Assembly (NCBI GenBank): GCA_017404025.1
Contig: JAFRDD010000173.1
Coordinates: 1-39,780 of the forward strand
Length of the DNA stretch: 39,780 bases
Direction of reading: 5' to 3'
Source of the DNA: Clostridia bacterium
Lineage (GTDB): Bacteria; Bacillota; Clostridia; TANB77; CAG-508
How positions within the stretch are numbered: the first letter of the stretch is position 1; each line of letters starts with the position of its first letter. The notes below the pieces were generated by a model. It saw only the letters and a list, made by a program, of their open reading frames with translations, was not told the DNA's origin and did no database searches. Both the position numbers and the translations under genes were made by a program. Positions 1 through 39,780 of this stretch are shown here, one piece after another.

Positions 1-438
1 GATGATGGATATATGGGGAGTGGATTAAAATTAAAAAGAGCATTTAAAAAATATGGAATTGAAAACTTTAGTAAAGAAACTCATACATTAGACAGATTTG
101 TACAAGCAGTTGATAGAGTAGATGTATCTAAAGTTACTAAACTTACAGATCTTATGTCTACTATGTCTGAACTTGCAACAAAGATGGGTGGATTTAATGA
201 ATTAGTTAAATTGATTGATGGTGATTTAGTAGATGTACTTGCTAAGTTATCTGAAAAAGTTGAAGATGCTAAGAAGACAATATCTACTGCTGAAAGAATT
301 GAATCTGAAAGACAGAGAAGATTCCAGGCTAATATCAATCAGTTAACTAAGTTAATAGATAATCCTATTAATGTTAAAGTTGGTAACTTAGATAATGATA
401 ATACAATAAGTGCAGGATATGAGAAGACTAAGAAATGA
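1..438 (+). CDS. C-terminal part of a phage structural-type protein (5' end outside the window)
   Basis: The reading frame is open from the first base of the window, so the Met at position 13 need not be the real start. The last ~115 residues are strongly helical and coiled-coil-like, ending in a short segment (VKVGNL) of the kind seen at the ends of long phage tail or tape-measure proteins. Next to the window edge the residues GSGLKLKRAFKKYGIENF resemble the Y-x-GSG...KYG-x-ENF signature common in phage GIY-YIG-type nucleases. The rest looks nothing like a nuclease, so this may be chance or a fusion. The stop overlaps the next start (ATGA). Function is not assigned; a tail or tape-measure end is the better guess. 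Confidence 0.5.
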   Translation, partial: DDGYMGSGLKLKRAFKKYGIENFSKETHTLDRFVQAVDRVDVSKVTKLTDLMSTMSELATKMGGFNELVKLIDGDLVDVLAKLSEKVEDAKKTISTAERIESERQRRFQANINQLTKLIDNPINVKVGNLDNDNTISAGYEKTKK

Positions 439-608
439 AAGCATACAACATATACTATAAAAACAACAAATTAAATTCTAAACCATTAGATACTGATAAT
501 ATAAAGGATATATTGTCAAAAGGTTTTATAATTAAAAAAGTAGATGAAAACAAATCTGAAAAGATTCATGTAAGTAATCTTAATATAATTAAATGTACTA
601 TTATTTAA
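435..608 (+). CDS. Small hypothetical protein, 57 aa
   Basis: The ATG overlaps the stop of the preceding gene (ATGA) and the frame runs to TAA two bases before the next ATG, so it is tightly packed and probably translationally coupled. The product starts MKAYNIYYKNNK and is small, Lys/Asn/Ile-rich and without membrane segment or Cys pairs. I do not recognise it. Its position between two structural-looking genes suggests a minor late protein, but that is inference from context only. Confidence 0.55.
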   Translation: MKAYNIYYKNNKLNSKPLDTDNIKDILSKGFIIKKVDENKSEKIHVSNLNIIKCTII

Positions 609-609
609 T

Positions 610-1254
610 ATGTTTGCGTTAAAAGGAAGACAAGATAATTATAGATTAGTATTTCCAAAAGAATTTCTTTGTGATGAAATTACAGAGAAATATGCTAAAA
701 TACTTAAAGAAAAACATAGTTACATATATTCTCCAATTGATTTTGTAAATGAAACAATACAGAAAGTACAAGTATTAGGATTCCAGGAAGCTACAGTTGA
801 ACAACTTCAGACTGGTAGAGGTACATTTGCTTCAAATGAAAACAGAATTGCACAGAATAGATTCTTACATACTGCGTCACAAGTAAATTATCGTTCAGAA
901 ACTAATCCTATAAATTTAATTGATAAAACATTAAATGTTGAATTTAGACATACATTAGGTTTCTGTAATTATTTTATGTTATTTGAAAATTTCTTCCATT
1001 TATATGAACGTGATACTAAATATGACCAGATGATTCCTAATTTGTTTATTGACATATTGGATAATGCTGGAAACATTTATTCAAGAATAGAAATTATAAA
1101 ACCTATCATAAATGGAATTGATATGCTTGACTTAGATTTTACTCAACCCATAGCGCAAAGTCAGACATTTAAAATTGAATTCAAATATTCTAATTTAGAC
1201 TTCCAATTCATAGAGGAAGATGATGAAAACAAAAATGTTATAACATACATTTAA
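610..1254 (+). CDS. Hypothetical protein, probable virion component, 214 aa
   Basis: The start is the ATG directly after the previous stop. The protein opens MFALKGRQDNYRLVFPKEF and has alternating beta-like stretches in its C-terminal half (for example TFKIEFKYSNLDFQF), with no signal peptide, membrane segment or enzyme motif that I can see. It is the last gene before a terminator-like hairpin and shares an operon with the preceding structural-type gene, so a tail, neck or baseplate role is plausible. I do not recognise a named family. Confidence 0.55.
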   Translation: MFALKGRQDNYRLVFPKEFLCDEITEKYAKILKEKHSYIYSPIDFVNETIQKVQVLGFQEATVEQLQTGRGTFASNENRIAQNRFLHTASQVNYRSETNPINLIDKTLNVEFRHTLGFCNYFMLFENFFHLYERDTKYDQMIPNLFIDILDNAGNIYSRIEIIKPIINGIDMLDLDFTQPIAQSQTFKIEFKYSNLDFQFIEEDDENKNVITYI

Positions 1255-1335
1255 GATTCCGTGATAATATCCTCATGTTAGTGGTAGATCTTTCCTCTAC
1301 TGACATTTATTATAATACATATAATACTAATCAAT

Positions 1336-1388
1336 AGATTGATTTAAATCGTCATTAAAGACATTTAAAATCAATCTTATTTTTTCTT
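1336..1388 (+). terminator. Rho-independent terminator-like hairpin after the first operon
   Basis: A 10-bp stem (1336-1345 with 1368-1377) contains a short inner GTC/GAC stem and is followed by TATTTTTTCTT. It lies in the 189-base gap between the structural-type genes and the IMPDH-like gene. Confidence 0.55.
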
Positions 1389-1406
1389 AAATCTTGGATA
1401 GTCATA

Positions 1407-1428
1407 TTTCTATATTAAAATATAAATA
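1407..1428 (+). promoter_or_regulatory. Phage promoter motif TTTCTATATTA-N3-TATAAATA
   Basis: TTTCTATATTA (1407-1417) is separated by 3 bases from TATAAATA (1421-1428) and ends 15 bases before the ATG of the IMPDH-like gene. The same pair with the same spacing occurs before 4433, 27476 and 34058. TATAAATA is identical to the T4 late-promoter core, but the upstream element is not part of that promoter. Confidence 0.6.
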
Positions 1429-1443
1429 TGTAGTTGCATTAAA

Positions 1444-2682
1444 ATGATTTTAGAAGAGCAAGGTTATGCATATGCTGATTTGACAATTGTTCCTGCAGTC
1501 ATCAGTAAAATTAAATCCAGAAAAGAATGTAATATTTTTTATGAAGATGGAAATCTTCCAATTTTTGCTGCCCCAATGATGACGGTAGTAAATGAACATA
1601 ATTATAAAATTTATGAGGAAAATAAAATTAATGTAATTCTCCCAAGAACAGTAAAATATAATTTAAGACTTGATTTCTTAAATAATGGTAAGTGGGTGGC
1701 ATTTTCATTAAAAGAATTTATAAAATTGTTCTGCCAGTTTGGGGATGATGATATGCCTGTAATGAAGCCAGGTAACACATATAAAGTTTTAATTGATATG
1801 GCAGACGGCCACATGGAGGAATTGTATACATATACTTTTTCTGCTAAAAGACTTGCTAAAAACTTTGGGTATGAACTTATATTAATGGTTGGTAATATTG
1901 CTAATCCTGAAACATATAGATGGATATGTACTCATACAGAAGTTGATTATGTTAGATTAGCAATTGGTTCTGGCTCTAATTGTTTGACAACAAATAATGT
2001 TGGTGAACATTATCCTATTGCTACACTTATTGATAAATGTAAGCAAATTAAGGATGAACTTAAAGGAGAAATGGAATATTATGAACCAGGAACAGAATGG
2101 ATTGATGTCAAATGTTTGCCTTATATTGTTGCAGATGGTGGAATTAAAGTATATTCAGATGTAAATAAAGCACTTGCACTTGGTGCAGATTATGTAATGA
2201 TTGGAGGGTTGTTTGGTAGTTTGTTTGAAAGTAGTGGTGATATGATAATTGAGTCAAGAGATAGTGCTCAATATCCTGCAGTATATGATTCTGAAACTGG
2301 TAAAGTTTTATATTACACAAGTTATGGTTCTAAGAAGATAAACATTTGGAATGGTAACACTGAAGAAGAAAAACGTGCTTGTATTCGTTCAGTTAAGAAC
2401 ATTAAGAAACGTCTTATTGGTATGTCAACTAAGGAAGCTCAGATTGCAATAGCAAGATGTCTTGAGGAACCTAAAGAACTTACTCCTGATATGCTTAAGA
2501 CAAGTGAAGGAAATACCACATTTGTTGAATGTAAGTATACATTAAAGCAATGGCTTGAGAATATGATGGATTATCTTCGTTCAGCTATGAGTTACAATAA
2601 TTGTTATACACTTGAAGAGTTTAAGAATAATTGTGATCTTATTGTAAATTCTCCAGCAGAAATACAAGCAGTCAATAAATAA
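1444..2682 (+). CDS. IMP dehydrogenase / GMP reductase-family enzyme, 412 aa
   Basis: Enzymes of this TIM-barrel family act on IMP or GMP with NAD(P) in guanine-nucleotide synthesis or salvage. The family pattern is clear: an N-terminal YADLTIVP, D-x-A-D-G-H near 118-123, VGN at 149-151, the catalytic-loop motif GSGSNCLTT with the expected nucleophile at Cys180, the phosphate-binding ADGGI at 230-234, and GADYVMIGG near 248-255 followed by an E-S. There is no CBS (Bateman) insert, which fits GMP reductase or a minimal IMPDH. A flap motif YGSKK near residue 300 follows. It has its own promoter motif and overlaps the next gene by one base (TAATG). Whether it makes XMP or IMP cannot be decided by eye. 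Confidence 0.85.
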   Translation: MILEEQGYAYADLTIVPAVISKIKSRKECNIFYEDGNLPIFAAPMMTVVNEHNYKIYEENKINVILPRTVKYNLRLDFLNNGKWVAFSLKEFIKLFCQFGDDDMPVMKPGNTYKVLIDMADGHMEELYTYTFSAKRLAKNFGYELILMVGNIANPETYRWICTHTEVDYVRLAIGSGSNCLTTNNVGEHYPIATLIDKCKQIKDELKGEMEYYEPGTEWIDVKCLPYIVADGGIKVYSDVNKALALGADYVMIGGLFGSLFESSGDMIIESRDSAQYPAVYDSETGKVLYYTSYGSKKINIWNGNTEEEKRACIRSVKNIKKRLIGMSTKEAQIAIARCLEEPKELTPDMLKTSEGNTTFVECKYTLKQWLENMMDYLRSAMSYNNCYTLEEFKNNCDLIVNSPAEIQAVNK

Positions 2683-2987
2683 TGAAAATTCCTGAAGATG
2701 ATTATTTAAAGTGGATGAATGATTATTTCCACATTAAAGATGATACGGACCCTGAAAATTACAGTGAATGGATTTCATTTTTAATGGAAGCTAAAGATAA
2801 CAATAAGTTATCATCAGTTTGGAATTCAATGTTAGAAGGTCGTTTAGGGATGTATGTTAGAAACTATATGAGAGAGCAGCATCCTGAAATTGATGATGAC
2901 ATTCATGATTATGGAGATTTTGAAGATTATTCTTGGGAACTAATTAATAAGTTACTTGATAAAATAGAAAAAGGAGAGATTAACTAA
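2682..2987 (+). CDS. Acidic hypothetical protein, 101 aa
   Basis: The start overlaps the IMPDH-like stop (TAATG), implying translational coupling. The protein is Asp/Glu-rich and Trp/Tyr-rich, soluble-looking, with an acidic stretch around residues 69-83 (PEIDDDIHDYGDFED). I see no known motif. Its stop codon lies in the loop of a terminator-like hairpin, so it closes the short operon. A DNA-mimic or adaptor role could be imagined from the charge but is not supported by anything specific. Confidence 0.6.
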   Translation: MKIPEDDYLKWMNDYFHIKDDTDPENYSEWISFLMEAKDNNKLSSVWNSMLEGRLGMYVRNYMREQHPEIDDDIHDYGDFEDYSWELINKLLDKIEKGEIN

Positions 2988-3008
2988 GAACCTCTCCTTT
3001 AAAGTTTT
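2970..3008 (+). terminator. Terminator-like hairpin containing the stop codon
   Basis: The 9-bp stem AAAGGAGAG / CTCTCCTTT (2970-2978 with 2992-3000) encloses the TAA at 2985-2987. The following tract is AAAGTTTTATT, a weak U-run, so it may be leaky or act as an mRNA 3'-end stabiliser. Confidence 0.5.
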
Positions 3009-3050
3009 ATTATAGCATATTAAGATATATTTAAAAATAATCCCAATGTT

Positions 3051-3072
3051 TTTCTATTTTTATATATAATAT
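3051..3072 (+). promoter_or_regulatory. Variant phage promoter motif
   Basis: TTTCTATTTTTATATATAA lies 15 bases before the ATG at 3087. It matches the TTTCTATATTA element imperfectly and has a TATATATAA core, in the same place as the better copies. Confidence 0.4.
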
Positions 3073-3086
3073 ATGAATTGATTATT

Positions 3087-3572
3087 ATGCTTATTGAAGA
3101 AATGTTAAATAAAAGAGATCTTTCAACAAATGTGTGTGTAGCATTACAAAATCAAATTGGAAAGAATGTTGCAGGAGTCTTTGAAATGGATGAATTTGAA
3201 AAAAGAGATACTGATGAGTTTAATGAATATGTATCTTCAGAAATGAAAAGACTTAACTTAAAAGTAATGATATTTACTGGATGGGCATTTACAAAGTCTT
3301 TGTTTGAAAAACAATATGAATATGTTATCACATATGAAAATTCTTTATATATTCCAGAATTAAATACTATAATTGTTGCAGATTCAAAAGGGACACTTAT
3401 AAACGATGTAATAAAGAAAATTAAACCAGAAATTTGTGCAGCATCAGATATGAATATTGTTAATATTGTTGAATCTGACAATGGCATACAAATAAATTAT
3501 TTTACAAAGTCTGCAGTAAAATATTTTGAAGAAAGACCAAAATCTGTTGAAGAAATAATTCAAAATTCTTAA
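3087..3572 (+). CDS. Hypothetical protein, 161 aa
   Basis: I chose the ATG at 3087 (MLIEEMLNKRDL) over an in-frame TTG nine bases upstream, because the ATG sits at the usual distance from the promoter motif. The protein is a mixed alpha/beta soluble type with hydrophobic strands (LKVMIFTGWAF, YEYVITYENSLYIPEL, NTIIVADSKG), which looks like a small compact enzyme-like or binding fold. No catalytic signature is recognisable. It is followed two bases later by the metallophosphatase gene, so the two probably share a transcript. Confidence 0.6.
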   Translation: MLIEEMLNKRDLSTNVCVALQNQIGKNVAGVFEMDEFEKRDTDEFNEYVSSEMKRLNLKVMIFTGWAFTKSLFEKQYEYVITYENSLYIPELNTIIVADSKGTLINDVIKKIKPEICAASDMNIVNIVESDNGIQINYFTKSAVKYFEERPKSVEEIIQNS

Positions 3573-3574
3573 TT

Positions 3575-4369
3575 ATGATTATAATTATACCTGACGTTCA
3601 CGGAAGAACATTTTGGAAAGAAAAAGTATATGATACTTTAGAAAATGATAAAGATACACATATAGTGTTTCTTGGAGACTATGTTGACCCATATCAATAT
3701 GAAGGAATATTTCCTGATGAAGCTATTCCAATTTTAGAAGAAATAATTGACCTAAAAATAAAGTATCCTAATCAGATTACACTTCTTTTAGGAAATCATG
3801 ATTGTGGATATATTTGGAAAAGTGTATGTTCATCAAGAAGAGATGTGATGCATTATCATGATATTAATCATTTATTTGTATCTAATTTATCATTATTTGA
3901 TTTAGCATATTCAACTGAAATAAATGGAAAGAAATATCTTTTGACACATTCTGGTGTTCATAAAGTATGGATTGATAAGTTTATTGATTATATTGGTGCA
4001 AAAATAGAATATGATTCAATTGAATGGTTTTTAAATAATACTCTTCATTGTGAAACATATAATGATACATTAGAAACATTTCTTGGTCAATATTCATATT
4101 TTAGATCATATTTTGGACCAGATTACGGTTCATGTGTATGGGCTGATGTTAGAGAGATGTCTGAAGAACTACCACATAGGGCTGCAGATAAAGAGCTTGG
4201 CTATTTTCAAATATTTGGACATACTCAATTAGAAAATGAACCTATTGTTAAAGATTATTTTGCATGTCTTGATGTACGAAGATATTTTATACTGACAGAT
4301 GAAAATAAATTGTTAGATCCACAGCATCCAACTGGAGAATGGGAATATGATTTAAATAATTTGGAATAG
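3575..4369 (+). CDS. Calcineurin-like metallophosphatase, 264 aa
   Basis: This family uses a two-metal centre to hydrolyse phosphate esters; phage members include protein phosphatases and polynucleotide or nucleotide phosphatases. The metal ligands appear in order: D-V-H at 7-9, GDYVD at 34-38, GNHD at 73-76, then THSGVH in mid-protein and FGHTQ towards the C-terminus. The GDYVD...GNHD pairing is of the PP1/PP2A/lambda-phosphatase kind. The length matches lambda-type phosphatases with some extension. The gene follows a hypothetical gene by 2 bases, and its stop lies in the stem of a strong terminator. The natural substrate cannot be told from sequence. Confidence 0.85.
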   Translation: MIIIIPDVHGRTFWKEKVYDTLENDKDTHIVFLGDYVDPYQYEGIFPDEAIPILEEIIDLKIKYPNQITLLLGNHDCGYIWKSVCSSRRDVMHYHDINHLFVSNLSLFDLAYSTEINGKKYLLTHSGVHKVWIDKFIDYIGAKIEYDSIEWFLNNTLHCETYNDTLETFLGQYSYFRSYFGPDYGSCVWADVREMSEELPHRAADKELGYFQIFGHTQLENEPIVKDYFACLDVRRYFILTDENKLLDPQHPTGEWEYDLNNLE

Positions 4370-4401
4370 AGGTAATAATGAATATTACCTCTATTTTTTT
4401 C
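4367..4401 (+). terminator. Strong rho-independent terminator
   Basis: The 11-bp perfect stem TAGAGGTAATA / TATTACCTCTA has a 5-base loop (4378-4382) and runs into TTTTTTTC. The stop codon of the phosphatase is the first three bases of the stem. The U-run is shared with the start of the next promoter motif. Confidence 0.85.
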
Positions 4402-4419
4402 TATATTATATTATAAGTA
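4398..4419 (+). promoter_or_regulatory. Phage promoter motif TTTCTATATTA-N3-TATAAGTA
   Basis: TTTCTATATTA (4398-4408), 3 bases, then TATAAGTA (4412-4419), ending 13 bases before the helicase ATG. It abuts the preceding terminator. Confidence 0.6.
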
Positions 4420-4432
4420 CATTAAGATAATT

Positions 4433-6331
4433 ATGCTTACTAGTAAAGAACAGATTGAATCATATGTAGAGCAATGGACTCAAGAAAAGATTGGAAAAGA
4501 ATTTGAATTTAGACCTCATCAGAAAGAAACTATCATTAATGTAATAGAAAACATACTTAATCATAAGCATAGAAATTATATTATAGAAGCTCCTACTGGT
4601 TCTGGTAAATCATTGATTAATATCATATCAGCCGGTGTGCTTGCTGATTTTTATGAAATGGATTCTTATATTCTTGTATCTGATTTGTTTCTTTGGGAAC
4701 AATATGAGAATTTTTTAAAGAAATATAAGAATACTGGAATTGCTTCATTAAAGGGACAAACAGGAAATTATCTCTGTGGAATAAATGGAGAAGATATGAA
4801 GAATGCAGACTGCCGTATGGCTGGTCTTTCTTGGGCTGCATTATTCAACCCAAAATCAATTGAGAAATATGGGTATGATTGTGCATACAGTTGTGAATAT
4901 GTTCAAGCAAGAAAAAGAGCTATTAAATCAAGAGTATGCATTATGACATATCAACTGTTCTTGTTTGTTATGAACAATCCACAGTTCAACAGTGATAGTT
5001 CTGGTGCTCCTATATTTAAAGAACGAGATGTTCTGTTTTGTGATGAGTGTCATAACATACCAAATATTGTTCAAATGCAATATGCCCCAACAATTATTGA
5101 AGATAATTTTGAAAAGATAGAGGCATTATTTATGCATGCTACTCAATTATCTGCACAATTATTTAATGAAAATGATGATACTGGTGAAAGACAAGGAGCA
5201 GATTCAATGATGCTTTATTCTAATTCTGCAGATTTAAGAAAGGATTTAGAAAAATGTTGGCATACATGGATTTTAGATGAATCAAGAAAGGATGAGGATT
5301 ATACATGCATTAGTGATTATTTGAAAATACTTGAATCATTTAAAGATGTATGCACAAAAATTAAGTCAGATATGTCAATGAAAAAACTTGAAAGACTTAA
5401 TGTAACAAAAGAAGACATTAAATTGTTCAAGATTGCATCATGGTATGAAAATTATATGTGTCATTGGCATGATTTCAATACTGCTATAACAATAACAGGT
5501 CCTGAGTATCTTCTTAAAGATATTAATATTGCTAATGATGATAAGCATGTATCTGTATCTTTCAAATGTACTAAAGAAGATTATCTTGTTTACATGTTTT
5601 TATTGCAACGTTCTAAATATAAAGTATTTTGTTCAGCTACAATAGGAGGTAAAGTTGCTTATGATGAAAACATGGGATTTAGATATGATAAAGATATGGA
5701 TAAACCTGAAGAATTAAATGAATCTAAAATGGAAGTTGTTCCGTCTTCATTTGATTTCAGTAAATCTCCTATTCATTTTTTGAATAAGTTTAAGATGTCT
5801 TTTAAAGAAAGAGATATATCATTCCGTCATTTGAAGAATGTTATATATTCAATATGTAACACTAAATTTAAAGACCAAAAGGGAATGATACAAACTGGTT
5901 CATATTATTTTGCTGAACAGCTTTATAATGATGCTCCTATGGAAATTAAACAAAGAATGTTAGTATACAATGGTTCAAGAGAAAAGAATAGTATGGTTGC
6001 TATTCATAAGATGTCTCCTGATACTATTCTTGTAGGACCAACATTAAATACTGGTGTTGACCTTCCAGGAGATGAATGTCGTTTTATCATTATTCTTAAG
6101 GTTCCTTTCCCAAGTATGGCTGACAAACTTGTAAAAGAAAAATTAAAACTATTTCCACTTTGGTATAATTCAAGTACAAGTAATGAAATAATTCAGGGAA
6201 TAGGCCGTGGTGTTCGATATGATGGTGATTGGTGTGTTACATATATACTTGATGCTTGTTTCTGGAATCTTTATTTAAGTACAAAAGATCAATATCCAAA
6301 AGAATTACAAGATAGAATAAATGTTATATAA
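4433..6331 (+). CDS. XPD/DinG-type superfamily 2 DNA helicase, 632 aa
   Basis: An ATP-driven helicase of the Rad3/DinG branch, expected to unwind DNA in replication, recombination or repair. Visible motifs: a Q-motif-like FRPHQ near 26-30, Walker A APTGSGKS at 53-60, motif II DECH at 204-207 (a DEAH variant), FCSATI in mid-protein (motif III-like), GPTLNTGVDLPG (motif V region) and QGIGRGVR (motif VI). Four cysteines at 115, 127, 150 and 154 lie between motifs I and II, just where XPD and DinG hold a 4Fe-4S cluster, so an iron-sulfur cluster is likely. The gene has its own promoter and starts a long run of closely spaced genes ending with a resolvase and a glycosyltransferase. Confidence 0.85.
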   Translation: MLTSKEQIESYVEQWTQEKIGKEFEFRPHQKETIINVIENILNHKHRNYIIEAPTGSGKSLINIISAGVLADFYEMDSYILVSDLFLWEQYENFLKKYKNTGIASLKGQTGNYLCGINGEDMKNADCRMAGLSWAALFNPKSIEKYGYDCAYSCEYVQARKRAIKSRVCIMTYQLFLFVMNNPQFNSDSSGAPIFKERDVLFCDECHNIPNIVQMQYAPTIIEDNFEKIEALFMHATQLSAQLFNENDDTGERQGADSMMLYSNSADLRKDLEKCWHTWILDESRKDEDYTCISDYLKILESFKDVCTKIKSDMSMKKLERLNVTKEDIKLFKIASWYENYMCHWHDFNTAITITGPEYLLKDINIANDDKHVSVSFKCTKEDYLVYMFLLQRSKYKVFCSATIGGKVAYDENMGFRYDKDMDKPEELNESKMEVVPSSFDFSKSPIHFLNKFKMSFKERDISFRHLKNVIYSICNTKFKDQKGMIQTGSYYFAEQLYNDAPMEIKQRMLVYNGSREKNSMVAIHKMSPDTILVGPTLNTGVDLPGDECRFIIILKVPFPSMADKLVKEKLKLFPLWYNSSTSNEIIQGIGRGVRYDGDWCVTYILDACFWNLYLSTKDQYPKELQDRINVI

Positions 6332-6340
6332 ATAGTGCAT

Positions 6341-6859
6341 ATGAAAATAAAAAGAAAAATGATTGTTGAACAAGATATTAGATATCTTGTTGCTACTATG
6401 GGAGTAAGATACTGGCAAGATTGTGAATATTCTACTGATGGTGAAAATTGGATTGATCCGTGTGTAGAAGATACTGAAGAAGAAAGTGAAAATATGAAAC
6501 AGTTAACACCATGTATTGTAAATGCTAATATTGGATATAAGCCAGCAGACTATTGGCAATTATTAATTGATCTTGAAACTGGAAAAGTATTGAATTGGAA
6601 ACAAGGTTTTTATCTAAGAACTCATTATAAAGTTTGTGATGATGGAGAATATATATTTGAGGATGAAAACTTCAATACAGTAGTAAATATAACAAAAGAA
6701 TATGAACAATATTATGTTCCAGATTTTATGGCTATTGAAGATGACGGTTGGGGAGATTATGTATATTTAAATATTGATGGTGAAGGCAATATTGAACATT
6801 TTAATAGAATGTTATCAGAAATTAAGGATTATTTTGAAAATATAGATAAAGAAGATTAA
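6341..6859 (+). CDS. Conserved phage-type hypothetical protein, 172 aa
   Basis: The ATG at 6341 (MKIKRKMIVEQDI) is preferred to a GTG two codons upstream. The core reads roughly as GVRYWQD..., then YWQLLIDLETGKVLNW, then HYKVCDDGEYIF, then WGDYVYLNIDGEG. My impression is that this ordered pattern recurs in hypothetical proteins of many unrelated phages, but I cannot name a domain or function. It is acidic and soluble. It overlaps the next gene by one base (TAATG), within the helicase-to-resolvase operon. Confidence 0.6.
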   Translation: MKIKRKMIVEQDIRYLVATMGVRYWQDCEYSTDGENWIDPCVEDTEEESENMKQLTPCIVNANIGYKPADYWQLLIDLETGKVLNWKQGFYLRTHYKVCDDGEYIFEDENFNTVVNITKEYEQYYVPDFMAIEDDGWGDYVYLNIDGEGNIEHFNRMLSEIKDYFENIDKED

Positions 6860-7044
6860 TGACTGTTGGTGAATTAATTGACGAATTAAAAAAATATCCA
6901 CAAGATATGCCGGTTGCTTGTTGTGGTGATATTTATTATCCTCCAACAGCAGAAAATAATAGAATTCATGTTGCAGAAATGCTATGGGTGGATAATAATT
7001 ATCCTTGGAATAGACCTGATTTTGAATATATAAATTTAGAATAA
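6859..7044 (+). CDS. Small conserved hypothetical protein, 61 aa
   Basis: The opening MTVGELIDELKKYPQDMPV is typical of small phage and prophage proteins that begin with a helix-turn of this form followed by a short beta region. Their function is unknown to me. The start overlaps the upstream stop (TAATG) and the next gene follows after 2 bases, so it belongs to the helicase operon. Confidence 0.6.
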   Translation: MTVGELIDELKKYPQDMPVACCGDIYYPPTAENNRIHVAEMLWVDNNYPWNRPDFEYINLE

Positions 7045-7046
7045 TT

Positions 7047-7574
7047 ATGACAACCGAAGAATATAATATTAAAATTAAAGAACTTCGTAAAGAAAGAGAT
7101 TTTCATCAAAAAGAAGCAAATCGTCTCGCAAATGAGATGGATGAACTTGTAAATTTAATTGATAAGGAAAAAATTGATTGGATTATTGGTAAATATATAA
7201 AAATAGACAGAAGAAATAAAGGAGGATATCTTGAATTCTTCTATACAGATTCTATTGAGAATAGACCAAGAGGATATACACTTTATGGAAAAGGATTTGA
7301 TATAAGTGATATCATAATAAGAATAGATTCAACATCTACATTATATGTTGAGGATGGAAATCTTGATGTAATTTCTGAAATTTCAGAAGAAGATTTTTAT
7401 AAAGTATTTGATGAATATACTAAATTACTTAGAGAAAAATTGAAAGAAAAAACTAATTATAAATCTTTAGGTGACCAATTTGCTTTTAAGAAATCATTAA
7501 TAAAAGCAACAGCTGAACTTAAAGATAAGAATTCATTATCAAATAAAGTACTTGAAATTTTAAAATCTAATTAA
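7047..7574 (+). CDS. Hypothetical protein with N-terminal coiled coil, 175 aa
   Basis: Residues ~1-42 are charged and helical (KELRKERDFHQKEANRLANE), as in a short coiled coil. A middle beta-rich part (about 46-115) is followed by a helical C-terminus. No catalytic or binding motif is seen. It is co-oriented and spaced by 1-2 bases with both neighbours. I do not recognise the family; a small oligomeric accessory protein is as far as the sequence goes. Confidence 0.55.
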   Translation: MTTEEYNIKIKELRKERDFHQKEANRLANEMDELVNLIDKEKIDWIIGKYIKIDRRNKGGYLEFFYTDSIENRPRGYTLYGKGFDISDIIIRIDSTSTLYVEDGNLDVISEISEEDFYKVFDEYTKLLREKLKEKTNYKSLGDQFAFKKSLIKATAELKDKNSLSNKVLEILKSN

Positions 7575-7575
7575 T

Positions 7576-7962
7576 ATGAGTAGAAGAAAATCTTATAAAA
7601 TTTTTGACATTGATTATTTACAGAATGGTGAATTAACTGAAGATGATCTTTATTATCTTTTTGAAACAAACAGTCTTATTTTTTCATTAGTTGTTGAAAT
7701 GTTTAGATTTTCAAAACAAGAATTAGTTGATGAAAAGAAAATATTGCATCTAATAAAAAATGATAAAGATTGGATGTATAAATATTTTTGGACAGATAAA
7801 CAAAGGTCTGATTTTGAAAACATTGTATTCAATGTATATAAGAATGTTAAATATTGCGGAGATGTTGAAGCAGATTCATTATCAAAGTGGTGGATAATGG
7901 AATATGGATTAACTAATAAAGATTTAAAAAGGAATAAAAAAATATCTAAAATGAGTGAATGA
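7576..7962 (+). CDS. Hypothetical protein, 128 aa
   Basis: A soluble, mostly helical protein starting MSRRKSYKIFDIDYLQNGEL, rich in Asp, Lys and aromatic residues, without a known motif. Its TGA overlaps the ATG of the RuvC-like gene (ATGA), so translation of the two is probably coupled. It may be an accessory to the resolvase, by position only. Confidence 0.55.
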   Translation: MSRRKSYKIFDIDYLQNGELTEDDLYYLFETNSLIFSLVVEMFRFSKQELVDEKKILHLIKNDKDWMYKYFWTDKQRSDFENIVFNVYKNVKYCGDVEADSLSKWWIMEYGLTNKDLKRNKKISKMSE

Positions 7963-8591
7963 TTGACATATATGTTGGAATAGATCCATCAATGAATTCC
8001 AGTGGAGTAACATGTTTAGCATATGAAGATGGCAAACTTATTAGAGAAATGTTTTATATCATAAAGCCTGATAAGTTAACAAAAAGAGAAAATGAAGCTG
8101 AACAAGCAAACTTAAAAAGATTTATGTATGTTCTTTATCAAAAGCCAGAATATGATAAAGAAAATAATCATGAAGTAGAATATAATAAGATACTTATATT
8201 TAAGCAGATACTTGAAGATATTGAAGAAGTAGTAAAGAAATTTATACATCAAATTACTTATTCAGGTATTTATAATTTATATGTTTGCCAAGAAGGAATT
8301 TCTTATGGTTCCGCGTCAAGAACAAAATCCGTGTTTGATTTAGCTGGATTAAATTTCTTATTAAGAATGATGGTTATAACTAAATTAAGACCAACATATT
8401 TTTTAATAGCAACACCTTCAGAAATAAAAAAGAAAACATCAGGAAATGGAAATTGTAAGAAAGAAGTGATGATAGATTTATTTAAAGCAATTTATTCAGA
8501 TTTCAATTTACCTAAACTTGATGATATTGCAGATTCTTTTTGGATGGCAAGTTATGTTAAAAATTTACATGATGAAGGAATAATAGAATGA
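7959..8591 (+). CDS. RuvC-like Holliday junction resolvase, 210 aa
   Basis: RuvC-type nucleases of the RNase H fold cut branched DNA; in phages they trim recombination and replication intermediates before packaging. The N-terminus YVGIDPSMNSSGV carries the first catalytic Asp (D9) in the typical G-I-D-P-S-x-N-S-(S/T)-G form. The second acidic site fits E112 in CQEGISYGS, and the C-terminal D-x-x-D (LDDIADSFWMA, Asp189 and Asp192) completes the usual D-E-D-D set. The length suits the family. The start overlaps the previous stop and its own end overlaps the next start, so it sits firmly in the operon. Confidence 0.8.
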   Translation: MIDIYVGIDPSMNSSGVTCLAYEDGKLIREMFYIIKPDKLTKRENEAEQANLKRFMYVLYQKPEYDKENNHEVEYNKILIFKQILEDIEEVVKKFIHQITYSGIYNLYVCQEGISYGSASRTKSVFDLAGLNFLLRMMVITKLRPTYFLIATPSEIKKKTSGNGNCKKEVMIDLFKAIYSDFNLPKLDDIADSFWMASYVKNLHDEGIIE

Positions 8592-9559
8592 AGAAGATAC
8601 TTATATTAGTGATGTCTTGTAAAGATGAATTCTTTAAAGAACAAGAATCATATATTGACAATACTTGGGGTAAAGATATTTTAGAAGGAAAATATGAAAA
8701 TATTTCTTTAATAAAATATCATGGGGGAGAAGATAAAACATATGTTGTAGATGATAAAGATTTTTGTTTACATTGTGAAGATGACATAAAGAATACTTAT
8801 AAGAAAACATATATGGCATTTTCATTATGTAAATCATATTATGAGTATGATTATATATTTAGAGTCAATACATCTACATATGTAAATGTTCCATTATTGA
8901 ATGCTTTCGTTCAATCATTGGAAAAAGATGATATTCTTTGGTGCGCTGAAACATATTCATTATCTGAAGTAATGGCGCCATTTCCATTATATCTTTATGG
9001 TAGAGGCAATGCATTATTGTTGTCTGCTAAACTTATAGATATTATATTAATGAATGGATTTTCATATTTGTATTTCAATATGGTTGATGATCATGTTATT
9101 GCTAACATACTAAATTCATATTGGATGTCAAGAAATGAAAATTATACTGAACATATTAAATCATTTAGACATGGGTGGTTTAGATGCATTGGTATTGAGC
9201 AATCGTTAGGAAATTCTATATGCAAATGGAATAATGATAATGAATCATTTGACTATATGAAAACATTTTTGACTATTCAAATAAAAAGATATTGGCAACG
9301 TGAAATAGAAAATCAAAATTATATTGATTTATATGAAAAATGTTTTAAGGATAATGAAGATAATGAAATAGAAAAATCAGTTCAGATGCAATATGAATAT
9401 TCATTAAATCCAAGTGTATTCATAGGTTCTATATTAGGATACATTGATTATAATGTTTGGGTAAATATTGATAAGAATCAATTATATTATATTGAAACTC
9501 ATAACAAAAGCGCTGATGATCCTATGTTAGGTAAAGCTCAAGATTTAATAATTATATGA
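8588..9559 (+). CDS. GT31-like (beta-1,3-galactosyltransferase-type) glycosyltransferase, 323 aa
   Basis: The order of features recalls GT31-like enzymes found in phages and large DNA viruses: ILILVMSCKDEFF at the start, an N-terminal TW motif, YDYIFRVNTSTYVN at ~88-100, a middle segment with RGNALLLSAKLI, and MVDDHVIANIL. Where cellular GT31 enzymes have a metal-binding D-D-D, this protein reads V-N-T-S-T, so metal use or even activity is uncertain. It overlaps the resolvase gene by 4 bases and is closed by a terminator. The acceptor could be DNA, a virion protein or a host glycan; nothing in the sequence decides. Confidence 0.65.
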   Translation: MKKILILVMSCKDEFFKEQESYIDNTWGKDILEGKYENISLIKYHGGEDKTYVVDDKDFCLHCEDDIKNTYKKTYMAFSLCKSYYEYDYIFRVNTSTYVNVPLLNAFVQSLEKDDILWCAETYSLSEVMAPFPLYLYGRGNALLLSAKLIDIILMNGFSYLYFNMVDDHVIANILNSYWMSRNENYTEHIKSFRHGWFRCIGIEQSLGNSICKWNNDNESFDYMKTFLTIQIKRYWQREIENQNYIDLYEKCFKDNEDNEIEKSVQMQYEYSLNPSVFIGSILGYIDYNVWVNIDKNQLYYIETHNKSADDPMLGKAQDLIII

Positions 9560-9589
9560 TGCAGAAATTGAATTTCTGCATTTTTTATC
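9559..9589 (+). terminator. Rho-independent terminator after the helicase-resolvase operon
   Basis: Stem ATGCAGAAA / TTTCTGCAT (9559-9567 with 9573-9581) with a 5-base loop, followed by a T-run. It begins at the last base of the glycosyltransferase stop. Confidence 0.8.
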
Positions 9590-9609
9590 TATATTATTAA
9601 TGTAAAATA
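9588..9609 (+). promoter_or_regulatory. Phage promoter motif TCTATATTA with ATGTAAAA core
   Basis: TCTATATTATTAATGTAA (9588-9605) lies immediately after the terminator and ~10-14 bases before the ATG at 9619. Seventeen of these 18 bases recur at 24116-24133, in front of the proposed non-coding RNA. Confidence 0.5.
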
Positions 9610-9618
9610 ACAAACATT

Positions 9619-10239
9619 ATGAACCCTATTCAGTTAAGACTTATTTTTGAAAAAGATTATCAAAATAAGCTAAAGGCTAAATATTCTGAAGCATTGAATG
9701 CAATCTATAAGGATGACATTCGTGGTTATAAATATGCAATGAATAGTATTGCAGTTCTTATACCAATCTGTGGTGGCAAATATATTATTTCACTTGATAA
9801 GAAACATGTTGAAACTGAATTCTATTTTGGAGAATCTGATATTGGTCAGGGACCTTCTCCTGAAGAGAATGCCAAGATAGTTGAAGATGTTCGTAAAAAT
9901 CTAGCAGATTATTTTATCAACCGCAATATTAGGGAAACAGATTCAATGATTGAAACTCTTGAGAAAATCATTGAAGGAAAATCACCAAGAAAACCATTAC
10001 ATTATCGTAATTATTGGAATTCTCCTAAAGACAGTATTATTCACGAATTCTGTTTATCTGAAATCTGGGGAGGTTCTCCAGTAAGCTGTGAAACATTTGA
10101 TCTTGATATTGAAGATGTTAAGATTATTCTTTATGGATATAAGATGTTCAGAGAATTTCATTTGAATAAGCTTAACAGTTATCTAAAAAGATACGGAACT
10201 TCAAAACTCCATACAAGAACCTATTGGATTGATAGATAA
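9619..10239 (+). CDS. Hypothetical protein, 206 aa
   Basis: The protein starts MNPIQLRLIFEKDYQNKL. It has a helical N-terminus, a central beta-like region (AVLIPICGGKYIISL) and a basic C-terminus ending TYWIDR. No enzyme motif stands out. The gene directly follows a promoter motif and is followed one base after its stop by a second unknown gene, so it begins a three-gene operon ending with the HD hydrolase. Codon use is slightly less AT-biased than its neighbours, perhaps reflecting higher expression. Confidence 0.55.
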   Translation: MNPIQLRLIFEKDYQNKLKAKYSEALNAIYKDDIRGYKYAMNSIAVLIPICGGKYIISLDKKHVETEFYFGESDIGQGPSPEENAKIVEDVRKNLADYFINRNIRETDSMIETLEKIIEGKSPRKPLHYRNYWNSPKDSIIHEFCLSEIWGGSPVSCETFDLDIEDVKIILYGYKMFREFHLNKLNSYLKRYGTSKLHTRTYWIDR

Positions 10240-10240
10240 T

Positions 10241-10705
10241 ATGGGAAATAAGAAATATATCTATATTGCTTTAAAGAAAAAGTCAAAGCAAACATGTAAG
10301 AAACTGTTACAGCTTTTAAATGAATATAATGAAGAAAATAATGTAAATATTGATTTTCATACTTTCTTTATTAAAATTTTAAATTATACAGAAGACGACT
10401 ATATTAAATTAATTACATATAAAGCAAAACAGGAAAAGAAAAAGAAAGATAGAAGTAATCCAAAGCCAAGAAAAATTGATCAAAATAAGTTAATTGAATA
10501 TGGTATAGGAGATACTGAGAATCCTGAATATGATAAGTATTGGAAAATCTTTACTGATTATAATGAAAATTATTTAGGTAATGAATCCATTACTGGAAAG
10601 AAAACATTGAAAAACTACTTTATTCTTAAGTACAATTATACTGAAGATAAAGCATATGAAGAATCAAAAAAGATTTCTAAAATAATTTTTAAAAAGAAAA
10701 AGTAA
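10241..10705 (+). CDS. Basic hypothetical protein, 154 aa
   Basis: The ATG at 10241 (MGNKKYIYIALKKK) is preferred to an in-frame TTG twelve bases upstream that would overlap the preceding gene. The protein is very Lys-rich, with runs at 71-80 and at its C-terminus (IIFKKKK), and contains mainly charged helices. This suggests nucleic-acid binding, but no specific domain is visible. It is sandwiched in the operon between an unknown gene and the HD hydrolase. Confidence 0.55.
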   Translation: MGNKKYIYIALKKKSKQTCKKLLQLLNEYNEENNVNIDFHTFFIKILNYTEDDYIKLITYKAKQEKKKKDRSNPKPRKIDQNKLIEYGIGDTENPEYDKYWKIFTDYNENYLGNESITGKKTLKNYFILKYNYTEDKAYEESKKISKIIFKKKK

Positions 10706-10710
10706 GAATT

Positions 10711-11307
10711 ATGGAACGAGTTGTATTTGAAAACTTTATGAAAGATAACACTTCTCTTGAACTTAATATTAGAGATAGAATTGCAAAGATTCATGAAGAT
10801 GTAAATCAGCATTATGATGAGAAGCCTTATTTTTATCATCTTGATAAAGTAGGACGGCTTGCATATAAGTATCTTCATTATATTGTTGAAAAAACTGAAG
10901 ATATCATCCCAGTGATTTTTGCTGCATATTTTCATGATTCTATTGAAGATGCAAGACTTACTTATAATGATGTAATGAAGATTGCTAAGGAATACATGAC
11001 TGATAAGCAAGCACTTCTTGCTACTGAGATTGTTTATGCTCTTACTAATGAAAAAGGCCGTAATAGACATGAAAGAGCAAATGAAAAGTATTATTTTGGA
11101 ATTAGAGTCATTCCTTATGCGCCTCTTGTAAAGGCTTGCGATAGGCTTGCTAATTATAATTATGCTAAAGAAACTCATTCAAGAATGGTTTCTTGTTATG
11201 AGAAGGAAATGGATTATTTTGTTGGATGCATTACTCCAACTACTGAAAATGATATTCGTTTTACTTTACCTACTGAATTGATAGCTGCACTTTTTAATAA
11301 AGAATAA
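10711..11307 (+). CDS. HD-domain hydrolase resembling RelA/SpoT-type (p)ppGpp hydrolases, 198 aa
   Basis: Residues 40-150 carry the HD signature in the arrangement seen in the SpoT hydrolase domain and its small homologues (Mesh1-like): His43 in YFYHLDKV, HDSIED at 75-80, and a distal Asp at 144 in VKACDRLANYNYAK, which recalls the VKLADRLHN motif of that family. Such enzymes remove the 3'-pyrophosphate of (p)ppGpp. No synthetase or TGS domain is present. A less specific HD phosphohydrolase on other nucleotides remains possible. It ends the operon, converging on the minus-strand gene 50 bases downstream. Confidence 0.7.
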   Translation: MERVVFENFMKDNTSLELNIRDRIAKIHEDVNQHYDEKPYFYHLDKVGRLAYKYLHYIVEKTEDIIPVIFAAYFHDSIEDARLTYNDVMKIAKEYMTDKQALLATEIVYALTNEKGRNRHERANEKYYFGIRVIPYAPLVKACDRLANYNYAKETHSRMVSCYEKEMDYFVGCITPTTENDIRFTLPTELIAALFNKE

Positions 11308-11357
11308 AAAAAGATTTTCAATAATGAACCTCTTTCCTTTTTATATTTTAACTAAAA

Positions 11358-12635
11358 TTATTTCTCAAGCATTGCAAGTTCTTTAGCAGCCTTATTAAGT
11401 AATGTAATCTTAACAGGATCATTCTTGAACTGTTCTGCTAACATAGCAATCTTCTTTCTTCTTGCTGCGAAAGCTGCTTCCTTGTCAGCTTCAAGTTGTT
11501 CTTTAATTTCAGCATATTTTTCAGGATCTGCCTTCTTGCAGTCTTCATCAATTCTTGATTCATACATTCCCTTGAGATCAATACCTGAAACTTTAATTAA
11601 ATCATTAAGAGCTTCAACCATGAAATCGTAAGATTTAGTAGAAGTGCCTGCATTGATTGAACGATTAACTGAAAGAACTACATTAGCACCTTCAACAATT
11701 GTACAGATTGAACCAGTTGATGTCTGAAGAACATTAACATTATCAAGAGCAGTAATATTGTCATTACATTCAAATACCTCTGCAATTGCTGAAGTAGCTT
11801 TCATCCAATGAAGTTTCTCATTCATTGACATTGGCTTAGAAACTGTATCGCAATATTGTCTGAAATCAGCTGCATTTGCAAATGTTTCTTTTGTATCACC
11901 TTTAGTAAATTCAAGGCCATTCTCATTAATTGTAAATCTTGCGGTATCACCGTGTGTACCCTTATATTCAACAAAGATTGAATTATCATCTTTACTGAAA
12001 CTATTAAGAAGTGCATTTACTCTAACGAACTTAGGATCATCACAAACAGCTTCACAAACGTTATTGTCTTTATCTCTCTTGTAAGTTTTACCAAGTACCA
12101 TAAAGTAGGTATCTTTAGTATCTTCAGATTCAGAAACAACTACATAGCTAACAGGTGTTGATACTACATAATTAGGAGCATGTACTTCTTGGATTGTTGA
12201 TGCATAAACATTCTTAAGAATCTGTCTAAATTCAGGAATGAATGTAAGATTCTTCATTGCACCAGCCTTAAGGTAAGAAACAACTTCACTTTCATTCATT
12301 TCAAGAAGTTTATCTACTTGGTCAAGTCCCATCTTTGCAAGATAACCATAACTTGAGTTGTTTGCATTGATTGATTCACAAGCAGATGCAAGTTGCCATG
12401 AAATGCTGTTTTCCTTAATAAAACTATTTACAGATTCTAAAATTCCTACCAAACCTGTATCGAAACTAAATTTAGCTGCTTCTCTAATAAAGCCATTAAC
12501 GATACCACAGGTAACTGGATTAGAATAAATATATCCTCTGTAGTTTTGTAACAATTCTTTACCTGCTTCGGTAACTGCTTCAGTTCCGTTTATCTTACTT
12601 GCGAAGTCCAGGTTTTTTAGTAATTTTATATTCAT
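11358..12635 (-). CDS. Hypothetical, probably abundant virion or head protein, 425 aa
   Basis: No known domain is recognised. It starts MNIKLLKNLDF, has a helical N-terminal third, a beta-rich centre (about 155-250, with YVVVSESEDTKDTYFMVLG) and a helical, charged C-terminus ending KAAKELAMLEK. It lacks the capsid-targeting-like N-terminus of the genes upstream of it on the same strand. Codon choice is visibly less AT-biased than in the neighbouring small genes, as in strongly expressed phage structural genes. A TATAAATA and a TATATAAGAC lie just upstream. A major structural or internal protein is an inference from these points only. Confidence 0.5.
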   Translation of the reverse strand: MNIKLLKNLDFASKINGTEAVTEAGKELLQNYRGYIYSNPVTCGIVNGFIREAAKFSFDTGLVGILESVNSFIKENSISWQLASACESINANNSSYGYLAKMGLDQVDKLLEMNESEVVSYLKAGAMKNLTFIPEFRQILKNVYASTIQEVHAPNYVVSTPVSYVVVSESEDTKDTYFMVLGKTYKRDKDNNVCEAVCDDPKFVRVNALLNSFSKDDNSIFVEYKGTHGDTARFTINENGLEFTKGDTKETFANAADFRQYCDTVSKPMSMNEKLHWMKATSAIAEVFECNDNITALDNVNVLQTSTGSICTIVEGANVVLSVNRSINAGTSTKSYDFMVEALNDLIKVSGIDLKGMYESRIDEDCKKADPEKYAEIKEQLEADKEAAFAARRKKIAMLAEQFKNDPVKITLLNKAAKELAMLEK

Positions 12636-12638
12636 AGT

Positions 12639-12661
12639 CTTATATATTTGGTATATTTATA
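12639..12661 (-). promoter_or_regulatory. Late-type promoter candidate upstream of the 425-aa gene
   Basis: On the minus strand TATAAATA (12661-12654) is followed by TATATAAGAC ending 4 bases before the ATG at 12635. TATAAATA equals the T4 late-promoter core. Which of the two TATA elements is used cannot be told. Confidence 0.45.
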
Positions 12662-12722
12662 GATTTTGTAGTAAACCTACATTCTTTATATATAATAATA
12701 AAATAATTCAAAAATGTGGGAA

Positions 12723-13010
12723 TTATTTCCATCCTACAGTAGTTCCAACTGCAGTAAGAATAAGTCTTGATGTAAGAAGACTTCCAAATGGTCCTTTCTC
12801 ATCTACACCTAAAGCTTTACATATAGCTTTCATAACTTTAGGACCAATTGTTGCACCAGCAACACCACCAACAATAGCACCAATTAAACCTTCTTCAATT
12901 GGAGTACCATTTTCTTTAGCTTCTTGTAATTGTGCAATTACACTATCATATGTTAATTCCTCTGTAATAGGAGATTCTTCTACTTTTACAAAATCATCTA
13001 ACTTTTTCAT
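12723..13010 (-). CDS. Small glycine-zipper protein with capsid-targeting-like N-terminus, 95 aa
   Basis: I use the second ATG (13010), which gives MKKLDDFVKVEE, matching the shared N-terminal peptide; an ATG two codons earlier is also possible. After an acidic leader comes I-E-E at 38-40 and then a glycine-zipper hydrophobic stretch, GLIGAIVGGVAGATIGP (41-57), with glycines spaced 3-4 apart. A second hydrophobic segment near the C-terminus is LLTSRLILTAVGTTVGW. Cleavage after I-E-E by a T4 gp21-type protease would release a membrane-active-looking peptide of ~55 residues. It is the last of the run of small genes on this strand. Ejected membrane or pore peptide is my inference; a structural scaffold is an alternative. 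Confidence 0.6.
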   Translation of the reverse strand: MKKLDDFVKVEESPITEELTYDSVIAQLQEAKENGTPIEEGLIGAIVGGVAGATIGPKVMKAICKALGVDEKGPFGSLLTSRLILTAVGTTVGWK

Positions 13011-13019
13011 AATCATTTA

Positions 13020-13292
13020 TTATATATTGTCCCAATCATTATATACTTTTCTTACTTTAGCATATAAATCAGCTGCCTCATCATATTCTTTACTTTGTTT
13101 TCCAGATGCTACTTTATCTTTATCTTCATAATAATCCATTTCTGATTTAAAGTAATCCATCATTGCTTCTAAAATAACAGCAATTGTAGCTTCATAATTT
13201 CCTCTGTCTTGTTTTAACCAAGATTTAATATAATGAGTCATTTCTTTATTAGAAGTTTGTGATTCATTAAGTATATCAAGTAAATTCTTCAT
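13020..13292 (-). CDS. Small helical protein with capsid-targeting-like N-terminus, 90 aa
   Basis: The ATG at 13292 gives MKNLLDILNESQ; a GTG two codons upstream is rejected. The first ten residues match the shared N-terminal peptide, with a candidate cleavage site L-N-E|S. The rest is helical and charged (YYEDKDKVASGKQSKEYDEA) without a known domain. It lies 9 bases from the glycine-zipper gene and 18 from the Cys-cluster gene, all on one strand. A small internal head protein is inferred from the N-terminus. Confidence 0.6.
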   Translation of the reverse strand: MKNLLDILNESQTSNKEMTHYIKSWLKQDRGNYEATIAVILEAMMDYFKSEMDYYEDKDKVASGKQSKEYDEAADLYAKVRKVYNDWDNI

Positions 13293-13310
13293 ATTCACAA
13301 ATTATTTATT

Positions 13311-14069
13311 TTAACCAACTGAAACTGGTACTGGATTCTCTTTTAATGCAGAAGCCATGTCTTTTGTTTTTTGCTCTTCTAATTCTTTATCATATTTCTC
13401 TTTATTGAATGTAACAGTAAATAAGAAATCATAAAGGTCGTCAAGATTATCAATAGAAACATCAAGAACTTGTGCCCATTCTATTTCCTTTCTCTTTTCA
13501 AGTTTGCCAAGAATATCGGCAGCATCAACTAATGATGTTTTGATTGAACCTTCTTCACCATTACTTCCAAATTTCTTAGCAGCAAATAATTGAATAGAAC
13601 CATCTCCTCTAATCAATAAAACAGGCCACAAGAAATCAAAATCTTTGCATAATGTAATGATGTCATCTCTAAGTTTCTTGCTTCTATCATATCCATTTAC
13701 AGGACAGCTATAATCACAGAAGAAAATAGGTTCAGAAAATGCATTTTGAATAACATCTAAGAAACGGCATCTATAATCTAATGTAGTATGTGTATCAAGT
13801 AAATCATATACTTTTGGTTGACCATAGAATTTTTCACGGCATCTTTGAACAGGATCTTGCATAACAGGAGCAGGAACAGGATTAGCAATTGCTGTAGCAT
13901 CACCAGGTGCTTCACAAGGACAATCACATGAATAAGGGTCACAGCAGCATCCACAATCGCATTCATTAATCATATATCCTTCAAGATTAGAAAGTCTTTC
14001 AATAACTTCTTCATCTAATCCATTTAATGATATATATTGATTATTTATATATTCTGATAATTTTTTCAT
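13311..14069 (-). CDS. Cys-cluster protein with capsid-targeting-like N-terminus, 252 aa
   Basis: The N-terminus MKKLSEYINN fits the shared peptide. At 34-36 the residues I-N-E form a candidate prohead-protease site, directly followed by CDCGCCCDPYSCDCPC (37-52), eight cysteines in sixteen residues. Cleavage there would leave the mature protein starting with a metallothionein-like, metal-binding or disulfide-rich cluster. A short Pro/Ala linker (APGDATAIANPVPAPV) joins it to a folded C-terminal region (~75-250) that contains CDYSCPVNG and LWPVLLIRGDGSIQLFAAKK and is not recognised. It sits in the minus-strand run of small genes. Confidence 0.6.
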   Translation of the reverse strand: MKKLSEYINNQYISLNGLDEEVIERLSNLEGYMINECDCGCCCDPYSCDCPCEAPGDATAIANPVPAPVMQDPVQRCREKFYGQPKVYDLLDTHTTLDYRCRFLDVIQNAFSEPIFFCDYSCPVNGYDRSKKLRDDIITLCKDFDFLWPVLLIRGDGSIQLFAAKKFGSNGEEGSIKTSLVDAADILGKLEKRKEIEWAQVLDVSIDNLDDLYDFLFTVTFNKEKYDKELEEQKTKDMASALKENPVPVSVG

Positions 14070-14072
14070 ATA

Positions 14073-14345
14073 TTATTTATTATGTGTTTTTACCCAATTA
14101 GTTATTTCTGTATGTATAGTATCTATATCTGAATCATCATAAGGATCTTTACTGTTTTCTTGATGTGCATAGAAAAGTTCCATATTTTCAATTAACTTAT
14201 ACATATCTTCATCGGTCTTACATTGCATTCCTTCATCTGAAAGTTTCTTTGGCTCATATCCCCCAAAATAAGCTTTAATGATCTCCATTGCAATTTCTTT
14301 ACCGTTATTCTTTTTTGATTCAAAGTATTCTCTTAAAGATTTCAT
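14073..14345 (-). CDS. Small hypothetical protein with capsid-targeting-like N-terminus, 90 aa
   Basis: The start MKSLREYFESKK matches the shared peptide through residue 9, with E9 as a possible cut point although the residue two before it is Tyr rather than Leu or Ile. The remainder is helical, acidic at the C-terminal half (DPYDDSDIDTIHTEI), and without a known domain. It is separated by 3 bases from each neighbour, so the run is evidently one operon. Confidence 0.6.
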   Translation of the reverse strand: MKSLREYFESKKNNGKEIAMEIIKAYFGGYEPKKLSDEGMQCKTDEDMYKLIENMELFYAHQENSKDPYDDSDIDTIHTEITNWVKTHNK

Positions 14346-14348
14346 ATC

Positions 14349-14705
14349 TTATTTAGTGTTAATTTTATCAAGGATGTCTAAAAGTTCAACATCATTTGAA
14401 TCAACCCATGCATCATTTTCATCACACCATTCAATACATCTTTTGATTAATGGAATTTCATCAATAATCATATTACGGTTGATTTTCTTATAATTATATG
14501 TATCATCTAAACAATCATATAAAGATGAAAGTTTATCTTTATCTTTATCTGATAATTCTTTGATTAAGTCAGCGCATTTTTCTTCAATTTCATCATCTCC
14601 TAATGAACCACAAAGAACACCAACAAATGATGCTAATACATCTCTTTCATTTGGTTCTAATGAAAAATATCTTGACTCATTAATAAATTCAACTAAGTTT
14701 TTCAT
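14349..14705 (-). CDS. Acidic helical protein with capsid-targeting-like N-terminus, 118 aa
   Basis: The first residues MKNLVEFINESR give one of the clearest matches to the T4-type targeting peptide, with I-N-E|S as the predicted cleavage. The rest is acidic and helical with three Cys (C52-type positions in VLCG, EKCAD, LYDCLDD, and CIEWCDE further on), no domain recognised. The ATG overlaps the stop of the coiled-coil gene (ATGA), showing translational coupling within the run. Confidence 0.6.
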   Translation of the reverse strand: MKNLVEFINESRYFSLEPNERDVLASFVGVLCGSLGDDEIEEKCADLIKELSDKDKDKLSSLYDCLDDTYNYKKINRNMIIDEIPLIKRCIEWCDENDAWVDSNDVELLDILDKINTK

Positions 14706-15217
14706 TTGTATAATATATCATCTATTTTGCTTTGTAAATCACTGAGTTCTTCATCAAGTTTATTCATCTTTTCTTCTAACTCATCAATCTTTTCTTCTAA
14801 TTCATCAATCTTTTCATCAATATCTCCCATTTCACCCCCATATTCATTTGCTTTTTCTTCAGCTTTAGAATTATCCCCATTATGCATCAAGCTTCCCACT
14901 TCTTGTTCCATATCTGAATAAAGTTCTCTTTGTCTATTTGACAATTCTCTTAACTCTGTTTCTAATCCTTTTTGTTCATCAAATAATTTCCACCATTCAT
15001 CAGAAAGTTTTTGTTTCTTTTCTTCTAATGGTTTTACTTTTTCTAATCTTTCGGCTCTATCTTTTTCTTCAAGTTCTCTCATTTTAGCCCATTTCTTTTG
15101 TTGACGAGCTGAACGATATATCTTGATTACTTCACCAGTATCTTCATCTTCAAATTCTTCACAGTAACCTTTATATTTTTGGTGACCTTCTGTTAAATAT
15201 TGTGTTAGACTTTTCAT
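14702..15217 (-). CDS. Coiled-coil protein with capsid-targeting-like N-terminus, 171 aa
   Basis: The start MKSLTQYLTEGHQ matches the shared peptide, with L-T-E|G as the candidate cleavage. From about residue 45 to the C-terminus the protein is an almost continuous Glu/Lys/Leu coiled coil, with internal repeats IDELEEKIDELEEK near the end. Such elongated helices fit prohead core or internal scaffold proteins of T4-like phages, as well as DNA-condensing internal proteins. No enzymatic motif is visible. The tail of the gene contains a 21-bp DNA repeat (listed separately). Confidence 0.65.
   Translation of the reverse strand: MKSLTQYLTEGHQKYKGYCEEFEDEDTGEVIKIYRSARQQKKWAKMRELEEKDRAERLEKVKPLEEKKQKLSDEWWKLFDEQKGLETELRELSNRQRELYSDMEQEVGSLMHNGDNSKAEEKANEYGGEMGDIDEKIDELEEKIDELEEKMNKLDEELSDLQSKIDDILYK
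14766..14821 (-). repeat. 21-bp tandem repeat inside the coiled-coil gene
   Basis: The 21-base unit occupies 14766-14786 and 14787-14807 with one base difference, and a partial third copy follows. Each unit encodes one heptad (D-E-L-E-E-K-I), so copy number could change coiled-coil length without shifting the frame. Confidence 0.7.
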
Positions 15218-15224
15218 ATCTTAA

Positions 15225-15626
15225 TTAAATAATTTTCCATTGGGTTTCAGAAACAGTAGTGATTCTCATATTATCAAGACCTTGTTTAAGATAAAGTTCA
15301 AGAATCTTCTGAAGTTCTGTATTGTTATTAGCATAAAAAGGAACAGGATATTTCATTGTTTTTATTGTTCCATCTTCTTGTTCTACTTCTTCCGCAAACT
15401 TTACTATAAATACTTTACATGTTGGTTGATATTCTATATTGCCAGATGGCTTAAGATTTTTCATAAGACATACATCTTCAATCTCCCCATCACCTTGTAA
15501 ATATTCAAGTACTTTATAACCAGCCTCAGCAAAGTTAGATTGGTCACTGAGATAATACTCAACAACTGATTTATCCTTTCCTTTTGGGGTCTGTATATTT
15601 CTACTTACCTTTACTCTATACCACAT
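15225..15626 (-). CDS. DUF4494-like Bacteroidota protein, 133 aa
   Basis: The layout agrees with my recollection of DUF4494, a family of unknown function largely confined to Bacteroidota and their phages: an opening MWYRVKV, then YYLSDQSNFAEAGYKVLEYL, a central CKVFIVKFAEE, and a C-terminal segment ending ITTVSETQW. It does not carry the targeting peptide, unlike every neighbour on this strand, so it probably acts in the infected cell or by another route. It supports a Bacteroidota host. Identification is from pattern memory only. Confidence 0.6.
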   Translation of the reverse strand: MWYRVKVSRNIQTPKGKDKSVVEYYLSDQSNFAEAGYKVLEYLQGDGEIEDVCLMKNLKPSGNIEYQPTCKVFIVKFAEEVEQEDGTIKTMKYPVPFYANNNTELQKILELYLKQGLDNMRITTVSETQWKII

Positions 15627-15637
15627 AATTCTATATA

Positions 15638-15877
15638 TTAATCATTTTGTTCTTTCCATTCATCTGGTTCTGCAAAGATCACATAATCTTCATATTCTCC
15701 AAGAGGTTTATCTGCATTTACAAGTCTTTGTACTTTTTTAGCTTCTAATTCATCATATCCGCCAACTAAAATAGTATAACCATCTCTTTTACTGCCATTA
15801 AGAATCCAAGCATCTGCACCATGCCAATATCCAGTTTTTAATCCTTCATTAACTAAATATTCTACTAAACTTTTCAT
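15638..15877 (-). CDS. Small hypothetical protein with capsid-targeting-like N-terminus, 79 aa
   Basis: The start MKSLVEYLVNEGLK is a clear match to the shared peptide with one extra residue before the candidate cut (V-N-E|G). The mature part would be ~68 residues, compact and Gly/Trp-containing (GYWHGADAWILNGSKRDG), with no domain I can name. It lies 3 bases from the next gene in the same run. Confidence 0.6.
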   Translation of the reverse strand: MKSLVEYLVNEGLKTGYWHGADAWILNGSKRDGYTILVGGYDELEAKKVQRLVNADKPLGEYEDYVIFAEPDEWKEQND

Positions 15878-15880
15878 ATA

Positions 15881-16213
15881 TTATTCTTCATTATATTTCT
15901 TTACTATTTCAAGAAGAAGCTCCTTATTAGATATTGGATAGAACATTCTGTTTATGAATATACCAACCATATCTTTAGGAGCTGCAAAATCTGCTTCTTC
16001 ATCAAGCATATCAAGTTTATACCAAGAATAAGTTTTTTCATCTTCTTTTACAAGAATCTTAGGTGCTTGGTCAAAACTTCTTTTATCTCTATCATAATTA
16101 TTTGTTCTTGAAAGAATCATAGTAGAGATTGGATCTTTATCTAATAAGTTCTTTACAGAATTAAAGAACTTCTCGTCTTTTCCTTCATTAATGAATTGCT
16201 GTAAGTCTTTCAT
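15881..16213 (-). CDS. Small hypothetical protein with capsid-targeting-like N-terminus, 110 aa
   Basis: The start MKDLQQFINEGKD matches the shared peptide, with I-N-E|G as the predicted cleavage. The rest is a mixed alpha/beta soluble sequence without a known motif. It is the first gene of the minus-strand run, and TTTTATATAG lies 3-4 bases before its ATG, a plausible late-type TATA element. The divergent lipoprotein gene starts 88 bases away. Confidence 0.6.
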   Translation of the reverse strand: MKDLQQFINEGKDEKFFNSVKNLLDKDPISTMILSRTNNYDRDKRSFDQAPKILVKEDEKTYSWYKLDMLDEEADFAAPKDMVGIFINRMFYPISNKELLLEIVKKYNEE

Positions 16214-16265
16214 TACTATATAAAACTTTTAATTAAATAAAAATAAAAATTGTCTGAATAATATG

Positions 16266-16292
16266 TTCTATATTAATAATGTATTTATAAAT
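16266..16292 (+). promoter_or_regulatory. Phage promoter motif before the lipoprotein gene
   Basis: TTCTATATTA (16266-16275) is followed by a TTATAAATT core at 16285-16293, with wider spacing than in the best copies. The core ends ~9 bases before the ATG at 16302. Confidence 0.4.
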
Positions 16293-16301
16293 TATGCGTA
16301 T

Positions 16302-16559
16302 ATGAAAAAGATTGTTGCTTTTATTATTTCTTTTATTGTTATTTTAATGATTAGCGGTTGTGAACAGAAACCAGCTGTCATTAATGATAATTATGATAAT
16401 GTTGAATATATCTTTACAAAAATTGAGAAATTTGAATTTGAAGGACATAGATATATTTGGTTTGCTAATGAAGCAAATATTGTAAATGGATATGGCAAGG
16501 GTGCTACTGGTGGAATTGTTCATGACCCTAATTGTACATGTATGATTGATTATGATTAG
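16302..16559 (+). CDS. Predicted small lipoprotein, 85 aa
   Basis: The ATG at 16302 (MKKIVAFIISF) is chosen because it begins a standard lipoprotein signal: two Lys, a hydrophobic core, and the lipobox I-S-G-C with Cys20 as the lipidated residue. An upstream in-frame ATG would add 13 residues before the Lys pair. The mature part is ~66 residues with a D-P-N-C-T-C near the C-terminus (HDPNCTCMIDYD). Phage lipoproteins placed in the host envelope sometimes block entry of other phages; that role is only a suggestion. It begins a plus-strand operon divergent from the minus-strand run. Confidence 0.65.
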   Translation: MKKIVAFIISFIVILMISGCEQKPAVINDNYDNVEYIFTKIEKFEFEGHRYIWFANEANIVNGYGKGATGGIVHDPNCTCMIDYD

Positions 16560-16562
16560 CTT

Positions 16563-16772
16563 ATGAAAAGATTAAGTTATGAAGAAGTAAATTCTTTAAC
16601 AGGCTGGGAATTTTTTGAAGTAGCTGAAAAATTAAATGATGGTTGGAATAGACGGGGTGAACATCAAAATTATTACTTTGATGAAAATTATAAAACAGCT
16701 GATTGGAGAATAGTAGATAAGAAAACAAATCAAGAAGTTTATAGTTATTATAACGATTTTTATACCGGTTAA
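16563..16772 (+). CDS. Small hypothetical protein, 69 aa
   Basis: It starts MKRLSYEEVNSLTGWEF and is soluble, Trp/Tyr-rich and charged. The first few residues superficially resemble the shared targeting peptide, but no (L/I)-x-E site follows at the right place, so I do not count it. It is 3 bases downstream of the lipoprotein gene and 2 bases upstream of the next small gene. Confidence 0.55.
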   Translation: MKRLSYEEVNSLTGWEFFEVAEKLNDGWNRRGEHQNYYFDENYKTADWRIVDKKTNQEVYSYYNDFYTG

Positions 16773-16774
16773 AT

Positions 16775-16954
16775 ATGAAAAAAATTAAACAAATGACTTT
16801 TATTCCGCCTCTATGTAATCCATTGAACGGAATGCCTTATAATCCAGGAGGATATGAAAAATGCTGTCAAGTTGAATTCAATAAAGATGGTTCAGCTGAT
16901 TTATATGATTATAATACTACAGAACATATTGAACATTTAGAAAATATTAAATAA
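16775..16954 (+). CDS. Small hypothetical protein, 59 aa
   Basis: A complete ATG-to-TAA frame whose stop overlaps the next ATG (TAATG). The product contains PPLCNPLNGMPYNPGGY and an adjacent Cys pair (EKCCQVEF), then an acidic C-terminus. Tight packing on both sides and coupling to the next gene support it as real. No function is recognised. Confidence 0.55.
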   Translation: MKKIKQMTFIPPLCNPLNGMPYNPGGYEKCCQVEFNKDGSADLYDYNTTEHIEHLENIK

Positions 16955-17559
16955 TGGAAATTACACTTATTACAACATTTGATTTATCACAAGATATTAC
17001 TCTTGATGCGTACAATGATGATGAGAAAGTAGGTACAGCTGTCATTAAGAATGAAGAGCTTACTTATTATAATCTTGTAACAAACAAAACAGAAAAGTAT
17101 GATAAAGACAACCTTGATGAGTTTGTTGATTTTGTTGATGAATATAGATTGAAATTTAAAAAGGTTGCAGATAGAAAATGGATTAAGTATAATCCTAATC
17201 CACAAAATAACAATACTGGTGACTGTTCTATTCGTGCTTATTGCAAAGCTGAGAATCTTGATTGGAATGATGCTTATGATATGGCTTCAAGATTAGGCAA
17301 AGAAATGGCAATGATTTGTGATGACCATAAAGTTGTCAACAAGATTCTTACTGAAAGATTTGGATATGAATATACTAAGGGAGAAAAAGGTGCAAAGAAA
17401 AAGACAGTTAATGAATTTGCAATTGAACATCCTAAGGGCAAATATATCCTATGGGTACATGCTCATGTTGTTACATTAATAGATGGCTATTATTATGATT
17501 CTTGGGATAGTGGAAATCGAAAGATAAATGGTTATTATACAAAAGAAGAGGTTCGTTAA
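16954..17559 (+). CDS. Papain-like cysteine-peptidase-fold protein, 201 aa
   Basis: From about residue 76 the protein reads like a small papain-fold domain: GDCSIRAYCKA with a candidate nucleophile at Cys91, then HAHVVTLIDG with His169/His171, then YYDSWDSG with Asp182 as third catalytic or polar residue. The Cys...His...Asp order and spacing fit such peptidases and amidases. The N-terminal ~70 residues are a separate, acidic extension. The stop lies in a terminator hairpin loop. Targets might be host proteins or peptidoglycan; the absence of a signal peptide favours a cytoplasmic role. The family is not named with certainty. Confidence 0.55.
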   Translation: MEITLITTFDLSQDITLDAYNDDEKVGTAVIKNEELTYYNLVTNKTEKYDKDNLDEFVDFVDEYRLKFKKVADRKWIKYNPNPQNNNTGDCSIRAYCKAENLDWNDAYDMASRLGKEMAMICDDHKVVNKILTERFGYEYTKGEKGAKKKTVNEFAIEHPKGKYILWVHAHVVTLIDGYYYDSWDSGNRKINGYYTKEEVR

Positions 17560-17574
17560 GAACCTCTTTTTATT
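17546..17574 (+). terminator. Terminator between convergent genes
   Basis: Stem AAGAGGTTC / GAACCTCTT (17546-17554 with 17560-17568), loop GTTAA that contains the upstream gene's stop, then TTTATTTT. The converging minus-strand AAA+ gene ends right at 17575, so the hairpin may serve both strands, although the minus-side U-run is short. Confidence 0.75.
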
Positions 17575-19098
17575 TTAATACTTACTCATTCCTCTCGCAT
17601 ATTGTAATTTCATTTGCTCTTCAATCATTGATTTAGCATCTTCATCTGAGAATGATTCATCCCCATCACATGCTTTAAATATTTTTGCACATAGTACAAA
17701 TGTTCTCAATGAAAGTTCCATATCTGAACCATTCTTATCAAGTTCTTTAAGATACTCTAATGATTTATATTTTGATTTAAGATTAAGTATCTGAGGTTCA
17801 ATGTTTGGCATCAATTTTTCAATTATTTCTAAAACTTCAGCATTACTAAAATCAATGTCTTGTATGAAACTACGGCCTCTTAATGCAGTATCAAGTGCGC
17901 CAGCTTTATAATTTGTAATTACAATACATCCGCCTTTGAAATAGAATTTCTTTGGAATTTCTACACCTTCATCATCAGTAATTTTACCAGCAACACCATA
18001 AGTTACTAATCTTCCTTCTTCATCAGATGTTGAATCAAGAGCAGCTTTAAGAATATTAATACAATTTTCATCTGCTTTAGGACCAACTAATGAATCAGCA
18101 TCATCAATAAGAACAATATCATTCTTTTCTTTCATTTGATATAAAGTAAGATAAAGTTTTCTTGCTGTACATTTGCCTTTTGCAGTCATCATATTTTCAC
18201 CTTCTTTATATCCATTTTCTTTTAATTGTTTCTTTACTCTAAATGTTTTTCCAACACCAGGAGCACCACAAAGAATCAATGATGGTTGAAGACCTTTTAT
18301 AACTAATGAAATATATTTATTCATTTCTTTAAATATTTGTTCTGGGTCTTTCTTTCCTTTCTTTAATTCTTTTTCTTGTTCTATTAAATTATCTGATGAA
18401 TGAACTTTTACTTGTTTTCTTCTTTCAATTGCTAATTTAATGCCACTGTCTTCATTATCTTCTTTAAGTATACCAATTTGATTTGTGATAGATTCAAAAT
18501 CATCACAATATTTATGTTCTAAATCATTATCATCTGCATCTATTTTAAATGCGTCATTTATAATTGATTTCTTAAATCCTTCATAAACAGTGTAATTAAG
18601 TCCGCCAACAACAAATTTAGATTCTTTTACACCTTCATATTTTTCACTTGCTAACTTAATAGCTTCTTCTTGTGTTAAAGAATAGTTTCCAGAATTTACT
18701 ACAGCCCAAATGACAGGCAATAATTTAGCAATACTTGTTCCTAATGTATAGATAGACAAATCTGATTTGCCTTCACATCTCCAATATACATCTAAATCTT
18801 TAAAGAAATCAATTGAATATGGTGCAGCTGAATCTCCATCAACAAGCCAGTTTATTTGGAAGAAAGAAGATTTTGCATAATCATTCTTATCAGAAACTAT
18901 ATATTGTTTTGATATGCATTCATTACTATCTATAGTTGTATTTACATATCCAACAAGTGGAATAAGTCCTGATATATGCTTATGAAGTACCTTTTCAATA
19001 AGGTCTAATGCCTTATCTAAATCTTTTTCTTTAAATGCTTCATAAATAGCAAATCTTTTCTTATTTTCAATTATGAATTCTAAAAAACTCTTTTTCAT
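17575..19098 (-). CDS. AAA+ ATPase with capsid-targeting-like N-terminus, 507 aa
   Basis: The ATG at 19098 (MKKSFLEFIIENKK) is preferred to an upstream in-frame ATG, since it follows a TATATATAAG element at normal distance and gives the shared N-terminal peptide with I-I-E|N as candidate cut. Counting from it, Walker A GAPGVGKT is at 278-285 and Walker B VLIDDAD at 329-335. These are followed by CIVITNY (sensor 1) and LRGRS, a likely arginine-finger region. The first ~230 residues form an unrecognised domain (SSFFQINWLVDGDSAAP...). It lies next to the baseplate genes. An ATPase packed in the head would be unusual, so the N-terminal match may be functional or coincidental. Confidence 0.75.
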   Translation of the reverse strand: MKKSFLEFIIENKKRFAIYEAFKEKDLDKALDLIEKVLHKHISGLIPLVGYVNTTIDSNECISKQYIVSDKNDYAKSSFFQINWLVDGDSAAPYSIDFFKDLDVYWRCEGKSDLSIYTLGTSIAKLLPVIWAVVNSGNYSLTQEEAIKLASEKYEGVKESKFVVGGLNYTVYEGFKKSIINDAFKIDADDNDLEHKYCDDFESITNQIGILKEDNEDSGIKLAIERRKQVKVHSSDNLIEQEKELKKGKKDPEQIFKEMNKYISLVIKGLQPSLILCGAPGVGKTFRVKKQLKENGYKEGENMMTAKGKCTARKLYLTLYQMKEKNDIVLIDDADSLVGPKADENCINILKAALDSTSDEEGRLVTYGVAGKITDDEGVEIPKKFYFKGGCIVITNYKAGALDTALRGRSFIQDIDFSNAEVLEIIEKLMPNIEPQILNLKSKYKSLEYLKELDKNGSDMELSLRTFVLCAKIFKACDGDESFSDEDAKSMIEEQMKLQYARGMSKY

Positions 19099-19117
19099 AT
19101 GATGTATATTATATTGT

Positions 19118-19137
19118 CTTATATATAAAAATAAATG
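19118..19137 (-). promoter_or_regulatory. Late-type promoter candidate for the AAA+ gene
   Basis: The minus strand reads TATTTTTATATATAAG, with TATATATAAG at 19127-19118, ending 19 bases before the ATG at 19098. A nearly identical TATATATATAAG precedes the ATP-grasp gene. Confidence 0.45.
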
Positions 19138-19139
19138 AA

Positions 19140-20831
19140 TTAAATCCAAATAATTGTAATAGCATCAAGCTTTACTGATGTTGATTTATCCTCAGAATCC
19201 TTGTTAGGATAATATTTGAAACCACCGCCAAGAATAGGTACTTCCAAATTAGAATCAAGTGAAATATTACCAAAATCATCTAATCCAGGTGTCTTATCAG
19301 ATTCATAGTATACTTTATTCTTAACAAATTGATATTCACCATTTATATAATCTAATGTATACTTATAATAGAATGAATTATAGTAGCATTCTTCAGCAAG
19401 TTCTGAAATGAAATCAATATCAAATGCATCTATGTCTTCATGTATTCCTGAACATAAGTTAATTAAATCAGATTTAGGAATAAACTTAACATTGTCTTTT
19501 AACTGTACAAAATAATTAGCAATAGTATCAATTAATGTTTCTTGTATGTCTTGTTTTGAATATACTGATGCTGCTTTAACATAACAGAATACAGCAAATC
19601 TTCTAATTTCAGGATCTTGGAATTTTAATGTAAGACCGGCAAATGATTTGTTAGAATTCTTAAGAGTATTTATAACCATCATCTTTTGTTCATTTGTTAA
19701 TAATACTCCTTGTTCATTATTTATCTTATTAGTTAATTTAAGATATTCATCAGCTGATGAAATATTATCAATCATATTTGATAATGCTGTTGCATATACT
19801 GTCATTGAATTTTCTTCTGACCAGCAATTTACATATCCAATAAATGAAAATCTTTTAAAGAATAATTTAAAGTTCTGTTCTGATGCAATTACATTACTTC
19901 TTGAATTATATCCAATCATGTTTCTTACGAAATCAATTGTATCAGAATCTGTTCCGCCAGAAATAACTGTATTAAGTTCAAGTGAAACATATTCATTCAA
20001 ATCAATTGTATTTCCTGATGAATCATATCCTTTATCATTAAATACAAATTCTGCTTGGTCAAGGAATCCAATGTTTCCAACTTTACCTGAATGAGATATA
20101 TAAAGAATTTGAACAATATCTCCAAGTTTTGGAATTCTACCATAAATTCCATTACCGAACATTATGTCAAATATGTTTTCATAACCAACAGTAAGAATTA
20201 CTTGCTTACCGTTTTCTGTCATATCATAAAGATTTGAAACAGTTTCCCATTCTTCTCCATTTACAAGAACTTTAATATAATTTCTATCAAAAAGACCTGA
20301 AGCATCAATTGATATTTTCTCAAGTGGTTCTCCTAAACAAGAATATTGGTAATTCATCCATTGTCCTTGAACAATCTTAAATTCATGACTTAGCAATGGT
20401 TGATTTGCATATATGACATAACGATTAGTATTTAAAAACATTATATAGTTGATGCCTGTAGTCTTATTGATTATTCTTGTATAATTATCAATATATACTT
20501 TATCAACATTTTCGTATGAAGAGGTTCTAATAATTTTTCCAATTAACGTTCCTGAAGCAGCACTACCATAATAAGGATCATATCCACTTACTTTAGCTAA
20601 TGAATATATACTCTTTCTTCTTGTTGCTGTTTGAATGTTCTGTTCTGTTAATGCATCCTCAATATAGAACATTACATTCTGCATTATTCCTTTGATACCA
20701 TCATAGATGACACCAAAAATCTGGTTATGTGTATATTGATAACCTAATGATGTAAATGTCTTTGACAAATATTTTTTAACAGTATCATCAAAATTTTCAA
20801 ATGATGTTTCTGTTATATTGAATAGCTTCAT
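19140..20831 (-). CDS. Baseplate wedge protein, gp6/baseplate-J-like, 563 aa
   Basis: In T4, gp6 builds the inner ring of the baseplate wedges. The N-terminal ~240 residues show the family hallmarks: an opening FDDTVKKYLSKTFTSLGY, SGYDPYYGSAASGTL near 83-97, and DIMFGNGIYGRIPKLGD near 222-238, the last being the characteristic F-G-(D/N)-G-x-x-G-x-x-P-x-x-G turn of baseplate-J proteins. The length is close to T4 gp6 (about 660) and other phage J proteins. It lies 17 bases from the gp25-like gene on the same strand, the T4 order (gp25-gp6). Confidence 0.85.
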   Translation of the reverse strand: MKLFNITETSFENFDDTVKKYLSKTFTSLGYQYTHNQIFGVIYDGIKGIMQNVMFYIEDALTEQNIQTATRRKSIYSLAKVSGYDPYYGSAASGTLIGKIIRTSSYENVDKVYIDNYTRIINKTTGINYIMFLNTNRYVIYANQPLLSHEFKIVQGQWMNYQYSCLGEPLEKISIDASGLFDRNYIKVLVNGEEWETVSNLYDMTENGKQVILTVGYENIFDIMFGNGIYGRIPKLGDIVQILYISHSGKVGNIGFLDQAEFVFNDKGYDSSGNTIDLNEYVSLELNTVISGGTDSDTIDFVRNMIGYNSRSNVIASEQNFKLFFKRFSFIGYVNCWSEENSMTVYATALSNMIDNISSADEYLKLTNKINNEQGVLLTNEQKMMVINTLKNSNKSFAGLTLKFQDPEIRRFAVFCYVKAASVYSKQDIQETLIDTIANYFVQLKDNVKFIPKSDLINLCSGIHEDIDAFDIDFISELAEECYYNSFYYKYTLDYINGEYQFVKNKVYYESDKTPGLDDFGNISLDSNLEVPILGGGFKYYPNKDSEDKSTSVKLDAITIIWI

Positions 20832-20848
20832 ACTCTATAATGTTTTAT

Positions 20849-21193
20849 TTATTGATATTGATACTCTCGTACTCCTGTATTTCCTTCATCATCCATAAGA
20901 AGAATTCTAACATAATATATACTACGATATTCTCCTTCCATATATGATGCTTTTACAAAAATCTTATACTGACTTGCAAAGTGTGTAGATTGTTCTATCT
21001 TTTCTCTGATATATTTTTCAATCTCTAATGTAGTTGGAGAAAGAGTCCAAAGAAAAGTTTCAAATTCTGTTCCATAATTTGGATATCCAATAAGCTGTGT
21101 ATTTTCAGTATTAAGAAGCATATCTATTTCTTGTAATGCACAGTCAAGTGGATTATCTAAAAATATTCTACCGTCTAACGCTAAGTCAAGCAT
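20849..21193 (-). CDS. gp25-like baseplate wedge protein, 114 aa
   Basis: Small baseplate wedge protein that joins gp6 to the tail sheath initiation region in contractile tails. The sequence contains the family core ALQEIDMLLNTENTQLIGYP followed by YGTEFETFLW and LSPTTLEIEKYIREKI, and the length matches the family (about 110-135). It lies between the gp6-like gene and the large tail gene. The minus-strand TTTATAGAG just before its ATG is a possible TATA element also seen before the gp6-like gene. Confidence 0.85.
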   Translation of the reverse strand: MLDLALDGRIFLDNPLDCALQEIDMLLNTENTQLIGYPNYGTEFETFLWTLSPTTLEIEKYIREKIEQSTHFASQYKIFVKASYMEGEYRSIYYVRILLMDDEGNTGVREYQYQ

Positions 21194-21204
21194 ACTCTAT
21201 AAAA

Positions 21205-23079
21205 TTAATTTATTGTATAAGTACCATCTGAAATGTAATCATTATCTTCATTTGTAATGATATACTTTCCAGAAGTTTCTGTAAGTTTAGCAGCATTAAT
21301 TCTGAATATGACAAATATGTTGTTTCGTCCATATTCAATATATTCATTCTGTCCTATGATAAGTTTGAATGTTTCTACCTTAGTCATGTATTCATCAAGA
21401 TTTATACCAATGTTCTGAGTAACTCCAGATTTAATAGTAATATTCTGAAGCTCAGTAGTTCTATAGAATACTGGCTTATAAATTATCTTAGGAGCATTTT
21501 TCTTTATTACTTCAATATCATCAGTATCAGATGAATCTTTAATGATAGAACAATTAATCTTATCTATGAATAGAATTGGATTTTCTGAATCATTATAATT
21601 TCCTACTATCATCTTTTCATTATCTGTATCTTTGTTTATAATCTTATATACTTTATTCAAGTGAAGTTTTGCTTTTGTAACATTATTGACAATGTATTTA
21701 TACCATTCATCAGTTATTACAACAGGATTTGATTGTATCTTATTGCAAGCAACTTTATCAATAAATGTTATTCTATAAACTATCATACTTGGAACATCTT
21801 CCCAATCATTAAATATTCCAGTCAATGGGAATGTGAAATCATCTATAAGTGAATCTAAACTGTTTATGTTTACTTTATATTTGAAAAAGATATTTGTAAA
21901 TCTTTTATCTGTAGCCATTTCAATGAAGAATCCTGTCTTCTTTATTTCCCAAAGATCTTCCCCAAAATATTCATCATCTTCATCTTTATAATCAATCATA
22001 GATTCATCATCAGGATTATAATGAATGTATGAATCTTCAGTAAGTCCATTTAACTTAAGATATCTTTCAATAAGTGTATCACCAGTTTCTCCAGAAATAT
22101 TAAACTTACTTATGGCACAAGGAACACCATAATATTTGTTATATGTTTGTACATCATTAAAATCATCGACAAGAGGAAATCTTATCTCTGTCTTAAAAGA
22201 TGTTTCAATAGGCATATTGAATGTTGTTCCATTTGCATTCAATTCAGAATTAATAATGAATGAACCAAATGAATCAATATCTACATAAGGATACATTATA
22301 AGATTTAATGTACTGTAGAATTGATTGTTTATATAATTAGCTGTAGTAATGAAACGTTTCTTATATATAGGTTTATTGTTTGCATTACGTTCAGTCAATA
22401 TTTCATAAGGATAATATAATGTATTGAAAGGAACAACAGATTTTCCGTTAACAAATTCATTTACTTCTTGTTCTGTTTCACCATCATATCTTAAACATGT
22501 ATTATATTCATTCACAAATATTGAATCATCATATAATAATGAATTAAGAGAAGGAATATATATGTCTATAAATTCAGAATATGTCTGATGGTCTATAGTG
22601 AAATCTGTTCTTGCATTTCTTTCATAATCATGCATATCAGCAATAAGATAATGATACTTTACATCATTTATGAAATTCTCTATATCAATTATTGCATCTA
22701 TGTCATTCTTTATTGTTGGATAATAAATACGAACCATATCGCAAAGAATTTCAGCTTCTTCAAATTCATTTCCATTCTTTCTGTAAAGATGATAAATGCT
22801 TGCATCTAAATTATTTTCATTGAAGTTTGCATTAAAATTCTTTGGGTCTGTTGTATATCCTACAGATGTTGTATCATTAATAGGATAAATTACATGTTTC
22901 TTATCATAAATTTCTTTATTGATAAAATATATGTGGCGGTCACAAATCGTTCCAGAGATAAGATCAACATCTCTAAAGAGATAGAATGTTCTATATGTAG
23001 GATTAACTAAATCTTCACCAGCTTTGTAAAGATCTACTATGAATCTATAATTTCCTAATATTACTTTCTGTCTTATCAT
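21205..23079 (-). CDS. Large baseplate/tail protein, 624 aa
   Basis: No specific family is recognised. It starts MIRQKVILGNYRFIVDLYKAG and is rich in Asn, Asp, Tyr and Ile. Beta-strand-like stretches throughout, with no catalytic motif, are typical of structural tail proteins. It is the first gene of the gp25-gp6 operon and is 11 bases from the gp25-like gene, so a wedge, tail-fibre-attachment or baseplate periphery role (a counterpart of T4 gp7/gp8/gp53 region) is likely. A TATAAGT lies 4-10 bases before its ATG. Confidence 0.65.
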   Translation of the reverse strand: MIRQKVILGNYRFIVDLYKAGEDLVNPTYRTFYLFRDVDLISGTICDRHIYFINKEIYDKKHVIYPINDTTSVGYTTDPKNFNANFNENNLDASIYHLYRKNGNEFEEAEILCDMVRIYYPTIKNDIDAIIDIENFINDVKYHYLIADMHDYERNARTDFTIDHQTYSEFIDIYIPSLNSLLYDDSIFVNEYNTCLRYDGETEQEVNEFVNGKSVVPFNTLYYPYEILTERNANNKPIYKKRFITTANYINNQFYSTLNLIMYPYVDIDSFGSFIINSELNANGTTFNMPIETSFKTEIRFPLVDDFNDVQTYNKYYGVPCAISKFNISGETGDTLIERYLKLNGLTEDSYIHYNPDDESMIDYKDEDDEYFGEDLWEIKKTGFFIEMATDKRFTNIFFKYKVNINSLDSLIDDFTFPLTGIFNDWEDVPSMIVYRITFIDKVACNKIQSNPVVITDEWYKYIVNNVTKAKLHLNKVYKIINKDTDNEKMIVGNYNDSENPILFIDKINCSIIKDSSDTDDIEVIKKNAPKIIYKPVFYRTTELQNITIKSGVTQNIGINLDEYMTKVETFKLIIGQNEYIEYGRNNIFVIFRINAAKLTETSGKYIITNEDNDYISDGTYTIN

Positions 23080-23083
23080 GATG

Positions 23084-23090
23084 ACTTATA
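23084..23090 (-). promoter_or_regulatory. TATAAGT element before the baseplate operon
   Basis: Minus-strand TATAAGT (23090-23084) lies five bases before the ATG at 23079. It mirrors a TATAAGT on the opposite strand at 23150, in front of the divergent gene. With such short leaders the transcript would be nearly leaderless if this is the -10 element. Confidence 0.4.
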
Positions 23091-23149
23091 CCAATTTATT
23101 AAAAATAAAAATGCTGATGTAATTACAAAGATTATTTTTATATATAATT

Positions 23150-23156
23150 TATAAGT
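23150..23156 (+). promoter_or_regulatory. TATAAGT element before the divergent internal-protein gene
   Basis: TATAAGT at 23150-23156, preceded by TTTTTATATATAATT, ends 6 bases before the ATG at 23163. It is of the same type as the elements before the minus-strand structural genes and unlike the TCTATATTA class. Confidence 0.4.
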
Positions 23157-23162
23157 TTTGAT

Positions 23163-24044
23163 ATGAGAAGATTAACAGAATACATAGTTGATTGGAAACA
23201 GAAGCAGATAACAGAAGCAATGCTTTTTGAATCTGAAATGTATATGATTACAGAAGGAACATTTTTAAAGAAGTTTGCAAATTGGCTTGGCAGTCTTGGT
23301 GGAAAAATGACTGCTAAAATAAAAGAATATCAAAAAGATTTAGTTGATTTTGGTAAGAATGTTCAAACAGCATTTAATGGATATGTTGCAAATTCTATCA
23401 ATGATGATTCATTACCAAAAGAAACTGCTCAACAGAATTTAGAAATCATAACATCAGCAAAACCAGAAGAAATTCCTTCTAAAATAGCTGAAATTTATAA
23501 TAACAATAAGAATGATGCTAACTTTAAGAATTCTCCAACAACTGCATATCTTTATTTATATGGATTAGAAATTGCTAAAGAAAAAGGTGATGCAGAAAAT
23601 CAGAAAATTCTTCAAGATGCATTTGATTCAATTCCAGCTGATGTAAAGAAAAAAGCTGCAGAAAATTTAAAAGCTGAAAGAGCAGATAATGTACCTGATA
23701 AGCCAGGAGAAACAAAACCTGAAGAAAATAAACCAGCAGAAGGACAAGAAACAGTTGATCCAAAGAAAGAACCTGAAAAGGTAGAAGAAATTGTTGATAA
23801 AGTTGCTGAGGATGATAAAATTACTGAATTAGCAAAAGAAGCCCAAATAAAAGACATTGGAAAACTTAAAGATTTTGTTACTCAGAAACTTAAAGACAGT
23901 GGAAAAGAATTTAATGAGGAAACAGTTCAAGGTTTGTTGGTAATGATATGTAATGCATGTAAAGACCAGGATTTCAAGAAGGTTGAACCAGTAGCTGCAT
24001 CACTTGATATTTCAATTAGCGACATATTAGATATTGCTCAATAA
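23163..24044 (+). CDS. Probable internal head or prohead-core protein, 293 aa
   Basis: It starts MRRLTEYIVDWKQKQITEAM, the shared N-terminal peptide in an extended form. Further (L/I)-x-E-type sites follow (I-T-E at 16-18, and again I-T-E near 30-32 before GTFLKKF). Residues ~32-75 are amphipathic and basic, the centre is helical, and a Pro/Glu/Lys-rich linker spans about 180-207, before a helical C-terminal domain. Multiple potential cleavage sites and a highly charged helical make-up fit prohead core or internal proteins of T4-like phages. It is the only member of the peptide-bearing set on the plus strand, and it is closed by a strong terminator. Confidence 0.6.
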   Translation: MRRLTEYIVDWKQKQITEAMLFESEMYMITEGTFLKKFANWLGSLGGKMTAKIKEYQKDLVDFGKNVQTAFNGYVANSINDDSLPKETAQQNLEIITSAKPEEIPSKIAEIYNNNKNDANFKNSPTTAYLYLYGLEIAKEKGDAENQKILQDAFDSIPADVKKKAAENLKAERADNVPDKPGETKPEENKPAEGQETVDPKKEPEKVEEIVDKVAEDDKITELAKEAQIKDIGKLKDFVTQKLKDSGKEFNEETVQGLLVMICNACKDQDFKKVEPVAASLDISISDILDIAQ

Positions 24045-24068
24045 TATCATTTATATATATTATATAAG

Positions 24069-24098
24069 AAAGTTGCAAATTATTTTGCAACTTTTTTG
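24069..24098 (+). terminator. Strong rho-independent terminator
   Basis: The 11-bp perfect stem AAAGTTGCAAA / TTTGCAACTTT (24069-24079 with 24084-24094) has a 4-base loop and continues into a T-run. It separates the internal-protein gene from the gene-free region that follows. Confidence 0.85.
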
Positions 24099-24103
24099 AA
24101 TTT

Positions 24104-24133
24104 TATAAATACGATTTTATATTATTAATGTAA
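24104..24133 (+). promoter_or_regulatory. Promoter candidate for the non-coding transcript
   Basis: TATAAATA (24104-24111) is followed by TTTATATTATTAATGTAA (24116-24133). The latter matches 17 of 18 bases of the promoter motif at 9588-9605. No open reading frame of note follows, so it probably drives the RNA below. Confidence 0.5.
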
Positions 24134-24139
24134 TTTAAA

Positions 24140-24552
24140 TTGGATGCCGTTCAAACAAACAAACATTTTAAAACACCGGAAATATGAAAACAAGAGACCG
24201 ACCGATTTAGAAATTATATAAATTTTTAATGATGATATTGGATAATGTAAATTAAAACCGGAAACACTTTTAAATATGGAACGTCCTCCGCCCAATTAAT
24301 TGATTATAGATTGATTTTATATATTGTAGCCTTTAAGAGAAAAAACTAACAGAGGAAGTTACAGTTTTTCGAAAGCTTTTTTAAAGACCTCCGCAACTAA
24401 TAAAAATACCTTAGAAGATAAAGATTGGTTATCTTTATTGGAGTAAACAACCTGGATAATTAAGGATATATATTTATTGATGATTTATTGATTTTAATTA
24501 TACATATAATACTAAAAAGAGCTCCTTCGCCTAATAGGAGCTCTAATTTTTT
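24140..24552 (+). ncRNA. Putative structured non-coding RNA, about 400 nt
   Basis: The 468 bases between the gene ending at 24044/terminator and the minus-strand gene ending at 24568 hold no credible reading frame. They are framed by a promoter motif at 24104-24133 and a terminator at 24518-24552. Inside are GC-richer blocks unlike the surrounding AT-rich gaps: TAAAACCGGAAACAC with a partner ACACCGGAAATATG upstream, two CCTCCGC blocks at about 24286 and 24389, a hairpin AAAAACU...AGUUUUU (24344-24370) with AGAGGAA in its loop that could pair with the downstream ACCUCCG as a pseudoknot, and a TAAAGAT/ATCTTTA hairpin at about 24420-24437. It does not look like a tRNA, tmRNA or group I intron. 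Ends are approximate. Confidence 0.5.
24518..24552. terminator. Bidirectional rho-independent terminator
   Basis: Stem AGAGCTCCT / AGGAGCTCT (24518-24526 with 24536-24544), 9-base loop. A T-run follows on the plus strand (AATTTTTTA) and another on the minus strand (CTTTTTAG), so it can end both the proposed RNA and the minus-strand operon finishing at 24568. Confidence 0.8.
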
Positions 24553-24567
24553 ATATATGTTTTGATA

Positions 24568-25038
24568 TTATCCTAAAGAACCATATCTTTTTTTATAATC
24601 AACAGTACCGCAAACAATAATTGAATCTGTAAGAAAGTCTGGATTTTGAATTCTTAAAAGTTCTGATGTTCCAGACATCTGTGTATGACAGTTTGCATCA
24701 TTTAATATCCACTTACCATAATCTCTTGTTGTTTCTTCACCACCTTTTACTCGTTTATCATTAATAATGAACTTATCTGTTATTTCATCAGATAATTCAA
24801 AATTATCTTTTAAAGCATTATGGTCTCTTTTTGATATTACAATTTCAATACCTATTATTTCATTAGTCTGAATCCAATTAAGAATATGCTTATATTCTGT
24901 CGATTCATCATCAAATCCGCATAATTCTATAACTATTTTAGATAATTCTTCAGGAGAACCTTCAAAATGATTTTGAATTATCTTTATATCTTTATTAAGT
25001 TTAAGTTTCTCTGTTATATAATTATCTAAAGTCTTCAT
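24568..25038 (-). CDS. Hypothetical protein with capsid-targeting-like N-terminus, 156 aa
   Basis: The start MKTLDNYITEKLK matches the shared peptide, and its first three residues M-K-T are the same as in T4 internal proteins; the candidate cut is I-T-E|K. The mature part is a soluble alpha/beta protein (IIGIEIVISKRDHNALKD, KGGEETTRDYGKWIL) without a recognised domain. The ATG overlaps the stop of the ATP-grasp gene, so the two are probably co-translated, and a partner role with the ATP-grasp protein is possible. Confidence 0.6.
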   Translation of the reverse strand: MKTLDNYITEKLKLNKDIKIIQNHFEGSPEELSKIVIELCGFDDESTEYKHILNWIQTNEIIGIEIVISKRDHNALKDNFELSDEITDKFIINDKRVKGGEETTRDYGKWILNDANCHTQMSGTSELLRIQNPDFLTDSIIVCGTVDYKKRYGSLG

Positions 25039-26696
25039 TTTGCTTCTCTATTATGCTTATTATATTCTGATGAATGGAATTCTTCTTCAAGAGTATGCTT
25101 AGCACCTGGATTAATCTGATATGCCATCTTTGCCATTATGTCTCTGTTAAGAAGTACAGGAGTTGATTTCTTTCTATTATCTACAAGAGCAAATTCAACA
25201 TTAAGAAGTTTTCTACTTCCTATTTGAATACAAGGAACCGTTACGGTTACTCTTTCTTCTCTTACTTGTCCAACCATTGGTGTTGATACACCGGACTTTT
25301 TAAATCTATATGTCTTTCCATCAATAACTGCTGATACTTTATCACCAATTACTTGTACTGAATCACATCCTATTGTAGAAGCCTTTGCCCCATTACCTGT
25401 ATCAAATTTTGCTTCAAGTTCAAACTCAGTATCATTATCCATTATGAATTTCATATTTTCAATGTAACCAATTGACTTAGGAGCAAGTACCAATTCATTG
25501 ATGTCATTTATAGCATCAAGAAGTATCTTACAGAAATTTTCTCCAATTACTTCAGATATTCCTTCAGTACCAGGAGAGCAATTATATTCAAGAACAACAT
25601 TATCTCCAATTTCTGGATTGCTTCCTTTTACAAGTGGCATAATATCAACAGCACACCAAGGCATACCAGAAATCTTAGCTACATTCAATGCAATGTCTCT
25701 CTGTTCTGGTGTTATTTCAACCTTTTCTGCTTGAGCACCTAAAGAAACATTTGAACGGAAATCTCCGCCAAGTTTCTTTCTCTTCATACAAGCAAGAATT
25801 GTTTGTTTTGTTCTTGATGTTAATACATGTACTCTAATATCACCACCATCTGCTTCTTCCTTCTTCTGAAGTAATAATTCTCGTTCAGGGTCAATTGCAA
25901 ATATTGCTTGAAGAATTGCAAGAATACCTTTACCAGTTGTCATAAATACACCAGTTCCACCATGTCCATCAAGAATCTTTACAACATATTCTCTCTTTTC
26001 ATCTTCTTCTTTATTCTGTCCTACTTCTTTATAAATAAGTTTAAGTTTCTTTTGAAGAGTTTCTTCTCCTTTTGCAACATCCTTTTGAGATAACAAACAG
26101 AATTTAGGTTGAGGTATTTCATATCTCTGCATCAATACAGCAGAAGCATATTTATTAGATGCTCTCTTTGCTGCTTGAATAGGATTAAGAACAAATAATC
26201 CCCAATCCTGAAGTTCCTTTACACATTCCATGCATTCTTCTGAATCTTGTGCACCTAATCTAACAATTACAATTGTATCAATATTGGATTGGTCAGTTAT
26301 TGTAAACTTTTCTTTAGAATCTTTAATTTCAATTTTCTTATCATTTGCTGTATAATCAACTTCTTCAGAAACAAATACAACAAGATTGATGTCTGTGTTC
26401 TTTATAGCATCTTTCAAATTCTTAAGAGTCTTGTTCTTTGATTCATCTCTTTCATTTGTAAAGAATATGATATTACTAAAGAAATATTCTTCATTTCTTT
26501 TAATCATATCAACTGTCTGTACTTTATCATCAATGTTTCCTTGCTGTTCTGCAGCTTGTTCTGCAGCTTGTTCTGGATTTGGTTCTTTCTCAGGATTCTG
26601 TTCTGAACCTGTATTTTCATCAGCTTCTAATATATTTTCAAGTTCATCAAGTGAACTAATATATTTTGATTCCAAAAATTGATTGAATGTCTTCAT
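25035..26696 (-). CDS. ATP-grasp (RimK-like) ligase fused to retropepsin-like (RimB-like) domain, capsid-targeting-like N-terminus, 553 aa
   Basis: I use the ATG at 26696 (MKTFNQFLESKY) rather than one five codons upstream, since it gives the shared N-terminal peptide with F-L-E|S as candidate cut. A Gln/Glu/Pro linker (~27-53) leads to an ATP-grasp region with KILDGHGGTGVF (~240-251), GGDIRVHVL (~284-292) and VVLEYNCSPGTEG (~367-379), typical of RimK-type amino-acid ligases. The C-terminal ~130 residues carry a DTG at 432-434 (FDTGNGAK), VPCIQIG, and LLNRDIM, as in RimB (DUF785), an aspartyl-protease-fold partner of RimK that trims glutamates. Cellular RimK adds glutamates to ribosomal protein S6. 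A packaged protein-modifying enzyme, as with T4 Alt, is the inference. Confidence 0.75.
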   Translation of the reverse strand: MKTFNQFLESKYISSLDELENILEADENTGSEQNPEKEPNPEQAAEQAAEQQGNIDDKVQTVDMIKRNEEYFFSNIIFFTNERDESKNKTLKNLKDAIKNTDINLVVFVSEEVDYTANDKKIEIKDSKEKFTITDQSNIDTIVIVRLGAQDSEECMECVKELQDWGLFVLNPIQAAKRASNKYASAVLMQRYEIPQPKFCLLSQKDVAKGEETLQKKLKLIYKEVGQNKEEDEKREYVVKILDGHGGTGVFMTTGKGILAILQAIFAIDPERELLLQKKEEADGGDIRVHVLTSRTKQTILACMKRKKLGGDFRSNVSLGAQAEKVEITPEQRDIALNVAKISGMPWCAVDIMPLVKGSNPEIGDNVVLEYNCSPGTEGISEVIGENFCKILLDAINDINELVLAPKSIGYIENMKFIMDNDTEFELEAKFDTGNGAKASTIGCDSVQVIGDKVSAVIDGKTYRFKKSGVSTPMVGQVREERVTVTVPCIQIGSRKLLNVEFALVDNRKKSTPVLLNRDIMAKMAYQINPGAKHTLEEEFHSSEYNKHNREAK

Positions 26697-26714
26697 AAAT
26701 TTTGTATGCATAAA

Positions 26715-26736
26715 CTTATATATATAAAAATAAAAA
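26715..26736 (-). promoter_or_regulatory. Late-type promoter candidate for the ATP-grasp operon
   Basis: The minus strand has an A/T tract then TATATATATAAG (26726-26715), 18 bases before the ATG at 26696. It matches the element before the AAA+ gene. Confidence 0.45.
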
Positions 26737-26747
26737 ATACACAGTAT

Positions 26748-26769
26748 TCTATATTAGAATATATAAGTA
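26748..26769 (+). promoter_or_regulatory. Phage promoter motif TCTATATTA with TATAAGTA
   Basis: TCTATATTA at 26748-26756 and TATAAGTA at 26762-26769 with a 5-base gap. It would give a ~85-base leader to the HD gene at 26861, longer than for the other copies. Confidence 0.45.
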
Positions 26770-26816
26770 TATAAAATTCATGACTATTAATGTGCATAAT
26801 AGTTAAAAAATTAACC

Positions 26817-26870
26817 ATTATGATTAATTAGTCTATATAACAGTTTAAAAAGTATCTATTATGATTAATT
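26817..26870 (+). repeat. 13-base direct repeat duplicating the gene start, with a 3-codon mini-ORF
   Basis: ATTATGATTAATT occurs at 26817-26829 and again at 26858-26870. The second copy contains the real start of the HD gene (M-I-N-S). In the first, ATG ATT AAT is followed at once by TAG, giving M-I-N-stop. It looks like a duplicated start region or a leader mini-ORF. Confidence 0.55.
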
Positions 26871-27430
26871 CAAATTTGACAGATTATTTATCAAATGTCA
26901 ATAATTTAAGAAATTTGACACGTTATCAGGCTGCACCAAGAGTCAGTTCTGAATCTGTAGCAGAGCATTCTTTCTTTGTAGCAGCTTATGTTTTAAAGCT
27001 TTATGATTTTTATGAATTCAATTTAGAGAAAGCTCTACGTATGGCATTGCTTCATGATTTCAATGAAGTATTCATTTCTGATGTTCCATTTCCCATTAAG
27101 ACTAAATATAAGGGATTGAATAAGGAGTTAGAGAAAGCTGAATATGAAGTCAATAAAGAAATGATTTCGGAAGAGTTTGCTGAAGAGATGAAAGAATTCA
27201 ATGATATGACTACTGCAGAAGGAATTATTGTAGAGCTTGGGGATGTTCTTTCTGTTGTAAGTTATTCAAAACATGAAATCGGACTTGGTAATTCTAAGTA
27301 TATGAAGGATGTTTATAATAAGTCAATTCCAAGATATACAAGAATAATTGCTAAGGCTGAAAAGTATTTGAGACCAGGATTTACATCAGATAATATTATT
27401 AATGAAATTGGAAATTTTGCTGAAATGTAA
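26861..27430 (+). CDS. HD-domain nucleotidase, YfbR-like, 189 aa
   Basis: YfbR-type enzymes dephosphorylate deoxyribonucleoside 5'-monophosphates. The family layout is clear: SSESVAEHSFFVA with His36, LLHDFNEVFISDVP with HD at 65-66, Glu69 and Asp74, and PIK just after, then ELGDVLS with a distal Asp at ~127. Its length (about 190-200) is as expected. It opens the plus-strand nucleotide and sugar gene block, next to the kinase and thymidylate-synthase-fold genes, so a role in balancing dNMP pools for phage DNA synthesis fits. Confidence 0.8.
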   Translation: MINSNLTDYLSNVNNLRNLTRYQAAPRVSSESVAEHSFFVAAYVLKLYDFYEFNLEKALRMALLHDFNEVFISDVPFPIKTKYKGLNKELEKAEYEVNKEMISEEFAEEMKEFNDMTTAEGIIVELGDVLSVVSYSKHEIGLGNSKYMKDVYNKSIPRYTRIIAKAEKYLRPGFTSDNIINEIGNFAEM

Positions 27431-27438
27431 TAGCGAAA

Positions 27439-27460
27439 TTTCTATATTAAATTATAAATA
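27439..27460 (+). promoter_or_regulatory. Phage promoter motif TTTCTATATTA-N3-TATAAATA
   Basis: TTTCTATATTA at 27439-27449 and TATAAATA at 27453-27460, ending 15 bases before the kinase ATG at 27476. Spacing is identical to the copy at 1407. Confidence 0.6.
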
Positions 27461-27475
27461 TTTTTATGATGATTA

Positions 27476-28042
27476 ATGAAAATAATCATAATTGAAGGTC
27501 CTGACAATACTGGTAAAAATACTTTAATTCAAAGTATAATTGATAACAATAAGGTTGTAAAACTTGTACACTGTGATAAACCAGTTTCTGAAGATCCATT
27601 TGAGGAACAATGCAAACTATTCTGGTCACATGCATATAATATCGTTCAAGACAATAGAAATAAAGATATTGATGTGATAGTATTTAATAGATATTATCAA
27701 GGTGAATATGTATATGGGCAGATGTATCGTAATGGTGATCCTGAGAAAATAAAGTGGATGATAAATGAAACTGAAAAATATCTTATAAATAATCTTGATG
27801 AAGATGACATTTATTATGTTCAATTATTATCAACATCCCCAAAGCAATTAAAGAAATATGATGATGGTAAATCTTTATCAGGTGCAGAACTTGAAAAAAT
27901 ACAAAAGGAATGCAATCTTTTTAAAGATGTATTCGATTTTTCTATTCTAAAGAAAAAGCATATCATATATGTAAATGATGGTGATAACTTTAGAGATAGA
28001 AATGATATTTTGATAGAGTTCCAAGATTTCATTAACATGTAA
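27476..28042 (+). CDS. Deoxynucleoside-monophosphate / thymidylate-type kinase, 188 aa
   Basis: P-loop kinase expected to phosphorylate a (d)NMP such as dTMP or a modified dCMP. The P-loop is GPDNTGKN at 8-15, in the form seen in thymidylate kinases (E-G-x-D-x-x-G-K). FNRYYQGEYVYGQ in mid-protein corresponds to the D/N-R-x-x-x-S/x-x-Y motif that binds the nucleoside monophosphate. The length is near the family's ~200. It has its own promoter motif and precedes the first thymidylate-synthase-fold gene by 25 bases. Base specificity is unknown. Confidence 0.7.
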   Translation: MKIIIIEGPDNTGKNTLIQSIIDNNKVVKLVHCDKPVSEDPFEEQCKLFWSHAYNIVQDNRNKDIDVIVFNRYYQGEYVYGQMYRNGDPEKIKWMINETEKYLINNLDEDDIYYVQLLSTSPKQLKKYDDGKSLSGAELEKIQKECNLFKDVFDFSILKKKHIIYVNDGDNFRDRNDILIEFQDFINM

Positions 28043-28067
28043 AAAAAAATATTGTATTATGACATAA

Positions 28068-28769
28068 ATGACAGAACATATAGAATTAAATACAAATGAT
28101 ATTCGTAATATTTTTTTAGATAAGTATAAGAACGGTGAATTTAGAACAATAGGTAATGAGGTTCAGCAGTCAAGAACAGTTGAAATTCAAAATGCTCATT
28201 TTGAAGTAGATAAACCTTGGATTATAAGAGAACCAAATTATGAATATTATAAGCGTGAGCAAGAATGGTATTTAAGTAAATCATTAAATGTTCGTGACAT
28301 TCCAGGAGATACACCTAAGATGTGGTTAGCTTGCGCAGATAAAGATGGTTTCATTAATTCAAATTATGGGTGGTGTATATTCAGTGAAGAAAATGGAAGT
28401 CAATATGAAAGCTGTAAGAATAAACTGATTGCAGATAATCATACAAGAGAAGCTATAATGATTTATAATAGGCCAAGTATGCAGACGGACTATAACAAGA
28501 ATGGAATGCATGATTTTATGTGTTGTCAAAATGTACAATATTTTATTAATGAAAGAAATAATAAAAAATATTTAGATTGTATAGTAAATTTTCGTTCATG
28601 TGATGCAGTATTTGGATTTAATAATGATAGTTTATTTGCATCATTTGTATTAAATAAATTAGCAGATGAATTATCAAAAGAATTAAATGATATGATTATA
28701 TCTGGTAAAATATTTTGGAATTGCGGATCATTACATATATATGAACGTCATTTTAAATTTTTAACTTAA
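28068..28769 (+). CDS. Thymidylate-synthase-fold protein, probably dCMP hydroxymethylase type, 233 aa
   Basis: Family members transfer a one-carbon unit from methylene-tetrahydrofolate to C5 of dUMP (synthase) or dCMP (hydroxymethylase, as T4 gp42). Landmarks: SNYGWCIF (98-105), TREAIMIYNRP (126-136), the catalytic Cys at 152 in HDFMCCQNVQYF, and FRSCDAVFGFNND (175-187) with a conserved Tyr-rich end GSLHIYERHF. Residue 187 is Asp at the position that is Asn177 in E. coli synthase and Asp179 in T4 hydroxymethylase. That Asn-to-Asp change is linked to dCMP instead of dUMP. The size is near T4 gp42. The preceding kinase and the dCMP deaminase downstream complete a pyrimidine pathway. Confidence 0.7.
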   Translation: MTEHIELNTNDIRNIFLDKYKNGEFRTIGNEVQQSRTVEIQNAHFEVDKPWIIREPNYEYYKREQEWYLSKSLNVRDIPGDTPKMWLACADKDGFINSNYGWCIFSEENGSQYESCKNKLIADNHTREAIMIYNRPSMQTDYNKNGMHDFMCCQNVQYFINERNNKKYLDCIVNFRSCDAVFGFNNDSLFASFVLNKLADELSKELNDMIISGKIFWNCGSLHIYERHFKFLT

Positions 28770-28813
28770 ATATTTATTATTAATTATAAATAATATATAA
28801 TTTGGGTTAAGAA

Positions 28814-30124
28814 ATGATTAACTTTGATAAACAAGCTATAGATATATTTTATTTTAATAAGAATGGAAATATATCTATAAATCCGTCACATACATCAAAA
28901 AGATGGATAAATAAACACTATAATGAATTTTGTGATTTATTTACATATCTTGACAATAAATATGATGATTTATCTTTTGAAAATAATTTATGTGAAATAT
29001 TATATAGAATAAAAAATAATATTTTAGAAGTTCCTAAATGTAAAATATGTGGTAAACCAGCAAAATTTATATCATCAAAAGATGGTTATAGTAAAACATG
29101 TTCACAAAGTTGTATGGCACATTTAGAACATAATGATAAAATAAAAAATAATTTTTATGAAATACGAACTATAAATAGATTAAAAATAAGAAGACCAGAA
29201 TTATTTTATGATTGGACAAAAATATCAAAAGAAAATGATGAATGGATATTAGAAAATTTTTTACGTTTTAATCAAAAAAATATTTGTCCAGATACAAATA
29301 AATTAGAAAATGGATTATGGAGTAAAAATCCTATAAATAAAAATATAGTAAATTATATTAAAAATAGATTTAATAATTCATCAAGTATAGAAGAAAATCT
29401 ATATTGGTTATATAATAATTTAACACAACGACCAGTGTGTAAAGTTTGTGGTAATTATGTAAAATTTCATAATTTTATAAATGGATATAATAATACATGT
29501 TCACATAGTTGTAAGAATTTATATCCACCAACAAGAGAAAAATTAATAAATACAAATTTAAAAAAATTTGGAGTAAAATTTCCATTAGAATCAAAAGAAA
29601 TAAAAGATAAATGTTATAAAACTTTATCTAAAAGAATTCAAGAAAATTATTATAATTCTCCAAAATCAGAAATAACAGTTTATTCATCAAAAGGAGAACA
29701 TATTATATTTGATATATTAAAAAAACATTATCCAGATGTATTACAATATTATAGAGATAAAAGATACAGAAATAAAACAGGATATTGTTGGGAATGCGAT
29801 TTTTATATACCAAGCATTGATGTATTTATAGAATATCAAGGATTTGTTTCACATGGGAATCATCCATTTAATGAAAATGATGAAAATGATATTAAAAGAT
29901 TAAAATATTTATATGATAGATTTAATAATGAAAATATTAAAGATTCATCAAAAGGAATAATTGCATCAGAAATAAATTGTTGGGCAAAAAATGATATTAT
30001 AAAAAGAACAGTTGCTAAAAAAAATAATTTAAGATATGTTGAATTATTTGAAAAGAATCTTAACAAAATTACTGATGATTATGTAATGAATGCAATTAAT
30101 AAAGTTTTAAATGAGAATGCTTAA
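28814..30124 (+). CDS. Homing-endonuclease-like protein with two Cys4 zinc motifs and a PD-(D/E)xK/Vsr-like domain, 436 aa
   Basis: Two treble-clef-like motifs, CKICG...CSQSC (Cys 76, 79, 96, 100) and CKVCG...CSHSC (Cys 209, 212, 229, 233), each of the CxxCGx~16CSxxC form found in free-standing phage homing endonucleases. The C-terminus (about 290-345) has Glu295 (SSKGEHIIFD), Asp329 in CDFYIP and Glu340-x-Gln in FIEYQGF, a PD-(D/E)xK/Vsr-like active-site pattern. Base use is far more AT-biased than its neighbours: one 60-base line (29341-29400) has only 8 G+C by count. It is wedged between the two thymidylate-synthase-fold genes and overlaps the second by 8 bases, as expected of an inserted selfish gene. 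Confidence 0.7.
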   Translation: MINFDKQAIDIFYFNKNGNISINPSHTSKRWINKHYNEFCDLFTYLDNKYDDLSFENNLCEILYRIKNNILEVPKCKICGKPAKFISSKDGYSKTCSQSCMAHLEHNDKIKNNFYEIRTINRLKIRRPELFYDWTKISKENDEWILENFLRFNQKNICPDTNKLENGLWSKNPINKNIVNYIKNRFNNSSSIEENLYWLYNNLTQRPVCKVCGNYVKFHNFINGYNNTCSHSCKNLYPPTREKLINTNLKKFGVKFPLESKEIKDKCYKTLSKRIQENYYNSPKSEITVYSSKGEHIIFDILKKHYPDVLQYYRDKRYRNKTGYCWECDFYIPSIDVFIEYQGFVSHGNHPFNENDENDIKRLKYLYDRFNNENIKDSSKGIIASEINCWAKNDIIKRTVAKKNNLRYVELFEKNLNKITDDYVMNAINKVLNENA

Positions 30125-30692
30125 TAATAATGATGTTAGAAGTTTATTGATACAAGAAGTTTGCGGTCATAATATTAAAGACTGTGGATATGATTGTATG
30201 AATGGACGAAGATATGTTGAAATTAGAAATGTAGTCTTTGAGTGTACCGAAGACTGCATTTTTAGAAATATAGGTAAACTACCTTATCTTGATGATGATT
30301 GGTATGAAAAGAATTATGACCCAATTTTACTTAAAGATAATCAACTACAGAAATGTATTGATAAATTGATTGAAAATCCAAACACAAGACAGGCAGTAAT
30401 CATAATGTCTTCTACAGATAATCTTCAATGTACAATGTATATTCATGTTTCATTAATTAAACAAAAAGTAAATACATATGAATTAGAATACTCTGTTCAT
30501 ATGCGTTCTAATGATTCTGTTGAGTTTAGAAGTGATTATCAGTGGCATATTAACTTGTACAATAATATATATTATGCCCTAAAAACTGCCTTAACTTGTA
30601 ATATAATATTAGTTAAGAAAAATATTATATGGTGTGTAGATAGTTTACAACTTTATGAACAATATTTTCCAGATGTTGTGAAATCTTTATAA
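30117..30692 (+). CDS. Second thymidylate-synthase-fold protein, short and divergent, 191 aa
   Basis: Homologous in outline to the 233-aa protein: GYDCMNGRRYVEIRNVVFEC, NTRQAVIIM, a candidate Cys in DNLQCTMYIHV, HMRSNDSVEF, SDYQWHI, and SLQLYEQYF at the end. It is ~40 residues shorter, and the Gln that normally follows the catalytic Cys by five is His here, so activity is uncertain. With one gap, its Asp in SDYQW falls on the dCMP-type Asp of the other copy. The start is either the ATG at 30117, or the one at 30111 two codons earlier; both lie inside the upstream gene. It may be a paralogue specialised for another base, a degenerate copy, or a regulatory subunit. Confidence 0.6.
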   Translation: MLNNNDVRSLLIQEVCGHNIKDCGYDCMNGRRYVEIRNVVFECTEDCIFRNIGKLPYLDDDWYEKNYDPILLKDNQLQKCIDKLIENPNTRQAVIIMSSTDNLQCTMYIHVSLIKQKVNTYELEYSVHMRSNDSVEFRSDYQWHINLYNNIYYALKTALTCNIILVKKNIIWCVDSLQLYEQYFPDVVKSL

Positions 30693-30699
30693 TCATGTG

Positions 30700-30719
30700 T
30701 CTATATTAATTTAGAGTAT
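30700..30719 (+). promoter_or_regulatory. Phage promoter motif TCTATATTA-N3-TAGAGTAT
   Basis: TCTATATTA (30700-30708) with 3 bases then TAGAGTAT (30712-30719), 12 bases before the nucleotidyltransferase ATG at 30732. The second half is off consensus. Confidence 0.45.
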
Positions 30720-30731
30720 AAAAGTTAAGAT

Positions 30732-31556
30732 ATGAAAAATTTACATATTATAATGCCGATGGCTGGAGAAGGTCGTCGTTTTAAAGATGCAGGATATGAT
30801 ATTCCAAAGCCATTGTTAAAACCAAATGATGAACAAGAATTATTTTTCTGTGCATTGAATTCTTTATTTACAATTGATGATTTGCCATTTTCAAGTACTG
30901 ATGTATATGATGCACCAATAAAGATGACCTTTATTGTAAGAACAGAATTCATTAGTGATTATCATATTGATAACATAATTAAATCTGTATATCCTACAGC
31001 AAATGTAATAGGAATAGATAAAACAACAAGAGGTGCTCTTGAAACTGTAATGTTAGCTGAACCTTTTATTGATAAAGAAAATGACGCAGTTCTTGTTATG
31101 GATTGTGATTTCTGTTTCCACTGTGAATCATATATTAAAAGAATTAGTCGTGAACTATTAACAGAAGATCCTCATCCGCTTTTGATGTCATTCTATTCCA
31201 AATTTCCTGGATATAGTTATGCTGAAACAGAAAAGAATAATGGGTGCTATTATGCTGTAAATGTTGTTGAGAAGCATCCTATTTCAACACATGCAATCGC
31301 AGGATGTTATTTCTTAGGTTCTGCAAATAGATTTTTGAAATGTGCTAAGAAAGTAATTAAGGATTTTGAAAATGGAAAAATCAATTCAAAAGAAATTTAT
31401 CTTTCATTAATATATAATTACTTATTGAAGGATTTGAAATATAAAGACAGTATTGAATTGATTGATATGAATCTGCATGAAGACCATCTTTGGTCATTCA
31501 ATACTCCACAAGATTTTGAAAACAGAGACATAGATAAGAATATATGGGACAATTAA
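30732..31556 (+). CDS. Sugar-nucleotide nucleotidyltransferase, 274 aa
   Basis: The N-terminus IIMPMAGEGRRFKDAGYDIPKPLL is the classic NTP-transferase signature: the glycine-rich G-x-G-x-R-F loop and the P-K-P (lysine at about 26). A metal-binding VMDCDF at ~123-128 follows. Such enzymes activate sugar 1-phosphates (or phosphocholine) with NTP to give NDP-sugars. No acyltransferase extension is present. The gene overlaps the HAD-hydrolase gene, and together with the epimerase and kinase-like gene it forms a sugar-activation operon. The substrate cannot be named from the sequence. Confidence 0.8.
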   Translation: MKNLHIIMPMAGEGRRFKDAGYDIPKPLLKPNDEQELFFCALNSLFTIDDLPFSSTDVYDAPIKMTFIVRTEFISDYHIDNIIKSVYPTANVIGIDKTTRGALETVMLAEPFIDKENDAVLVMDCDFCFHCESYIKRISRELLTEDPHPLLMSFYSKFPGYSYAETEKNNGCYYAVNVVEKHPISTHAIAGCYFLGSANRFLKCAKKVIKDFENGKINSKEIYLSLIYNYLLKDLKYKDSIELIDMNLHEDHLWSFNTPQDFENRDIDKNIWDN

Positions 31557-32098
31557 AAGCAATCATAACAGATTTTGATGGTACACTTGTAAATACACAA
31601 GAGGCAAATGTACAGGCTTATGCAACTGCTGCTAAGTATGCTGGGTGTTCTTTTGATGTTGCAAAATATAAAAAATCATTTGGATTAAGATTTCCTGAAA
31701 TGTGTGATGCACTTGGGATTCCTGATGATAAAAGATCAAAACTTAAGGAATTGAAAAAGAAATTTTATCCAATGTTTTTTAGATATATACAATTGAATAA
31801 GTTACTTTTCAATTTTCTTGCTGAATCAAAAAGTAAAGGAATAAAAATATGTTTAGCATCTACTGCATCAAAAGATAATCTTTATAATGTTTTAAATTAT
31901 TTTAAGATTACTGATTTCTTTGATTATATTATAACAGGTGAAGATGTTATTAATGGAAAACCAGATCCTGAAGTATATATTAAAGCATTAGAAAAATGTG
32001 AATGCAATCCAGAAGATGCATTAATATTTGAAGATTCTGAAGTTGGATTTAAAGCTGCGAATGCAGCAAATGTAAAATATATAGGAGTAAAAATATGA
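31544..32098 (+). CDS. HAD-superfamily phosphatase/phosphomutase, beta-phosphoglucomutase-like, 184 aa
   Basis: HAD enzymes act through an aspartyl-phosphate. Motif I is DFDGTL at ~10-15 (D10, D12), motif II LASTAS in the centre, motif III lysine in GKPDPEVY and motif IV EDSEVGFKAA. The small helical cap after motif I and the GKPDPEVY...EDS spacing are of the beta-phosphoglucomutase/phosphoglycolate-phosphatase subgroup. It overlaps the nucleotidyltransferase gene upstream by 13 bases and the epimerase downstream by 4, so it clearly works in the same pathway, as a sugar-phosphate phosphatase or mutase. Confidence 0.8.
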   Translation: MGQLKAIITDFDGTLVNTQEANVQAYATAAKYAGCSFDVAKYKKSFGLRFPEMCDALGIPDDKRSKLKELKKKFYPMFFRYIQLNKLLFNFLAESKSKGIKICLASTASKDNLYNVLNYFKITDFFDYIITGEDVINGKPDPEVYIKALEKCECNPEDALIFEDSEVGFKAANAANVKYIGVKI

Positions 32099-33117
32099 GT
32101 AAGATTTTAGTTACAGGTGCTGCAGGATTCATTGGTTCTCAGCTTTTACATAAACTTATTGTTGATGGTAATGAAGTAGTAGGAATTGATAACTATTCCT
32201 ATGGTCATGATGATAATCTTCTTTTTGAAGATGGTGATTATTCTAAATATGTTGTAAAGGGTGATATTAGAGATAAAGATGTTCTTGTTGAACTCTTTGA
32301 TAAATATCATTTTGATTATGTATATAATATTGCAGGTATTGCCCCACTTCCTGATTGCCAGTCAAATCCTGCTGAAGCAATTAGCGTAAATGTTGGGGGA
32401 TTTGCTAATATTCTTGAGTTCAGTAGAAAATATGGAGTAAAAACAGTTGTACAAGCATCAACAAATGCAATGTATGAGAATGAAACGGAATTTCCTACAA
32501 CTGAAGATTTTAAATCAAAACCTACACTTATTTATCCTAATACTAAATACTGTGCAGAAATTTTTGCAAAATCATTCTGTGATACGTATGATATGAATGT
32601 ATGCTGTGTTCGTTTTGCAAATGTTTATGGACCTCATGTTGACTGTCTTCGTAAGCAGCCTCCTTTTGTTGGATATCTTATTCGTGAACTTTATTATAAT
32701 AGAACACCCATATTTCATTCAACAGGAAATCAAGCAAGAGATTATGTATATGTTGATGATCTTGTAAATCTTCTTATTGCGGTTCAGTCTTGCAAAGGAT
32801 TTGATACTGTCAATTGTTCAACAAATACTTCATATTCTGTAAGAGGTATTTATGATATTGCTAAGATGATAATGGGTAAGAACATTGAAGCAGAATATGT
32901 TGATTCTTCAAATTATTGGAAGAAATATCCTGAACTTTATGAAGGTGCATATTCAATTAAGCAAAGTATTCTTGACCATGAAGTTAATAAATTCTCAAGA
33001 TGTGACAATACATATGCTAAAGAAAAGTATGGATGGGTGCCAAAGGTTGATATGTATGAGGGTATGAAAAATATGATTGAATATCAAGTTGAATTATTTG
33101 ATAAATTGAATAAATAA
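32095..33117 (+). CDS. NAD-dependent sugar-nucleotide epimerase/dehydratase, 340 aa
   Basis: Extended short-chain dehydrogenase of the UDP-glucose 4-epimerase/dehydratase type. The Rossmann loop is VTGAAGFIG (6-14), with IDNYSYG following the second strand. The catalytic Ser/Thr (ASTNAMY, 121-127) and Y-x-x-x-K (Tyr147, Lys151) are in place. C-terminal ARDYVYVDD (substrate-domain Arg-Asp-Tyr-x-x-V-x-D) is also typical. It probably interconverts an NDP-hexose made by the enzymes upstream. The start overlaps the HAD gene by 4 bases. Confidence 0.85.
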   Translation: MSKILVTGAAGFIGSQLLHKLIVDGNEVVGIDNYSYGHDDNLLFEDGDYSKYVVKGDIRDKDVLVELFDKYHFDYVYNIAGIAPLPDCQSNPAEAISVNVGGFANILEFSRKYGVKTVVQASTNAMYENETEFPTTEDFKSKPTLIYPNTKYCAEIFAKSFCDTYDMNVCCVRFANVYGPHVDCLRKQPPFVGYLIRELYYNRTPIFHSTGNQARDYVYVDDLVNLLIAVQSCKGFDTVNCSTNTSYSVRGIYDIAKMIMGKNIEAEYVDSSNYWKKYPELYEGAYSIKQSILDHEVNKFSRCDNTYAKEKYGWVPKVDMYEGMKNMIEYQVELFDKLNK

Positions 33118-33118
33118 T

Positions 33119-34018
33119 ATGAACGATACTGCAGTTTTTATACCATCCTATCAAAACAGATATGATGAAATATTTAATTATGTAAACAATATTGATAAAT
33201 ATAATTTATATATCATATTGTCTAAAGATGATTCTAATTTAAAGAATTATTATGATAAGTTTTCATTTAATTCTAATATTCATTTGGTAGAAACTGATTG
33301 TAAGACAATTGGAGAGAAACGTCAGTTCATTATGGATTATGCATATGAAAATGGATATAAATATGTAATTCAATTAGATGATGACATTAGAAAATATGGA
33401 TATAGAATAACTGAAGAAACTAAACGAAAGACTTCCGATTCATATAGGAGAGAAAAGATTTCACTCGTTGATTTACTTGATATTCTTGTTGATTATATAA
33501 AAAGAAATGAATGTAGTTATGTATCTCCAATGTTTCCATTTAGCCTTGGTTTTTCTAAACCAGGAAAAAGAAACATAAACAAAAATTTGAATTTTGGACA
33601 ATGCAATATAATTAATTCAGATGATTTTCATAATCTTGGTTTGAAATATGATACAAGAAAAAATGTTCATGAAGATATTGATATTGTAATTCAATTATTA
33701 CAGAATGGAAAGACTTGTATTACATTAGGTGATTATGGTTTTGAAGTAGTTCCCAATTCATCAAATTTAAGTTCATCTGTTGTTGCTGGAACATCTGCTT
33801 TGGATTTATGTCGTATCAGATTATATCTTAAATATAGAGACGGTATTAGTTTAAGAATTGGCAAACGAGGTGAATTAAGACTTACTTGTCGTCTTGATAA
33901 TTATTGGAATACAAAAGAGATTCCAATTAAAGAAGATAAATATCATAAAGAGATATATGAATTATGTCAAGAAGGAGATATTGAAAAGATTAAAGAATAT
34001 ATAAGAAACAATAAGTAA
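33119..34018 (+). CDS. GT-A glycosyltransferase, possibly of the TET-associated (TAGT-like) type, 299 aa
   Basis: A GT-A fold enzyme that would transfer a sugar from an NDP-sugar. After an N-terminal FIPSYQNRY, the motif KTIGEKRQFIMDYAYENGY leads to VIQLDDDIR with the metal-binding Asp triad at 87-89. HEDIDIVIQLLQNG further on suggests the catalytic acidic region. The DDD context and its setting beside thymidylate-synthase-fold genes recall TET/JBP-associated glycosyltransferases, which in phages are predicted to act on hydroxymethylated pyrimidines. I cannot separate this from a virion- or host-glycan-directed transferase. It starts 2 bases after the epimerase gene. Confidence 0.6.
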   Translation: MNDTAVFIPSYQNRYDEIFNYVNNIDKYNLYIILSKDDSNLKNYYDKFSFNSNIHLVETDCKTIGEKRQFIMDYAYENGYKYVIQLDDDIRKYGYRITEETKRKTSDSYRREKISLVDLLDILVDYIKRNECSYVSPMFPFSLGFSKPGKRNINKNLNFGQCNIINSDDFHNLGLKYDTRKNVHEDIDIVIQLLQNGKTCITLGDYGFEVVPNSSNLSSSVVAGTSALDLCRIRLYLKYRDGISLRIGKRGELRLTCRLDNYWNTKEIPIKEDKYHKEIYELCQEGDIEKIKEYIRNNK

Positions 34019-34021
34019 GTT

Positions 34022-34043
34022 TTTCTATATTAATATATAAATA
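34022..34043 (+). promoter_or_regulatory. Phage promoter motif TTTCTATATTA-N3-TATAAATA
   Basis: TTTCTATATTA at 34022-34032, 3 bases, TATAAATA at 34036-34043, ending 14 bases before the kinase-like ATG at 34058. It is a perfect copy of the motif at 1407. Confidence 0.65.
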
Positions 34044-34057
34044 CATTTGTATTCATT

Positions 34058-34966
34058 ATGACTATTGATATAAAAGGACATTCAGGATGTGATATTGACA
34101 TCATTGAAAATGATAATCAATTACTTATAAGAAAGTCCTCAAAAAGTAAGAAGTATTTAGACCGTTTGTATCAACAGGGTTTAAAACAGCAAAATGATAA
34201 AGCTGCTTTAAATTGTGATGTTAAAGTTCCAAAGATTCATGAATTGATAAAAGGAGAGGATGAAACTTATATCATCATGGATTATATTTATGCTAAGAAT
34301 TTTGTAGATTATTTTGAACAAGCATCAAGACAGGACATTGACCATTTTGTTAAGACATTTGAAGAATATGTTGATAATGAAATTGAACAATGCACAGTTG
34401 AAACTGTTAAGAGAGATGTATTTGTTAATAAAATGGAATCTATTATTGAAAACTGTATGAAGAACGAAATTCTTACAACTAATGCATTAGTAAATATGTA
34501 TGTTCCAGGTAAAGTAATTGTTGACAATGTAAATAAAGTTCTTGAGAAATCAATGGAAGTATTTAAGAATCTTCCTGATGAAATTAGAATGCCAGTTGGA
34601 ATTTGCCACGGAGATTTGACTTTTTCAAACATTCTTTTTACATCAAATAATTTTTACTTCATTGATTATTTGGATTCATTTATTGAAACACCAATTCAGG
34701 ATATTGTTAAGTTAAGACAAGATACAAAGTATTTCTGGTCAACAATGATGTATAATAAGAAATATGATCCTATCCGTCTTAAGATGATTTTTGAGTACAT
34801 TGATAATAAAATTGATGATTACTTCAAAAATAATGAGTATTATAATGATACTTATAATGTTCTTCAATTAATGAACATTCTTAGAATTGTTCCTTATGTA
34901 AAGGAAGTTAAGGTAAGGGATTTTCTAGTAAAAGTTATAAATAATATTCTTAAGAATTATGAGTAA
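34058..34966 (+). CDS. Choline/aminoglycoside-kinase-fold small-molecule kinase, 302 aa
   Basis: APH/choline-kinase-like enzymes phosphorylate a hydroxyl on a sugar or amino alcohol. The catalytic loop ICHGDLTFSNILF has the H-G-D-x-x-x-x-N signature (His184, Asp186, Asn191), followed by FIDYLD with the metal-binding Asp203. An N-terminal LIRKSS (Lys26) can serve as ATP-contact lysine. Together with the two nucleotidyltransferase-like genes around it, the set could activate a sugar or phosphocholine-like group. It has its own perfect promoter motif and overlaps the next gene by 8 bases. Confidence 0.75.
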   Translation: MTIDIKGHSGCDIDIIENDNQLLIRKSSKSKKYLDRLYQQGLKQQNDKAALNCDVKVPKIHELIKGEDETYIIMDYIYAKNFVDYFEQASRQDIDHFVKTFEEYVDNEIEQCTVETVKRDVFVNKMESIIENCMKNEILTTNALVNMYVPGKVIVDNVNKVLEKSMEVFKNLPDEIRMPVGICHGDLTFSNILFTSNNFYFIDYLDSFIETPIQDIVKLRQDTKYFWSTMMYNKKYDPIRLKMIFEYIDNKIDDYFKNNEYYNDTYNVLQLMNILRIVPYVKEVKVRDFLVKVINNILKNYE

Positions 34967-35657
34967 GAAGTATACACTTATAATGCCGATGCTTTCAGTT
35001 GAGGAAGACATTGTGCCAATTGAATATCAGTATGATAAAGAAACTGGAAAAATGAACTGTATTAGAAGTTTACAAGGAATTGATACTTCTTTATTCAGTG
35101 ATGTTTATTTTATCATTCTTAAGAAACATAATGATAAATTCAATGTAGTTAGTAAAATTGATACTGAACTTCATATGAATGCAGAAGGACAAAAATATAA
35201 TGTTCATTATTCAATTGTAAATGAACATACTAAATCACAAGCTGAAACAGTTTATAACTGTATAAAGAAATACAATATTGCTGGACCATTATTCATTAAG
35301 GATGCAGATAATATGTGTATTTGTGATAAGATATATGAGGGAAATTCTGTTCTTATGTATCCTCTTGAAGATACTCCTATTGTTGATCCTCAACATAAGT
35401 CATATATTACATTAGATGAACAGAATTTTGTTACTAATATTATAGAAAAACGTGTTATTAGCGGAATGTTTAATTGTGGTGGGTATAGTTTTGAGGATGC
35501 AAATGATTTTATTGAAGGATATGATTCTATATTAAAATATGAGGATAAGAATACACATATGTATATCTCTCATATTATTTATTGGTTGATATTAAATAAG
35601 CAGTTAAAGTTTAGACCTATTGTTGCAAGTTTTTATGAAGATTTTAGATTAATTTAA
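34959..35657 (+). CDS. Nucleotidyltransferase/GT-A-fold-like protein, 232 aa
   Basis: The N-terminus TLIMPMLSVEEDIVP resembles the first strand of the NTP-transferase fold (compare IIMPMAGEG in the gene at 30732) but lacks the glycine-rich loop. A central IAGPLFIKDADNM fits the metal-binding D-x-D/D-A-D of that fold. The gap between these, and the loss of G-x-G-x-R, suggest a divergent enzyme. It lies between the kinase-like and GT-B-like genes in one operon and probably acts with them. Pseudo-enzyme or a pathway-specific transferase are both possible. Confidence 0.45.
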   Translation: MSKKYTLIMPMLSVEEDIVPIEYQYDKETGKMNCIRSLQGIDTSLFSDVYFIILKKHNDKFNVVSKIDTELHMNAEGQKYNVHYSIVNEHTKSQAETVYNCIKKYNIAGPLFIKDADNMCICDKIYEGNSVLMYPLEDTPIVDPQHKSYITLDEQNFVTNIIEKRVISGMFNCGGYSFEDANDFIEGYDSILKYEDKNTHMYISHIIYWLILNKQLKFRPIVASFYEDFRLI

Positions 35658-35662
35658 TAATT

Positions 35663-36997
35663 ATGAATGAAAAGAAAATTGTTTTAATTGGAAAGATTGG
35701 CAAGTCTGTCAAATTTAAGAACACTGTTGTAAGTACTGGTGATGATGCCCCTATGATTTTTTATACATCTATCGCCAAGATGAATCCTAACTATGATTTC
35801 TATTTCATAGGTCCTAATGATTTGAAGAAACTTAATGATGAGGAATATGATTTCTTATTCCCATATCATAATGTATATTCAGCATTTATAAGAACTGAAA
35901 AGGAAGATGATTGGTATCATGGTATTCTTGATTATTTCAATGAAAAGAATATTAAACCTGATTTTGCATTGGTTTTCAATGGAATGACATCTAATGTAAA
36001 CATTCCTAATTTCTTAAAGAAACCAGATGGAGAATTCTATAATCCATTATTTGCATATAAGAATTATGCAGCTCCTTATCTTTATGTATTCAATCATCTT
36101 GGTGATCTTCCAGTATTCTTGATTTCTGAGGATGCAAGATACATTACTATTAATGCTAAGGATTTAGTAAATCAGCCTCGTCTTATTCTTTCTCAGATTA
36201 ATGGTGAATTTGAAACATATAAGCATATTACTTCTTTGGAAGATCATACTATTCATAAGGGTGAAACTCTTAAGGCAATTTATTGCGGAATGGAAAAAAT
36301 CTTTATGATGGGTCTTGAAAGAAACTGGGCTGATAAAATTGATATTGAAAGAAAGTTGAAGTCAACTGGAAATCATTTTATTGTTCTTTCAAATGGTTGC
36401 GGTACTGCTAAGATTAATCATGCAGGAAACAATTCTTCTCGTCTCCCTACTTATAAGAAGTGGATTATTGATAACTTCAAGGGTACACCTTATGCAAGTA
36501 CTAAGATTTATGGTTCTTGGGATGATGAAATTTATGAACAATATCCAGAAATTATCAATAAGAAAATCTATGAACTTGGCGATGAAATAGCTGATGCAAA
36601 ATATACATTGTGTTATTCACAGGTTCCTGGATTTGTTACTATTAAGTTCTGGGAATGTATCTGTCTTGGACTTATTCCTTTCATTCATCCCGATTATGAT
36701 TGCAATCATTATTTGAATGCTCCTGAATATCTTTATCTTAAGTCACCTGAGGATTTAAGAAATAAGATTGAGGAACTTGAGAATAATCCTGAGATGTATA
36801 GAGATTTGATGAATCAATGTATTGGGATGTTCAAGGAATCATGGCTTTCAGGTTCTGCTCTTAACAATTATATTTTCAAGAACATTTCGGAGATGCTTGG
36901 ATTTACATATGAAAAGAGCACAGGTATTCCTGAGGATAAGAGAATGATATTTCACCGTTTTAAGAAAGATGTTCTCCCTGAAATAAATAAGAAATAA
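35663..36997 (+). CDS. GT-B-type glycosyltransferase-like protein, 444 aa
   Basis: The protein has two Rossmann-like halves. The N-terminal half opens KKIVLIGKIGKSVKF and contains FNGMTSNVNIP. The C-terminal half contains FIVLSNGCGTAKIN, KYTLCYSQVPGFVTIKFWECICLGLIPFIHPDYD and then LYLKSPEDLRNKI. The C-terminal pattern (a glycine-flanked E/C-x-x-x-L-G-x-I-P-x-I) is typical of GT-B enzymes binding an NDP-sugar. T4 alpha- and beta-glucosyltransferases, which modify hydroxymethylcytosine in DNA, are also GT-B proteins of roughly this size, though I cannot show direct homology. It follows the nucleotidyltransferase-like gene by 5 bases and the deaminase gene follows by 1. Confidence 0.55.
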   Translation: MNEKKIVLIGKIGKSVKFKNTVVSTGDDAPMIFYTSIAKMNPNYDFYFIGPNDLKKLNDEEYDFLFPYHNVYSAFIRTEKEDDWYHGILDYFNEKNIKPDFALVFNGMTSNVNIPNFLKKPDGEFYNPLFAYKNYAAPYLYVFNHLGDLPVFLISEDARYITINAKDLVNQPRLILSQINGEFETYKHITSLEDHTIHKGETLKAIYCGMEKIFMMGLERNWADKIDIERKLKSTGNHFIVLSNGCGTAKINHAGNNSSRLPTYKKWIIDNFKGTPYASTKIYGSWDDEIYEQYPEIINKKIYELGDEIADAKYTLCYSQVPGFVTIKFWECICLGLIPFIHPDYDCNHYLNAPEYLYLKSPEDLRNKIEELENNPEMYRDLMNQCIGMFKESWLSGSALNNYIFKNISEMLGFTYEKSTGIPEDKRMIFHRFKKDVLPEINKK

Positions 36998-36998
36998 G

Positions 36999-37514
36999 AT
37001 GTGTAATCGTTTTGATAAAAAATATCTTCAAATGGCGGGGATTTGGGCAACCAATTCCTACGCCAAGAGAAGTAAGGTAGGAGCATTGCTTGTAAAGGAT
37101 GGGCAAATTATTTCTGATGGATATAATGGAACTCCAAAGGGATTTGATAATGCCTGTGAAAATGAAGTAAAATGTGATGTTGATTGGGATGATACTAATT
37201 CATTAGATAATGGAGAAAGTATTTGTAGAACATATGATAGTGATTGTTCAAAATGTCCTCATCATTATTTAGTTACAAAACCAGAAGTACTTCATGCAGA
37301 AGCTAATGCTATTACAAAAGTTGCAAAATCAAATTATTCATCAGATGGTAGTACATTATATGTTACGTTAAGTCCATGTTTTGAATGTTCTAAATTGATT
37401 ATACAAGCAGGAATAAAGAGAGTTGTCTATAAAGACATATATAGAAATACAGATGGTCTTGAATTATTAAAAAAGGCTGGAGTTGAAGTTGAACAAATTA
37501 AAGATTTAGATTAA
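36999..37514 (+). CDS. dCMP deaminase, 171 aa
   Basis: Converts dCMP to dUMP, feeding thymidylate synthesis. The catalytic zinc site is HAEANA (His99, Glu101) and PCFEC (Cys127, Cys130). Between the N-terminal substrate-binding part (RSKVGALLVKDGQIISDGYNG) and the active site lies an insert with Cys76, Cys83, Cys86 and His residues, like the second, structural zinc site of T4-type dCMP deaminase. The length fits. Its presence alongside dCMP-type synthase-fold proteins suggests dCMP is an important branch point for this phage. Confidence 0.9.
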   Translation: MCNRFDKKYLQMAGIWATNSYAKRSKVGALLVKDGQIISDGYNGTPKGFDNACENEVKCDVDWDDTNSLDNGESICRTYDSDCSKCPHHYLVTKPEVLHAEANAITKVAKSNYSSDGSTLYVTLSPCFECSKLIIQAGIKRVVYKDIYRNTDGLELLKKAGVEVEQIKDLD

Positions 37515-37516
37515 TT

Positions 37517-37687
37517 ATGTTAGGTGAAAAAGATTTAATATTTTTAGGAGCATGCATATTGTTAAACGGAGAATCAGCAAAATCTGGTTTACATTATGTA
37601 GTTGATAGAGATATTAACAGTGCAATTGATATATCAAAGAGTATATTTGACAATATTTTTAAAGATGATAGTATGGTATTAGAATAG
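37517..37687 (+). CDS. Small hypothetical protein, 56 aa
   Basis: An ATG two bases after the deaminase stop opens a frame ending at TAG, encoding MLGEKDLIFLGACILLNGE and a charged C-terminus. The N-terminal half has a short hydrophobic segment, not enough for a clear transmembrane helix. Tight spacing supports it as the last gene of the operon. No function is recognised. Confidence 0.5.
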   Translation: MLGEKDLIFLGACILLNGESAKSGLHYVVDRDINSAIDISKSIFDNIFKDDSMVLE

Positions 37688-37713
37688 GATTTTGAAAAAA
37701 TTTAATTTCCTTT

Positions 37714-37731
37714 TCTATATTATATAATGTA
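37714..37731 (+). promoter_or_regulatory. Phage promoter motif before the OmpA-like gene
   Basis: TCTATATTATATAATGTA at 37714-37731, ~21 bases before the ATG at 37753. The first element is intact and the TATAA core is shifted. The leader then reads AACGTTTAC and an A-rich stretch, different from the other promoters, and may reflect a donor gene's own leader. Confidence 0.5.
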
Positions 37732-37752
37732 ACGTTTACAAAAAGAAAGAAT

Positions 37753-38958
37753 ATGAAGAAAATTTTTAGTATTATTATTGCATTTGTGATGATGATTACA
37801 CTTGCAAATGCACAGACGGTTGAAAGTTCACGTCTTTTTGAAAATACTTATGTTACACTTATAGGCGGTGGTACAACTACCGGACAATTTAATCAGGTAC
37901 CTGATCCTTTCTTCTGGGATGGTGCTAAGGGTGTTGCACAGGGCGTTCGTCCTTTTGCTGGCCTTGAGTTTGGTAAGTATGTTACTCCTGTTGTTGGTTT
38001 TTCTGTTGAAGGACTTGCATTTTATAACACAACTACATCATATACATTTATTGATGAGAGTGCAGTCTTAGCAAACGGAAAGCTTAATTTTTCTAATTGG
38101 TTTGGTGGATATAAAGGCCAGCCTCGTAGAGTAGAGGTTGTTGGTGTTCTTGGAATGGGCTGGGGACATGACTATACTGGAAACGGACAGACTGTTTCTT
38201 CAACACCTGGTGAAGATCTTGAGACTGTAGTCGGAACAAATGTTTACGACGGTGCTCCTACAATTCCTACTGATAGAAATTATGTAGTTTATAATGCTGG
38301 TGCAGAACTTAATATCAATCTTGGTAAGGTTCGTGCATGGCAGATTAATGTTCGTCCTGGTGTAATGTGGTTCAATAAGTACACCAAGACACAGTATCAG
38401 TCACTTCCTCGTTTTATGAATGATGCTCGTGCTAATATTCAGGTTGGTGTAACCTATAAGTTTGGTTCAAAGAGAAAGGGTGGTTCACACAATTTCGTTC
38501 TTTGCCCTTATGAGGTAACTCGTGCTGATTATGATAAGGTACTTGCTGAGCTTGAGGCTGAGAAGAACAAGCCAGTTCAGACTAAGGAAATCGTAAAGGA
38601 AACTGTAAGAACTGAAAGAGTAATTGAGAAGGAAACCAGAGTTCTTGTTGGCAGTACAATCATTACTTTCCCTATCGGAAGTGCTGTACTTTCAAATGTT
38701 GAGAAGGCTAAGGTTGCTGCATTTGCAAAGAGCCTTGATAAAGATACACTTGTTCAGATTGTAGGTTCTGCTGATACTAAGACTGGAACTGAGACAAGAA
38801 ATTTCGCACTTGCACAGAACCGTGCTAATGTTGTAAAGAATATTCTTGTAAATGAATATGGCGTATCTGCTGACAGAATTTCTGTTGATACAAAAATGGA
38901 TGCCACTGGTACTGTTGAAACAGATAGAAGTGCTATCCTTACACTTAGTGTAGAGTAA
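37753..38958 (+). CDS. OmpA-family outer-membrane protein, 401 aa
   Basis: A classic signal peptide (MKKIFSIIIAFVMMITLANA, cleavage near A-N-A|Q) is followed by a beta-strand-rich N-terminal region (~25-240) that looks like a membrane barrel of the Bacteroidota OmpA type. A helical linker (~255-300, ELEAEKNKPVQTKEIVKE) leads to a C-terminal OmpA peptidoglycan-binding domain (300-401), with the conserved Asp341 (GSADTKTG) and Arg357 (AQNRA) that bind diaminopimelate. Base use is host-like: a 60-base line (38101-38160) has 29 G+C by count. CGT is used for Arg where neighbours use AGA. A recent gain from the host is likely. It sits under a phage promoter motif and before a terminator. Confidence 0.85.
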   Translation: MKKIFSIIIAFVMMITLANAQTVESSRLFENTYVTLIGGGTTTGQFNQVPDPFFWDGAKGVAQGVRPFAGLEFGKYVTPVVGFSVEGLAFYNTTTSYTFIDESAVLANGKLNFSNWFGGYKGQPRRVEVVGVLGMGWGHDYTGNGQTVSSTPGEDLETVVGTNVYDGAPTIPTDRNYVVYNAGAELNINLGKVRAWQINVRPGVMWFNKYTKTQYQSLPRFMNDARANIQVGVTYKFGSKRKGGSHNFVLCPYEVTRADYDKVLAELEAEKNKPVQTKEIVKETVRTERVIEKETRVLVGSTIITFPIGSAVLSNVEKAKVAAFAKSLDKDTLVQIVGSADTKTGTETRNFALAQNRANVVKNILVNEYGVSADRISVDTKMDATGTVETDRSAILTLSVE

Positions 38959-38995
38959 AAAATATATTGTTAAACATAAACGTTACAATATGAGG

Positions 38996-39021
38996 AGCTG
39001 CCTATTAAGGCAGCTTTTTTA
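38996..39021 (+). terminator. Strong rho-independent terminator after the OmpA-like gene
   Basis: Stem AGCTGCCT / AGGCAGCT (38996-39003 with 39008-39015) with a 4-base loop ATTA, then a T-run. An ATG at 38990 that would run through the hairpin is therefore not a start. Confidence 0.85.
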
Positions 39022-39049
39022 TTTTTATATATATTTACTTATATATAAT

Positions 39050-39778
39050 ATGCAATATATACATTTATTTAATAATACAAATAAATATTATGAAGCAAGG
39101 AAAACTGATTATAAAGAACCTTGGCTATCATTTGTTGATGATATAAAAAGATGTAATTACAATAAAACAGAAACAGAAAAACTTTTTGTTGATTTAAATC
39201 TTCCAAGCGGTAATTTATGGTGTATAAAAAATATTGGTGCTAATACAGTAGAAGATTTAGGTAATTATTATAGATGGGGTGATATAAATTCATGTGATAA
39301 TAGTTCAAGTACAAATAACTGGGCACATTACATATATTCAACATCAGATGGTACAATAACAAAATATAATACAACAGATGGTTTATATTTATTAGAAACA
39401 TCAGATGATATTGCTTATGTATCATTATCTAAATATATTAGTGATTTATATTATCCATGTATACCAACACCTGATGACTTTAATGAATTAATACAAAATT
39501 GTAATAGAACATATAATAGATCTGATGATACTGGTATAAATGGCAGTGGACAGATTTATACATCAAAATTATCTTCAAATTTTATATATATGCCGAATAC
39601 AAATGACATAGATTGTTATTTATGGACATCTACAACAGCAGTTGGGGCAGAATTTGAAAAATATGCTATTCAATATCAATGGGATGATGATTATTCTAGA
39701 ACTGGTGCTGTTAGAATATCTAATTCATTTAAATATTATGCTTATTGTATTAGACCAATATTAAAAAGATTATCATAA
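39050..39778 (+). CDS. FISUMP-like (Fib_succ_major) domain protein, 242 aa
   Basis: The ATG at 39050 (MQYIHLFNNTNKYYEARK) follows the terminator and a TTATATATAAT element; an upstream frame extension runs through the hairpin and is rejected. After ~40 residues, FVDLNLPSGNLWCIKNIGA and DLGNYYRWGD reproduce the start of the FISUMP domain (LGLPSGxxWA...NVGA...GxYYxWG), followed by PTPDDFNELI and LWTSTTA near the end. In Bacteroidota this C-type-lectin-like domain is found on surface and secreted proteins, and in phages on receptor-binding or tail-tip proteins. It lies right after the OmpA-like gene. It may be cut at the window edge only by two bases, so the gene is complete. Confidence 0.65.
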   Translation: MQYIHLFNNTNKYYEARKTDYKEPWLSFVDDIKRCNYNKTETEKLFVDLNLPSGNLWCIKNIGANTVEDLGNYYRWGDINSCDNSSSTNNWAHYIYSTSDGTITKYNTTDGLYLLETSDDIAYVSLSKYISDLYYPCIPTPDDFNELIQNCNRTYNRSDDTGINGSGQIYTSKLSSNFIYMPNTNDIDCYLWTSTTAVGAEFEKYAIQYQWDDDYSRTGAVRISNSFKYYAYCIRPILKRLS

Positions 39779-39780
39779 AC

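Follow-up and report, generated by a model that had tools for sequence, protein, structure and literature searches.

Do the proteins encoded between positions 12,723 and 26,696 share an N-terminal signal and, if so, where would it send them? The window (the whole 39,780-nucleotide stretch of DNA analysed here) was described in an earlier note as encoding twelve otherwise unrelated proteins that begin with a T4-like capsid-targeting peptide. The shared-start observation is confirmed: all twelve starts are present with the coordinates and strands given there, and BLASTP of the parts after residue 12 returned no pair at E ≤ 0.01, in agreement with the claim that the proteins have nothing in common beyond the tag. 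Upstream of four (13010, 13292, 19098 and 26696, each protein being named by its start position) lies an in-frame start codon, which makes the longest open reading frame begin 6-51 nt earlier. Megablast of window positions 10000-27000 found no similar DNA in the phage collection. The twelve, with two untagged genes of the same block, are as follows (a slash marks a predicted cut; bits are scores against the profile described below).

12723..13010, minus strand: 95-aa glycine-zipper-like protein, start MKKLDDFVKVEE, atypical tag with ITE at residues 15-17, -1.9 bits
13020..13292, minus strand: 90-aa tagged protein, MKNLLDILNE/S, 10.8 bits
13311..14069, minus strand: 252-aa Cys-rich tagged protein, MKKLSEYINN, without E at position 10, 8.6 bits
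14073..14345, minus strand: 90-aa protein, MKSLREYFES, weaker tag, 5.3 bits
14349..14705, minus strand: 118-aa tagged protein, MKNLVEFINE/S, 18.7 bits
14702..15217, minus strand: 171-aa coiled-coil-like tagged protein, MKSLTQYLTE/G, 20.4 bits
15225..15626, minus strand: DUF4494-like protein without tag, a negative control within the block, -29.3 bits
15638..15877, minus strand: 79-aa protein, MKSLVEYLVNE, one-residue insertion in the tag, 6.1 bits
15881..16213, minus strand: 110-aa tagged protein, MKDLQQFINE/G, 20.5 bits
17575..19098, minus strand: 507-aa AAA+ ATPase (PF00004, 3.8e-7), MKKSFLEFIIE/N, 12.1 bits after a one-residue shift
19140..20831, minus strand: baseplate wedge protein (gp6-like; phrog_219, 2.9e-30) without tag, -15.9 bits
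23163..24044, plus strand: 293-aa tagged protein, MRRLTEYIVD, ITE/A at residues 16-18, 10.1 bits
24568..25038, minus strand: 156-aa tagged protein, MKTLDNYITEKLKLNKDI, 19.3 bits
25035..26696, minus strand: 553-aa RimK-like ATP-grasp protein (PF08443, 6.2e-21), MKTFNQFLE/S, 4.4 bits

The training set of the profile was contig C36 plus two IMG/VR phages, without the window, and tags were called at 8 bits, with 4 bits as a looser cut for internal methionines. Seven of the twelve window starts reached at least 8 bits, three (14345, 15877 and 26696) scored 4.4-6.1, 19098 reached its score only once one residue was removed, and 13010 does not fit the profile; no remaining window gene scored above -0.3 bits. 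The same-strand genes named as untagged controls (gp25-like, gp6-like, 425 aa and DUF4494-like), together with a 624-aa protein, behaved as such, at -15.9 to -29.3 bits, the gp6-like protein having an ITE at residues 6-8 by chance. Their identities held up unevenly: the gp6-like protein is a 563-aa baseplate wedge, DUF4494 scored just under cut-off, and the 'gp25-like' protein had no Pfam or PHROG match.

The twelve window starts are not a uniform set. An [L/I]xE site lies inside residues 8-11 in six (13292, 14705, 15217, 16213, 19098 and 25038) and is displaced or altered in the other six. The case for cleavage after (L/I)-x-E is correspondingly less strong for roughly half of the window proteins. 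Relatives carry comparable starts in several cases: the G001 ortholog of 14069 starts identically, the G002 ortholog of 14705 begins MKAIIQYINE/S, the G001 and G003 orthologs of 16213 are tagged as well, and four orthologs of the 19098 ATPase have FLxF or YLxF at the start plus IxE or LxE, with the Glu at residue 15-24. For 13010, whose glycine-zipper Pfam matches are under cut-off, six matching loci were found, reaching Lak-A1 (46.8%) and a 462-kb phage, and ITE or INE ends at residue 14-16 in four of the six. Only weak coiled-coil Pfam matches, under cut-off, were obtained for 15217, and 25038 has a second module that recurs on contig C36. The tag of 26696, which most relatives lack and just one of the 13 distinct ones shows clearly, is the least certain of the twelve.

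Beyond the window, the consensus M-K-x-[L/I]-x-x-[Y/F]-[I/L]-x-E stands at many unrelated starts in the phage group. Over six contigs, 198 of 1610 genes were tagged at 8 bits or above (198 of 2733 methionines when those within the first 45 residues are counted), versus 5 of 5984 internal methionines at 8 bits and 9 of 5984 at 4 bits. By their mature parts the 198 proteins form 129 clusters, and 149 tagged genes remain when the largest family is removed; in a 410-kb phage 91 of 489 genes were tagged, 45 of them from one DUF285 family and 46 without it. Held-out sequences gave the same picture, with 30 of 210 genes versus 0 of 696 internal methionines in G001, 15 of 276 versus 1 of 1120 in G007, and 7 of 51 versus 0 of 215 in the window. 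The equal frequency elsewhere that would have counted against the earlier note was not found: the tag sits at gene starts and is almost absent from internal methionines. It was also absent from the 60 genes sampled, over 67 kb, on eight further contigs of this MAG.

The prohead protease gene that this reading calls for was found on contig C36 of that MAG, with Peptidase_S77 (gp21-like) above cut-off at 1.8e-10; C36 is a different contig from that of the window, and we infer that both derive from one phage. The MAG also has a gp23-type capsid gene (PF07068 Gp23, 3.2e-6), likewise outside the contig of the window. The S77 protease occurs in the same MAG and four of seven relatives, shares a contig with tagged genes in G002, G003 and G007, and is fused to an acidic, coiled-coil-like, repeat C-terminus resembling a scaffold. 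In alignments made by eye, capsid proteins of C36, G003, G002, G007, W06, W05 and Lak-A1 have an [ILVM]xE site near the propeptide end, with predicted cuts such as IHE/S, VYE/A and LYE/N. Presence of the protease does not always coincide with the tag: PTm1 has the protease and 0 of 297 genes tagged, RaK2 has it with no tag counted, and no tag was found within the 10-kb flanks scanned at 7 of 19 protease loci (22 loci minus three on contigs already counted; L196 and L197 look like duplicates).

Among 252 called genes of phage T4, the two that the group profile ranked clearly highest were ipII and ipIII (9.3 bits each); ipI followed in third place with 0.0 bits and gp24 in sixth with -2.3, neither separated from untagged neighbours in the ranking. 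A strict regular expression with Leu, Ile, Val, Met or Phe at position 4 had matched 0 of 252 T4 genes, since Tyr occupies that position in ipII and ipIII, and was replaced by a wider pattern and the profile. The tag distribution, the S77 protease and the T4 ranking support the targeting-signal reading, and we consider it highly probable that the common start is a propeptide that targets proteins to the capsid, of the kind found on the T4 internal proteins. By analogy with T4, tag residues 4 and 7 would dock a protein on the prohead core, the shell would then close around it, and cleavage by the protease would follow the Glu at about residue 10, leaving a mature protein that would stay with the DNA and be ejected into the host.

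What the tagged proteins do is visible for a minority. At most 25 of 135 had a match, spread over 23 Pfam families, and most lacked any Pfam or PHROG match, as did 10 of 10 and 18 of 20 in two further sets; PADLOC assigned tagged proteins to 14 families with a single member each (best 9.2e-17). Among ten proteins scanned, a Pfam domain begins at residue 16-22, just past the tag, in six of the eight with matches. Some tagged proteins match PHROGs with other assigned roles, namely tape measure, portal and terminase small subunit, and one in G001, examined singly, is similar to tail tape measures. This similarity, like the half of the window tags without [L/I]xE inside residues 8-11, would fit an uncut N-terminus that another phage protein directs elsewhere, to the tail, inner membrane or replication site. 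We consider this unlikely because the profile selects T4's packaged ipII and ipIII, tagged genes group close to those for protease, scaffold, portal or capsid (C36, PAU and G003), and Sphingomonas phage PAU has a version of the tag (MKTLxxLYE/A; 20 of 290 genes versus 1 of 1217 internal methionines) on four of its five 'internal capsid protein' genes, compared with 16 of the 285 remaining ones (Fisher P = 8e-5; the record as shown gives no basis for the label). PAU gp70, also labelled internal, and PAU's DUF285-containing protein are without the tag.

Alternatively, the shared start could be a functionless relic of duplication, a 5' end donated by one ancestral gene through paralogy or recombination, and the DUF285 family, which makes up 49 of the 198 tagged proteins (45 in G003, mostly in tandem arrays), is what such an origin would produce. 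However, the tag also occurs on 128 other clusters, the third bases of its codons vary freely, 85% of clusters retain Lys at residue 2 without the training pattern having required it, and other dialects are seen on DUF285 proteins of Lak-A1 and G007 and on a 430-aa family in LR756500, all of which make this origin very improbable. That the stretch lies at the start codon would suit a translation enhancer or leader acting in DNA or RNA, but position 4 Leu/Ile is written in five codons (TTA, ATT, ATA, CTT and CTA) and third bases differ along the whole stretch, so we give this idea almost no credence. Selecting on residues accounts in part for the invariance of the second base at residues 4 and 8. 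The tag is a protein-level signal.

Related giant phages, including Lak, seem to use the same capsid-targeting system with their own peptide dialects. Inspection of two pattern lists by eye led us to count six Lak-A1 genes as tagged; the top de novo pattern of that phage covers nine genes, two of which resemble a transposase pair. In PAU, the capsid protein has a listed mature length of 520, and the LME64 site gives 521, one residue off. The de novo search was compared with 30 null draws (20 for RaK2). The PTm1 pattern fell inside the null (9.3 versus a maximum of 10.1); that of T4 was slightly above its own null (9.4 versus 5.4) but was not the known CTS, so the method misses small sets. A RaK2 pattern (21.1 versus a null of 9.5) was discounted, its nine proteins being mostly like hydrophobic leaders or membrane segments. 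With modest conviction, we favour the broader view that many of the largest known phages (PAU, Lak megaphages and 376-735-kb phages) share a protein-loading system with lineage-specific dialects, by which up to about one-fifth of genes may have their products loaded and delivered to the host, the cargo including a sigma factor, enzymes of nucleotide and RNA-repair type and large DUF285 arrays. If so, the whole injected set could be read from sequence.

Proteins that phages inject can counteract host defences and aid cell takeover, and those of giant phages are known mainly from analysed virions. Since the tag on many unrelated proteins of this rumen giant phage closely resembles the T4 head-loading label, it may be possible to read whole sets of probably injected proteins off the genome, which would give candidate lists for uncultured giant phages. 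The tag also predicts N-termini that proteomics could check in cultured PAU, and the dialects offer a natural experiment on cargo recognition by the prohead core. Beyond T4, the scale, the tagged enzymes and the different dialects in related giant phages stand out. Among the open-licence PMC articles listed, no title or abstract opening described tags of this kind for PAU-like, Lak or rumen phages, and 'capsid targeting' is absent from the main text of two jumbo-phage overviews (PMC7824862, PMC13282480).

Among known systems, phage P1 sends a reporter to the capsid by the N-terminal 30 residues of DarB, and its Dar N-termini, unlike those here, have no consensus by BLAST according to the authors, in the portions of PMC9024508 consulted. 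In phiKZ and SPN3US, sections of PMC5694885 and PMC9026906 describe a gp21-related protease that cuts many inner-head proteins after Glu, as predicted here, but several propeptides there exceed 100 residues and an identical N-terminus is noted just for gp53 and gp54. Excerpts of PMC9026906 and PMC3012670 report that T4 IPI, IPII and IPIII (and Alt) have a capsid-targeting sequence cut by gp21; as here, it occupies the N-terminal ~10 residues, with hydrophobic or aromatic residues at 4 and 7 and unrelated mature proteins, and IPII and IPIII share [I/L]xE at 8-10. T4 genetics, in the part of PMC9026906 available, assign residues 4 and 7 to targeting and 8 and 10 to processing. PAU is similar in its homologous capsid protein (32%), protease and shared N-terminus, and differs in its dialect and in having protease and scaffold annotated as separate genes. 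The T4-type features, namely a common start on unrelated proteins, the CTS residue pattern, an S77 protease and a gp23-type capsid, are all present here, the last two as in T4 itself. T4 has a handful of tagged internal proteins, whereas here 91 of 489 genes are tagged in one phage, position 4 is mostly Leu/Ile rather than the Tyr of T4, recognisable enzymes are tagged, and the protease and scaffold-like part are fused.

All twelve N-termini that the earlier note had described in the window were borne out at their coordinates, and, in line with its claim that the proteins are otherwise unrelated, BLASTP of the parts beyond residue 12 gave no mutual match at E ≤ 0.01. The window (C124) is one of 176 contigs of a bacterial MAG of 2.38 Mb, and most of the genes bearing the shared N-terminus, M-K-x-[L/I]-x-x-[Y/F]-[I/L]-x-E (hereafter the tag), stand together:

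12723-16213: tagged block with 8 of the 12 tagged window genes, interrupted by one untagged DUF4494-like gene

Tag quality is uneven: under a profile trained elsewhere, seven of the twelve reach at least 8 bits and three score 4.4-6.1, while the tag at 19098 fits once shifted by one residue and the N-terminus at 13010 is not fitted. None of the remaining window genes exceeded -0.3 bits, and the five untagged same-strand proteins, four of which the earlier note had proposed as a negative control, all scored -15.9 to -29.3 bits. The tag is clear in only 1 of 13 distinct relatives of the ATP-grasp protein at 26696; four orthologs of the AAA+ protein at 19098 keep FLxF or YLxF, with the Glu of IxE/LxE at residue 15-24. 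The product of 12723-13010 is a small glycine-zipper-like protein kept as far as the giant phage Lak-A1 (47%) and a 462-kb phage, and is a candidate membrane-active head protein. An OmpA-family protein (PF00691) with a signal-peptide-like start is also encoded on this phage contig (37753-38958).

Frequency was assessed on six contigs (the window; C36, another contig of its MAG; and the large IMG/VR phage relatives G001, G002, G003 and G007) for called genes of at least 60 aa, with all Met within the first 45 residues as candidate starts, all later Met as control, a threshold of 8 bits and a profile trained on C36, G002 and G003. Tags were found in 198/1,610 genes, or at 198/2,733 early Met versus 5/5,984 later Met. 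Outside the training set, 30/210 genes were tagged in G001 (internal Met, 0/696), 15/276 in G007 (1/1,120) and 7/51 in the window (0/215). The tag is not equally common elsewhere in the MAG, where 0/60 genes in 67 kb from eight other contigs carried it, and phage PTm1 had none in 297 genes at 8 bits. The 198 proteins formed 129 clusters, 110 of them singletons (BLASTP, 1e-3, parts beyond residue 16); the largest is the DUF285 family (n = 49, mostly tandem arrays), without which 149 tagged genes are left. The 410-kb phage G003 alone has 45 tagged paralogs of this DUF285 (BspA-like repeat) family, spread over several sites of its genome and for the most part arranged in tandem (L021-L040, L066). 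When each cluster is represented by a single protein, the third bases of the codons are free to vary, so the constraint acts on the protein; the fixed second base at residues 4 and 8 is in part an effect of residue-based selection. Many tags are followed by a second common module, EKLHLNKDI on C36/G001 and EKFRLSKDN on G003 (L002 and G001-G003 contigs), and in some proteins of G003 the tag itself comes in tandem, as MKKLNHYISE...YITEKFRLSKDN.

Among 135 proteins (127 representing the clusters and eight further ones from the window and C36, some under threshold), at most 25 had Pfam matches, including RimK-like ATP-grasp, AAA, NUDIX, NDK, ferritin-like, PNK-like AAA_33, HAD, nucleotidyltransferase, acetyltransferase and DUF285 domains; PHROGs matches comprised a sigma factor (G007) and one each to tape measure, portal and terminase small subunit families. 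In single scans, 8/10 tagged proteins had a Pfam match; the domain started directly behind the tag, at residue 16-22, in six of these eight, the others being a nucleotidyltransferase domain from 30-31 and a partial zeta-toxin-like match from 123. The window RimK and AAA domains lie deeper, at 180 and 274. Untagged homologs include a T4 kinase (134002-134907) and two C36 nucleotidyltransferases homologous to a tagged G002 protein. The G007 sigma factor is tagged (L159:16100-17482), its G002 and G003 homologs lack a strict tag, and sigma factor gp1 of the giant phage PAU is untagged, although its record names it an internal capsid vertex protein. Two small tagged G003 proteins (L024:14334-14627 and 15715-16062) correspond to the C-terminal portions of G002 proteins that are larger and untagged, as though a domain had been excised and given a tag.

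The gp21-like protease that the earlier note would have sought is present in the same MAG as a Peptidase_S77 protein on C36 (1.8e-10, above cut-off). Its C-terminus is long, acidic and coiled-coil-like and contains repeats; a PTm1 homolog is annotated 'prohead core scaffolding protein and protease'. Also on C36 (19.6 kb) are the gene for a capsid protein of the Gp23 type and nine genes that carry the tag (strict pattern). C36 shares with the window a similar base composition and a module, EKL(H/K)LNKDI (one window gene); that the two contigs are linked is an inference. S77 proteases occur in 4/7 large IMG/VR relatives, and the three without may be fragments. Capsid proteins of C36, G003, G002, G007, Lak-A1 and the further relatives W05 and W06, aligned by eye, have [ILVM]-x-E followed by S/A/N/D after ~40 to 65 residues. 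For the PAU capsid protein, Table 1 of PMC5646251 lists lengths of 585 and 520, alongside N-terminal sequencing; a cut at Glu64 of L-M-E would leave 521, one off the listed 520. Phage relatives were found in MAGs labelled Firmicutes and Erysipelotrichales, a 400-kb one in Erysipelotrichaceae MAG RUG13941, and capsid relatives are assigned to Prevotella, Tenacibaculum, Chryseobacterium and Sphingomonas; giant phages have probably been binned into bacterial genomes.

Searching capsid-protein relatives for over-represented N-terminal patterns, against pseudo-starts from internal Met, revealed lineage-specific versions (dialects), all patterns found after looking.

N-terminal dialects in other giant phages
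PAU: MKTLxxLYE, then A; score 63.4 versus null maximum 8.8
LR756501 (735 kb; first 200 kb): MITKFKIFE; score 39.5 versus null 9.3
LR756500 (462 kb; 200 kb): MKYIKSYENFINE; score 26.7 versus null 8.6
Lak-A1 (400 kb, TAG as Gln): MNKNIKKLLESLFDD; six genes; score 25.1 versus null 10.0

In G007 a second tag, MKSLxESLFDKD, stands on 15/276 genes versus 0/1,184 internal. The PAU tag is on 4/5 genes labelled 'internal capsid protein' in GenBank versus 16/285 others (P = 8e-5). The local dialect is borne by DUF285 proteins in Lak-A1 and G007 and by a 430-aa family in LR756500, G003 and G007; the PAU DUF285-containing protein is untagged. No tag was seen in the S77 phages PTm1 and RaK2 or at 7 of 19 further protease loci; the remaining 12 have 47 tagged genes (from 361 across all 19) versus 3/2,050 internal.

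In T4, according to PMC9026906, ten residues of IPIII are enough, targeting depends on residues 4 and 7 and processing on 8 and 10 of the capsid-targeting sequence (CTS), and gp21 cleaves after [L/I]-x-E. Our profile, trained without T4, ranked ipII and ipIII as the top two of 252 called T4 genes (9.3 bits each); ipI followed in third place (0.0 bits) and gp24 came sixth (-2.3), both under threshold and near unrelated genes. From sequence comparison, the shared N-terminus is very probably a capsid-targeting propeptide of the T4 internal-protein type, with confidence slightly reduced because the profile does not set ipI and gp24 apart. Among the hits listed in searches of the open-licence PMC literature, we found no report of tag use in these phages and on such a scale. 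The principle itself is already known, because T-even internal proteins are described in PMC3012670 as highly diverse with the CTS as their sole conserved part.
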